A DNA stretch of 64,000 nt from Bolinopsis microptera (Eukaryota; Ctenophora; Tentaculata; Lobata; Bolinopsidae): positions 2,196,028 to 2,260,027 of the forward strand of contig NC_087079.1 of the NCBI RefSeq assembly GCF_026151205.1, written 5' to 3'. Shown piece after piece: positions 1 to 64,000 of the stretch. The notes under the pieces are model-generated. The model was not told the origin of the DNA and did no database searches. It saw only the letters and a program-made list of their open reading frames with translations. The first letter of the stretch is position 1; each line of letters opens with the position of its first letter. The translations under genes were made by a program, and so were the position numbers.

Positions 1-1014
1 AGTCACTCTTTCTCATTCTTCTTCAAAATTAATTATAGCAATATTCATACTTCATAGTACAGTCAAGAGACAACAAAATCCTCATAATCTTCAGCATCTG
101 GTGGCCTTAATCTATAATTCTAAAATTAATTATTTTCTTAACTCAGTGCCCTGACATACCCAATCTTTACATTCAGTGGAAACACTTTGTTAATTGCTAA
201 CTTTATATTACACCTCAGTTAATTCCCCCTTCTTGCACTTACTGTACTTTACTGTTGAATCTAAGTGATTGCATCCAGTAAGTTGCTTCATAGTTTCATA
301 ACATTACAATTTGTTACGTATATATATATTTTATTTGTCGCCTTTGCTTCTATCTTTATAGCCCCTCCCAAGATTTTTCGTTATTTTTCTTGCTTTGCTT
401 GCTCTATTTGTAGTATTCTGTTATTGCCCTGCCCACACGACCAGTGCTATGGGGGACAAGATATTATAACCATTAGATCTGCACTTTTTGTTAGAGTTAT
501 TCAGAGTGTTTGTTACACAAATGTTGCTTATTTTGCCTGTGTTTTCTGTAGTTTGAGTATGCTTACACACTCCTTCTGCCAAACATTGTGTAACAGTTGA
601 AAGTATATATTGCAGTAATGTAACCATGTAGTATTATTACTTAATATTGTAAACTGTCCCATGTATCATGACACTATTTTCCACTTCAGTAACTCTCCAA
701 CAAGGTAAACGCTTTAAGTCTTTATTTCTAGATTATCTCTTTAGTTGTGGGGTTGTATTAAGTTACGTTATAATGGCTTGAGTGATATGAACATGTCAGC
801 GCCCTGTCAGCCTGGTCTCATCTCCCTTCAAACAATTAACAATGAGCTGATCTTTTCAGACTTGTTTAACTAACATTGAGGTTCTGTCCAGTTTCATAGT
901 TCAATATGGTGAACGTTTTTATCATTATTGATTGTTATTCATATTTGTATTATTAACCTATAAAGACATATTTTAACACACCTCATTCGTATTGTATACT
1001 GTTAGTGAGACACG
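1..1014. other. intergenic, no gene recognised
   Basis: This stretch is AT-rich. Its two overlapping short open frames, on opposite strands around 265-627, show no recognisable domain, and I see no splice-bounded exon with homology. I see nothing else that can be supported here. Confidence 0.5.
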
Positions 1015-1370
1015 TACAGGGTGTTTCATAAATAGTGTCCTGATCTTGATTTATTGTCAAATTTAGTACAAATGGAATAACTTTTCAAATTTTGGTTGTA
1101 AGTGTAACAAATATATCAAAAAATATAACACTTGTCACACTGCCTCCACAAATCCAATAAGTCTTCATAATATCGAGTTTTGTTTCTTTTGTGAACCCCA
1201 TTTTCTTAAAATTCGAAATTAACAAAGTTAAATCGCTGGAACTAATGAGCGTAACAAATTAAATTTGTAAGCTTTATGAACTAATGGTAACCGATAATGG
1301 GCATTTTGCTCCTTTATAAAAAAAATTATTGATTTTAAAAATCAGGACATTATTTTTGAAACACCCTGTA
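1015..1370. mobile_element. mariner/Tc1-like MITE
   Basis: The two ends form terminal inverted repeats of about 29 bp, beginning TACAGGGTGTTTCA and ending with the complement TGAAACACCCTGTA. Both outer edges sit on TA dinucleotides, the target typical of the Tc1/mariner superfamily. The ~330-bp interior has no coding capacity, so this is a non-autonomous copy. A lone end with the same TGAAACACCCTGTA motif occurs near 57171-57184, suggesting a family with several copies. Confidence 0.75.
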
Positions 1371-1790
1371 TAATGTGATGATCATTTTTATCAAAATTTC
1401 ACCAACTGTATGATGTGTTGGTGTTGATGCAGTACCTACTGGATGATGGATACCCATTACCCGGTCTAATATGCCTTTAAATATCTTAACAAGTGAGACA
1501 CCACAACTTGGCACTACAGATCTTTACTTTATCTATACAGATAAAGTATAAATACTTTTGTGCTCCTTACATTGAGCCCCGTTAAGACTACACAATATAA
1601 CCGTGTTGTAAAGCTGTATAATTGTAAGGTTGTTTGTGGTTGCGTTTGTGGCTTTGTTTTCATAAGTTCCCTTATACCTGTTTAGTGTTTACACGGGTTA
1701 CCGTTTGTAACTTACCTGGTTAACATTGGTTAATTAACATGTACAATATGTATTAAACATCTTTATAATAACATAAACCCGCCACGCAAA
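1371..1790. other. intergenic, nothing recognised
   Basis: AT-rich sequence without a supportable exon, RNA gene or repeat. Confidence 0.4.
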
Positions 1791-1794
1791 GGGT

Positions 1795-2640
1795 TTATAT
1801 AACAGATCATCCCGCGCTAGCGGGATGATCTGATAAACACATACGAGTGCGCGCAGCGCACGAGTTTTGTGTTAATATGTAATCCCGAAGCGCCAGCTGA
1901 GGGATTACATTTATTTAGCCCTGAGCGTGAAGTGTTTATGGATTATAATTATCTCCGGCGATTTCGACAAGGGATTTATACTTTAGAAGAGAGTGATAAA
2001 TGAGCAAATCTGGATGACTGAAGCCAAGAATTAAATTTGTTTAGAGCCCAGTTGTTGACTCTAACTGTACTGTCCGGAACACGATTGGAAAGCAGTTCAT
2101 AAATCTGAATGTCAAACCGATCTGTCATAGTGGAGCAATAGCTTGAACGTTAGCAGGAACAAGAGCTGGAAGGAGAGCAAGCAAAACAATACTATTTTTA
2201 GGGCACGGACAAGGGTAGCTGGCGCCTGGCTAGTCGCCAACTTCTCACGCCACGCGTTGGAGAAATTCCAAGAATTAGCTGCTTTGGCAACGTTCCCAGG
2301 AATTTGCGTGTAAAAGAAGTGGACGGTTACGATGTTTCATATCACGTGGTGCGCTTTCGTGTCACGTGGTATAGACTCGGCGTATGCTATTGGTGGCACG
2401 TGGTACGCACGTGACGCGCCCACGTGATCGCGCGTCTAACTGTTCTACTATTATCGAGTTCTAATCAGCAGTATCATTGATTATTGTAAGTCGGAGAATT
2501 GAATGATAAACATCAGTTACGACTAAAAAGCGGGCCGGGTTTATACAAATTTCCGGGGCGGGATGATATCACCTTGAGATGTTTATCTAACAGCGGGCCG
2601 GGCTGAGTGATAATATGATCCCGCGTCGAAATCCCGGAGA
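1795..2640. repeat. cluster of GC-rich nested hairpins
   Basis: Several strong hairpins follow one another. At 1803-1832 a perfect 13-bp stem (CAGATCATCCCGC) closes a GCTA loop. At about 1838-1881 an outer AACACA/TGTGTT stem encloses GTGCGC-GCA-GCGCAC. At about 1881-1910 TGTAATCCC pairs with GGGATTACA. From 2527 to 2640 AGCGGGCCGGG occurs twice, near CCCGG-containing partners. They share an architecture of an outer AT-richer stem, a short GAG-type spacer and an inner GC palindrome, also seen near 26.4-26.9 kb and 28.1 kb. This is probably part of a non-autonomous mobile element, but its ends could not be fixed. Confidence 0.55.
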
Positions 2641-3275
2641 TATTTATAATTGTTAATAGATCTTGTTACCATTGTTTCTCCCTTGTAAAAGTAACTAGTT
2701 CTTTCAGCCTTTGTGTGGCTTAGTTATAGTGTATAGTTATAATATGATGTACTAAAACCATAAGATACACAGTTTACAGCAGGTGAAAATTACTGGCCAC
2801 GTCAACATTAAAAATATCAACATGACTACTATATTGTAAAAGTTGGCGGTTAGTTAAAAATTAATTAATTGTCCACCAATAATTATTATAAGCGTTTATC
2901 AAATGCTTCAAATTGTATTTGATAAATACAATCCCCAAACCACCCAATGCTTCGTTAAATTTTTTAATTACCTGTAATGTTAGGCTAGTCATACGCATAA
3001 TAAACGTGCCGGGATAGTATCATTAATCAAGTTGTGTATACAATTGATGTCAGGGGCAGCGTTGCAGATATGTATGTTAAAAGAGTGAGCAAGAATTACA
3101 TAGACTTTCCCCGCAACTATAGAAATCCCAATAACTACGATCATCCTAGTCTAGTAGTACTAGTAGTGACAACCATAAATTGTACAATTGCCAAAAACGT
3201 GAGGAATGAAAGTCAACTACCTTTATTTGTAGGTTTCTATAATTATAAGTAGAACCAGGAGATGATTTCATACGA
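2641..3275. other. intergenic, nothing recognised
   Basis: AT-rich sequence. A 72-codon frame at 3034-3252 has no recognisable features and no support from neighbouring exons. Confidence 0.4.
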
Positions 3276-3588
3276 CAGTGGCGATTACGTTGCCGTTGCG
3301 CCCCCCCCCCCCCCCCCCCCCCCCCCCGCAGAAAAATGCGCACCTCCTCTTTCATCTTTTGGCGCCCCCGCTCCAAAAATTGAAGCAAAATAAGTGATTT
3401 TCGAGGACACGCCGGTAAAATCTCTAAACGAGTGTGGTTTTCTAGAGCAAAACGTGCAGTTTTGGCTAGTACCTCAATTAAGTTTTTCAAAATTTGTCCA
3501 TATTCCAAACGACGATTTTGCGCCCGCCCCCTAAGATGGCGCCCCCCGCAACAGCGGGTCAGCGGGGCAAGCTTCGTTCACGCCACTG
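3276..3588. mobile_element. hAT-like MITE with poly-C tract
   Basis: The ends are inverted: CAGTGGCG at the left and CGCCACTG at the right. The similarity continues inward (left GATTACGTTGCCG, right complement TGAACGAAGCTTG). CAGTGGCG-type ends are characteristic of hAT transposons. The flanking 8-mers match only in their last five bases (tacga), so the target duplication is degraded. The interior contains a run of about 27 C starting near 3300 and no transposase. Confidence 0.65.
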
Positions 3589-5630
3589 ATCTACGATCGA
3601 AACTATTTCACAATTGGTGAGGCGAGACTCAGGTGTATACAATTACAAACTTACGATACTACATAGTATTATCATAATATCGTAAAGCTAAAAGACAAAA
3701 GATATCCACGGATGGTAAAGCAAAGAACATTCGGCTTACAGTAAAAGAATTTTACTTGGAACGGCGGACCAAAGGCAAAATGACAATACGGTGTTAAATA
3801 TGAATGGTCCCAAAATAACTGCTTAAGTGAGAATACGCCTGATTACACAGTAGGAGTAGCAAAGAAATAAATACAATAGGCGAAATTATTTGTCGCGACT
3901 TTTTGTGTTTGATATGGTGATCCCAGAGTCATTGATTCACTATTTGTAATCAGCTAACAATCAAGTCACTAGTTCACTATTACACTATTTCACTATTTCA
4001 CTATTCAACTATTTCACTATTTCACTATTTCACTATTTCGCTATTCACTATTTGGTAACAGCTAACAAAAATGACACCAAACGACGGAATTGTATAAAAC
4101 AAACGAAATTATAAATGTTATTAAGAACATTTAAGTTTAACCAGAAATGTACGCAGAAATATCATTTCCTTCCACTGTACATTTTTTTGGGCAAGGCTAT
4201 TTAGTTGGATATTTACATAGTACATTGAGCAGCAGCAACACGACACTGAAATGACGTTTTCAAGCTTATATAGACGAATACATTTCAAATTATTATATAG
4301 TACGAGGCTAGTTGTCTGCGATGGAATGAAAAAAAAGGCAACATAAAATATTTTGACTCTGTTACATCGCATCTCCCCTGTAAATATGAAACTCCTTAAA
4401 ATTAACAAAACATAGGTTTACAGGAAATTGTGGTAAGCAATCTTGTAACTCACCACCATGCACTGTGGTTACCGACAAATCTGCTTCCTGACTGCATTTA
4501 CTGTATAAATTTTTCTTCTACACATTTTTTCATCTTACATAAAAAAACATTGTATTGTTTTTTAGGTGTGGGATGGAAAAGAGAGTAAATTTATTCAGGC
4601 TGACCATTTTTAGTTAGAATTATAACTAGATAATTCCTAACCACCTTACTTTAACCACTTAAAAGCTGAAGCTAAATTAATCCAAAAACCACAATTTTAA
4701 CTGTTGAACATGCGGTAATTTTTTTATTTCACAAACATGATGATCCTAATTATTATAGTTATTAAAACGTTTGTAATAAAGTTAAACCAGAGTTTCATAG
4801 TTTATGTAGGTTTTCTTAGCTCTTCCTCTTCTCCAATTACATCCAGAACTCGATATTTAAGTTAAAAATGTGACCGAAGAGAGAAAAATAAGGCGATATC
4901 CAATTCTATATTGTTTATTTTTTAATTCTGGGACAAAATCATGATACGGGGGGGTAGTGTGAGAACTGCAACAACAAGCAGGTGAAGGACCACAACGTAC
5001 GGGCCGCTACTTGTCATTATCATGTGTTTTTGATACCATTAGACCACTTGTCATGACATTACTGAAGAGTGACATTAATTTCGGCTTATACTCAACCTGA
5101 ATCATACTGTCGTGAGAATACCGTTCCAAATGGGGGGGGGGAGATAATGGGGTTTGTCTGAATAATCGCAGTAGCAGTGTGGATGCAGTGTGGAGGCAGA
5201 GTGGAGACAGTGTGGAGACAGTGTGTGAGTGTGGTGGTAGTGTGGAGGCAGTATTAGCGACCTGTAAGACAGACTTGTACAACTTACTAGTACAATGGAA
5301 AACTTAACAGTTCGTTAAGATATTGTGGTCATGTAATAACAAGTCGAATAACTAATGATAGAAAAAGGTCTGGCATTGTTGCAGTAACGAGAACTAAATT
5401 AACAACGAAACTTGAACCGGTCCCCCATCAACCTGTTACTACTAACCTAGTCGCAAACAATTACCATATTCATCTTACAAGATAACCAAGAACAAAAGAA
5501 TACAAGACTAACCCCATGTCACCAGCTCCAGTAAATAAATACCACCTCATAACCTCTTCATCATCAGTTCACAGTTACATCCAGTTCAGTGCTCCAACCA
5601 TCAGAGGGATCTTACTTCTGCAACTCTCAT
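3589..5630. other. intergenic with simple repeats
   Basis: No exon is recognisable. From about 3965 to 4050 there is a degenerate TTTCACTAT-type tandem repeat. From about 5165 to 5250 a GTGTGGAG(A/G)CAGT-like repeat gives spurious minus-strand frames. The rest is AT-rich and featureless. Confidence 0.45.
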
Positions 5631-5649
5631 CATCTCCTTGCTCCAGCAT

Positions 5650-6890
5650 AACCTCTGGTTCAGGAGTTCTTCGCTGCGATGGATAAGTACCACGGAATGT
5701 CACAGAGTCTCATGTCTGGAGGTTACCGGTCTGGAGGAGAAAACCAAGGTGGCAGAACAGGAGAGATTCCGAACTTCAAGCAGTACAAATGGAGATAGAC
5801 CGGATAAACGGAGAGCGAACATATATACCGTACAGTGCGGAGGATGAACATTTTAGTACTCAGACAGAACGGAACGGAGACAGTACACCGTTCTAATATC
5901 TCTAAGTAATGCGGAGGAAGAAACAAAGTGCAGCACATCTCTGCTGAACCAAAAACTTCCAACTAGCTCTCAACCCAAGTATCTCGACTGGGTGTCTAGA
6001 GGTGCGAATCCTCCACTGCAGAACCAAGGAAGTTGTAGGTATTTGATGGTCATACGGAAACGATATCCTGCCATCGAGAAGTACCTACGTTCTTAGACTG
6101 GGGGACCGTGGTACCCGTTAGCCGAGCAAGAACTTCCGACTGTTACCTACAGACCTGATGCTGGCAAAGGAGATGGTTGAGCCACCCTATTAACTACGTC
6201 AAACATGGCCCGACGACTAGCCACAGCGAAGACAAAGTTTACAACCAAGAAGACGGCTCCCTCTCCTACTCCAGAGTTTGCAAACTCCCTAACTAAAGCT
6301 AGGTTACCGGCTACCAGACCTACAAGGGAGACTCAGGTCAGATCACAGGTCTCAACAAGGTACGTATCCAGTAGCCACGCAATCATGTCGAGAAACACCT
6401 TCCACGTTTACAAAACGGCATCTACAAGGGATCTCGGGTGCCAGAATAAAATCACCCAAACCACGCAGTCCTGCAGTGGTAGGATACGGGAATACAGGAG
6501 GTGAGAACTACTGGAAAGTGAGGAACAGCTGGGGTGCCCATGGGGAGACACATGCTACATCAGGATGTCCAGGACGAGTCCCGGACGAGTGGTATCTCCG
6601 AGCACATCTACCGTCCGATCATGCGTGCACTGGAGATTGGCAAACCCGCCCCAGTTCGTGACAGGAAGAGAAGGAATGCAAGAACCTGAGAAGGAAACTT
6701 ACTGCGACAGGTTCTCTGATCACTGCGACACAGGGCAGCAGGATTACGTTTGGATGACTAAAAATTGAAAAAAGACCTGTGGGGATCTGTGCGGAGCAGA
6801 TAATAACGATAGAACGAATGATAAATAACGGAGAAAGTGTCCCACTGGCACGTGAGCTTTCTGACGGAGTCTGCAAGCACGAACACATGT
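5650..6890 (+). pseudogene. cathepsin (papain-family, C1A) pseudogene with ShKT-like tail
   Basis: Reading across frames reveals a decayed cysteine protease. Around 5983-6040 lies a mature N-terminus (LDWVSRGANPPLQNQGSC) matching the papain pattern around the oxyanion-hole Gln; the normal catalytic Cys-Trp context that should follow is missing. Further on come an NHA-like active-site His context near 6455-6470 and YWKVRNSWG, the active-site Asn region, near 6506-6535, followed by a CYIRM-like stretch. At about 6697-6790 a cysteine-patterned segment resembles a ShKT domain and is interrupted by a TGA stop. Frames change several times and there are many stops. I see no introns across roughly 1 kb, so it may be a retrocopy. 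Upstream sequence near 5650-5760 resembles a degraded propeptide. Cathepsins with C-terminal ShKT domains are known in cnidarians. Confidence 0.7.
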
Positions 6891-9800
6891 GTCACTATAA
6901 CAGAGTTTTAGCACTGTCTTAGGTACACTCTCGTACGATGTTTTTTTCTTGTGTAACTGGGCTTATATTATAATTTATACGTATGTTAAACTTTGTTTGA
7001 TTGTTTTTCCAAGTCTTCATTTCGTTTGCCACGAAGGTCTTGTTTTGTGTTGAGTTGATGTAACACTGTAACAGTATGATATAACTGTTTTGTGTATTTG
7101 TGATAGCAGTTGGATAATTAATAAACATAACTCTTGCGTCGGTTATGTCAACGTTCTATGCTGTAAATCAAACAAAATAACAACAAAGAAAAATAACAAT
7201 GTAACCTTGCCCTGAAATGTAAGATCCTTCAGTGGGCAAGTTTAGCTTGTCGACTCTGATTAAACTCCAAAGAAGAAGTAAAACAAATAGTTTCGCTTAA
7301 AAGAGTTATAATTTGTAATCAAACAAATACAGGATAAACATTTGAAATTTTATTGGACACATTTCTCACAGGTGAACTGGATAAGATTGAATTTTGGAAG
7401 AAAGATCAGAACTTTTTCCGATATCTCGACCAAGCTCGCACACATTATCCAGTATTGCACCACGAAAGATAATTTTAAATAAGATTAAAAATCACTCAAT
7501 ATGCATGGAAAACAAACTTTGAAAAATTTTTCTGGATTTATTAAAATTACATTTTTCAGAATAAAAAAGGACATGTTTTTTGAGTACGTCCATGCCATAT
7601 CACTCTTAAATGAGCAATCACCAATTTAAAACAAAAACCATTTCAAATATACTGTTTACTTTTTTTTATCCAAAAAATTATGTTAGGATAGCACATACAA
7701 TTCGTAATGTATATACTGTAAGTGTATATACACATCGTTCCCAAGGGACCAAAGAATCCAAAGTAAAGCTGCTAGAAACCTCGATTGGTTTTCCTATTTC
7801 CTATCTGCAAGTTTTCTAGTGCAGTGTAGGGCCTGCATCCTGAGGCAAATTCAGTCATGGTTTTATTATTATCCAAGGTCAATCGGCATTAAAAGTTCAA
7901 TTCACAGTGTCGTCAAGAATTAAAGTCGGTTTAAAATGATGGCAAAAAAGAAGTTTAAAATTGATCGTCTGCGAAGTCTTATCTCAAAATTCGTAAATAT
8001 TTCGATCAGAAGTGGACTTTGAAACAGATTAGTGTGCAAAAAAGTAGCACAAGTGAGATGGCTCAAACATTTGTAGACCATGCAGCATCATATAAATTAT
8101 CTAACATAAATATATTTTGACAAACGTTAATAAGAATTTATCAATAGAAAGACGAAGATTTTAAGAAAATTCTCTATAAAATAAAAGAGAGAAGAAAAGT
8201 CCATAAACGATATAATCTCAAAATGTCATCATCAAACACCGGGAATATTTATACCACCTCACACATAGTCTTTCTGATCCGTTTCAAACTTTCCGACAAG
8301 ATCGAAACAAACACGTCAGAAAATAGTCATTACTTTTTCAACACAGCAACAGCCTAGCAGTTCCCCGAAATGCGTAGCCAACTTGGAGTGCCACTCACAG
8401 CGTTTTGTTGTACTGAGTACAAACAAATACCTTGCCCTTGGCTATCATTTAACTAAATTTTCACACGGTGAAGTTGTGATGTGGTTTTTTTTTGGCCCCC
8501 CAATGGTAACGCATGGTCGCCAATGGGACACTCTACAGCGCGTTTAGAGAGTCTATGATCAGTCGGAAGGAAGGTCTGTAGTCAGGTAACGCGCTCCCAG
8601 CAGTGCAACATTATGTGTATAAGGACGTGACCACACTTCCGGCTTGATCAGCCTCGCACCCTGATATAGTAGAAACAGTTTCAGCTTCATTGAACACCTT
8701 ATTATATGGAGTCCACATTTAAGGAAGGTCTTAATATAACACGGAAGACGGAGTCAAACGTCGTGAGATTCAAGAACAACACATCCAATCTCACAGTTCT
8801 CAATAAAAAGATCGCCAGTAAAAATCTATTAAGTTTAAGAATATTGTAACTTACAGCTTGAACGTTTAGCAAGCAACATCCTCGTGTATCCTAGGCTGAG
8901 TAGGGGATGACTCCGTAACTGGAACACCTCCCACCATGGTCATCCACAAGGCCCACACGTCGTTTTTGCGTGGTGTAACTGACCGTACTGATTGCTTTCT
9001 GGGGACATCCACTGATGGGTACAGTTCCACCGGTCCTGAAAGGGAATGGCGTGTTAGAAGAGAACAAGGAGGTGGAAAGGAGGTAAATTGTAAGAAGATA
9101 CACCTATTTGTGAGAGGACATATTATGACACTTATGTAGCTTCAAAATAGTCTAATAAATGTGGCAATATTATATTAGTGCAACCGCTTGTTGGACCTCC
9201 CTAACGACCTTCTGAAACGTTTTTACAGAAAATAGTATCAACTCCTTCCCAACAAATAATCGATGAATCAGGCACGAGGTTTTCCATGAAACAACTTGCA
9301 ACGTGTATATTTAGTACTTATTAATTGGTGATATTTAAAGAATTTCTGTTTGAAAAAATCTTAGAAGAGTGGTCGTGGCCGTACGAATTATGTTCGGGGT
9401 TGGAATGTGAATCGAAGGCTGATGTGCCTCAAAGTCAAGTGAATCAAAGGAAGGTTTATTTTATATAAAGATAGTATTTGCGTATTTTTGAGGAAATATC
9501 CGAAGGAAATACCCGTTTTTTTATTGGCGATTTCCCCGGAAAAATGTTCGCACGACAAGTGGTTTAAATATAATCTTCATACCTTCGGTTATATTTCCCT
9601 GCCGTGGCCCGATCTGCTGAGACCAAAGTCAGCTACCTTAACTAGGAAGGTTACCAGCAACAAGACGAGTTCCTCGCTGCAACATCTCTATGTACGAACA
9701 CCTTCTCTGCCATGTAGTTCAAACCTGGACAAGATAGGATTAGCTATGTAAATAAACTAAATGTCTTCAACTAAAAAAGATAATCTGGAAATCCATAATG

Positions 9801-12000
9801 TCACTTCTAAGTCCTATAAAAACAGATTTGGTAATAATTCTGCTTACCTGAAGCGATCTGAACACATATCTGATCTGATCTTCTAATTAAGCTCAGTCTT
9901 GGCACAGAGCCATGTCCTTGGAGGTAATCCACCAGGTTTCCTTTCTCCATATACTCGTGAGAATGTAGTAAGGAGAGGGAGTCCGTGCCATCAGACCCAC
10001 CAGTTTACAGATGTTAGGGTGATGGCAGTCTGGGTCAAAACAGCATCTCCTTCTCGTACTCTCAGATACTCAGCACTCTGGTCACCATGGAAGAGGAGGA
10101 GTATGAGTTAATGGAATAGTCCCGAGATTGAGGGTCGAATGAACTGGATAACTTACTGGGGGTGTTGAAATATCACGTTATTATTTTTATCAATATTATT
10201 GTGTTTAGTTGCTTATTGAACTAAATGTTCACACTAAAACACTGATATGACGTGAAGACTACCCGTTGATCTGTTTGATCGCAACGGGACTCTGAAGGGA
10301 AACCGTCTCAAGTTTTGAGCTCAGCCTTGTACACACTCCGAACTGTCCCGCGCCGCAGGAGAGAGAAGTTTCTCGAGCCCTAGACTTGGCGATCTGCAGC
10401 TGGCAAACATTGACAGGGTCTGAAAATAGGAGCCTGTTCAGTACAGCCCATTTGGGTGATGTAAAGACGCATTTAAAATTGATGAGCTATGATATAACGT
10501 TGAAGTATTTAGCACAGAAAGCGAACGATCTTGAAGCCTCGGGGCGACTAAGAATGGCTTGAACTAGTCGATACTGACTCCATCACACGTTCAGTAGCAG
10601 CAACATTAAAGTGGTATGTAAAACTCCCGCTGTAGAGCTGGTTATGAGTCCATGTGGAAGTAGGGGAGTGTGACAGACCGTCTCTAGGACCGTCCTCGTA
10701 ACCGTTAACATTAGCAGAGAAGAACCGGCTGTTATGAGACGCTCCAGAGCCTCGTTACTCTCCCAACTTCTTCTTCTTTGGCTCGTATCCTCAGCTGGAG
10801 ATTGCTACAAACAGGACGAAACTAGGAGTACTATGAAAAACCTAGTGCTGATACGATCAGGATCAGTGTTCTGTTTCCTCTGAAATTTTATTGTTTTCTT
10901 TAATCCGTTCGGTAAAAAATGAAGTTAAGATAAAATCAGTTTTTTAAAAACTATAACTAAGTGTGCGTAATTATATCAGTGCACATCGCGACATTTAGAC
11001 TTTTGATGTAATCCATTATCTAAATTAAGTACCAGTTCCTTGGAATTGACTGTTGAATTCAGCTCGAAATATAGGTTATCACGAATTATCACAACTTCAA
11101 AGGAGCCTTCACCCCCGGCAGATGGATCTAGGTTTTCAGGTAGATGATTTGTAATCTACAAGTGTCAGCACTGTTGAAGCGTCTCACAAATGTAGTCACC
11201 CTGATCTTCCTTGGTAAGACTGTCAGTGCATACGGGTGTTTCCCGACCACTATCATGAACTGAACAAAAAGAGACCATTAGTGTTGTGCATTTAAAGGAT
11301 ATATATTGCTATCAATTTACATTTAAATGAGGAACTGGAGGAAGGATACATGATAGATCCAAGACTCGATAAGATAGTCCTATGATCGAGATCACAGACT
11401 CTGTAGCAATTTTAACCTGTTTCATCAGACAGACGGAGATTCGGGATCACTGGGATTTGAAATATAAAAGATGGGAGTATGGTAATGGAACTATAAGTAT
11501 TCCCCAAGTAACGACCTGGTTGAGGCTATTGTAATCCAACGTACAGCGGTGCTAGATGAGCAACCCTGAGAGAGGACAAGCTATCTGGACAGTTCCTGAA
11601 TGTTTTGAAGGTTTTCTCCGCCGCAACTTGTTTGTCCAGGCAAAGCAAGTGGTTCACCAGGATATAAACTTAGGGCTGTTGACGGTTCCCAGTTTGTTGC
11701 GCAGCTTAATGGAATTATGCCAGGTTATCTTACTGATCTAAGGTATGTATGGTCAGAGAGTAGTTATATCTCTCGTCAACCTGCACTAGCTTTTGTCTCC
11801 ATCTACCGATGAGTTGGCTATAGGCTTGCAGTCTCCACCCTGCACAGATTCCTGCCACGTGACTTTGGAGCCGGGTCTGCTATGGTTGAGACCTCTACTA
11901 CTACAGTTGATCCCAATCCCCCGGACACCCTGCGCTCCGACACTATGAAGCTGCTGGGCCTGATTCCTCGCTCTCGGACTGTAAGCTCTCCCATAGCTGT
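6891..12000. other. intergenic, no gene recognised
   Basis: About 5 kb with only short frames of 60-90 codons, none showing a domain, codon bias or plausible exon boundaries that I recognise. Fragments near 9.9-10.1 kb and 11.5-11.7 kb have slightly higher GC and could be decayed coding DNA, but I cannot assign them. Confidence 0.4.
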
Positions 12001-15000
12001 GTAAGTCTGCGGCCAGGGGTGTAACGTCCCCCCCCCCCCCCCGTTTTTTCCCCCCTACTTTTTTAACCAAGTTGATGAGGTGCCTGAAATAATCCTCTTC
12101 ATCCTCAGAATGTTGCCGTTTTCAATCTCAGTCAAATCTGGAGTCATCGAGTCGCAGCTGAAAAAGAGCGAGATTCAACGTCGTTATTCAGTTCTAATTT
12201 AGAAAGAGCAGTATTCGTGACAGGTCGAATTGTTACATACAGCGATAAATGTTAACCTTAAGTTTCAAATGAGAACTTTGAGATGTCGTGAAGTATCCGA
12301 ATATACATCATGACAAGAAACGTTGCAACACGCACAAGTTCTAATCCAGTTTTTATATTTGACATGTACATCTGATCAGGGGTATCAACTGGAAATGCTT
12401 TAGCTGATTCATCCGCAGAAGAAGCCTAACTATTACCACAGTACAACATAAAACAAGACACGTCACTATTATTTAATGTATTATTATTTGAATTGTTAAG
12501 GAGAGGCGCACACGCCACCACCACTCTGCATTTTCATCATAGCCGTTAACAGTATTCATTAACAATCCTTGCAACGGGGCTGCTTCCAATTATAACCCAT
12601 TTCAATAAACATTAGATCCATGCAAAAGTCACTGTTTCATTTACATGTCTGAATAGGATATGACCAAGACTAGTCAGAAGAGCGTTAATTAGAGCAGACT
12701 GTACGCTCGTAACCAGACAAAAATGGTCATATACCTTGTATCCGCATAGCGTTCCTCAACCATCCTCCAGTGATCCCCTGATCAATCTTTGAAACATGTG
12801 TAACTTGAGCGGGAGGATAGCTCTCAGGAATTCAACATGACAGAGTCACCACCGGGTCTCCTACCACTGCTTGAGTTGCGTCCGGGCCAGTCGCTCACTT
12901 GTATCGAAATCTGGGTACCATCGGTAAAAACCAGAGAAGGGAGAATATCATGTACATACCTTAAATCAGGAGGACAGATATGTTGGAAAACTGTGGAGTT
13001 GGATTGGCGAATTTTTCTGTAGATTGCATCGGGGTTGGTCACAAATAACAATGGATAACCCCCCCCCCGCCCCCCCCCCCCCCCCCCCCCCTTCCCCCCC
13101 CCATGTGGTATAACGACAAGACGCCTTAGAATAAAAAGTTACTTACAGTTAACAGGCACGCTTATCAGAGTGAGAGAAGATGTATTTTATCATCTCGCGC
13201 CAAAGCAAGTGTAAATCCCGCTATCATCTGTCTACATCATTGAATGACCAGGTCTCCAAGTCTAATTGGATCCATTTTCCTGATGCCAACTTCACCCTCT
13301 CGCCGACTGCTCCTTTGTTGTTGCTCTATGTTTGTATTGCCTGGTGGATTACCAGGAATTAGTTAGGGGAAAATTTTTTGATGATCAGAGAGTCGTTGGC
13401 CAACGAAAAAATTGATAAATTAATTACACCTTTTATTCGCTCAACTGAACGAACTCAGCTAGCTGAAAAGAACAAGCGCGCGGCATACTTTATGTTTACA
13501 TGAGTGCTGACTTCCAGAATATACTTTGAAACGCGCCCAACGCACTTTCCCCAGAATTGCGGCCCAATGTTAAGTTGAGTAACGAAGACGGTCGCAGAGC
13601 CCTTGACGCGCCTACAACTCCTAAATGTTGCTACCTATGCCGTAGGTTTCAGATTCTGTTATCTTGCCAAACAAGTGTGACAGTTCATCCAGTGACCAGT
13701 TGATACTTTTCCGGGGCTCTTCCACGAAACTTAAGTTAGGCCAGAGAGGCTGAAAAGATAATGATTCAGACTGATAAGTTTGTCTGACAAGTTTAACATC
13801 GGTGGAAAACAACTGGAACCGCCAGGCTTTGAACGATCAAATAGAACGAGCTCAGCTGCAACAAGATGAGAAGCGACATAAGTTGTTACGTCATAATGTC
13901 CAGGACCCTGTAATCATGATTATAATATGATAACCAACCACATTCAGAAATCAGAAGTCTATTGCACTTCACAAGTAACGAAATTACAATAAATTTACAA
14001 TGTTGCTGTATTTGCTGTAAATGGTGATCAAATTCAGGCATCCATTCAGTTTCGTTCAAAAATAAAATCATGCTACAAACCTACAAGACGTACGAGGCTG
14101 AATAGTTTCCCCTTTTAATAATGATTAAAAATTTACATCAATTTTAAATTAGAGATGCAACCAAATAACAAGATTTATAATACAGATTCAATAAGCCAAT
14201 TATAAATTACACCATATTATGAGAAGCATGGTAGTGTAGTGATGTGGCATATCCAGTAATGTAAAGAGTGTATTTGGTAGTGAAGGTAAATGGTGAGCTG
14301 TCAAACACCATATCACCGTTAACAGCCGGTTGTATGAGTAAACTCACGACTATTAAAGTTCCAGTTTTGATGGGTTTCTACAAGTAACCAAACCAAAACT
14401 GCAGTTCAGTCTCTCTTGCACTACTTACCCTATGTGACAAAATATTGTTGCCGTCAAGTGTGAAAATGGGTGAAAAGAATGAAAAAGTGTGAGACAACAG
14501 TTGCAAACACAGAATATAGAGGAAGATTTGGGGCGCGCATTTGGACATGCCAAAAAACGTAACGTGCAAGATTACTCCCAGTGGGTTCAAAGGGACAATT
14601 TTTAAGTTCTTATCTACATTTGATAGCATCGGCCTCCTCTCGTATCTGTGAAATTAATTACACCCCGCAAAGCTGTAAATAAGTACGTGATACAATTTAA
14701 ATTTAATTTTCGCACCGTGTCGCAGTATTAATGAACATGCACAATTCTGTATTCATCTGTTCCAAGCTACGGAACTGTTAGACTTGAACCGGAAGGTTCA
14801 AAATCCTAGACTTGGAGATTTTTAATTCCGTCGGCTATAATAAAGAAAATTACAGCTGAGGGGTCTTGTAACAAATAGCATTTGAACATGAAAACAGTCC
14901 CTTTATAGGGATTGAAATATTTGCGTTTAAAAATTTCTAACACCACCCTCCCGGTAGCAAATGATTTGAGCCCTTACGGCAAAGCGTGCAAAAGTTTACG

Positions 15001-18000
15001 GAATACTGAATTATAAGCGTCTCATAGACGTATTTATTAAGAAAACTGTCTGTTGAGCAGATTAATGGTTTTCCTCAAAAACGACTTTTAAAAATTTTAA
15101 TAATATAGGTCTCCATTTTTAATTTCTCAAAAATTTCGTGGATAATGTTCATATTTCCAGTTACCACAAGAACGTTTAAATTTGAACAAATGAATTTAAT
15201 AACATAAATAATTCGATTAAATGAAAATTTTATATAAATAAACAGTTTACTATGTGCTAAGTTTTTCGCCCCGTGCTGGTCGGAAATTTCCTAACTCCAA
15301 TTAAATCAACGACCCATGACGTCTACCGAAGTTACGTAACTTTAGTGTACACAATCAATTAATAAATTTCGGGGCGTTTCACGGAACCACTACTCTTTTA
15401 CCGATAAATTATTAGCGGTTGAATAGATCAAGCTTTTTGAAGCTCCTTTGATTGCAACTATTTACGATATGTAATGGAGTCAGGCCCTAAATACTTTGCT
15501 CAATTAAGCAAATTCTTCCAACGTTATCAACATTGCGCTAACTGGAGCTAATGATCACCCGATCTAATGTAAACTTAATGATCATCAATTTTCATACTAC
15601 AAGCTTTGGTAGACAAGAATCTCTTTTTATGCGACAAACAATCGTATTCATTATGAGCCAGGGAAAGTAAAATTATAATTTCGTCACGAAATTTCGAACT
15701 TTGGGAAAGGCGGCCGCGCCGCTACTAAGCATTAAGTAACGTTAATGTTATATAAATATGACTAAAAAGAAAGACAACTTTCTAATCGTTACACACCTAC
15801 AGATCCACTTTTAATTAATCCTACTAACGATAATTTCAGTTTCCATGAAGAGGAGAGCCGAACTACATCTCAGTAGATCTGAGACCGGACTTACGATTTG
15901 TTGGTCTAGGTTCATGATTCACCTGGAAGGATTTGGCAGGACTTACAGACGGCAGAAATTCTCGCGAATAACATATGGCGACCAACAAAACTTGTACAAT
16001 AGGGTGACTGTCCCCAAAAATTGTGGGATTGCGAATTAATGCAACAATAATAATTAAGTCTTCGTAAATTCCTGTGCGACAAGCGTCATTCAAACCCCGA
16101 TGTACTCATGGTCTACAGATTACAACCTACTTTTACAGACGGCGGACTAGACTCACAGCGAATCAGAAACTATGATATCCACCATAATTTCCTGGGATAT
16201 CACGAACCGGAAAAAACCAAATATCTCACGCTTTCAGGAAAGATACGATAGGATGGAGTTGAGTGGCCGCCGTAATGGCACTAAAAAAAAGAGGGTGTTA
16301 ATGTTTCGGAGAGATGTGAATGTGGGGCCCAACGTCCCATTTTATCATTCTCTTCAACTGAGAGGCACCGCACTTTGGCGGTTCAATTACCGGTTAAAGT
16401 CATCCAGTCAGCGATCAAAAAGTAGTGAGCATAGCAGATAAGAAAATAACCAATCTTTGGTGTGCAATCAGGGCAATAGTAATCTGTATCACGCAAGTTC
16501 GGGTCAACTTTGGAATGTATTCAAGCGCTGAAAGTCAACCGGAACCAGTAGACATGAAGGTCCAAAACATTCAAAAATCAATCTCAAATCATGAAATGTT
16601 TTATTTCTTCAGGCAGCTAAAAGTTTTTAATTTCAGTTTAGCTAAATTTGGTTTGCAATCAGGCGACAATCATGATAACATATTAGATGTGCTTCATTTC
16701 ATCAGCTTTTCCCATTATCAAATGTGGTTTCAATCAGGCAAGAGGTACCAATCATAGTGCTAATTTGTCAGTCATCAGCATTGATCAAGTCTGAAGCGCT
16801 TGGAATCACACACGCGGAATCACAAAGCGCTAAAAATCACACAGAAAGACCCACGGTAGTGCAGCGTGCTGTCCACTCACACTCACTAGAGACAGTAGTA
16901 ATAGGAAGAGATGACCTCCTCCGTTAATGTTAAGCGGCAGTGCACAGTATCTGCCGCTGTCCTCAAGTGTCAGTTCTTCCCACTAAGTCTCGTCGGAAGA
17001 CAGGATCAAAAAACGTGGGTTTTTTCGGAGTCTATTTTAGTACCGTTGTGTGTGAAGTAACACGACAGGTTCGGGTGCTCCGGAGGGTTTTGGCCACGAG
17101 ATCAACCTTCTGGTCTCCAGAGGTCCTCATCAGGGTCTTATTCGTGAAAAAGCAAACTCCGTCGATAACTGGAAATATAGGGGTTCTGAACTGATTGTTC
17201 GATAATCTAGAAATATAGGGCTCTCCAACTCCGGTTCAACCATTTTTCTCCTGGCTAAAATTGTAACAACTCAAACCTGGTGTGGCTGAAACCAACAATC
17301 ATAGTTTACTTTTTCCCAAGATAAAGTAATGTTTCCGTGTTGACGTGCCGTACTGAGTGCGAGTTGAACTTGTTTCCTGCTGCCAGGTCCTGCCCTGGTT
17401 TTAGGGTTTTCGGACACAACGCTGCAAGATATGCTACACACCCTAGCACAGAGGAGTCAAGTAGTTATACTAAATATATATTAAACGGGTCTTTTAAAAT
17501 GTCTAATTTGTGATATCGAGCAGTAAAACCTTGTACAAGCAGCTTCAACTTCTGAAACGATTTACGTTCTATGATTATAACACGAAATAGAATTAGAATA
17601 ATCTGGTAATTCTGAATTCGATGCGCGCGGTTGTACGTGCTTGTTGTTTCATAGCGCGGCCCAAATTGTGACAAAACAGAGCAAATAGCTTGTTGGACAT
17701 ATGTATCGCGCGAGAACGTTTTTGTAGACGCGCATGTGACATCACGAGTGAAGAGCTCGCAGTGGGTTATTCTGATAGGAAACGTTTTGTCATGTAGCCG
17801 AATGACCATAACAACTTCTTATTTGAGTTATCAATAATGATACAATTTGATTGCAAATTATTTGGCAAAAATTAATGTAAAAGATTCATAAAAAATTGGT
17901 AGAATTTTATAGTTAATACTTAATATGAATAAGGGACTCCGCACATAACAAACTTTTTAAACAAATACGCGTCAAAGATTTGTAGTTCAAATTCAATTAA

Positions 18001-18740
18001 GAATGTCATATTTTGTTAAAAGTTGTGTTTGCTTTTTGACCTTATACATTATAATTCGATAGCTGAATATTTTATCTACAATACAGTATAATTTGTATGT
18101 ACACATTAACCTACTTTAAAAAATGAGTGAATGCTAAAACGAAAAGAGATGTTGCTCAATTTTGAGGCGTAAAATATTCGAAACTTGCTATATAGGATAT
18201 TGTGAAATTCCTAGCACGGGATCTCCTTACTCCACCCTGCTAAGCTGGTTCAAGCTGATTTTATTTTTAATGGTCAGATCACAACGTTTATAACTTCCAT
18301 GCCCGCTACTATTGTTAATTGTTATTACTACTATACTAGGGATAAGTTGCAAGGACTAATTTTAAGATTTACGATTCAGATCATCTAAATCATCGATTAC
18401 TGCAAACAAATTATTGGTCACATCAGAATTCACGACCTATACCGACCCAACTGAAAACAGATCCACTGAAGGTACCTAACACCGCGATTTGATAAACATT
18501 AGTGTCATTACAACTATGTCTATATGACCAAAAAACTGGTCAAGAGTACAGAAGACCTCTATACAAATAAAACTCAAGGACTAATGAACTGTAGGTTTCC
18601 CGTTTCATGACTAATGCATCGACATATGATTAATTTCTGTATGGAGTTGGACCTCTATTATACCCCGACCCATCTAAAAACAGATGCGTTAGGGTTTTGT
18701 AACGTTAGGGTTTTATGACCTGACAATAAATCTCATATTT
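12001..18740. other. intergenic with poly-C tracts, no gene recognised
   Basis: Poly-C tracts occur near 12028-12043 and 13059-13102. Frames on both strands near 12.83-13.05 kb and 13.62-13.81 kb have mixed composition but no recognised domain. The 114-codon minus frame at 17465-17809 looks like chance. No RNA gene was found. Confidence 0.4.
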
Positions 18741-18859
18741 AAACATTATCGTTGTAGCGCGATGCACTACTGGGTCGCGCGCGCATCAAATAATGCTGTC
18801 GCCGTATGCAGATTGGCGAGATGCGAAGGATTGACATCGTGAATCAAACATTATCGTTG
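18741..18859 (+). mobile_element. short SINE-like insertion with perfect 14-bp TSD
   Basis: A 91-bp unit at 18755-18845, starting TAGCGCGATGCACTACTGGG and ending GACATCGTGAATC, is flanked by a perfect 14-bp direct repeat, AAACATTATCGTTG, at 18741-18754 and 18846-18859. Further copies lie at about 58926-59064, 59916-60030 and 60226-60327, and a diverged copy near 29550-29660. Two of these also have short flanking duplications (atatttact; atgtccgct). Target duplications of variable length suggest LINE-type retrotransposition. TAGCGCGATGC resembles a pol III A box, which makes a SINE likely. There is no coding capacity. Confidence 0.7.
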
Positions 18860-20205
18860 CTTGTGGTAAAACTAAAGACCACAACTCAAACTTATCACAA
18901 AACGCCCTCGACGCGCTTTTTATTTATACATATTTAGCTGAAACCTGAAGTGTGTTTTTGTATTTATAAATGAAGCTAAAGTCTAAAGCGTGTTTTTGTA
19001 TTTATAGATGCAGCTAAAGTATAAAGCATGTTTTTGTATTTATAGATAGAGATGGTGTCTCCGCCCTCTGGGGTCGTAAGCGGCTTATGTGCTGACCAAG
19101 ATACACGTTAAAATCTCAATTAACGGGTGATACTCGTAAAATATCTGTTCCATATATTGGAACAGGACCGTCGACGAGTCCAACTCGGCGCGCGTCCTGG
19201 TAGGTTGTAAACCTACAAAATCTCAACGATATCATGACTTCATAACATATTATCGAGTTATATGACAATTAACTCTGACCGACTAGAGACCACGTTGATA
19301 ACCATTTCCCGTCTAGGATTCTAATGAGCTAACGTCTAGTCTGTTTATATAATATATCGTTAAAACATTCGTAAATCACAAGTTATACTTATATCATGGT
19401 CTAAAACTCCAACAGTAATATCTTATATCACACGCTCACTTTCATTACTGTTAAATAGTGTGTGCAGTTTCACTTTCAGGGAGAAAGTAGGTAATTTGAT
19501 TTAGATATTTTTAGAGATTGTAATTAATTTGGGCGGTTATCATTTTTAATTGGACGGAAATTTTGTGAGCGGACATAATTGTAGTCGTTTGAATCAGATT
19601 TGGACTGACGATGAACTTTCTTTTGGGTCTAAATACAAGTTTTTCTTCTTTTAATACCCCCGGAGGCGTTTGCCAGCATGGCGATGTGGCCCAACTTAGG
19701 TATCTTACCGTTGAATAGTGAGGTCTAGGTGTGCCTAAAACGTGCTTTCTTTGGAGTCAGCTGGTGTTGCCAGAACAGTTAAAATGGCTCATGCTCAGGT
19801 CAAGATCCGCCATGGTAATATGATCTCGCCAATACCAACACAAATTATCAGCTATAACAATTACATCCCAACTATCGACCACTATTTAACAACCACTTCC
19901 CACACAGGATTATAATGAGCTAAAATATGTTTACAGTGTTCACTAATTAGTAGAGCGTTCTAGTTGTGATATCACGTCCTAAAACTTTAAAAGGAGTAAC
20001 GCACCTGTTTTGTAGTTTATACTACTTACTTTATTTTTGTTTATATATTTAATTGTGCACATTCACAGAGTAAGTTCTTTATTTATATTTTACATACTAT
20101 TACTATATTCCTATTGCTGCCTGGGAGAAATTGTAAGGCCGTGCATTCATTAAAATTCCTGATATTAGTCTCTAGAAAGATGACTTAAGTTGACAGTTTT
20201 GCACT
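18860..20205. other. intergenic, nothing recognised
   Basis: AT-rich sequence. At about 18930-19050 a motif GTGTTTTTGTATTTATA is repeated three times in a loose ~50-bp tandem. No gene was found. Confidence 0.4.
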
Positions 20206-20646
20206 CTACCATTCAAGGTTGTTAAATACGTATTAGGAGGGAATACGTATTGGAATACGAATACGTATTAATCCTCGAAAATTGACGTAATACGAAAAGG
20301 TGTGTCGTGCAAAATCATTAATTAAATATGTATTAATATGTATAATTGATAATTTCGCAAAAAATGTTAGCTTATCGGATTATCCATGAAATTTGATTAC
20401 AAATTTAAGTTATCATGTATAACTGCACTCCTTTAATGCATGAACAATGATGAGGGTGGCGCGCAGCTGTAATGTTTAATTTTGACAAATCAGTGTATTA
20501 CGGCGTATTATGGCGTATTCGTGGACGTATTTAACAATCCATAGAAATTACCGTATTACGGCGTAGTACGACGTATTCTTTATAAGAACCGAATACGTCG
20601 TATTCTTTCACGAAAATTTGACGTATTTAACAACCTTGCTACCATT
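20206..20646. mobile_element. hAT-type MITE with perfect 8-bp TSD
   Basis: The element spans 20214-20638. Its ends are an 18-bp inverted repeat, CAAGGTTGTTAAATACGT. It is flanked by a perfect 8-bp duplication, CTACCATT, at 20206-20213 and 20639-20646, which is the hAT signature. The interior is non-coding and full of the submotif TACGTATT or its variants, giving many sub-terminal repeats that in hAT elements commonly bind transposase. Confidence 0.85.
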
Positions 20647-21254
20647 AATAATAAAAATCGATCTTACGTATGTAACTAATCTCAGACTCATTCAGTTTCA
20701 CCGAATGAATCAATATTTTGTTCGCTTCGCCAATTGTCATCTTTTCATGAGGTTAATGTTCGCAAGGTCCAGGTAAAGTATGTTCAGTCGGCCTCTCCCT
20801 GCTCCCAGCAACCAAACTCCTCATTAGTCTCTTACAGAGTTACAGTGGTGTACATTTTAAGATAAAATATTTTTATTTGATGTTTTCATGGTTTTTGACT
20901 AGGTTCATAAAAAATTTGTGCGTTAGTCTCTTAAAGTTAAAATAGAACAATTAAAAGGTCTTCAGGTTGTGCGATCTTGAACTTTCATAAACTATTAGCA
21001 CAATGTAGCAAATTTGTTGTGAGTTGTGACTAATCTCAGCCTCAAATGAGACAGAATTTAAATTTATGATTTTTTTATTCGATGAATAATGAATATCAAA
21101 CTAGTATAGCTTTATTTTGAATAGATGAATGTAAACTTCAATCTATTTTTTTGGTTTGATTTATAGCAGAAACTATTACGAATCGTGACAGTCAGGTAAA
21201 GTTATAAGAACAATATTTTGACGATGCTATAATTTGACAGGAACAGGTTTCATA
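20647..21254. other. upstream region of the GPCR gene
   Basis: AT-rich sequence with no recognised exon. It presumably contains the promoter and 5' UTR of the receptor gene that starts at 21255, but no specific promoter element could be identified. Confidence 0.35.
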
Positions 21255-22169
21255 ATGGATGACGCAGAAATATTGGAGAAACTCCACTACAGAATCTGCG
21301 ATGTCTTACTGGCGACAGTATTGAGTGTTTGCTTCTTGGTGGGATTTCCAGGCAACATTTTTTCTCTGAGATACTTTCTTTCTAAACCAGGACGAAGCTT
21401 ATCAAATAACCTGTACATAGCATCATGCTGTATCGACAGTGTTACCAGCATCTTCCACCTACCTGTAGCTGCAGTTCTGTTTAACCAACGGAACCCTGGG
21501 ATAATGGACAATCCTACCTTTTGTTCATTTTGGTACATGTTGTTTATATTTCTACAAAAGATGTCAATGTTCTTGGTCTTGTTAATGTCGGTGTCAAGAA
21601 CTTTAGCCATCATGTTTCCTTTCTTTAGAATTAATAAAAGAGCTGTTATTCTATCGATACCTGTCTACGCGGCGTATTTGATTTTGTGGTTCACAGTATA
21701 CTATTACAATGCCAAGTCGGTCTTCACAAAGAACGATCCATTCTGTTATCTGGCGTCACAAAATCACCTCTTGGGTATTGCATACCAAATCCACTACAAT
21801 ATCTGCATTGGCATTCCCCCGATAGTAATAACAGTGACTTTCACTGTTACAATTACGAAACTTACAACGGGACAAAAAGATCTTCAATCACTATCGAGGA
21901 AAAATAACTTTCAAGCATCCGTGACGATATCCTACTTTACAGCAGTGTTTCTGGCTTGTAATTTGGCGGCCTTCACAAATGGAGTCTTGTATCTGGTGAC
22001 TGTAAGGATTCTCAACAATACTACACTGCTAAAATCGGCAGAGTTCATGAGATTTTATTGGTGGTTTATGTCTAATCTTTTCTGCATGGTGTTAAATGCG
22101 GCGCTGAACCCGATACTATATTTCTGGCGGATGAAAGAACTGAAAAAATTCGTCTTGAACTTCGACTAA
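21255..22169 (+). CDS. rhodopsin-class (class A-like) seven-transmembrane receptor
   Basis: An intact single-exon frame of 304 residues encodes a G-protein-coupled receptor of the plasma membrane. I start at the ATG at 21255 (MDDAEILEKL); the frame continues upstream only through a TTG. Seven hydrophobic segments are visible: TM1 with GN (FPGNIF), TM2 with the conserved Asp (CCIDSV), a Cys at the top of TM3 (NPTFCSF) and another in extracellular loop 2 (DPFCYL), likely disulfide-bonded. The DRY motif at the end of TM3 is replaced by SRT, keeping only the Arg. TM6 lacks the usual CWxP motif. TM7 ends NPILY, an intact NPxxY, followed by a basic helix 8 (FWRMKELKKF). The C-terminal tail is very short. 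The ligand is unknown. An orphan or chemosensory receptor of a lineage-expanded family is likely. No partner gene is adjacent. Confidence 0.9.
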   Translation: MDDAEILEKLHYRICDVLLATVLSVCFLVGFPGNIFSLRYFLSKPGRSLSNNLYIASCCIDSVTSIFHLPVAAVLFNQRNPGIMDNPTFCSFWYMLFIFLQKMSMFLVLLMSVSRTLAIMFPFFRINKRAVILSIPVYAAYLILWFTVYYYNAKSVFTKNDPFCYLASQNHLLGIAYQIHYNICIGIPPIVITVTFTVTITKLTTGQKDLQSLSRKNNFQASVTISYFTAVFLACNLAAFTNGVLYLVTVRILNNTTLLKSAEFMRFYWWFMSNLFCMVLNAALNPILYFWRMKELKKFVLNFD

Positions 22170-22197
22170 CAGGATGCAAGAAATATTTACATACTGA

Positions 22198-22275
22198 TAG
22201 TTGGATAATGCTTAGTTGGATAATATCCGCTTAGTTGGATAATATCCGCTAATAATGCTAGTTGGATAATATCCG
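22198..22275. repeat. GTTGGATAATATCCGCTTA tandem repeat
   Basis: Four imperfect copies of a ~19-22-bp unit containing GTTGGATAAT lie about 30 bp after the GPCR stop codon, in its likely 3' UTR. Confidence 0.75.
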
Positions 22276-22540
22276 GTTGACTACTCCGTTATTAAATATT
22301 TACATCTTTAGCATAAAACATCAAATGGTTAAGCACTCAGCGCTGTTAATAAAGGATCTTTTCGAGCAGTAGAAGACGACTGATAAGTTTGAAGTTATGG
22401 TTTCTGTTGTAAAATTAGAGTCCAACATTCTCTAGATAATTGTTGGAGACAATGCCACAGAGGCATCTGGCATACATAACGCTAGATGTATCTACCGGTT
22501 CATCATTTATCTCGTTCTGCTATTCTGGTTATTTTATTTT

Positions 22541-23042
22541 ACCAAAACCCATAATCATGGGTAGAGTGGACCGCTGTCAGTGTCTCTCTTTCCCAAACAA
22601 AAGGAATTGATATTACTTTGATTGACCGTTCTCAAATGTAAAATGATACCGAGAATGAAATCGGTCGCTCGCTTTTCCCATTCATTCACGGCTTACGAAT
22701 TGTAATAAGTTTCGATTGATTACATCAATCAGATGCTGTAAAAATCTCTTTGGGTTGCGTTCGGGTCGATACCTAGTATTTCGGGGTAAGGGTGGTAGTT
22801 ATTAGTATTACTTATTGAATTAGCTGAAGTTTATTGAATCTTCATTGCCGAGTACAGCTGCCTTTGGGTAGTTCTTCTTAATCTATTACAATTGTAAATG
22901 AATGGGAAAAGCGAGCGACCGATTTCATTCTCGGTATCATTTTACATTTGAGAACGGTCAATCAAAGTAATATCAATTCCTTTTGTTTGGGAAAGAGAGA
23001 CACTGACAGCGGTCCACTCTACCCATGATTATGGGTTTTGGT
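22541..23042. mobile_element. long-TIR MITE, copy a
   Basis: A ~502-bp non-coding element with inverted repeats of roughly 165 bp, starting ACCAAAACCCATAATCATGG and ending with its complement. A nearly identical copy lies at 25584-26080. Long palindromic arms with a small unrelated centre are typical of foldback-type MITEs. Confidence 0.8.
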
Positions 23043-25583
23043 AAAATATCATCTCTTTTTGATTATAATGTCAGGGTACTTTATAAAGTCGAAATATAAA
23101 CTGATATCTTCATTAATAAGGAGGAAGTTTCAACGATTTCGAAATTTTTCCTTTAAAAAAATTTCCTTGTGTTTAGGGAAGCATATCGGTCGATCACTGA
23201 CTGAATATGCCACTTAATACTCATTCAAGTTGGCATTAAATTCATTTATAATGACATTAAACTGTCGTGGCAAAGCAGAATTTGTTGGAAATCACGAATG
23301 AGCAAAATTCTCACCTTTCGCACGTGCAAACTTTGAGCAGACGTTGCGTGAGCATCCAATATTGAATCGCCGTAAATTTTTGCATGTAATTGTTTTATAT
23401 ATAGCTTGATAAGCATGCAAAGTTTCAAAGTATTTCAAGAAGAACTGTAATCACAACGGCACTCTAAAGTTGACAGAAAATGACGAAAACAGCAATTTTC
23501 AGTGATTTTAGCGATTTTCTATCAATTTGGGCGTGTCCCAACGTGTGCAACTTTTCGATTTTCAACTTTAAAACTAGCCTAATGCACAATTTATACCTAT
23601 AGGAAGCAGAACTGAGCTCCACAACCCAAGGGATAGCCCAACACCAGAGAATACTAAATCGCAAATTTGACGTTTTTATAAAATAATTCTTCAAAAAAGC
23701 ACAAACTTCAATGACGAATATCTTTATGAAGGAGCAAGCTAGAAAAACTTTCCGGTAGATTTTCAGAATGCTTGAACAATTATCTAAGGTAAAATTTCCT
23801 CAGATTTTGAATAAAATTACTCCTTAATGGTTTAAAATTAATTTTAAAAGTTATTACTTTGTCAAAAATCAAGTTTTAAAAATGGTTAACTTGATGACGT
23901 CATCAAGGGGTGTTTATGACGGCATATAATTTTTTTATACAATGTAAACTAAAGTATAAACAATTATTTGCAAAACCTGTGGTCGGAAATGGCTGTATCT
24001 TTTATACTTTTGAATTTATGGACAATTAAATACAGGCTACAATTGACTGGCAAAGCGTCTATCCCTGAATATATGTATCACAATGCTGGCAAGCATGACC
24101 GTGCCTCTTATATTCACAATACTATTTACCCCCTTTACTATTTACCCCCTTTACTATTTACCCCCTTTACTTTTATAACCCTTTATTATTTTTCGGGCAT
24201 TAAGACTCATCGAAAGTAGTTCAGCAGGTATATTTAAGTTCAAATCATTCTAATTCAATGTTAAAGATGACAGGAACAAGAAATAGTTATGTGGAGGTTT
24301 TTAAGAAATTTGCGCAAAATACGCGCCAGCATGTTATACGAAATTCGGTAAAAAACCCAAAATTGCCATATTCAGGTGCCTTAAAAACCATGTTAAAATT
24401 GAGTTAGAGATCTGAAACTTTGCAGGGCGTCTAGACGTTGACCAAATCGACTGTAAAAAAAATTTCGTGTTTCAGGAGTATCGGGAAATGGGTTTTCTGG
24501 AACCCCTGTTTTACGATAGATTGTCGTGATACATATATTCAGGGATAGACGCTTTGCCAGTCAAATGTAGTCAAATGTAGTCAATTGTAGCCTGAATTTA
24601 AGTGTCCGGAGATTCAAAAGTATAAAAGATACAGCAATTTCCGACCACAGGTCTTAAAGATAATTGTTTACACTTTAGTTTCAATTATATCAAAAAATAA
24701 TTTAACGTCATCATCACCACTTGATGACGTCATCAAATTAAGTGTTTTTAAAACTTGATTTTTGACAAAATAACAACTTTTCAAACTGATTTTACACCAT
24801 TAAGGAGTAATTTTATTCAAAATCTGAGGACATTTTCATATTAGATAATTGTTCAAGCATTCTGAAAATCTACCGGAAAGTTTCCCTACTTTGCTCCTTC
24901 ATAAAGATATTTGCCATTGAAGTTAGTGCTTTTTTGAAGAATTATTTTATAAAAACGTCAATTTTGCGATTTAGTATTCTCTGGTGTTGGGCTATCCCTT
25001 GGGTTGTGGAGCTCAGTTCTGCTTCCTATAGGTATAAATTGTGTATTAGGCTAGTTTTAAAGTTAAAAATCTAAAAGTTGCACACGTGGGGACACGCCCA
25101 AATTGATTAAAAATTGCTAAAATCACTGAAAATTGCTGTTTTTACCATTTTCGGTAAACGTTGGTGTGCCGTTGTGATTACAGTTCTTCTTGAAATACTT
25201 TGAAACGTTGCATGCTTATCAAACTATATATAAAACACCAACACGCAAAAATTTACGGCGATTCAATATTGGATGCGCACGCAACGTCCGCTCATAGTTT
25301 GCACGTGCGAAAGGTGATAATTTTGCTCATTCGTGATTTCGATTAAATTCTGCTTTACCACGACAGTTCAATGTCATTATATATAAATTTAATGACAACT
25401 TAAATGAGTATAAAGTGGCAAATTCAGTCAGTGATCGACCGATATGCTTACCCAAACACAAGGAAATGTTTTCAAAGGAAAAATTTCGAAATCGTTGAAA
25501 CTTCCTCCTTATTAATGAAGATATCAGTTTATATTTCGACTTTATAAAGTACCCTGACATTAATCAAAAAGCGATGATATTTG

Positions 25584-26080
25584 ACCAAAACCCATAATCA
25601 TGGGTAGAGTGGACCGCTGCCAGTGTCTCTCTTTCCCAAACAAAAGGAAATGATATTAATTTGATTGACCGTTCTCAAATGCAAAATGATACCGAGAATG
25701 AAATCGGTCGCTCGCTTTTCCCATTCGTTCACGGCTTACGAATTGTAATAAGTTTCGATTGATTACATCAATCAGATGCTGTAAAAATCTCTTTGGGTTG
25801 CGTTCGGGTCGATACCTAGTATTTCGGGGTAAGGGTGGTAGTTATTACTTATTGAATTAGCTGAAGTTTATTGAATCTTTTTTTGCCGAGTACAGCTGCC
25901 TTTGGGTAGTTCTTCTTAATCTATTACAATTGTAAATGAATGGGAAAAGCGAGCGACCGATTTCATTCTCGGTATCATTTTGCATTTGAGAACGGTCAAT
26001 CAAATTAATATCATTTCCTTTTGTTTGGGAAAGAGAGACACTGGCAGCGGTCCACTCTACCCATGATTATGGGTTTTGGT
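25584..26080. mobile_element. long-TIR MITE, copy b
   Basis: Second copy of the 0.5-kb foldback element, forming the outer end of the right palindrome arm. It shares with copy a the ACCAAAACCC ends and an identical-looking central segment with TTTGGGTTGCGTTCGGGT. Confidence 0.8.
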
Positions 26081-26087
26081 CAAATAT

Positions 26088-26443
26088 ATATATATGTATG
26101 TATGTATCACGACAATCTATCGTAAAACAGGGGTTCTAGAAAACCCACTTCCCGATGCTCCTGAAACCAGAAACTTTTTTTGCAGTCGATTTGGTCAACG
26201 TCTAGACGCCCTAAAAAATTTCAGATCTCTAACTCAATTTTAACATGGTTTTTAAGGCACCTGAATATGGCGATTTTGGGTTTTTTACCGAATTTCGTAT
26301 AACAGTGCTGGCGAGTATTTTATGCAAATTTCTTAAAAATCTCAACATAACTATTTTTTATTCCTGTCATCTTTGACATCAAATTAGAATGTTTTGAATT
26401 AAAAATAAATCTGCTGAACGACTTCCGATGAGTCTTAATGCCT
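26088..26443. repeat. inverted copy of the palindrome centre
   Basis: This segment is the reverse complement of about 24183-24530, with similar divergence to the palindrome arms. The order of segments here (arm, MITE, centre) versus the left side (centre, arm, MITE) looks circularly permuted. The same parent sequence resumes at about 28190-28263, after an insertion. Confidence 0.7.
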
Positions 26444-28189
26444 GAAAAACTCGTGCCGGAGGAGGCGGCCTTCGGCCGGAGTGCACGCTTCGCGTGCACA
26501 AAAGAGGCTTCCGACGAGTACCAAAGGGGTTATAGTAGTAAAGGGGGTATATATACATATCACCGGAGACTCGCGGGCGGAACAAAATATTGCACGCGCA
26601 CGCGCGTGCAATATTTCATATGTCCCCGAGGGCGCTAGCCCGAGGAGGACATATTTTCGTATAGCACGGAGGGCCCATCGGGCCCGAGTGCTATACGATT
26701 TTTCCGCCCGCGGGTCGAGGTGATGTGGATTATATCCACCAGCGTGAGCTTTTTCTTACAGATATTAGTTTTTACTTTAGTTTCTTCAAGAGATCCTTTT
26801 TTAATTTAGTTTCACTTTTACTTTCAACATGTTTCTAATACGATAGTTCCGCCCTCGAGGCGAGGAATGATATCGTGTATATCCATCAGCGGGCGTTTAT
26901 CACGAAGCTTCAGTTTGCAACAATCACAGCAAATTAATGTACAAGATTTCAGAAAAGTTACGAAAAAATCATGTTGCTTTTGGTTTAAGATGTAAAACAG
27001 GCCAAAATGACTGACTATAGAACGAAAAACCGGCTGCTATCAAACAATGTTTCAGCTCATTGTTTCATGTACATATAATTTTATTGTAAACAATCAAAAT
27101 ATAGGCCCTCTCTCCCTGAATCTCCTTATCTCCTTCTCTCCCTCTCTCACTCTCTCACTCTCTCCCTATCTTCCTTTCTCCTTCTCCCACTCTCCTTACC
27201 TCCCTCTCTCCCTCTATCCCTCTCTCTTTATCTCCATCTCTCCTCATCTCCCTCTCTCCTCCTCTCCCTCTCTTTCTCTCCCTCTCTACTTCTCTACCTC
27301 TCTCCCTCCCTGGAACCAGAACAAGCACCGCCAGTCGCCACAGAGCAGCTGCTACTTATACCACGTGAGTTGTCATTATCAGTTACCAGGGTAACCAGGG
27401 TTACCCAGGTAACCAGTTACTAGAGTTTCTGTAGCAGCTACTGAGTGACTGGACAATCAAAAGTAGTAACCCAGAGAGCTCGAGATCACAGTCTGATCAT
27501 GGACAATGGACATTGAATATGAAAGTTAAAGATCAAATTTATAACATCAATTTAAATGGCAGTTTCAAAACAAAAACAGGGCAAAATATCTTTTGGGAAC
27601 ATAATAGAATAACACGTAAAATGTCGGCCTAAATTTCAAGGTTTATCAACTGAAATAGTGAACTGAAAATGGTAAACACAAAACAATTATCGACACTAAT
27701 GGATATCACAGGCTTAGACTTAACGTCTCCACGAATTTGGTAACCATAGTAACAGTGTGTCACGTGTTAATTATGAGCCAATCATGGCAATCTGCGTGAA
27801 AACTGATATGATATAGCATCCGATATAACATAAGGTGACTGGTGAGCTCACAGTTCAGAGTTGATACATTCTTTAAATCCACATATTTCCGTGGGAACTA
27901 TTAAAGTGTACTGTGTAGTGTGTAAGTGTGGATCAATCACACTGTTCAGTGTTCAGATTTCATGTCATCTGCTCACGAGATGTATCATCAGCGAGATGTA
28001 TCATCAGGAGACGATACAGAAACTGAAAATATTTTAGAGAACTCCGGGCTATATTGCTACTGGTCAAATTAAATGTCACTTGTTAGCGGGCTATATCATG
28101 AGCGGGCTGTAGAGATATCGGGCCCTTTGACAGCGGGCTGGTGAGAGCCCGCTATGCGAAAAAGCGCACGCTGGTGGATATAATAGTAA
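26444..28189. mobile_element. hairpin-rich insertion inside the palindromic repeat
   Basis: The parent repeat is interrupted here. The insert carries consecutive near-perfect hairpins: GTGCACGC-TTC-GCGTGCAC (about 26480-26498), ATTGCACGCG/CGCGTGCAAT (about 26589-26612), TGTCC/GGACA around GGCGCTAGCC (about 26620-26650), and CGTATAGCAC/GTGCTATACG around GGGCCC (about 26658-26697). TATATCCACCAGCG at about 26732 is inverted as CGCTGGTGGATATA at about 28168, marking possible internal ends. A CT-rich tract fills 27100-27310. No transposase was found, so the class is unknown. Confidence 0.5.
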
Positions 28190-28263
28190 AGGGGGTACAA
28201 TAGTAAAGGGGGTACATAGTATACCCCCAATAAAGACACCGCTCGTGCTTGCCAGCACTGTGA

Positions 28264-30230
28264 TAACTCTTAGGAATTAATATCCGATGACACGGATTTA
28301 CTAATTTGAACAGTCACTGCGGGTGGTTGATTAGTTAATCGCACAAATTTTTAACTCAAAAACTGTTATGTACGTGACAGTAATTTGTTAAACGTATTTG
28401 GTGAGAAGACGAAGCCTCACTTTACGACATACTGTGTCTGGCTATTAAGTCCAATAGACTTGAAATAAAGGATTTAAGGGTAACCTGTTTACCAGCAATT
28501 ATAATTTTCCTTTGTAAAAATAATTATCTAGTCGTCTCCCTTCATAACATTTAGTTACTTGGCGGCGCTCAGCATGTCATTCCGCCGAATCTTTATCATT
28601 TATTCGGCGAAACATAATAATTCGGTTTATGAACATAATAGCCTGGGGTCCTCAGATAAAACATTTAGGTGCATTCCCTTACCAATTCCATGAGAGTACT
28701 GATCACTTTAGTGGGAGCTTAAGTCATCGGTACCTTCAAGGATAATTGCAAAGATAATTGCTGACAAAAAGATTATTTGTAAATCCTGTATTTGGTTACA
28801 ATGTCAATATGGTAGTTTTTACAAACTAGATTACCATTGACGGATGTTACTCGTCTAAATTTCTTCGAAGTAGCGCGCGCCGCTTTCTTCTCGAAATAAC
28901 AAGAGCTACGAAGTAGCGCGCGCCGGGCCAGATCATTAACAATGGTCAATATTACCATATAGGGCAGGATTAAATTTTTAGCTACATATAGTAGGCCGGG
29001 GGTGCACGATAAAAATAAACTTGCTCGGATTTTAAAAATTTTTGTACCATTGTCATGTTTTCTAGAGACTGTGAGAATTTTCACAATACCAAATTTGTCA
29101 TACCTTTTTGAAAAGATTAGTGAGTTTTGCCTAGAGGTGCCATATTTGATGGTGCGCGGCTGGCGGCTTTTGGAGCAAAATTAGCTGTAAACGTCGCGTA
29201 ATTTGACCAAATTCGTTGATTTTTGTCATATTATTTTGTCATACGTTGTATGACCCGCCGCGCACGAAGTGCGCGCGGCTCCCCCTGTATCGTCAGGACG
29301 ATAAAGGGACCATAGTGAAACGACCGTGGGAGTTGCAACGTGATACAAATATTATTCGGATCGGATGTATCTTTGGTTCCTTGAATGAGATCATAATTGA
29401 AAATTGCTTTTAAAAAATCATCATACAGTCGGTACGCGCGGCTCACTATCGATGTTTCTGGGCCGCGCTCAGCCTGTCATTCCGCCTAATTTCTATTGCA
29501 TGTTTATGAAAATGATATCCTTAGGTCCCCAGGTAAGATGCGCGTGCGTTACTGGGCCGCGCCGCGCACTTAATTATGCGTCTCGCAACCACAACTAGAT
29601 CGGCGAAATGCGCTACTAGGCCTTGCCGAACTGCGATGAATTGACATTCATCAATCAACCAATCAAAATTATAATAAAAAGCCATTCCCGGACTTTGACA
29701 TTTTGCAGTCAAAATTATATTAATAGGTTTAGTTAAGTATATTTGAAACTTTCCTATCATGTCAGGTGGAAATACCAAAACGACCTTTACAAATATTTAG
29801 CTGAGCTTAATTAGTCGACGGGGCTTCTCTGGGATTTAACATATCTTGAAGTAGCCTATCACCATGTCTTGACACACTGGTAAAGTAAAGTAAAAATTAT
29901 GACATCACATCATCACATATGTCTACAAAGTATCATTACATTGTCAACTGTATGGAAAAATATATCATACATATTTCTCCAGTCAAGCTTCATATACATT
30001 ATGTTACCAGTTACATACATTATCAACCAGCAAATGTCGAAATTCCCATAATGGAAAACCTCAAATTGATCAATTCTCGGAAGACAATTGACAGAATCAA
30101 TTATACATACATATGACTTTATTAACCCATATAATACCAACAACTCTAAATGTTCGAATTTTTTGATGAAATTTTGTTTCCTAAGCACTGAGGTACCAAC
30201 TCCGACGGTGCAATAATTATTTTGAAAAAA
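28264..30230. other. intergenic packed with short GC-rich repeats, no gene
   Basis: Members of three small families occur here. A TTACCTGGGG...CCCAGTAA-type element is present as minus-strand copies near 28557-28658 and 29452-29536. A TGACGGATG element lies at 28838-28948. A GTCATACGTTGTATGACCCG hairpin element begins near 29236. Short frames near 29.2-29.6 kb fall inside these repeats and are not genes. Confidence 0.55.
28838..28948 (+). mobile_element. TGACGGATG SINE/MITE-like element, copy 1
   Basis: A ~111-bp unit running from TGACGGATGTTACTCGTC to CATTAACAATGGTCA. Both flanks end or begin with ATTACCAT (10-bp duplication with one mismatch). A near-identical copy at 58405-58523 is flanked by a perfect 11-bp duplication, and a shorter relative lies near 59129-59190. 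The interior has the twice-repeated GAAGTAGCGCGCGCCG. Confidence 0.65.
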
Positions 30231-30240
30231 TTTATATTTT

Positions 30241-30420
30241 TTATAGCTTTTTCGACCCGTACTTTTAAAAGTTCATTGTTGGAGCTTGCGTTTTTGGAAC
30301 ATTGCATCGTACTTTTAAAAGTACATCATATTTGAATGATGTACTTTTAAAAGCACGGGTTTAATAAATAATGTACTTTTAAAAGTACGGGTTTAATGAA
30401 TAGTGTACTTCTGGAGGTAC
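30241..30420. repeat. cluster of GTACTTTTAAAAGTAC palindromes (left)
   Basis: Four exact or near-exact copies of the 16-bp perfect palindrome GTACTTTTAAAAGTAC, plus a partial one, lie about 30-50 bp apart, just before the coiled-coil minisatellite. A second cluster lies at 32640-32770, with one more copy near 33099-33115. Confidence 0.85.
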
Positions 30421-30689
30421 GTTACTTAATTAGGAAAGAAGAAGAATTAAACAGAAACTCAGGGTCAGATAATAAAACTAAAAGCCCTTGTCAGAATGGC
30501 TGAATAAAATTTAAACAATACCATACAAAATTTAAGTGGTACACTAAACAAATCATGATGGTGGGAACAGCTATACTTATAAACTACTATCATAATTCCA
30601 TTTACCAATTTACTAGAATTTTACGAAAGTTTTCAGGTTTTGTGCTTTTTACTCTAACTGATGATAAGGCTCACAACTTAAAGAATACC

Positions 30690-31735
30690 TAAAATGGTGA
30701 GAATGAGAAGAGAGTAGCAGAAGCTGAGAAAGTTTTAGAGGAACAGAAGAGAGTAGCAGAAGCTGAGAGAGTTCTAGAGGAGCAGAAGAGAGTAGCAGAA
30801 GCTGAGCGTATTCTAGAGGAGCAGAAGAGAGTAGCAGAAGCTGAGAAAATTCTAGAGGAGCATAAGAGAGCAGTAGAAGCTGAGAGATTTCTAGAGGAGC
30901 AGAAGAAGGTAGCAGAAGCTGAGCGTATTCTAGAGGAACAGAAGAGAGTAGCAGAAGCTGAGCGTATTCTAGAGGAACAGAAGAGATTAGCAGAAGCTGA
31001 GAGAGTAAGAGAGTTCTAGAGGAGCAGAAGAAGGTAGCAGAAGCTGAGCCAGACGCTTTTCACAACTTAAAGAATACCTATAATGGTGAGAATGAGAAGA
31101 GAGTAGCAGAAGCTGAGAAAGTTCTAGAGGAACAGAAGAGAGTAGCAGAAGCTGAGAGAGTTCTAGAGGAGCAGAAGAGAGTAGCAGAAGCTGAGAGAGT
31201 TCTAGAGGAGCAGAAGAAGGTAGCAGAAGCTGAGCGTATTCTAGAGGAGCAGGAGAGAGTAGCAGAAGCTGAGAAAGTTCTAGAGGAGCAGGAGAGAGTA
31301 GCAGAAGCTGAGAGAGTTCTAGAGGAACAGAAGAGAGTAGCAGAAGCTGAGAGAGTCTAGAGGAACAGAAGAGAGTAGCAGAAGCTGAGCCTATTCTAGA
31401 GGAACAGAAGAGAGTAGCAAAAGCTGAGAGAGTTCTAGAGGAACAGAAGAGAGTAGCAGAAGCTGAGAGAGTCTAGAGGAACAGAAGAGAGTAGCAGAAG
31501 CTGAGAAAGTTCTAGAGGAGCAGGAGAGAGTAGCAGAAGCTGAGAGAGTCTAGAGGAACAGAAGAGAGTAGCAGAAGCTGAGAAAGTTCTGGAGGAGCAG
31601 GAGAGAGTAGCAGAGGCTGAGACAATTCTAGAGGAACAGAAGAGAGTAGCAGAGGCTGAGACAATTCTAGAGGAGCAGAACAACTCAGCTGAGGAAATGC
31701 ATAGACTACAAGGAAAGGAATCTTATGTTGGAACA
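30690..31735 (+). pseudogene. decaying coiled-coil minisatellite (39-bp unit)
   Basis: About 25 copies of a 39-bp unit encode on the + strand a 13-residue repeat, EKRVAEAERVLEE-like, rich in Glu, Lys, Arg, Ala and with Val/Leu spaced as in coiled coils. The frame is open from about 30687 to 31019. It is then shifted by an AGTAAGAG insertion, and later by single-base losses (GAGAGTTCTAG versus GAGAGTCTAG) that create stops. A lead-in block (ACAACTTAAAGAATACCT) occurs twice, near 30670 and 31060, showing internal segmental duplication. The first copy of the lead-in carries a TAA where the second has TAT. The array ends in a unique segment and a stop near 31745. No start exon was identified. It is either a degraded gene or an expressed exon with alternative frames. 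Serine/leucine-rich minus-strand frames are shadows. Confidence 0.6.
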
Positions 31736-31825
31736 GCAGATTGCTGATGGCACACAATCATGTCAGTATTTAATAGTAAACATACATCGGGATTAGGATA
31801 CCAGTTACAAGATCTAGGATTGTAA

Positions 31826-32427
31826 ACATTAAGCGGGGGAGGGGGGATCAGGTACCAAGTGCCGTACGTGACGTCGACTAGGTGCAACTTTGGAATTTAC
31901 AAAAAAGACCCATCCACCCCCTTCGCGGTACTAACTGTTTTTTTTCGGATAATATTTAGGACACCCACCCCTTTTGCGGTACTAACTGTTGAGAAATCAC
32001 GGTACTGACTGTGTCTTGGTATATAAAATAAGATACCCACCCATAAATTGCTTTAAACAGCTCATTAAACATTGGGAAATGGGCAAATTATACCCACTAT
32101 TTAATAGGGGTTTTGTTTTCAATGCAGTCGAATTAAATAATAAGTTACAAAAAAAGGAAAAAAAATAAAAAAACCCAAAAAAAAGGAAAAAAACCTCAAA
32201 ACCCAAAAAAAAAACCATTCCCAATATTGAAATTTGAGGTAAAATGGATTTTTTGGGGTTGGACACCCCCTTAGTACCTTGTACTAACTGATTTTCTGGG
32301 AAATGAGCAGCAGACCCACCACTTAGTACAAATGTACTAACTGTGTTTTGGAAGAAAATATGACCCACCCCCCCCCCCCCCAACGTCACGTACGATTCTG
32401 ACCTTATGATCCCCCCCCCCCCCCGCA
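31826..32427. mobile_element. G/C-run-ended TIR element
   Basis: Ends are inverted: GCGGGGGAGGGGGGATCAGG at the left and its counterpart (poly-C followed by GC) at the right, with the second inverted motif CGTACGTGACGT inside both. The interior has several CACCCAC...GTACTAACTG segments in both orientations. No coding capacity. The 154-codon minus frame across it is an artefact of G-runs. Confidence 0.6.
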
Positions 32428-32639
32428 TTAACTCATTAAGAAAGAGTATATTAAAAGCCACTCTGGAAGACGTGGAATAACCGAGTGAAAACGTGGATCC
32501 TTCAAGATCGACTAAATCCCAGAAGTAACAACAAAAAGTTTTTGTTGTGACTTCCGTTCTGATTCAGAACAATTTACCTACCATTACAGTCTTACCGACA
32601 TTAATCATGCCAGCACACATTGTGTAGTCTATATAAACC

Positions 32640-33115
32640 TGTACTTTTAAAAGTACATTTTTCATGAAACCTGTCCTTTTAAAAGTACATCATTCGAAGA
32701 TAATGCACTTTTAAAAGTACGTACTTTTAAAAGTACATCATTGTCTAGAATGATGTACTTTTAAAAGTACACCCAATTTACATCTCAATTAGAGACAATT
32801 TATGATTTTTATGTCACCCCACATTATTGCCTATTTATTGCACAATCGTTTAGGCAATATCAAAAAACCAAATTTGGGATCCATCAAAGTTGGAGAATTG
32901 GCTGGTGGTACCGAGAATTTACCTTTTTTCAAAGTACCATTTTTGACCACCTTTGCCAACATCCTATAAATTTCTTGCTTTTTTTAACAATCTGGTCAGG
33001 GTGTTAAAATCATCAGCAGACCTTTTCTAACCTAATGCAAAAAACTGTATCAAAAAATATTTGTCATGAGACAAGTTAGGTCACTGTTTATGAACCGTAC
33101 TTTTAAAAGTACCGT
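32640..33115. repeat. cluster of GTACTTTTAAAAGTAC palindromes (right)
   Basis: Five copies of the 16-bp palindrome or one-mismatch variants occur at about 32641, 32671, 32704, 32720 and 32755; two of them are head to tail. A sixth is near 33100. Together with the left cluster they bracket the coiled-coil minisatellite and the G-run element. Confidence 0.85.
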
Positions 33116-33499
33116 GGAAGAATATGGGTTAAGAGTACATGTTATTCTCTACCTGAAGTTAATAATTAGTTACATTATTAGCTATTTTAAATAGAACAAT
33201 ATTAATAGCAACGTGAGAAACTGGTGAAGGAGCCTTTGGTAAAAACAGATTCGGAAAAGTCAATGCGGCACTCGGTCCTCGGTATTTTCGTCGGTATATT
33301 GTCCATTATCTGCCTTCTGCTTTCATAGTTTCAACAATAGTGAGTTCTAAATATACAGCTCCTAACCGACTTTGTATGAATGACTGAAATACCTGAGAAT
33401 CCGCATTCCTATAACTCAAAAGCATGAGTAACTCGTGATAGTATGATGTCGACTCGACTTAGGGCGGCTTCAACGTCCGAACAGAGATAGTTTTTTTCC

Positions 33500-34009
33500 A
33501 AATCTGTCTATCCATCATGAGTTTGTTAATCTCCTTGCTGTCGTCAAGCCCCGTGTCCTTCCGAGGATGTCAATAAATGTGAGGTGTGGTCTTCCCCTTC
33601 GACGATGTCCTTGAAGGGGTTCCCAGAAGAGAAGTTGATGACTCAATAGTTCTTCATGTCTGGCTAAATGGCCTGCGAGTCTCATCCTCCGTACAGCTAT
33701 CTTATCAGATGCTCTGATGAGGTGTCCATACACCTTGGCGTTAGTCTGCCGCTCTTTCCAGTCTATGTTAAGCGCCATCCTCAGCATTCTCGTATAACAT
33801 CCATCAATACGTTTTGCGAGGGTCTGGCTGACAGTCCATGTTTCAGAGCCATATAGAAGGATGGACTCAACTGTAGCCAGGAACAGTCGTATCTTGAGAT
33901 CTCTACGCATATCCGACTTCCATACAAGCTTCATCTGGTGACACGCTCCCCATGCCTTAGCTTTCCTCACTTCGAAGTCCTTCTCCGAACTTTTCATTCT
34001 ACTACCCAT
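33500..34009 (-). pseudogene. non-LTR retrotransposon fragment (RT C-terminus)
   Basis: The minus-strand translation has the C-terminal part of LINE reverse transcriptases: LLYGSETWTV, followed by a basic region (RRMRLAGHLAR) and HRRRGRPHLTF. The open part ends at 33515. Homology appears to continue one frame away (MMDRQIWKK) toward 33460, which indicates a frameshift. The 5' part with the RT catalytic motif is absent. This is a dead 5'-truncated copy. Confidence 0.85.
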
Positions 34010-34104
34010 ATATCGGATGTGTATTATGATGTATGATTCTTAAAAACTCTAAATTAAATTTGGCGCTCCTTCAAGCTTAAATCATTCACCTTACCTTTTG
34101 TATT

Positions 34105-34230
34105 TATCAAAGCTTTCTTTGGTTATCTCACTTCGAGTACCTCAATCGTGTCTTGTGCAGTGAAATCATTAATTGTTAACTGAAGAAAAAAATAGTCAAA
34201 ACACTAGACAATGAAATTTGTATAGGGTTG
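34105..34230. repeat. dispersed repeat also found at 62.7-63.6 kb
   Basis: TATCAAAGCTTTCTTTGG followed by a region with GTGTCTTGTGC and GAAGAAAAA matches segments near 62755-62885 and 63410-63550, with divergence. Function and class are unknown. Confidence 0.5.
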
Positions 34231-34642
34231 TCATGTGATCGCCACCCTAGCTTTAGCTTATTACTAATTAGTTACACATCCGATATTCAGTATTAATTGA
34301 ACTTCGCTGATTGGGTTGCATCACCTGATCTTAGCCAGATTAGAGTGGTCATCGGTGCAGAAAAACCATGTAAACTGGTAGTCAAAAATCAAAACCCTGA
34401 TTTACCATTAAATTTCTCCTTGTCCCAAACTGTATGGTAAATCGGGTGAAAAAAGGAACAAGAAGCTGCTTAAGAAAAACGTTATCATTGTGATAACATT
34501 TCTGCCAATTCAATTTTGGGTACAGTAAGAATTAATGATCTTATCATTCAATATTCAGGAAGATTTTACTATGTTAAGATTTCAACACTGAAGTTAAAAG
34601 ACCCTAAAATGCTGAACATGAAGTGAAGAATTCTGCACTGCA

Positions 34643-34671
34643 ATGAATAGCAGTTCTCTCGAAATCAGTGT
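34643..34671 (+). CDS. CERK: CERK exon 1 (candidate start)
   Basis: ATG followed by NSSSLEIS and a GTATGT donor at 34672. It ends in phase 2, which fits exon 2. It is chosen because it is the nearest upstream ATG exon with a matching phase. There is no homology support for so short a segment, so the true start could lie elsewhere. Confidence 0.45.
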
Positions 34672-34804
34672 GTATGTAATCAAATCAATCTTATCAACTT
34701 CATCCTAAACAAGAGGAGATAGTTTAGTTGAGATTTATTTTGTTACAATTTATTATAGATAAACTGTAATATTGGGTAAATGCAACTGCTTAATCCCCCT
34801 TTAG

Positions 34805-34893
34805 GCCGAGTGGCTCCTTGCTAAATGGAATATCTCCTCCCACCAAACTTGATATGAGATATTCTTCATCCTCTAGCAGTGGGACCTCCACAT
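34805..34893 (+). CDS. CERK: CERK exon 2
   Basis: A strong acceptor (ATCCCCCTTTAG) precedes a phase-2 start, and a GTGAGC donor follows in phase 1. It encodes a Ser-rich stretch (PSGSLLNGISPP... SSSSSSGTST). N-terminal low-complexity sequence is not conserved in CERK, so support rests on splice signals and phase. Confidence 0.6.
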
Positions 34894-35070
34894 GTGAGCT
34901 TGTTTTATTTCTTAATCAGAAATAGTTAAAATTTGTTTGTATGTAAGCTGAGCAGATAACTCCAATAACAAATAAGTCTAATGTAGTGGAATATTTGATA
35001 TTTTCCTAGCTAGTAGTCGGAATGTCTGGAGCCAAATTTTGTGACAATTTTGATTCACTATAATATATAA

Positions 35071-35410
35071 GTATCTAAGTATCTAACTATCTAACTATCT
35101 AACTATCTAACTATCTAACTATCTAACTATCTACTATCTAACTATCTAACTATCTAACTATCTAACTATCTAACTATCTACTATCTAACTATCTAACTAT
35201 CTAACTATCTAACTATCTAACTATCTAACTATCTAACTATCTAACTATCTAACTATCTAACTATCTAACTATCTAACTATCTAACTATCTAACTATCTAA
35301 CTATCTAACTATCTAACTATCTAACTATCTAACTATCTAAGATCTGACTATCTAACTATCTAAGTAACTAACTATCTAACTATCTAACTATCTAAGATCT
35401 GACTGTCTAA
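35071..35410 (+). repeat. CTAACTAT octamer array just upstream of CERK exon 3
   Basis: About 40 copies of the octamer CTAACTAT, with a few 7-base units and GATCTGACT variants at the exon-proximal end, run to within about 15 bp of the exon 3 acceptor (35422-35423). Each unit contains CTAAC, which fits the metazoan branch-point pattern yUnAy. The array is thus a reiterated candidate branch point. Confidence 0.9.
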
Positions 35411-35423
35411 ACCAAACCCGCAG

Positions 35424-35551
35424 TTGACCACGAGACAGCCACTACAGCCTCAACACCGGCTACTCTGAACTCAGATTATGCAATACCAGTAGTTCCTGGA
35501 CCGAGCAGTTTAGTGACCATATCAGGCATTTCTACCACTCAAACCACCCAG
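35424..35551 (+). CDS. CERK: CERK exon 3
   Basis: Acceptor CCCGCAG, donor CCAG|GTTAAC. Phase 1 to 0, open throughout, encoding a Thr/Ser/Pro-rich segment (DHETATTASTPATLNS...). It belongs to the variable N-terminus. The donor sequence is itself duplicated downstream near 35592. Confidence 0.65.
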
Positions 35552-35630
35552 GTTAACTTAACTAACTTACCAACTAACTAACTAACTAACCAGGTTAACT
35601 TAACTAACTAACTAACTAACTAAGTAAACT
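35545..35630 (+). repeat. duplicated exon 3 donor and CTAA repeat
   Basis: CCAGGTTAACTTAACTAACT occurs at the true donor (35548) and again about 40 bp downstream. The two are separated and followed by runs of (CTAA)n. This is a two-copy version of the junction amplification seen elsewhere in the gene. Confidence 0.75.
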
Positions 35631-35714
35631 CTTATTTAACTGAATTTCGGGAGTCTGGTAGATATTTACCCCCCGGGGGTATATAATAATTTAGACCTTA
35701 TGTCAATATATCAA

Positions 35715-35800
35715 TACTATTGCCCAACTATTACCATTGCCCAACTATTACCATTGCCCAACTATTACCATTGCCCAACTATGCAACTATTAATAATATA
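35715..35800. repeat. 17-bp tandem repeat in CERK intron 3
   Basis: About four copies of CCATTGCCCAACTATTA. It is not adjacent to a splice site. Confidence 0.8.
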
Positions 35801-35890
35801 TAGTTGGCATCGGTATTTCACTTTTTCTGTGCATAATCAAAGAATTTAAGGCCCATTTTGAACTTGATTTCCAATTAAAGAATTAATCAG

Positions 35891-35982
35891 ACATACGTTT
35901 TCGGACCATCGCCGATAGTTACTGTTGACGAAGATGAACTTCAGAAAGAATGTACCGGAATCATGCTGAGAAACGGGAAAAA
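35891..35982 (+). CDS. CERK: CERK exon 4 (start of PH-like region)
   Basis: Acceptor TTAATCAG, donor AAAAA|GTACAC. Phase 0 to 2. It encodes TYVFGPSPIVTVDEDELQ and then ECTGIMLRNGKK, which corresponds to the beginning of the CERK N-terminal lipid-binding/PH-like region. Joining to exon 5 gives NGKKCTDYKL, the position of the conserved Cys. Confidence 0.75.
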
Positions 35983-36405
35983 GTACACCAAGTTTTTCTA
36001 TTTTTTGTTCAAATTATAGTTGTTTATGTCAACAAATGTTCAGTTGATGTTCATAACTACTTAGCATAAATTTATTAGATAGCTAGAAGTATTCATTGAT
36101 AAGATAATGATACTATCTTCATATCTAGTTGGTACATATAATTTGTGATGTTACAACCTTGTGTCAGGTACAAAGTTTCACTCTCACTGTTCTCACTAAC
36201 CTGGGAGAGGGAGAGGAAAGCGAAGCGAATAGGAAAAAGTTCGTCAGAACCATTTTTTTCAATTTGCAATATAATCTTCTTTTATACATTAATTATATCT
36301 ATTTTCAATTAATGTTTTTCAACTGTAAATGTTCCAAATTTGACGATAAAATCTTTTAAAGATGTATCAAAATTAGAGGACCCTAATTTATTAAAACAAT
36401 GCAAG

Positions 36406-36571
36406 ATGTACCGATTACAAGTTAACCCTGACTTATTTAGAAGGACAGAAGAAGTACGAGTTAAAGTTAGAAGACGTGTTGGGAGCCTGCTCTCATCTCA
36501 ACTTTAACTTCAGACACCTATTCAGAAAGGGTCGTGATCTCTTCAAACTTAGAGTTTACACTTACAAAAAA
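36406..36571 (+). CDS. CERK: CERK exon 5 (PH-like region)
   Basis: Phase 2 to 0. It encodes CTDYKLTLTYLEGQKKYELK, LEDVLGACSH and FKLRVYTYKK, matching the pattern of CERK and sphingosine kinase-like N-termini, where a beta-rich fold leads to a VxxxDVxG motif and a (V/H)xYxxK strand. The acceptor (ATGCAAG) has a weak pyrimidine tract. The donor is AAAAAA|GTTGGT. Confidence 0.8.
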
Positions 36572-36699
36572 GTTGGTGATTTAATTCGGTATATATCTCA
36601 ACATTTAATTCATCATATAAACAACATTGGTATTTGTAATTTTGTTAGGGAACTATAGTCTGTACAGCTGTAGTCTGTACAGTGTACACTCTTGAAAAG

Positions 36700-36765
36700 A
36701 CGCTATGATTTTGGTCTTAACAATGATTTCGCTCGATTTTGGTCTTAACAATGATTTCGCTCTGA
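36700..36765 (+). repeat. 31-bp direct duplication in CERK intron 5
   Basis: GATTTTGGTCTTAACAATG followed by ATTTCGCTC occurs twice in tandem directly before the tRNA-like element. Confidence 0.75.
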
Positions 36766-36771
36766 GAATCA

Positions 36772-36920
36772 GGGTCAGTAGCTCAATTGGTAGAGCAAGA
36801 GACGCGAAATCTCGAGGTTCTGGGATCATTCCCCAGTTGTCCCTAGTTTTTCAGAGTTAATCATCACATATAGACAGCATGAGAGTAGGCCTGGCCATCT
36901 CGAAGTGATAAAAATACATA
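36772..36920 (+). mobile_element. tRNA-derived SINE
   Basis: 36772-36843 folds like a tRNA: acceptor stem GGGTCAG/TTGTCCC with one mismatch, D-arm GCTC/GAGC, and T-arm CTGGG/CCCAG. TAGCTCAATTGG is a good pol III A box. The anticodon loop CGCGAAA lacks U33 and its stem has a mismatch, so a working tRNA is unlikely. An unrelated ~70-bp body follows and ends in (ACAT)n, as in tRNA-derived SINEs. Confidence 0.7.
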
Positions 36921-36957
36921 CATACATGTTACATGGCGAGATCTCCATCCAAAAGGA

Positions 36958-37395
36958 TTAGTCTGCGTCATCTGCGTCATTACTTTGTATTATACAACTT
37001 CGGCGGGTAATATTTCTCCATCCTTTTCGATCTGCAGCCAATCTTCTCATACAATCAATCGTGAGTCCATTACGATCCAATCTCTGCTCAGCATCTTCAA
37101 TAAATACATCATTTAAGCTCTTCCTAGGCCTGCCTCTTGATCGTTTCCCATGCTTGGGTTTCCATTCAAGTAGATAGTTAGGTAACCGATCTTCAGGCAT
37201 TCTACTGACATGTCCAAACCAACGTAGCCGTTTTGTTGCTATTATGTCAGTAAGAGCAGTTATTGAAGCCCTTCTTAAAACATCTTCATTTCTTACTCGA
37301 TGGAACCACCTCACTCTCAGGATTCTGCGTAAGCAGTACTGATGGAAAGACTCTAATCTTCTTGTCTGCACTTGAGTCGTGTTCCATATCTCAGA
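36958..37395 (-). pseudogene. 5'-truncated non-LTR retrotransposon in CERK intron 5
   Basis: The minus-strand frame encodes the C-terminal tail of a LINE reverse transcriptase: RRLESFHQYCLRRIL, LRWFGHVSRMPEDRLP and GKRSRGRPRK, then a W-containing end. The homologous part begins near 37395; the residues translated upstream are intronic. It differs in sequence from the fragment at 33.5 kb, so two LINE families are present. Confidence 0.85.
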
Positions 37396-37531
37396 GATAA
37401 AAATACAACAGAATATAATACACATATTACACATTTTAAAAACTAAGAACGCCATAATTTGATGTTAATTACCTATCTAATATCCAATATATCATCTATT
37501 ATTTGGAAATTCGGATCAATTCATTAATCAG

Positions 37532-37643
37532 ACAACGTTACAGATGGAAGATGGAAAATGGAAAAATAGTTATTTCCAGTTCTTTTGTCATTCTTTGGTG
37601 GAAGTGCAAGAGTGGGCCAAAAGTATCAACATGAGAATAAACT
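37532..37643 (+). CDS. CERK: CERK exon 6 (end of PH-like region)
   Basis: Acceptor TTAATCAG, donor AACT|GTTAGT, phase 0 to 1. It encodes GKWKNSYFQFFC and a helix with EVQEWAKSI, the C-terminal strand and helix with its Trp in a PH-like fold. Splicing gives MRINLLQRPRRVHVF at the junction with exon 7, the expected lead into the kinase domain. Confidence 0.85.
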
Positions 37644-37927
37644 GTTAGTGATTTTGTGAAATACTAATTAAGTTAAATGATCATGTTAACATTGGTTAAG
37701 CAACCAGTCTGAATTGGCTTTAAATACTGAACTAATTCATTCTGAAGTAAGCACTTTGAAGTGGTTACTTTTAGATTTGTAGTTTTATTTTAGAGATGTT
37801 TGTACATTGAGCCCTGATTTAAAATTTTCATCTCACTTCCTTTTGATCTAGGTACTTTACATAATAATACCTATTCTGTTATCTAATGTATGGTTCTACC
37901 CCTTATATTCACTACCCCTTATTTCAG

Positions 37928-38056
37928 TGCTACAAAGACCACGCAGAGTCCACGTGTTCGTTAACCCTTTCAGTGGGGAGGGGTTAGCTTGCAAAGTTTA
38001 CAACACTAAAATAGCTCACATATTCCAAATAGCTGGGATTACAACTACTGTTACAG
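37928..38056 (+). CDS. CERK: CERK exon 7 (kinase domain start)
   Basis: Excellent acceptor (CCCCTTATTTCAG). It encodes RVHVFVNPFSGEG, the first nucleotide-binding motif of the DAGK catalytic domain, followed by ACKVYNTKIAHIFQIAGITT. It ends TVTVTE once joined to exon 8. Phase 1 to 1. The last coding bases plus donor, ACTACTGTTACAG|GTAACT, are the seed of the 19-bp array that starts at once. Reading through the donor reaches a stop after seven codons. Confidence 0.93.
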
Positions 38057-41000
38057 GTAACTACTACTGTTACAGGTAACTACTACTGTTACAGGTAACT
38101 ACTACTGTTACAGGTAACTAATACTGTTACAGGTAACTAGTACTGTTACAGGTAACTACTACTGTTACAGGTAACTAATACTGTTACAGGTAACTAGTAC
38201 TGTTACAGGTAACTACTACTGTTACAGGTAACTACTACTGTTACAGGTAACTACTACTGTTACAGGTAACTACTACTGTTACAGGTAACTAGTACTGTTA
38301 CAGGTAACTACTACTGTTACAGGTAACTACTACTGTTACAGGTAACTAGTACTGTTACAGGTAACTACTACTGTTACAGGTAACTACTACTGTTACAGGT
38401 AACTACTACTGTTACAGGTAACTACTACTGTTACAGGTAACTACTACTGTTACAGGTAACTACTACTGTTACAGGTAACTACTACTGTTACAGGTAACTA
38501 CTACTGTTACAGGTAACTACTACTGTTACAGGTAACTACTACTGTTACAGGTAACTACTACTGTTACAGGTAACTACTACTGTTACAGGCAACTACTACT
38601 GTTACAGGTAACTACTACTGTTACAGGTAACTACTACTGTTACAGGTAACTACTACTGTTACAGGCAACTACTACTGTTACAGGTAACTACTACTGTTAC
38701 AGGTAACTACTACTGTTACAGGTAACTAATACTGTTACAGGTAACTAGTACTGTTACAGGTAACTACTACTGTTACAGGTAACTACTACTGTTACAGGTA
38801 ACTACTACTGTTACAGGTAACTACTACTGTTACAGGTAACTACTACTGTTACAGGTAACTACTACTGTTACAGGTAACTACTACTGTTACAGGTAACTAC
38901 TACTGTTACAGGTAACTACTACTGTTACAGGTAACTAGTACTGTTACAGGTAACTAGTACTGTTACAGGTAACTACTACTGTTACAGGTAACTACTACTG
39001 TTACAGGTAACTACTACTGTTACAGGTAACTACTACTGTTACAGGTAACTACTACTGTTACAGGTAACTACTACTGTTACAGGTAACTACTACTGTTACA
39101 GGTAACTACTACTGTTACAGGTAACTACTACTGTTACAGGTAACTACTACTGTTACAGGTAACTACTACTGTTACAGGTAACTACTACTGTTACAGGTAA
39201 CTACTACTGTTACAGGTAACTACTACTGTTACAGGTAACTACTACTGTTACAGGTAACTACTACTGTTACAGGTAACTACTACTGTTACAGGTAACTACT
39301 ACTGTTACAGGTAACTACTACTGTTACAGGTAACTACTACTGTTACAGGTAACTACTACTGTTACAGGTAACTACTACTGTTACAGGTAACTACTACTGT
39401 TACAGGTAACTAGTACTGTTACAGGTAACTACTACTGTTACAGGTAACTACTACTGTTACAGGTAACTACTACTGTTACAGGTAACTACTACTGTTACAG
39501 GTAACTACTACTGTTACAGGTAACTACTACTGTTACAGGTAACTACTACTGTTACAGGTAACTACTACTGTTACAGGTAACTACTACTGTTACAGGTAAC
39601 TACTACTGTTACAGGTAACTACTACTGTTACAGGTAACTACTACTGTTACAGGTAACTACTACTGTTACAGGTAACTACTACTGTTACAGGTAACTACTA
39701 CTGTTACAGGTAACTACTACTGTTACAGGTAACTACTACTGTTACAGGTAACTACTACTGTTACAGGTAACTACTACTGTTACAGGTAACTACTACTGTT
39801 ACAGGTAACTACTACTGTTACAGGTAACTACTACTGTTACAGGTAACTACTACTGTTACAGGTAACTACTACTGTTACAGGTAACTACTACTGTTACAGG
39901 TAACTACTACTGTTACAGGTAACTACTACTGTTACAGGTAACTACTACTGTTACAGGTAACTACTACTGTTACAGGTAACTACTACTGTTACAGGTAACT
40001 ACTACTGTTACAGGTAACTACTACTGTTACAGGTAACTACTACTGTTACAGGTAACTACTACTGTTACAGGTAACTACTACTGTTACAGGTAACTACTAC
40101 TGTTACAGGTAACTACTACTGTTACAGGTAACTACTACTGTTACAGGTAACTACTACTGTTACAGGTAACTACTACTGTTACAGGTAACTACTACTGTTA
40201 CAGGTAACTACTACTGTTACAGGTAACTACTACTGTTACAGGTAACTACTACTGTTACAGGTAACTACTACTGTTACAGGTAACTACTACTGTTACAGGT
40301 AACTACTACTGTTACAGGTAACTACTACTGTTACAGGTAACTACTACTGTTACAGGTAACTACTACTGTTACAGGTAACTACTACTGTTACAGGTAACTA
40401 CTACTGTTACAGGTAACTACTACTGTTACAGGTAACTACTACTGTTACAGGTAACTACTACTGTTACAGGTAACTACTACTGTTACAGGTAACTACTACT
40501 GTTACAGGTAACTACTACTGTTACAGGTAACTACTACTGTTACAGGTAACTACTACTGTTACAGGTAACTACTACTGTTACAGGTAACTACTACTGTTAC
40601 AGGTAACTACTACTGTTACAGGTAACTACTACTGTTACAGGTAACTACTACTGTTACAGGTAACTACTACTGTTACAGGTAACTACTACTGTTACAGGTA
40701 ACTACTACTGTTACAGGTAACTACTACTGTTACAGGTAACTACTACTGTTACAGGTAACTACTACTGTTACAGGTAACTACTACTGTTACAGGTAACTAC
40801 TACTGTTACAGGTAACTACTACTGTTACAGGTAACTACTACTGTTACAGGTAACTACTACTGTTACAGGTAACTACTACTGTTACAGGTAACTACTACTG
40901 TTACAGGTAACTACTACTGTTACAGGTAACTACTACTGTTACAGGTAACTACTACTGTTACAGGTAACTACTACTGTTACAGGTAACTACTACTGTTACA

Positions 41001-42980
41001 GGTAACTACTACTGTTACAGGTAACTACTACTGTTACAGGTAACTACTACTGTTACAGGTAACTACTACTGTTACAGGTAACTACTACTGTTACAGGTAA
41101 CTACTACTGTTACAGGTAACTACTACTGTTACAGGTAACTACTACTGTTACAGGTAACTACTACTGTTACAGGTAACTACTACTGTTACAGGTAACTACT
41201 ACTGTTACAGGTAACTACTACTGTTACAGGTAACTACTACTGTTACAGGTAACTACTACTGTTACAGGTAACTACTACTGTTACAGGTAACTACTACTGT
41301 TACAGGTAACTACTACTGTTACAGGTAACTACTACTGTTACAGGTAACTACTACTGTTACAGGTAACTACTACTGTTACAGGTAACTACTACTGTTACAG
41401 GTAACTACTACTGTTACAGGTAACTACTACTGTTACAGGTAACTACTACTGTTACAGGTAACTACTACTGTTACAGGTAACTACTACTGTTACAGGTAAC
41501 TACTACTGTTACAGGTAACTACTACTGTTACAGGTAACTACTACTGTTACAGGTAACTACTACTGTTACAGGTAACTACTACTGTTACAGGTAACTACTA
41601 CTGTTACAGGTAACTACTACTGTTACAGGTAACTACTACTGTTACAGGTAACTACTACTGTTACAGGTAACTACTACTGTTGCAGGTAACTACTACTGTT
41701 GCAGGTAACTACTACTGTTGCAGGTAACTACTACTGTTGCAGGTAACTACTACTGTTGCAGGTAACTACTACTGTTGCAGGTAACTACTACTGTTACAGG
41801 TAACTACTACTGTTACAGGTAACTACTACTGTTACAGGTAACTACTACTGTTGCAGGTAACTACTACTGTTGCAGGTAACTACTACTGTTGCAGGTAACT
41901 ACTACTGTTGCAGGTAACTACTACTGTTGCAGGTAACTACTACTGTTACAGGTAACTACTACTGTTACAGGTAACTACTACTGTTACAGGTAACTACTAC
42001 TGTTACAGGTAACTACTACTGTTACAGGTAACTACTACTGTTACAGGTAACTACTACTGTTACAGGTAACTACTACTGTTACAGGTAACTACTACTGTTA
42101 CAGGTAACTACTACTGTTACAGGTAACTACTACTGTTACAGGTAACTACTACTGTTACAGGTAACTACTACTGTTACAGGTAACTACTACTGTTACAGGT
42201 AACTACTACTGTTACAGGTAACTACTACTGTTACAGGTAACTACTACTGTTACAGGTAACTACTACTGTTACAGGTAACTACTACTGTTACAGGTAACTA
42301 CTACTGTTACAGGTAACTACTACTGTTACAGGTAACTACTACTGTTACAGGTAACTACTACTGTTACAGGTAACTACTACTGTTACAGGTAACTACTACT
42401 GTTACAGGTAACTACTACTGTTACAGGTAACTACTACTGTTACAGGTAACTACTACTGTTACAGGTAACTACTACTGTTACAGGTAACTACTACTGTTAC
42501 AGGTAACTACTACTGTTACAGGTAACTACTACTGTTACAGGTAACTACTACTGTTACAGGTAACTACTACTGTTACAGGTAACTACTACTGTTACAGGTA
42601 ACTACTACTGTTACAGGTAACTACTACTGTTACAGGTAACTACTACTGTTACAGGTAACTACTACTGTTACAGGTAACTACTACTGTTACAGGTAACTAC
42701 TACTGTTACAGGTAACTACTACTGTTACAGGTAACTACTACTGTTACAGGTAACTACTACTGTTACAGGTAACTACTACTGTTACAGGTAACTACTACTG
42801 TTACAGGTAACTACTACTGTTACAGGTAACTACTACTGTTACAGGTAACTACTACTGTTACAGGTAACTACTACTGTTACAGGTAACTACTACTGTTACA
42901 GGTAACTACTACTGTTACAGGTAACTACTACTGTTACAGGTAACTACTACTGTAACAGGTAACTACTACTGTTACAGGTA
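38044..42980 (+). repeat. 19-bp splice-donor satellite, 259 periods
   Basis: Unit GTTACAGGTAACTACTACT. From the true donor (exon end G at 38056) to the equivalent base of the last copy (42977) is 4921 bp, exactly 259 x 19, so there is no net length change across the array. Each unit carries CAG|GTAACT, matching the U1 consensus at eight of nine positions, and TTACAG|G, which resembles an acceptor. GTTAC-AG-GTAAC is an inverted repeat. Early units vary (ACTAAT, ACTAGT, GGCAAC). A TTGCAG variant occupies two blocks at about 41680-41945. The array lies immediately inside CERK intron 7. Confidence 0.97.
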
Positions 42981-43675
42981 ATATTGCCAGATTACATGAG
43001 CTTCTTTGTATAAATACACAGGGTTGTGGTAAGCTGCTTTACCACAAAACACACATTATTATGCAATCCTACAGAACTTAACAAGTTGTTAACAGGAAAT
43101 CATCCCTGGCTTACACAACCAATCTCCTGCATCCCATTGGCTAGTTGTCATGGTTACAGTGTTCCATTGGCTAGCTTTTGAGCTTGGTTACTTCTGATTG
43201 TGTGTTTCAGTAGTAGTACTGGGAGATGTGTGTACTTTGTGTAGTCTACATGGGTACAGACACACATCTTTATCTTTAATCTTTTCAAACAGTACATAAT
43301 TATACAGGATTAAGTTATTATAAACAAACCCAGATATAATAAAAGGAGAAAACCAATAGTGTACCCCATGTATCCAGTACCCAGTATAACAAAAACCAAA
43401 TTATGTATAGGAGCCACCAAAACAAGGTGCAGTAATAAATACCACACCCGCAATAACAAGGGGCTGTAGCAAATAAAGTACAATAAAGAAAACAATCTCG
43501 CATCCTAACTACTGATAACTACCGGGGGTCCCTAATGGTTGAGAAGTACAACAGAAAAAGGTCACAATATTATAAGTTTGTGTTTTGCGCAGCTAATTTA
43601 GGCAAATAATAAGTTTATTTTAAAGTTAGTTAAGATTTAGTTCTTCGTATAGTATTTTAAGTGAGTATCATTGTT
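42981..43675. other. CERK intron 7 / 3' flank of the minus-strand gene
   Basis: No exon recognised. The hydrophobic minus-strand frames near 43310-43503 lack any domain and lie beyond the stop codon of the minus-strand gene. AATAAA on the minus strand at 43619-43614 is a likely polyadenylation signal, 57-62 nt after that stop. Confidence 0.5.
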
Positions 43676-43833
43676 TTATTCCTGATTAGCGTCGACTGCT
43701 TCCTTTCCATTAGATTTCTTTCTTATGCACATCAGTGTGAAATATATTGTGAAGAGTAAGTTTCCAAGTATAGAAATTATCCCTGCAACTATCCATCCTA
43801 CTGGCAGACCGTTCTTCACTGCGACAGAATCTT
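43676..43833 (-). CDS. membrane protein exon 7: TM helix and cytoplasmic tail
   Basis: Acceptor AACTTTTTAG, phase 1 start, stop TAA at 43676. It encodes EDSVAVKNGLP, a ~25-residue hydrophobic helix (VGWIVAGIISILGNLLF...) closed by IRKK (stop-transfer), and a tail ending EAVDANQE. It has no obvious signalling motif. Confidence 0.85.
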
Positions 43834-43935
43834 CTAAAAAGTTATTTATCAAACTATCGTAATTATTGATATCATAACTTTAGCAGTTCTAATTGTCCCT
43901 TGTATTACAATCCGAGAGCAGTGCTGTTTTTAGTT

Positions 43936-46020
43936 AAGATACTAAAACTGACCGGGCTCGCTACAAAGTGGTCTGCTTAGTTAAGATACTAAAACTGACC
44001 GGGCTCGCTACAAAGTGGTCTGCTTGTTAGTTAAGATACTAAAACTAACCGGGCTCGCTACAAAGTGGTCTGCTTGTTAGTTAAGATACTAAAACTAACC
44101 GGGCTCGCTACAAAGTGGTCTGCTTGTTAGTTAAGATACTAAAACTAACCGGGCTCGCTACAAAGTGGTCTGCTTAGTTAAGATACTAAAACTAACCGGG
44201 CTCGCTACAAAGTGGTCTGCTTAGTTAAGATACTAAAACTAACCGGGCTCGCTACAAAGTGGTCTGCTTAGTTAAGATACTAAAACTAACCGGGCTCGCT
44301 ACAAATTGGTCTGCTTAGTTAAGATACTAAAACTAACCGGGCTCGCTACAAAGTGGTCTGCTTGTTAGTTAAGATACTAAAACTAACCGGGCTCGCTACA
44401 AAGTGGTCTGCTTAGTTAAGATACTAAAACTAACCGGGCTCGCTACAAAGTGGTCTGCTTAGTTAAGATACTAAAACTAACCGGGCTCGCTACAAAGTGG
44501 TCTGCTTAGTTAAGATACTAAAACTAACCGGGCTCGCTACAAAGTGGTCTGCTTAGTTAAGATACTAAAACTAACCGGGCTCGCTACAAAGTGGTCTGCT
44601 TAGTTAAGATACTAAAACTAACCGGGCTCGCTACAAAGTGGTCTGCTTAGTTAAGATACTAAAACTAACCGGGCTCGCTACAAAGTGGTCTGCTTAGTTA
44701 AGATACTAAAACTAACCGGGCTCGCTACAAAGTGGTCTGCTTAGTTAAGATACTAAAACTAACCGGGCTCGCTACAAAGTGGTCTGCTTAGTTAAGAAAC
44801 TAAAACTAACCGGGCTCGCTACAAAGTGGTCTGCTTGTTAGTTAAGATACTAAAACTAACCGGGCTCGCTACAAAGTGGTCTGCTTAGTTAAGAAACTAA
44901 AACTAACCGGGCTCGCTACAAAGTGGTCTGCTTAGTTAAGATACTAAAACTAACCGGGCTCGCTACAAAGTGGTCTGCTTAGTTAAGATACTAAAACTAA
45001 CCGGGCTCGCTACAAAGTGGTCTGCTTAGTTAAGATACTAAAACTAACCGGGCTCGCTACAAAGTGGTCTGCTTAGTTAAGATACTAAAACTAACCGGGC
45101 TCGCTACAAAGTGGTCTGCTTAGTTAAGATACTAAAACTAACCGGGCTCGCTACAAAGTGGTCTGCTTTAGTTAAGATACTAAAACTAACCGGGCTCGCT
45201 ACAAAGTGGTCTGCTTGTTAGTTAAGATACTAAAACTAACCGGGCTCGCTACAAAGTGGTCTGCTTAGTTAAGATACTAAAACTAACCGGGCTCGCTACA
45301 AAGTGGTCTGCTTAGTTAAGATACTAAAACTAACCGGGCTCACTACAAAGTGGTCTGCTTAGTTAAGATACTAAAACTAACCGGGCTCGCTACAAAGTGG
45401 TCTGCTTGTTAGTTAAGATACTAAAACTAACCGGGCTCGCTACAAAGTGGTCTGCTTAGTTAAGATACTAAAACTAACCGGGCTCGCTACAAAGTGGTCT
45501 GCTTGTTAGTTAAGATACTAAAACTAACCGGGCTCGCTACAAAGTGGTCTGCTTGTTAGTTAAGATTCTAAAACTGACCGGGCTCGCTACAAAGTGGTCT
45601 GCTTGTTAGTTAGGATACTAAAACTAACCGGGCTCGCTACAAAGTGGTCTGCTTAGTTAAGATACTAAAACTAACCGGGCTCGCTACAAAGTGGTCTGCT
45701 TAGTTAAGATACTAAAACTAACCGGGCTCGCTACAAAGTGGTCTGCTTGTTAGTTAAGATACTAAAACTAACCGGGCTCGCTACAAAGTGGTCTGCTTAG
45801 TTAAGATACTAAAACTAACCGGGCTCGCTACAAAGTGGTCTGCTTAGTTAAGATACTAAAACTAACCGGGCTCGCTACAAAGTGGTCTGCTTAGTTAAGA
45901 TACTAAAACTAACCGGGCTCGCTACAAAGTGGTCTGCTTGTTAGTTAAGATACTAAAACTAACCGGGCTCGCTACAAAGTGGTCTGCTTGTTAGTTAAGA
46001 TACTAAAACTAACCGGGCTC
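43936..46020 (-). repeat. 47/50-bp sushi-exon donor satellite, 43 periods
   Basis: On the minus strand each unit reads as the end of the sushi exon (codons for RPLCSEP), the donor CCCG|GTTAGT and some intron. From the equivalent base of the first copy (43953) to the true exon end (46014) is 2061 bp. This equals 43 x 47 plus 13 units with an extra GTT plus one unit with one extra base. There are thus 44 donor copies including the real one. The array fills the intron side of exon 6. A single diverged version of the same unit sits at the donor of exon 5 (about 46425-46465), which shows the ancestral single-copy state. Confidence 0.96.
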
Positions 46021-46208
46021 GCTACAAAGTGGTCTGCTTGAATAAGCGAAATGCCCGTCTTTGCTGCAGGTCACCTTGTTATCTCCACTTTGTTCATATC
46101 CCTCTTCGCAGCTCAGATTCAAAACCGTTCCAACATTTACTGGAAACTCTTTATCTGCTTCCATGTGCTTACCTACCTTCCCGATTTCTTTTATTCCGTA
46201 ACATTTCG
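46014..46208 (-). CDS. membrane protein exon 6: sushi/CCP domain
   Basis: 195 nt, phase 1-1, acceptor TTTTATCCTCAG, donor CCCG|GTTAGT. It encodes one complete complement-control-protein module with four cysteines (AKCYG, LSCEEGY, VTCSKDG, PLCSEP), the conserved GTVLNLSCEEGYEQSGD pattern and a ~60-residue length. The Trp usual before the last Cys is replaced (GHFAYSS). It is a close paralogue of exon 5, from tandem exon duplication. Confidence 0.9.
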
Positions 46209-46441
46209 CTGAGGATAAAATATAAAATGTAAAATATAGATAATTTATCACCGATATGATTGAAGTAGTTTTTAGTTCGTATAAAATGCTGCATCAGAAT
46301 GAAAAGCACGCTGTTAAAAGTGAAACAACATCACATTGCTGTGAGTATGAGTATATGATCATAATTATCAATATAATATCCACTGGATTATCCACTGGTG
46401 GTTTTTTAGAAATAACTTTTGGTTAAGTTACTGAAACTAAC

Positions 46442-46651
46442 CGATCCGACTACAAATTGGTTTGCTTGAAGAATTGTAAGCGAATTCGTTGTCTTTCATG
46501 CAGGTCACCTTACTATCTCCACTTAGTTCATATCCCTCTTCGCAGCTCAGATTCAAAACCGTTCCAGCGTCTACAGGAAACTCTTTATCTGCTTCCAAGT
46601 TCTTCCAATTGGAATTTAAATTCCAATCGGAATTTAAACCGGAGCATTCCA
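46442..46651 (-). CDS. membrane protein exon 5: sushi/CCP domain
   Basis: 210 nt, phase 1-1, acceptor TTTCCCTCAG, donor ATCG|GTTAGT. Four cysteines in sushi spacing (MECSG, LSCEEGY, VTCMKD, PICSRI). The middle (GTVLNLSCEEGY) is nearly identical to that of exon 6. A short Asn/Leu repeat (NSDWNLNSNW) is present between the first two cysteines. Confidence 0.88.
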
Positions 46652-46904
46652 CTGAGGGAAATGGGAAATAGTGATCACCAATTTATAAATTGATACAGAC
46701 AAACGAATTTCAAAATTTTCCATTTGACACTTTTGTCATGTTTATTGTCTCTCTAAGTCCATATCTCTGCCAGTTTTAGGCTTTAAAAACTTCCACGAGT
46801 TCTACAATACGTAAAATCGATCATTTTGGGCTCAGTTTGGGCTCAGTTATTATTTCTTTACCTGAAAAAATGACTAACTCTGGTTCTATCTCGGTTCAAA
46901 CTAA

Positions 46905-47026
46905 TTGATTTTAAAACTGATTGATTTTAAAACTAATTGATTTTAAAACTAATTGATTTTAAAACTAATTGATTTTAAAACTAATCGATTTTAAAACTAA
47001 TTGATTTTAAAACTAATTGATTTTAT
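46905..47026 (-). repeat. 16-bp AT-rich array abutting the exon 4 donor
   Basis: About eight copies of CTAATTGATTTTAAAA (+ strand). On the minus strand the array begins within about 6 nt after the donor GTGAAT of exon 4. It is another array on the intron side of a splice site, though here the unit does not include the donor itself. Confidence 0.85.
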
Positions 47027-47030
47027 TCAC

Positions 47031-47618
47031 CTGCTTTTATACCCTTTCTATAATAATCTGAGGCCGTGTCGAAGGCGAAGCTGATTAGCGCAGTCTGTCT
47101 CAGGTTCCATGCTTTATTCCAGTCACGTCTCGGTACACGACAGTATTCGTCTAGGAGCACATTAGCTACTTTCTCATTGTTGCAGTGGATGACTAGCCTG
47201 GTCGATCTCTCCGCCTCCTCACGGGTACCGGCAGTATAACGGTAGAAGGTAATCCTCCAAACTTTTTCTGTAGCGGAGGGTAGGGTAACTGTGAAATTAG
47301 TTTTAGAGCTCAAGGAAGGACTGCACTCAAGGATGTTGTACGAAGGAGACGGGGTGAAGTTGATAATGACACCTCCCGATGGGGAGGTTCTCCAGCCGTA
47401 GGGTGACATCGGGTATTTACTGTAGAAGTTCACCTTTATCCTTTCATCTCTTTCCCCTCCCACTACACTATTCGTCATTATTTCAAGTGAATTATTATTT
47501 GAAGGTCGGAAGTGGATCTTCTCGTTACGTGTTACTGGAGTCCAGCCTGTTGTTGTTAGCTTTGTGAATCTTGTTAAATATATCTTACTAACGGGAATAT
47601 TGATTGAACTTTGTTTTT
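47031..47618 (-). CDS. membrane protein exon 4: uncharacterised extracellular domain
   Basis: A ~196-residue open exon ending in the donor GCAG|GTGAAT, phase 1. The acceptor is uncertain: TTGTTAG|AA gives phase 1 (start 47618) and GTGCAG|G gives phase 2 (start 47632); both have poor pyrimidine tracts. Alternating hydrophobic strands suggest a beta-sandwich. Distinctive stretches are VWRITFYRYT, RLVIHCNNEKVANVLLDEYC and SFAFDTASDYYRKG. Three cysteines and one NFT sequon in each half fit an extracellular location. I do not recognise the family. Confidence 0.7.
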
Positions 47619-47639
47619 CTAACAATATCATCCTGCACT

Positions 47640-49110
47640 GTTCCCTAATCTAGTATCAACTGATAACGAAATAAGATGTTGTGAGTAGGTCACTATAAAG
47701 TATAAAGTAGTGACTGTTAGTCAGCATCGTTTAACTTTGTTAAAAACATGTTTAAATGTCACTAAATTACATGTAATTCCGGATCGGAACATTATTTATA
47801 AGTCGCATGGTTGAAATGTTTCTTGGGTAGAATTTGTATTGATCCCGTTTGTTGTGACAAGGGAAAGGCTCCTTTCCTGATAAGAGATTACAAATTACAA
47901 ATACCCAAGAAACACTAAATTACACTAAATAACACTAAATAACACTAATTACACTAAATTACACTAACCACCAGGACAGGAGAGAGGATTCGTTCCGTTC
48001 TGAGCTTTAATCCTTAGTATCAGGCAAGCAACCAAGAACAGAATCATCGCGCCTTTGTAATGTTCTAGTTAATTCCAGAAAATGTTGATGATTTTATGTT
48101 ATTATCAGACTCGGGGAGCACCTGTAAATGGCATTGTAACAAAAAGTTAAACAGTCATTTAGGGTGTAGAAATTAACAGCAGGCTGATTTGAGGTTCAAT
48201 TAGAAAATATAACCACTATTACTAGTAAGTAATAACTGTAAGAAGCTAGGCAGTAAGCTGCAGCCAAACGTCCAATATTTAACCAAATTTGCGCTCTGCA
48301 CGGGACTTTCCCTTTTTCAAAGGGGAGCCCCCCCCCCCCCACCCAACCCCCACCCCCCCTCCTCACCCCCGGCCCTCTGACTACGCTATTTGTACTATCA
48401 CAACTATCAAAACAGAGTAAGATGGCAAAGTCAAAAAACACAGAAAACTAGTAACCAACACCACGAAACAGTCATAGTAGCAACTGAGTTAGGAGGTTTC
48501 CTTGACATCACACTCATATTCCAAATATGCACATATTAATTATCATCACTTCTGGGTAACATCTTATCGTCTAATTATTGCAGAGTACATATATCCGAGA
48601 GTAAACTACTCACTAGCTAGCCACCTTATTATCACGCGTATGCCGTATATAGAACTGAATAGTGAATATTGCACCTCTGGCAACGACTGCTTGGTGTAAA
48701 CATTATCATCAAGACCTACTCAGAGGTCAGACTGCACAACGACAATACAATTCAAAAACTGAAGAACAACCACAGTTCATGTTTAAATTGTGTATGTTCA
48801 TTAATATTCGCTTGGCTGAAACTTGACAAATAAAATAATGTTGGCTTTGTTGAGCTTAGCCAGTACTACAATAGATTATTTTGAACAAAAGTAGATTCCC
48901 TAAAAGGAATGAGAACGATCATGCCCTAGAAAGTTAAACGTTGTCAAACAGATGCTGAGTCAAATAATAGATACAGAAATTAGTCGATTATCAATCATTT
49001 TGACGGAAGGTTCTTCAGGCAGTATTTCACTGTGTTCTAACTGAAGATTTACACGACACAATTAGTAGTTGTTTATTAAAGTTGTTTATTATTTTACCCC
49101 TGAGTTGACA
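47640..49110. other. intronic for both genes, no exon recognised
   Basis: AT-rich sequence, with an ACACTAAAT repeat near 47920-47970 and a poly-C tract near 48328-48370 that creates a Gly-rich minus frame. No supportable exon on either strand. Confidence 0.45.
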
Positions 49111-49111
49111 C

Positions 49112-51542
49112 TGTAATTTCAGTGACTGACAGGCAGGAGATATGTTAACACTAAGTGTAATTTCAGTGACTGACAGGCAGGAGATATGTTAACACTAAGT
49201 GTAATTTCAGTGACTGACAGGCAGGAGATATGTTAACACTAAGTGTAATTTCAGTGACTGACAGGCAGGAGATATGTTAACACTAAGTGTAATTTCAGTG
49301 ACTGACAGGCAGGAGATATGTTAACACTAAGTGTAATTTCAGTGACTGACAGGCAGGAGATATGTTAACACTAAGTGTAATTTCAGTGACTGACAGGCAG
49401 GAGATATGTTAACACTAAGTGTAATTTCAGTGACTGACACGCAGGAGATATGTTAACACTAAGTGTAATTTCAGTGACTGACACGCAGGAGATATGTTAA
49501 CACTAAGTGTAATTTCAGTGACTGACAGGCAGGAGATATGTTAACACTAAGTGTAATTTCAGTGACTGACAGGCAGGAGATATGTTAACACTAAGTGTAA
49601 TTTCAGTGACTGACAGGCAGGAGATATGTTAAAACTAAGTGTAATTTCAGTGACTGACACGCAGGAGATATGTTAACACTAAGTGTAATTTCAGTGACTG
49701 ACACGCAGGAGATATGTTAACACTAAGTGTAATTTCAGTGACTGACAGGCAGGAGATATGTTAACACTAAGTGTAATTTCAGTGACTGACAGGCAGGAGA
49801 TATGTTAACACTAAGTGTAATTTCAGTGACTGACAGGCAGGAGATATGTTAACACTAAGTGTAATTTCAGTGACTGACAGGCAGGAGATATGTTAACACT
49901 AAGTGTAATTTCAGTGACTGACAGGCAGGAGATATGTTAACACTAAGTGTAATTTCAGTGACTGACAGGCAGGAGATATGTTAACACTAAGTGTAATTTC
50001 AGTGACTGACAGGCAGGAGATATGTTAACACTAAGTGTAATTTCAGTGACTGACAGGCAGGAGATATGTTAACACTAAGTGTAATTTCAGTGACTGACAG
50101 GCAGGAGATATGTTAACACTAAGTGTAATTTCAGTGACTGACAGGCTGGAGATATGTTAACACTAAGTGTAATTTCAGTGACTGACAGGCAGGAGATATG
50201 TTAACACTAAGTGTAATTTCAGTGACTGACAGGCAGGAGATATGTTAACACTAAGTGTAATTTCAGTGACTGACAGGCAGGAGATATGTTAACACTAAGT
50301 GTAATTTCAGTGACTGACAGGCAGGAGATATGTTAACACTAAGTGTAATTTCAGTGACTGACAGGCTGGAGATATGTTAACACTAAGTGTAATTTCAGTG
50401 ACTGACAGGCAGGAGATATGTTAACACTAAGTGTAATTTCAGTGACTGACAGGCAGGAGATATGTTAACACTAAGTGTAATTTCAGTGACTGACAGGCAG
50501 GAGATATGTTAACACTAAGTGTAATTTCAGTGACTGACAGGCAGGAGATATGTTAACACTAAGTGTAATTTCAGTGACTGAACGTCTGGAGATATGTTAA
50601 CACTAAGTGTAATTTCAGTGACTGACAGGCAGGAGATATGTTAACACTAAGTGTAATTTCAGTGACTGACAGGCAGGAGATATGTTAACACTAAGTGTAA
50701 TTTCAGTGACTGACAGGCAGGAGATATGTTAACACTAAGTGTAATTTCAGTGACTGAACGTCTGGAGATATGTTAACACTAAGTGTAATTTCAGTGACTG
50801 ACAGGCAGGAGATATGTTAACACTAAGTGTAATTTCAGTGACTGACAGGCAGGAGATATGTTAACACTAAGTGTAATTTCAGTGACTGACAGGCAGGAGA
50901 TATTTTAACACTAAGTGTAATTTCAGTGACTGACAGGCTGGAGATATGTTAACACTAAGTGTAATTTCAGTGACTGACAGGCAGGAGATATGTTAACACT
51001 AAGTGTAATTTCAGTGACTGACAGGCAGGAGATATGTTAACACTAAGTGTAATTTCAGTGACTGACAGGCAGGAGATATGTTAACACTAAGTGTAATTTC
51101 AGTGACTGACAGGCAGGAGATATGTTAACACTAAGTGTAATTTCAGTGACTGACAGGCAGGAGATATGTTAACACTAAGTGTAATTTCAGTGACTGACAG
51201 GCAGGAGATATGTTAACACTAAGTGTAATTTCAGTGACTGACAGGCAGGAGATATGTTAACACTAAGTGTAATTTCAGTGACTGACAGGCTGGAGATATG
51301 TTAACACTAAGTGTAATTTCAGTGACTGACACGCAGGAGATATGTTAACACTAAGTGTAATTTCAGTGACTGACAGGCAGGAGATATGTTAACACTAAGT
51401 GTAATTTCAGTGACTGACACGCTGGAGATATGTTAACACTAAGTGTAATTTCAGTGACTGACACGCAGGAGATATGTTAACACTAAGTGTAATTTCAGTG
51501 ACTGACAGGCTGGAGATATGTTAACACTAAGTGTAATTTCAG
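49112..51542 (+). repeat. 44-bp splice-acceptor satellite, block 1 (55 periods)
   Basis: The unit begins TGTAATTTCAG|TGACTGA and continues with CAGGCAGGAGATATGTTAAC, ending ACTAAG. AG positions from 49121 to 51541 are exactly 55 x 44 bp apart. TGTAATTTCAG|TGACTGA and GCAGGAGATAT copy the acceptor and first coding bases of CERK exon 8. The TTAAC inside each unit, about 20 nt before the next AG, can serve as a branch point, so every unit is a complete candidate 3' splice site. Variants GGCTGG, CACGC and AACGTCTGG recur in interspersed positions. Confidence 0.96.
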
Positions 51543-51798
51543 TAGACAGTTTTTGGGTTTTTCCAAATAGTTTCTGATTATTCTGATTTGCGACAAATGA
51601 TATTGCACTGTTAGGATAAACGACGTTTCAAAGTAACAACTTCTTATTCATGCTGACAAAATTGGTAAATATGTGAGAAAACTGTCTCATAAAATTTATT
51701 AATCAAAAATGGCTAAACGACAACAAATTGTTCAAATACTCGACTAAAATTAGAATAAAAATCTATATATATACAACACTACTCGATCTGCTATTCAC
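51543..51798. other. unique 256-bp interruption of the acceptor satellite
   Basis: AT-rich unrelated sequence separating the two array blocks. No terminal repeats are visible. It could be an insertion, or older intron sequence around which amplification occurred twice. Confidence 0.6.
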
Positions 51799-52337
51799 TG
51801 TAATTTCAGTGACTGACAGGCAGGAGATATGTTAACACTAAGTGTAATTTCAGTGACTGACACGCAGGAGATATGTTAACACTAAGTGTAATTTCAGTGA
51901 CTGACACGCAGGAGATATGTTAACACTAAGTGTAATTTCAGTGACTGACAGGCTGGAGATATGTTAACACTAAGTGTAATTTCAGTGACTGACAGGCAGG
52001 AGATATGTTAACACTAAGTGTAATTTCAGTGACTGACAGGCTGGAGATATGTTAACACTAAGTGTAATTTCAGTGACTGACAGGCAGGAGATATGTTAAC
52101 ACTAAGTGTAATTTCAGTGACTGACAGGCAGGAGATATGTTAACACTAAGTGTAATTTCAGTGACTGACACGCAGGAGATATGTTAACACTAAGTGTAAT
52201 TTCAGTGACTGACAGGCTGGAGATATGTTAACACTAAGTGTAATTTCAGTGACTGACACGCTGGAGATATGTTAACACTAAGTGTAATTTCAGTGACTGA
52301 CAGGCTGGAGATATGTTAACACTAAGTGTAATTTCAG
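51799..52337 (+). repeat. 44-bp splice-acceptor satellite, block 2 (12 periods)
   Basis: AG positions run from 51808 to 52336, exactly 12 x 44 bp, and the last AG is the true acceptor of CERK exon 8. With block 1 there are 69 copies of the acceptor, counting the real one. Confidence 0.96.
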
Positions 52338-52401
52338 TGACTGAACGGGCTGGACACGCAGGAGATATCGTCAGAGAAATGGATTTAAACTCAACTGATG
52401 C
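52338..52401 (+). CDS. CERK: CERK exon 8
   Basis: 64 nt, phase 1 to 2, donor GC|GTTAGT. It encodes TERAGHAGDIVREMDLNSTD, equivalent to the TExxxHA(x)D segment of lipid kinases between the NPxxG and GGDG motifs. The junction with exon 9 reads STDAIVCIGGDG. Its acceptor is the final member of the 44-bp array. Confidence 0.92.
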
Positions 52402-53482
52402 GTTAGTATTTAGTGACCAACTTAATTCATTTTACTTATATCAATCAACCAATCATTAATCCTCAAAGGATAGTTGTATCTAGTTGATTTGTCCTAGTTA
52501 GTTGATAAATTGGGTGTGGCACGGACTGCTGTAAGATTTGTCTTGATAAAATGCGTGTGATTTCTCCATACTCCTATTTATGTGATCTCCTTTGTTTCTG
52601 AAGCATGAGCATAACACAAATTTAATTGTAAAGGTTAAGTTTGTGAAATGTGGGGACAGCTTTCTTACACAAATATGGACACTCAAAGGTCTTACAAATT
52701 CCTAAGATACTAATTAAGAACAGTAGCCTTCGATAGAAATACCAATCTCACCCTGAGCGGGAGTAAACATTTCTTTGATAATTTTTCGATGTTTCAAATT
52801 GTATATGGGAGTTGGGACGCGTACAGAGTAATAAGTAAGACATTTTATTGGAAAAAATTACAAGCAAATTCCTTATTTGTAAGTTGTGAATTCTAGTTGT
52901 ACGATTAACCTTCTAATAGCTAATAAATCGAGTGTTGAGGCGCCAACCGCCAACGCCAAATCTTATTAAGTTGATAAAAGCACGCCATCGTTAACACTTA
53001 AAATTCTCGCGCGCTACATGGCTGGCTGTTACATGATATGCGGATACGAAAATGCTTACATTTCCTGATTTCCCGCTTTGAATTGAAACAACTTCTCATA
53101 TTCTCTGAATTAATTTGCTTTTTCTTCATAATGTACATAAATTAACTGATTTAAAAAAAACTCCAATTTTGAATTATTTGAGTCCATAATATCTTAATAC
53201 ACTTAGTTTGTTTTATAAAGACGGAGCCTTCATAAAATTAAAAAATGAAAGACGGCAAGACACATTTCACACACTGACCTTACTTCTACCAACAAATTTA
53301 AAGACGGGTTACGAAGAATTAAAGACGGTTAAGCCTTCGCCAAATTAACCGTCTATTTATTTAAAAAACTGAGTGTTATCTGAATTGAAGGGCTTAGGTT
53401 TACAGGCGTGTAGAATGTTAGAATGTTAGAAGCTTACATTTGTCTTGTGATAGATACTCATTTATCATCTATACTCTCGCAG
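52402..53482. other. CERK intron 8, nothing recognised
   Basis: AT-rich intron. A TTTAAAGACGG motif is repeated in both orientations near 53215-53350. There is no exon on either strand that I can support. Confidence 0.5.
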
Positions 53483-53625
53483 GATAGTCTGCATAGGAGG
53501 GGACGGAGTATTCCACGAGGTGTTTAACGGCTTACTCTGGAGACAGCAATACGAAATGTTCGGAGAAGAAGCTAGAAAAGTGAATCCCCAACCCTGTCCT
53601 ATCAAAATAGGCTTGATCCCCGCGG
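53483..53625 (+). CDS. CERK: CERK exon 9 (GGDG motif)
   Basis: Acceptor TACTCTCGCAG, donor CGG|GTATTT, phase 2 to 1. It encodes IVCIGGDGVFHEVFNGLLWR, the signature ATP-binding GGDG loop of DAGK-type lipid kinases, a short variable loop, and KIGLIPAG, which is completed as PAGST by exon 10. Confidence 0.95.
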
Positions 53626-53730
53626 GTATTTTATCTAAATTTAGCAAAAATTTAGTTCTAAAATGTTTTGCCATTTTATCATGAAAGAAATGTGGTTGAT
53701 AATGTTTTTAGTAACTGATTGTTCTCGAAG

Positions 53731-53805
53731 GTTCCACAAACACAGTAGTGTACTGTACAACAGGACTAGCAGATACTACCACAAGTGCTATGCAGATTGC
53801 AATGG
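53731..53805 (+). CDS. CERK: CERK exon 10
   Basis: 75 nt, phase 1 to 1. It encodes GSTNTVVYCTTGLADTTTSA and then MQIAMG, the conserved segment after PAGST including the VxYxTxGxxDxxTSA pattern of ceramide kinases. Donor ATGG|GTAACT. Confidence 0.93.
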
Positions 53806-54097
53806 GTAACTTCACTTTTAAAACTTTCGCGTGCATTAAAAAAGCTTTCGGTTCATATTTATTATTATTCTTCACGTTCTTTTGGATGTAAATGATTGAG
53901 ATATAAAAGATTACATCTTTACACAGTTCCTAATTTGCAATATTAAATTCAGGAAGGGAATTAAAGATAGACCTCACGTCATGTTGGTTTGATGGAGAAA
54001 TCGAGAGATTTGGCACAAACTTTTTAGGATACGGATTTTTCGGTAAACTTGAATATTACTGATGAATAAATTTCACGCTCATATTCTCATTGTGCAG

Positions 54098-54164
54098 ATC
54101 AAACAAGTTAACATTCATAGTACAAATGAGAAAGTTTTCTAGATATAGAACAGGCCTCATCTCA
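54098..54164 (+). pseudogene. CERK: CERK exon 11, frame-disrupted
   Basis: A good acceptor (CTCATTGTGCAG) and a candidate donor (TCA|GTATTA) frame 67 nt. Required phase 1 to 0 needs a length of 2 mod 3, but 67 is 1 mod 3. In the expected frame it reads DQTS and then stop. Similarity to the CERK segment between exons 10 and 12 continues in a second frame (VNIHSTNEKVF) and a third (RYRTGLIS). This is what two extra single bases would produce. Either the gene is damaged, the assembly has two small errors, or the exon is skipped. Confidence 0.5.
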
Positions 54165-54229
54165 GTATTAAATAGCGTAATTTCATATATAATATGTATT
54201 AAATAATTTATTTTGAATTATAATTTAAG

Positions 54230-54396
54230 TACCCAGGCGACGTGTTAAAGTCGAGTGAGGAGTACAGGTGGATGGGACCCACACGTTACGACTTCTCCGG
54301 GTTTAAAACTATTGTAAATCTCAAGTCTTACAAGGGACGGATAGAGTTTAAAGAAGGACTCACTTCCGGGTCTCCTCAAGATATTTGTAAACACGG
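54230..54396 (+). CDS. CERK: CERK exon 12 (CERK-specific region)
   Basis: It encodes YPGDVLKSSEEYRWMGPTRY, then DFSGFKTIVNL and KSYKGRIEF, diagnostic of ceramide kinase rather than sphingosine or diacylglycerol kinases. It ends DICKHG at the donor GG|GTAAGA, phase 2. The acceptor is either TTTAAG at 54229 or, in phase 1, ACCCAG at 54236; the latter would let exon 10 splice directly to it in frame. The last ~15 coding bases plus donor seed the poly-C array. Confidence 0.93.
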
Positions 54397-54894
54397 GTAA
54401 GAAACAACCCCCCCCCCCCCCCCCCCCGACATTTGTAAACACGGGTAAGAAACAACCCCCCCACCCCCCCGACATTTGTAAACACGGGTAAGAAACAACC
54501 CCCCCCCCCCCCCCCCCGACATTTGTAAACACGGGTACGAAACAACCCCCCCCCCCCCCCGACATTTGTAAACACGGGTAAGAAACAACCCCCCCACCCC
54601 CCCGACATTTGTAAACACGGGTAAGAAACAACCCCCCCCCCCCCCCCCCCGACATTTGTAAACACGGGTAAGAAACAACCCCCCCACCCCCCCGACATTT
54701 GTAAACACGGGTAAGAAACAACCCCCCCACCCCCCCCCCCCCCCCCCCCCACCCCCCGACATTTGTAAACACGGGTAAGAAACAACCCCCCCCCCCCCCC
54801 CCGACATTTGTAAACACGGGTAAGAAACAACCCCCCCCCCCCCCCCCCCCGACATTTGTAAACACGGGTAAGAAACAACCCCCCCCCCCCCCCA
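54379..54894 (+). repeat. poly-C-spaced splice-donor array, 11 copies
   Basis: ATTTGTAAACACGGGTAAGA, i.e. the exon 12 end and its donor, occurs 11 times including the real one. Copies are separated by AACAA and C-runs of about 12-27 (some with one or two A). Copies 2-11 start GAC where the exon has GAT, so they derive from one another. One copy has GTACGA in place of GTAAGA. The G-rich complement could form G-quadruplexes and accounts for the long Gly-rich minus-strand frames, which are not genes. Confidence 0.96.
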
Positions 54895-55158
54895 ATAAGG
54901 ATCAATTGGATCTTTAGAGCTAGAGGGTGACTTAACGTCTAAGTGTTCACGTGTTTCTGTCGATTTATTATCGATGAAGTAACTGTTGCACCATCTCCCA
55001 CGAAAATATGCTTTACAAGGTCTAGTGGGGATAAGAACCTTATTTGTTTTGTCACATGATTCTGGGTATTAATGCTGATAGGTTAATCACGTTCACTTGC
55101 TAAAAGTTAGAACGATATGATACACCAGTATCCACATTTCACCTGATAATCACAACAG

Positions 55159-55276
55159 ATGTTTGGTGTGTAAAGAGACCACAGAACAGTCAGAAGGACA
55201 GTGGACTGTTCTAGAAGACCACTTTGTTTCTATAGACGGCTGTGTTATGTCCTGTTGTTCCCCGCAAGCCAACAAG
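55159..55276 (+). CDS. CERK: CERK exon 13
   Basis: Acceptor TCACAACAG, donor AACAAG|GTTAGG, phase 2 to 0. It encodes CLVCKETTEQSEG, then WTVLEDHFVSIDGCVMSCCS. With exon 12 it completes C-KHG-C-LV-C, the CxxxCxxC motif described as essential in ceramide kinase. The CVMSCC segment leads into GLSPAAH in exon 14. Confidence 0.93.
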
Positions 55277-55563
55277 GTTAGGACCGATATTTTAAGAATC
55301 CTTCGTTTTTAGAATCCTTTATTTTTAGTATCTTTGATTTTATTTTTAATTTGTTTAAATATGCAACCTGCCAAAGGAAGGACTATGTTACTTTGGATAT
55401 TGCCACATTAAGGTCATGGTCAACATTTTAGAATAGCATGAACCCATTATAAAATAGATGTATCTTATTCGTTGACTAATTTAATCGTAGGCTGATTTTG
55501 ACTACCATTAAATTTTAAAATAAATTACATGGATATTGTTGGTCATGGCCACAGTAACCAGCT

Positions 55564-55686
55564 GAATTAATTAAATATATCTAAGTTAACTTTTAAATTT
55601 GTATATTTATTAGCCAGGGTTCTGACTTAATTAAAGATATCTAAGTTAACTTTTAAATTTGTATATTTATTAGCCAGGGTTCTGAG
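55564..55686. repeat. ~61-bp tandem duplication
   Basis: Two near-identical copies containing ATCTAAGTTAACTTTTAAAT and TTAGCCAGGGTTCTGA, about 55 bp from the donor of minus-strand exon 3, on its intron side. Confidence 0.85.
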
Positions 55687-55739
55687 TATCAATGCTTGCT
55701 CTGCGCCTCTACAACCACCTGATTCCACGTGCTACTTAC

Positions 55740-56047
55740 CAACACATTCCTTGTGAAACATATTTCCGAAAAGCATTACTTCTTCCAGTTGGAGATATTT
55801 AGATGAAGCTGCAGTGACCTCCACCTCTTTGGCAAACATACAAATCTTATCGAAGATATATTTCTGCGACGCTTTCTCCACATATTCTATCTTTCCGATC
55901 AAGCTACCTTCTACAAATAGCTTGACACCGTCAATTCTGCCCATCATGTGGTTACTTCGGCCGTAGATGGTGGCTGAATGGATGAAGTAGCATTTGGGAA
56001 GCGTTAGTTTCCACCAGCCTCCTTTTGAGTTAGCCAGAGCAAATTTC
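55740..56047 (-). CDS. membrane protein exon 3: discoidin/F-lectin-like domain, second part
   Basis: 308 nt, phase 2 to 1, acceptor AATCCTTCAG, donor GTTG|GTAAGT. It encodes KFALANSKGGWWKLTLPKC, then HSATIYGRSNHMMGRIDGVK and VTAASSKYLQLEEVMLFG. The WWKLxLPxxY...A.IYGR......RIDGV pattern and the final xxLxLxEVxxFG strand are those of galactose-binding-like beta-sandwich domains (F5/8C, fucolectin). The key Cys pair of classical fucolectins is not evident, so carbohydrate binding is uncertain. Confidence 0.85.
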
Positions 56048-56177
56048 CTGAAGGATTATTAATTTAAGAAATATTAAGGTGGCTGAGTTAATCATTAAAT
56101 ACCGTGAACTGTCTGAAGTTTTATCTACCCCACAGTAAACGTCAGTAAAGCAATGATAAGATTCAAAGCACACTTAC

Positions 56178-56304
56178 CCGTTTTGTGAAATTGTGATTCC
56201 ATCTATTGCATATTGAGCGAATCTGAACTTTGATCCATCATCTGATATTTGAGTATCAATCTGACTGGCTGTTCCATGTCTGGCTATGTTCTCCCAATTA
56301 GTTC
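56178..56304 (-). CDS. membrane protein exon 2: discoidin/F-lectin-like domain, first part
   Basis: 127 nt, phase 1 to 2, donor CGG|GTAAGT. It encodes TNWENIARHGTASQID and AQYAIDGITISQNG, matching the N-terminal NxAxxGxAxQ...AxxAxDG signature of discoidin/F-type lectin domains. The acceptor (CTCGATCAG) has a weak pyrimidine tract, but phases on both sides fit. Confidence 0.85.
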
Positions 56305-56615
56305 CTGATCGAGATATTCAATTTACTTGTGTAGATTTAACATCAATTCATAGTAAAAACTGGTATAATGTGCTATCGGAATTGCAGGGTCTACTAGGGT
56401 CCTTATTTGCATACATTTTCATCGTATTATAGTCTGAAAGAAAAGTCATCTAAAAGCTAAAAATGAGAAGAGCTGCGAGACCACGTGGTTAAGTAGACCT
56501 CGTCAGGGTTACCTACCATCGCAAGATTTCCAGTTTACCAGGCCCTCATAGTTACTTTTCTTTATGATAACTATTTTATGAATAAATAAACAATAAAATA
56601 AATCTTTACTCTTAC

Positions 56616-56700
56616 CTCCCTGGCAAGTACAGTAAGCGAGGTTTATTGAATTAATCACCAGAGAGACAACAAGAATTCGGGCAAGGCTCAACCAAAACAT
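56616..56700 (-). CDS. membrane protein exon 1: signal peptide
   Basis: It starts at ATG 56700 (MFWLSLARILVVSLVINS) and encodes a typical signal peptide, with cleavage likely around LAYC, then CTCQG. Donor GGAG|GTAAGA, phase 1, completing a Gly codon with exon 2. The frame is open upstream to an ATG at 56757, but that would place about 19 extra polar residues before the hydrophobic core. Confidence 0.85.
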
Positions 56701-57388
56701 TGACAATCTGTTCTTTAGACTTTTAGAGAAAAGTTTATTTACTATCAGTAAAAGCAACTCGGTAGTAACCTGGAAATAAACCTTAGATGAAGCAATGAAG
56801 CAGTTCCTGGAGCAGTTCCACGCACGTTTTAAAACAACGATTCTATTGGCTGCACTCAGGTCATGTGTTCAATTCTGGGTGAGACTGGAGCGGTCTTTAG
56901 CCCTCTATAGTATTATAGAGGGCTAAAGACTTAACAGTATTGCATCAGACTAGCTTAGCCTAGTGAGTAGTGATGTGCTGTAAATTGTGTATACAATACT
57001 ATACGACCCTGTATACTATATATCCCACCTGTTCTTCTTCTGAGTGTCAATTCTCTCTCAAATTTAGTCACCTGTCGCTGAATAGTCTTGAGATGAATAA
57101 TTGTCCTGCTTTTCCTTAATTTTCTCCTTTATAAAATCCAAAAAAAAGTTCACATTTGGATACGAGTCTTGAAACACCCTGTATGAGAGCTTGCTAATGT
57201 TGTGGATACTAATGGTAATTCAGCGATACTCCCAGACGTTATACACAAGCCATAACAGAGTAAGAGCGACCTGAGTCCCTTCCTTCTTCGGGGCTTCCTT
57301 CAACAACTAAAGATATAGCTAATAGTAATACTAATACACGTGTGTAGTGGGTATAAATAAACTAACACTCTGCACTGCCTCCCCACAG
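56701..57388. other. promoter side of the minus-strand gene inside CERK intron 13
   Basis: No exon recognised. At about 56894-56927 there is a hairpin (CTTTAGCCCTCTATAGTATTATAGAGGGCTAAAG, written as one inverted pair of CTTTAGCCCTCTATA arms). A mariner-type end (TGAAACACCCTGTA) lies at 57171-57184. Specific promoter elements are not identifiable. Confidence 0.5.
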
Positions 57389-57505
57389 GGACTCTCACCA
57401 GCTGCTCACATAGGGGACGGGTGTTTAGATCTTATAGTCCACAGACGGGCCAGTCCGCTCAGATACCTCAAATACCTCGCAAATACCGCATTCTTCAGTA
57501 AACCA
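57389..57505 (+). CDS. CERK: CERK exon 14
   Basis: Strong acceptor (CTGCCTCCCCACAG), donor CCA|GTGAGT, phase 0 to 0. It encodes GLSPAAHIGDGCLDLIVHRR and RYLKYLANTAFFSKP. The GLSPAAHxGDGxxDL motif is the C-terminal catalytic-fold hallmark of lipid kinases, in its ceramide kinase form. Confidence 0.95.
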
Positions 57506-57679
57506 GTGAGTAACAACCCAGTTGTCAGTTTATTGGTTTAGAACTTTCGTTTATTTACCAATCAAATGTGGTTTGGTTGTCACTATTTGACTCCGATTTA
57601 TTTCATGACTGGGTGCTCAATAGTTAACACAGAAGTACATTATAAATACCAGTTCCTGCTCCTAACCCACCCTCCTCAG

Positions 57680-57871
57680 TTTACAGGAGACTTAGTGGAC
57701 GTGCACAGAGTAACGGAGTTCATGTTTAGTTCCACCTGCTCACATGACAAGGACACGGAATGTGGAAACTGCTCCACGTGGAACATAGACGGGGAGCTGT
57801 ACCACCAACATTCCATACACGTGAAGGTACACAGACAGGGTATCACATTGTTGGCATGCCAACCCGGCTAG
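57680..57871 (+). CDS. CERK: CERK exon 15 (C-terminus)
   Basis: Acceptor CACCCTCCTCAG, phase 0, stop TAG. It encodes DLVDVHRVTEFMFSS, a Cys-containing insert (CSHDKDTECGNC), NIDGELYHQHSIHVKVHRQG and ITLLACQPG. The W-NxDGE and following V-V-R strand are conserved at CERK C-termini. AATAAA occurs at 58044-58049. Confidence 0.94.
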   Translation, partial: FTGDLVDVHRVTEFMFSSTCSHDKDTECGNCSTWNIDGELYHQHSIHVKVHRQGITLLACQPG

Positions 57872-58043
57872 TTTCAATCCCTGGAGTTATTAGTTTGTTA
57901 GTTAATTTGACATGTTATTAAAGTATACAGAAAATGCGATTTTAATCTTGTATTAACTTCTGCTAGAATTATGATGTTATTGGTTATCCCAATTTAATTA
58001 ATATTGCGTTGTTTTTATGATAAACTGTAAACATGTATTTACA

Positions 58044-58049
58044 AATAAA
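58044..58049 (+). terminator. CERK polyadenylation signal
   Basis: AATAAA 173 nt after the CERK stop codon. An ATTAAA-like alternative is about 45 nt after the stop. Confidence 0.6.
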
Positions 58050-58215
58050 AATAACTATTAAATAGTCATGAAAATTTTGTGAACTGAATGTTGTTGGTTA
58101 TTTATTAATGATGCGCTATATAATATGATGGTTAGGTTTAAGGTTATTGGTTATGACATCAGACATTTCCGCCTTCTTTGTTGTATTTTTAGTTCGCTTG
58201 TTGAATTAATTCTTA

Positions 58216-58302
58216 CGTACCTGGGGACCTCAGGCTATCATGTTTATAAACATAGAATAGAGATTCGGCGGATCGAATGACAGGCTGAGCGCGGCCCAGT
58301 AA
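58216..58302 (+). mobile_element. TACCTGGGG/CCCAGTA mini-element
   Basis: An ~85-bp unit with imperfect inverted ends (TACCTGGGGACCTCAGGCTA and the complement of CAGGCTGAGCGCGGCCCAGTA). Other copies lie at 60082-60170, 61466-61551 and, on the minus strand, near 28557-28658 and 29452-29536. It is non-coding. Confidence 0.65.
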
Positions 58303-58393
58303 TGAAATTCGTGAAATTTGTTTTCTTAATTCTAGTTTATGTTCATATTATTTATAAGTGAATTATTTCAGAATTTAATGGGTAATATAAGTA

Positions 58394-58534
58394 ATATAAT
58401 GTGTTGACGGATGTTACTCGTCTAAATTTCTTCGAAGTAGCGCGCGCCGCTTTCTTCTCGAAATGGCCCGATGGCACGAGCTACGAAGTAGCGCGCGCCG
58501 GGCCAGATCATTAACAATGGTCAATATAATGTGT
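58394..58534 (+). mobile_element. TGACGGATG element with perfect 11-bp TSD, copy 2
   Basis: The unit at 58405-58523 is flanked by ATATAATGTGT on both sides (58394-58404 and 58524-58534). It matches copy 1 at 28838-28948 closely, but has an extra GCCCGATGGC segment. Confidence 0.75.
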
Positions 58535-58804
58535 AATGCCATATTATTAATTTGCAGTTATTTGATGAAATTTCGAACGATTCATTTGGGATATAATAAT
58601 TTCTAGACTAGACTATCGAATTTATGTTATATTTTAACTTCTAATTAATAAAAAATATATATATAATATATAAAACTTATAACTAAAAATTTGTGTATTA
58701 ATTTTATAATTGGATTATTCCATTTCTTGATCAGGAAATTAAAACGCCTTTCACTTTTATTATAGCGGTGCACTGGTGCGCGGCGGGCCTACAACGTATT
58801 ATAT

Positions 58805-58806
<2 letters not shown>

Positions 58807-58865
<59 letters not shown>
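58807..58865 (+). repeat. (GA)n microsatellite
   Basis: An almost pure AG dinucleotide run of about 55 bp. Confidence 0.95.
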
Positions 58866-58870
<5 letters not shown>

Positions 58871-58925
58871 CCTGACAGTATACTAATTGCATGTTAGCAA
58901 CCTATTTGATTTCATATTTACTTTG

Positions 58926-60330
58926 TAGCGCGATGCACTACTGGGTCGCGCGCGCGCATCCAATAATGCTTCTCGCAACCACAGTAGATCGGCGAGATGC
59001 ACAGTAGATCGGCGAAATGCACCACTGTGCCTCACCGAGCTGCGAAGGATTGACATCGTGAATCAAATATTTACTATCACTTTGATTACGTCACAAAGCA
59101 TACAGCATAAACAACAGAAGTGCGTGATTGACGGATAACACTCGTCTGAATATTTTGTTCGAAGTAGCGCGCCGGGTTAGTCTATTAACAATTACGAACA
59201 ATTTATTTATTCGTTGCAGCTGCAGCACGATTTTTTTACAGCTCGCCGCGCGACAATTATACGCGTAAAAGCTTGGTAAAGCCCAACATTGGGCCGCACG
59301 TACCCAGTACCGAGTTGTCATACGTTGTATGACCCGCCGCGCACGAAGTGCGCGGCTCCCCCTGCGTCGAAGACGCTACAGTGAAGCGACCGTGGGGGTC
59401 ACCACGTGATACAAGTACCGAGCTAGCTGCGAATTAAAATGTTGACATGACAAGACATTATTGATTACCCGTCAACGAGTCCAGAGTCTAATACAATACA
59501 CGTTTTGTATTAGTTATTAACCTACAACATTAATCTAAGATCTTCTTATTTGCTATTTTGTATTTAAATGGGAGTTGTACTAATTTTTTGTCATACGTTG
59601 TATGATCCGCCGCGCACGAAGTGCGCGGCTCCCCCTGTACTAATTTTAGATTTGTTCATTGTTAATGCATAATGGACTGACCTGGCGCGCGCTGCTTAGT
59701 TTTATTGATGACACTTATACAACCATCAAAAACGAATTTTCAAAGGGTAAAAATCTTTTTCATTATTTGTATAACCAATAACAATTAAAATTATAAAGTG
59801 CATGACATCAATTTTAATTTGTTCGCATTTTTGACTTCGCGTTGTCCTTTTTTCAAATTTTTTTAAAGAAAGGCTGGGCCTGGATAGCGCACGAAAGGAT
59901 ATTGTTATCCTTATGTAGCGCGATGCACTACTAGGTCGCGCGCGCATCCAATAATGTTTCTCTGCTTTCGTAGATCGGCGAAATGCACCACTGGGCCTCG
60001 CCGAGCTAGAAAGGATTGACATCGTGAATCAAAAGAGGATAAAGAGTTAATGCTTTAATTGTCTACTACTATACTATACCTTTACCTGGAGACCTCAGGC
60101 TATCATGTTCATTAACATATAATAGAGAATAGAGATTCGGCGCAATGACAGGCTGAGCGCGGCCCAGTAAGGTGTGGAAGAGAAAAGTGAACTAAATCGA
60201 TGTGTGAGTAGTCGCTATGTCCGCTTTTGTAGCGCGATGCACTACTGGGTCGCGCGCGCATCAAATAATGCTTCTCGCAACCACGTATGCAGATCGGCGA
60301 AATGCGAAGGATTGACATCGTGAATCAATG
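58926..60330 (+). mobile_element. cluster of TAGCGCGATGCAC SINE-like copies and GTCATACGTTGTATGAC hairpin elements
   Basis: SINE-like copies are at 58926-59064 (with an internal duplication of CACAGTAGATCGGCGA), 59916-60030 and 60226-60327. Hairpin elements starting GTCATACGTTGTATGA and containing CCGCCGCGCACGAAGTGCGC lie at about 59317-59415 and 59589-59640, and a third begins near 29236. A fragment related to the TGACGGATG family is at 59129-59190. Frames across this region are chance. Confidence 0.65.
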
Positions 60331-60344
60331 TCCGCTCCTAATAA

Positions 60345-60935
60345 ATCGCTCGCCCAAATTTTAAGAAAATTCTTGTGAAAAGGCCCTTTGGGTGTGAAAT
60401 TGACCAGAATTGGTGTATTTTTGGATGCTGGTTCCGAAACACCCCACATGACGTAGGGTAAAAATTTCGCATAGCCATGTGTATTTTTGGATGCTGGTTC
60501 CGAAACACCCCACATGACGTAGGGTAAAAATTTCACATAGCCATGTGTCTACGCGTACTGCGTGACGCGCGCTACTGCAAGCGAGAGGGCTCTGGTTAGA
60601 GCAAGGTAAAAATGATTCCACAGAGAGTTATGGGCAAAAAACCGTTTTGGTCACTTGACAGGCTAGTAAAACATGAATTCGATTGTTTAGTGCTCTGGTT
60701 ATGGTAAGGGTTTATATTTGCTCTAACCAGAGCCCTCTCGCTTGCAGAGCCCTCTCGCTTGTGAAACAAGCGCGTCACGCAGTACGCGTAGACACATGGC
60801 TGTGTGAAAGTTTATATGGTTAGCTTCGGGGTTATGGTTAGGGTTAGGGTTGGGATTAGGGTTTATGTAAAACCGTTTTGTACGGCTGCAAAACCATAAA
60901 AACCAAAGTCACGTGAAATTTTTGGGCGAGCGAAT
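60345..60935. mobile_element. composite TIR element with nested palindrome
   Basis: Outer inverted ends TCGCTCGCCCAAA and TTTGGGCGAGCGA are about 590 bp apart. Inside is a 67-bp tandem duplication (about 60408-60545). Then comes a foldback palindrome (about 60531-60806) with arms containing CACATAGCCATGTGTCTACG and AAGCGAGAGGGCTCTGGTTA. Last is a short run of telomere-like (TTAGGG) units near 60838-60865. No transposase is present. Confidence 0.65.
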
Positions 60936-63900
60936 TAGTAAGAGCCCGCTATGTCACACCAGTCTGGTCCAGACTCCAGCTCCTCTTCGCATTATCCTGC
61001 AAAAATATTTAATTACAAATTCATTCATAATAACTGCATTTAATTGCATTTATCTCACAAATTTTATTTAAATTGTTTTTATGCATTATTATCCTTGTGT
61101 TATGATTTCTATATCATTTTTGCATATTCTCTGTTCTTTTTTTCCCATTTTTCATCAAGCCTTACGTTATTGTCCCATTTTCTAGAGCACTAAGGCAATT
61201 GATTAAACCAGTCCATTATTTGTGCAGTGTATGTTTTCGGTTCTAGCTTTTTGAAATGTGATTGAGATTTTGAAAGACTAACAAAGCTGTCCCGGTCTTC
61301 TTTTGGGCAATAAAGATTAAAGAGCCATAATTGGTATTGAGGAGGCATGAGTGTCTCTTTTGTGACAAGGGCAAATTCCTCAATACCAATTTTCTTTTTA
61401 GGATGAGAAGGTTAAATTAGGTATCACTTGTGTATCCGTTGTGCTGTCACGTATTGTCGAGATTTTTACCTGGGGACCCCAGGCTATAACGTTCATAAAC
61501 AAATAGCGATTCTGCGGAATGACTGATGACAGGCTGAGCGCTGCGCAGTAACAAGATTTGAGCCAGTCACATGGTGTATTCACTGCATGTGTCCCATAAC
61601 TCTATTTCAATATTACTCTAAATACAACATTGTATCTATTATAACCAACATTGCTTATATTCTGCCTTGTAAACAAAGAGCAAATCTTCTTAATGCCTTC
61701 TTCCTGTCCTAAAACTAAAACTTCATCCTATTAAAGTAAAGGCCAGTTGTTACCACAAGCTATTATACCGTCCCTCTCAAAAACATGCCTCAGCCTCCAT
61801 CAAAAACAATTTTAGTTTTCAGTCCTTCTAATTTCCAAAAATCTACCGAGCTAGTGTTCTGGTGTGCACAAAAGCCCCTAAGCCCGTGCATTCCTTGCCC
61901 CGCTAGCTGCCAGTCCTTGACAAACTTCCAATAGCAAAGATCAACTAGTCATTTACAAATTGAGCACTATACAATTTGAATTGTTTTAAATATTTGACTT
62001 TGTAAAATGAGCTAAAACATTGATTTATTAGTTTCATTGATTTATTAGTTTCATTCTATTATAGTAATATTGTCTACTACACAACATTGTCTAATACACA
62101 CGTGCACGTGTCTTGTGAGTCACTCTGGCAGGATTGGTGGAATAACTGAGGGGGTTTGGGGCAGGCCCCTACCAGAGTCTTAAAAGACCCCTACCAGAGT
62201 CTTAAACAGATATTGTGTATAAGTAATTTTTCACATTGCTAACCTTTCCTGCTATGTAGCTGCACCATAAAAACGTTTTTTTCTTTTTTTCTTCTCTTTT
62301 CCATAAAAGCTTGAGGAGCCAACTTTATTGTTGTGTACATTTATTGTTCGACCCGGCTGAAGCAGCACAATGAATATGTACATCATCTTAGATCTCAAAT
62401 ACAAATATTACAATTTGATAAGATGTGTGGCTTTTAGTGCTTGGTTGGTCAAAATGTTGGTAATTTTATATGTTCCTGTAGTAATAAGGAATGACAATGG
62501 TTTGTATAAGCTGGAATTTTCTTCAGCTAATGTTGGTGCTTTTACAACTACTTTCACACTTGACATCGACTACAGCTACAGCTGAACCACAAGTCGGAAA
62601 TAAAGGTTATTATTATTATATAGATCACTTAACACATTACAACACAAAAAATCAATAAATGATATGTATAATTTACTTTACCTTACTTGTGATACTCTTC
62701 GTATATTTTGTATGATGTAAAATATCTTGCTCTTCTATAATTATGATGATATTCAGTTTATCAAAGCTTTCTTTGGGAATCCAATAAATCGTGTCTTGTG
62801 CCATCCTCAGTGACCTTGATAGATGGTCACTGAAGAAAAATTCAGTCAATACAGGGAAATTTGGGTCGCGGAAAGTTGAAATCTGAAATTTTCGTAACTT
62901 TCCTTTTATTAAAGATAGGAGAGTTAGAATTAACCCAAATATCAGGGACACGAATGACTACTCCAGGATTTAAGAAACTAAACTTTCAACACTGAAAACA
63001 TTCAGATTCTTGCCAAATATATTTCGATTGTAGTCATCTCCAGTGACATTGAACCTAAAAAATGTTAAAAGGTTAGTGAAACTCAAACCGTTACAAAATT
63101 AAGAATCCGAAAAAGGTAAAAAGATCATATTAAGGTTTATGGAATATAGGTAATCCAAAGGGATTGACAGTATTAAGGCCAAAAGGTCTAAGAGAATTAA
63201 GCAAATGTATGTAGTTTTATTAAAGATTTTTCCGGATATTCAGCTTTCAGTATCTTGATGGTGACTTGTGTCACTCACACTGACTTCACTGATTGGTCAC
63301 TGGTCAAATATTCAGTCAGCACTGTGAAATTTTGGTTAAGGAAACAGCAAAAAGCTACTACTGTATTGAAAAATCTTCCAAAATGTTTCCTTCAATCCTG
63401 ATGATTTTTCTTTATCAAAGTTTTCTTTGGTAATGTAACTTTATTACCTCAATTTTGTCTTGTGCCATCCACATTGAACTCTATAACTGGTCATTGAAGA
63501 AAACTTCAGCCAAAACAATAAAATTTGGGTCCCGGAAAGCTTGAAACATCCAAATCATAATTTAACAACAACCTAGCAACTTTTCTATTCCAAATTGTGC
63601 CTTTCAATTTTAAATTATTGACAACTTGAGTTGTTTACATTTACTTTTGTGTAGTAAAGTATCAGGACCTGTCTTCTAACGGATCCTTCTTCTTTAAAGG
63701 TTCAATGCAAGGTTCTAAGTCTCCTGGCTTCTTTCAGGATGGAAAATTCAATACAAAATCAGTAATTCTTTTAAGATAACTATTAACTATATTAACTAAA
63801 CGTCACAATATAATTAGTTAAGGTTTTTGGCATTATAACATTATATTACATTATGAATAAGATTTTAAAATTTTCTCACCAAAATCATAATATCATAACA

Positions 63901-64000
63901 TCACCTAACCTCTCAGAAAACAATTTCCTTTCCCGCAGATTTGGACTATTTGACATTGCGATCTCAAGGTTTTGAAGCTTATGCTGAGAACAGGTACAGT
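60936..64000. other. intergenic with dispersed repeats, no gene recognised
   Basis: A hairpin with TTGGTATTGAGGA/TCCTCAATACCAA arms lies near 61331-61392. A segment ending AATAAAGGTTATTATTATTA near 62603-62622 looks like a LINE-type 3' tail. Diverged copies of a repeat with AAAG(C/T)TTTCTTTGG, TCTTGTGCCATCC and AAATTTGGGTC(G/C)CGGAAAG lie at about 62755-62885 and 63410-63550, with a partial one near 63240-63350. The 71-codon frame at 62370 has no recognisable domain. Confidence 0.5.

Follow-up and report, generated by a model that had tools for sequence, protein, structure and literature searches.

The window, a stretch of 64,000 nucleotides from the ctenophore Bolinopsis microptera, contains a ceramide kinase (CERK) gene and, inside CERK intron 8, a nested CUB/sushi/transmembrane gene (Table 1). 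Both gene models were rebuilt from recorded proteins. CERK was mapped from P0001, the NCBI protein 'ceramide kinase-like isoform X2 [Bolinopsis microptera]', for which 14 of the 15 junctions allow a single GT-AG placement and the 15th was read by hand. The nested gene follows P0121, which runs ...SSRPLCSEP/EDSVAV... and thereby joins nested exon 4 (46208-46014) to exon 5 (43833-); the contig from which P0121 derives has 1,417 bases, too short to hold the 2,180-nt nested intron 4.

Table 1. Genes, exons and tandem arrays at the CERK locus, in window positions; a slash marks the exon-intron boundary.
Feature	Position	Strand	Description	Basis
CERK (ceramide kinase) gene	34643..57871	+	16 coding exons, 15 GT-AG introns	Exact mapping of P0001
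CERK exon 8	37928..38056	+	Array A opens with its donor ACAG/GTAACT	P0001 mapping
CERK exon 9	52338..52401	+	Begins within the last copy of array B	P0001 mapping
CERK exon 13	54237..54396	+	Array C opens with its donor CACGG/GTAAGA	P0001 mapping
Nested CUB/sushi/transmembrane gene	43676..48047	-	5 exons, inside CERK intron 8	P0121
Nested exons 1-5	48047-47969, 47546-47031, 46651-46442, 46208-46014, 43833-43676	-		
Sister sushi exon 3	46442..46651	-	Matching donor GATCG/GTTAGTTTCAGTAACTTAACC, without array; natural single-copy control for array D	
Array A	38044..42981	+	19-bp unit, ~260 copies, spans CERK exon 8 donor	TRF and unit splitting
Array B	49112..52344	+	44-bp unit, 69 pieces, spans CERK exon 9 acceptor TTTCAG/TGACTGA	TRF and unit splitting
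Array C	54383..54893	+	11 copies of 43-64 bp, spans CERK exon 13 donor	TRF and unit splitting
Array D	43930..46039	-	47/50-bp unit, 44 copies, spans nested exon 4 donor GCCCG/GTTAGT	TRF and unit splitting
Array E	46898..47025	-	16-bp unit, 8 copies, entirely within the intron; begins at position +6 from the nested exon 2 donor, next to the junction without crossing it	
Array F	35548..35627	+	42 bp x 1.9, spans CERK exon 3 donor CCAG/GTTAAC, 4 exonic nt	TRF, P0001 mapping
Array G	47911..47967	-	Unit based on 10 bp, within the intron; begins at position +2 from the nested exon 1 donor, next to the junction without crossing it	

Anatomy of the arrays

Tandem arrays were called with TRF, read by eye and then split into units. 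The unit of each of the four large arrays (A to D) corresponds to one contiguous segment that joins an exon edge, its splice site and the flanking intron, from donor (5') boundaries in A, C and D and from an acceptor (3') boundary in B. The unit of array A is ACTACTGTTACAG/GTAACT, with 13 exonic nt, and the array ends on its intron side with GTAATATTG. The pieces of array B start with TGTAATTTCAG, and the last piece is the true acceptor; one piece of 267 nt carries an insertion, which is why TRF counts 73.4 copies. Each B unit holds 21 exonic bases where the exon has 31, the copies having a 10-bp deletion of exon sequence. In array C the unit is ATTTGTAAACACGG/GTAAGAAACAA followed by poly-C and GAC (14 exonic bases), and the units of array D have 26-27 exonic bases, with 50-bp copies at both ends. 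End copies on the exon side and on the intron side retain ancestral flanks, as seen at the end of array A and in the 50-bp units of D. With flanks picked by eye, homology at the joint is 2, 0, 0 and 0 nt for A, B, C and D, and 4 nt in each of two further cases. Allowing up to 3 mismatches, the D unit has 51 matches, all of them on C8 at the locus or its second copy. Splice dinucleotides are mostly kept in the window: the donor T is changed in 2 of 259 scored A copies, and all 67 scored B copies retain their AG. No unit was found to recur at the opposite end of its intron; there, intron 8, intron 13 and nested intron 4 carry sequence unrelated to the units.

The mapped junctions and the unit splitting bear out the original prediction that four arrays are built from the neighbouring exon edge and its splice site, with units of 19, 44 and 47/50 bp and a poly-C-spaced unit (43-64 bp). 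The predicted junction positions agree with the rebuilt gene models, but the exon numbers do not, since the CERK exons called 7, 8 and 12 are exons 8, 9 and 13. Array D does sit, as proposed, on a sushi exon donor on the opposite strand, in the gene nested in CERK intron 8. The in-frame stops claimed after the junctions are seen on reading the sequence, and the protein-mapped junctions support the claims that the arrays extend only into the intron and that the exon-side copy is the used site. Exon-side splicing at D fits P0121 and its 1,417-nt contig, and at A, B and C it is suggested by P0001 and by relatives on short contigs, among them the ctenophore-like proteins P0003 and P0004, which run uninterrupted across the A/B junction (ITTT.TVTERAGHA). 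The unit sequences are unrelated, which speaks for a repeated process and not for one repeat family, as had been argued. The original prediction had missed array F, a fifth junction-spanning case with about two copies, and the adjacent arrays E and G.

A partial second copy of the locus (C8:2166.9-2177.9 kb), which may be an allele, a duplicate or an assembly error, lies ~64 kb upstream amid unrelated flanking sequence, and one of its ends is full of indels. Arrays A, D and F and an 8-bp array are found in the same places in both locus copies, with 250.8 TRF copies of A in the second copy against 259.9 in the window, and 60.9 copies of the 8-bp array against 43.9. The second copy has lost the donor T in 39 of 241 intronic A copies, through three different changes, compared with the 2 of 259 in the window. 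This loss could reflect selective removal of decoy donors, but also drift or an assembly of poor quality.

Chance expectations

Our main null model places array seeds uniformly within each intron. By this null, 1.10 of the 13 arrays in CERK are expected to cross a junction, and 4 do so (P=0.014, post hoc); in the nested gene it is 1 of 3 arrays (0.80 expected, P=0.66). A cruder null over the whole locus gives 5 of 16 spanning arrays against 2.40 expected (P=0.062). The locus was picked for its arrays, and its P values are therefore optimistic. Seven of the 13 CERK arrays lie at intron ends (2.11 expected, P=0.0007), and for arrays A and B, which are in a long intron, the chance of spanning was only 2% and 5%, respectively. 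Among the arrays of the locus, each of the four with 10 copies or more and a unit no shorter than 15 bp crosses a junction.

A blind set was drawn from Pfam myosin and chaperonin hits, which gave 44 candidate introns (median length in the set, 269 nt), 37 of them resolved. These 37 hold 15 arrays, none spanning (1.09 expected) and 4 within 20 nt of an end (1.45 expected). Dropping three introns with weak sites, and with them two arrays, left 34 introns and 13 arrays; none of the 13 spans a junction (1.01 expected), a comparison of low power, and intron ends hold 4 of them, against 2.39 expected (P=0.19). Pooling the three sets places 14 of 29 arrays at intron ends against 5.81 expected (P=9.5e-5), an excess driven by the CERK and nested genes. 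Beside unresolved exons, and outside these counts, two arrays were seen by eye: L022 2951-2994 (19 bp x 2.2), which spans a donor by 1 nt, and an array at L021 5883, which starts at +2.

We also surveyed 20 other 10-kb stretches on C8, 18 of them spaced and 2 flanking the window (one, L004, has 2,500 N). Tandem repeats cover 1.0-18.5% of each; for another ctenophore genome, the excerpted report gives 13% (PMC8527503). When 77 array units of 15-110 bp were scored as donors and as acceptors and compared with random segments, in a test that had no positive control, they revealed no splice-motif excess, with p<0.05 in 5 of 77 units for donors and 4 of 77 for acceptors. This test is insensitive, as it missed both L005 7967-8419 (50 bp x 9.1) and L013 7847-8072 (54 bp x 4.1), which were picked out by a codon-bias screen. 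Judged from sequence, these two of the 77 arrays in the 20 stretches probably span acceptors: their exons, as read, are open frames with splice sites. Neither exon had a Pfam or PDB hit, and among 39 relatives of the receptor ORF next to the L005 exon, none contains that exon. Most other top rows of the screen were coding repeats or weak, for example an L001 repeat within a 14-3-3 exon.

Origin of the arrays

We think it probable that the arrays are minisatellites of the 'mirage' type known from amphioxus, produced, in a genome rich in minisatellites and with short introns, by local tandem duplications that happened to straddle junctions and subsequently expanded. Chance duplication beside exons is the most likely origin, ahead of a process aimed at splice sites. 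The observations behind this explanation are the anatomy of the arrays, the junctions, the single-copy control and the second partial copy with its other copy numbers; neutrality, the mechanism of expansion and exon definition are what we infer from them. According to this model, a short tandem duplication, of about 16-55 bp and with 0-4 nt matching at the joint, would straddle an exon-intron border by chance, and because introns are short the junction would form a sizeable share of the tolerated target. The duplicated exon edge would land in the intron and the mRNA would stay intact while the exon-side site is used; such a duplication would be nearly neutral, whereas the same duplication within an exon would not. 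Ordinary repeat turnover (unequal exchange, slippage) would then expand and homogenise the intronic copies, in one case to ~260. The exon-side copy would remain in use because splicing at any other copy shifts the frame or brings in a stop, and as such choices break the reading frame, only genes with a working exon-side copy can be observed. The spliceosome likely finds this copy via exon definition. The original prediction that one terminal copy must be chosen is supported in that the exon-side copy is used, but a special choice mechanism is not needed to explain the pattern. Two observations tell against the neutral reading: within CERK, junction-spanning arrays and arrays at intron ends both exceed the neutral expectation, A and B even lying in a long intron where spanning was improbable, and many A copies of the second locus copy have lost the donor T.

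Duplication or expansion might instead be targeted to junctions, through R-loops at exon ends, fork collisions or the splicing machinery, so that intron ends are hot spots. We regard this as unlikely. The four high-copy arrays all span junctions, and the pooled intron-end excess points the same way, but that excess depends on a locus selected for its arrays. The probable acceptor-spanning arrays of L005 and L013 and the small donor-spanning array of L022 are consistent with targeting elsewhere, against which stand the blind introns, where no array spans a junction and 4 of 13 lie at intron ends (P=0.19), and the 77 array units without a splice-motif excess. The sister sushi exon, moreover, has nearly the same donor as array D and carries no array. 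A process directed at splice sites, as first proposed, is therefore left unsupported by the blind introns and by the motif test, both of them weak tests, and the genome-wide enrichment at junctions that it implied was not seen, at low power, in the blind introns or in the motifs of the sampled array units.

A putative function in splicing seems quite improbable. Decoy U1 sites might slow the removal of intron 8, or the intron might be removed stepwise by recursive splicing; the A unit is a joined 3'/5' site (TTACAG/GTAACT), so copy-to-copy splicing would leave the mRNA unchanged. The dinucleotides are kept in most window copies of A and B, but homogenisation alone accounts for that, and GT is lost in many A copies of the second copy. 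In addition, steps of 19 nt leave too little length for an intron, the four arrays use unlike signals, and two array-less sites of the same genes splice too. Still less credible is intron gain by tandem genomic duplication, in which the arrays would mark how these introns arose and inner AG/GT copies turn into new splice sites, although it is proposed for amphioxus mirages (PMC3087553) and human boundary repeats (PMC2812944). Here the other end of each intron is unrelated, non-repeat sequence, the expected presence of one unit at both intron ends is not seen in A-D, A and B share one intron yet have unrelated units, and intron 8 contains a whole gene. An assembly artefact that inflated a few copies into long arrays is just as improbable. 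The unrelated flanks and indel-rich end of the second copy do mark the region as hard to assemble, but A, D, F and the 8-bp array are placed alike in both locus copies, variant patterns are ordered and flanks intact, and the window has no N.

With chance duplication as the preferred origin, the arrays offer a simple route to intron growth and to sequence turnover at intron ends, one that can be counted in annotated ctenophore genomes. A donor trailed by ~260 near-identical donors and an acceptor that is the last of 69 constitute natural experiments on splice-site choice. One may also speculate, with considerable doubt, that ctenophore intron ends are true hot spots, where duplications across a junction give rise to minisatellites and so lengthen introns from the splice site outward. 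If so, arrays of branch points and pyrimidine tracts would lie nearby, with hundreds of working-looking decoy sites to bypass, and ctenophores would be a natural test of exon definition and intron growth.

Comparison with known systems

The original prediction held that no named class resembles these arrays, which the amphioxus 'mirages' contradict. The excerpted reports (PMC3087553, PMC3902484) describe them in Adh3 (Canestro et al. 2002), the globins BflGb6 and BflGb9, PGBD5 and troponin C, at 5' and 3' boundaries, with units of 10-72 bp in Adh3 and about 150-160 bp in the globins that are unrelated between genes and bear splice signals; the mRNA is unaffected, and copy number varies between haplotypes. 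Like mirages, arrays A-D have units that span mapped exon-intron boundaries, are of minisatellite size (19, 44, 43-64 and 47/50 bp) and occur at both 5' (A, C, D) and 3' (B) boundaries. Unlike them, they are hosted by a ctenophore and not a cephalochordate, with four arrays in one locus and about 260, 69, 44 and 11 copies, against the 6 and 3 units given for BflGb6 (PMC3087553). Human segmental-duplication genes, too, are reported to carry internal tandem repeats where exon meets intron, with a mean unit of 30 bp and roughly four units each; these are often retained in mRNA or create introns (PMC2812944), whereas the Bolinopsis arrays appear to be spliced out whole. The Rogers model of intron gain by tandem genomic duplication shares with our arrays a duplicated AG/GT-bearing segment, but no new intron is visible here, the duplicates sitting within an intron that was already there. 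In recursive (ratchet) splice sites a 3' site abuts a 5' site, as in the A unit, which differs from them in its 19-bp spacing and in having no long pyrimidine tract. Listings of the open-licence PMC literature showed no published ctenophore case. The mirage phenomenon itself is already known; what is new is that it occurs in a ctenophore, that copy numbers are extreme and that arrays cluster within a single gene. Repeats of a kind named in cephalochordates are extended to an animal lineage only very distantly related to them, where they take a much more extreme form.

Gene structure and anatomy of the arrays

The window covers positions 2196028-2260027 of contig C8 in a genome of 264.65 Mb and 232 contigs, and our CERK (ceramide kinase) query gave a 99% match over the full length to an NCBI protein of Bolinopsis microptera. 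Exact search with this protein (P0001) returned a single GT-AG solution at 14 of the 15 CERK junctions, and the last (57505|57680) was read by hand. CERK intron 8, of 14,281 nt, contains an opposite-strand gene. Its reference protein, P0121, has 385 residues and comes from a contig of 1,417 bases; a single residue in the sushi exon (H to Q) sets it apart from the window. In Hormiphora, 1,654 host genes with nested intronic genes are reported (PMC8527503); because such genes are common in ctenophores, the nesting in CERK intron 8 is ordinary.

The original prediction described four arrays, each repeating a contiguous exon edge together with its splice site, and this description stands, with its exon numbers off by one: arrays A, B and C lie at the CERK exon 8 donor, exon 9 acceptor and exon 13 donor, and D at the exon 4 donor of the nested gene. 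The A unit consists of 13 exonic nt plus GTAACT, and its final copy continues into GTAATATTG, apparently the ancestral start of the intron. The B unit joins intronic sequence ending in TGTAATTTCAG to 21 exonic nt (the first 31 of the exon without ACGGGCTGGA) and to GTTAACACTAAG, which is similar to GTTGACAC, directly upstream of the first copy. The C unit carries 14 exonic nt, GTAAGAAACAA and poly-C, and the D unit 26-27 exonic and 21-23 intronic nt; D units are 50 bp long at either end of the array and mostly 47 bp in the interior. Smaller arrays E and G begin at intron positions +6 and +2, the junction having no copy in the unit. In sister sushi exon 3 the donor context is almost the same, and no array is present.

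Features of the window and of other genome stretches examined (L numbers)
Feature	Location	Description
CERK	window 34643-57871	16 coding exons, based on P0001
CUB/sushi/transmembrane gene	within CERK intron 8, opposite strand	five exons, based on P0121
Array F	window 35548-35627	two copies, CERK exon 3 donor
Break in array B	window 51532-51798 (approximate)	267-nt piece with unrelated AT-rich sequence, near exon side
Likely insertion	window 36923-37383	~460 bp missing from second copy of locus
39-bp repeat	window 30706-31680	one frame open (KRVAEAERVLEEQ-like, frame by eye); probably coding coiled-coil repeat
ORF	window 6293-6661	papain-family (PF00112) match over curated cut-off
Probable acceptor-spanning array	L013 7847-8072	54 bp x 4.1
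Probable acceptor-spanning array	L005 8419-7967	50 bp x 9.1; TACTAAC branch-site-like word per unit
Donor-spanning array	L022, myosin gene	19 bp x 2.2; overlap one base
Array in intron of chaperonin (PF00118) gene	L030:3848-5675	30-bp unit x 61; ends 19 nt before acceptor; ACTAAC word and pyrimidine tract in every unit
Array near probable acceptor	L013:8324-8441	29-bp unit x 4.1; TACTAAC word per unit; ends ~5 nt before acceptor
Array near probable myosin acceptor	L022:3550-5440	1.9 kb; 8-bp unit (CAAGTAAC, minus strand); ends about a dozen bases before acceptor

Origin of the arrays and use of the exon-side copy

Homology at the joints was 2 nt in A, 0 in B, C and D, and 4 nt in both the L005 and L013 arrays, with flanks chosen by eye. 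For the founding step, these values fit an ordinary local tandem duplication rather than a shared sequence signal.

As read from the sequence, splicing at an inner donor copy (A, C, D) or at an acceptor copy ahead of the last one (B) would bring in an in-frame stop, so that only genes using the exon-side copy survive. The outermost-copy pattern is therefore a survival filter, and no special choosing mechanism is thereby demonstrated; exon definition would be a likely means of selecting the exon-side site. For array D, P0121 shows the exon-side copy in use; for A, B and C its probable use rests on the NCBI protein and on relatives reading straight through.

A second copy of the locus

A partial second copy of the CERK locus lies ~64 kb upstream, at C8:2166903-2177904 (stretches L027 and L028), flanked on both sides by unrelated sequence. 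Segment by segment, its identity to window 34370-46120 is 94-99.5%, with more indels toward its end, and it contains exons 1-8, nested exons, the 8-bp array, F, A and a damaged D. Allowing ≤3 mismatches, the D unit gave 51 matches, all on contig C8 (44 in the window, 7 in the second copy). A two-unit A pattern gave 496, on one strand only, approximately the total expected from both A arrays; among the matches listed, roughly the first hundred, all fell in the second copy, where A has 250.8 copies (TRF). The donor T, the most variable position of intronic A copies there, is lost in 39 of 241 scored copies (37 to C, 1 to A, 1 to G), compared with 2 of 259 in the window. The changes in the second copy possibly represent loss of decoy donors. 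The second copy could represent an allelic version of the locus, a duplicate or a fault of the assembly.

Chance and targeting

Under a null with seeds uniform per intron and arrays collapsed, 4 of 13 CERK arrays span a junction (1.10 expected, P=0.014) and 7 of 13 span or lie ≤20 nt from one (2.11 expected, P=0.0007), values that carry the selection of this locus for its arrays. The nested gene has one of three arrays spanning (0.80 expected) and all three spanning or within 20 nt (1.31 expected, P=0.048). Host introns of F, C and D were short before expansion, giving spanning chances of 28%, 26% and 56%; for A and B, in a long intron, these are 2% and 5%.

The original prediction was to fall if genome-wide enrichment were absent. 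In a blind set of myosin and chaperonin gene introns (34 introns, 13 arrays), none spanned a junction (1.01 expected) and 4 lay at intron ends (2.39 expected, P=0.19); a fuller set of 37 introns and 15 arrays again gave 0 and 4. Splice motifs showed no excess in the units of 77 arrays from 20 stretches of 10 kb, yet two arrays in those stretches probably span acceptors, and one further array spans a myosin donor, so that enrichment is established neither way. Pooling locus and blind set gave 5 of 29 spanning (2.91 expected, P=0.14) and 14 of 29 at intron ends (5.81 expected, P=9.5e-5), the latter excess being driven by the chosen locus. Outside the locus, junction-spanning arrays are thus present at low frequency, and the samples do not separate that frequency from chance. 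The window arrays are real and were well described; aim at splice sites is not demonstrated.

Relation to known repeats

The original prediction knew of no named class of this kind. In amphioxus, however, tandem repeats spanning exon-intron boundaries have been named 'mirages'. They are described in Adh3 (units of 10-72 bp), in PGBD5, in troponin C and in two globins, BflGb6, whose two haplotypes carry 6 and 3 units, and BflGb9; the mRNA is reported to be normal (PMC3087553, PMC3902484). The globin authors call the mechanism unclear and suggest intron gain from such repeats (PMC3087553), and repeats at exon-intron boundaries have also been described in human genes (PMC2812944). The window arrays share with mirages a unit that spans an exon-intron boundary, a minisatellite unit size and an occurrence at both 5' and 3' boundaries, and are therefore placed with this known kind. 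The CERK locus is a striking natural experiment, and its copy number looks, to our knowledge, record-high. For this kind of repeat, the ctenophores are a new phylum.
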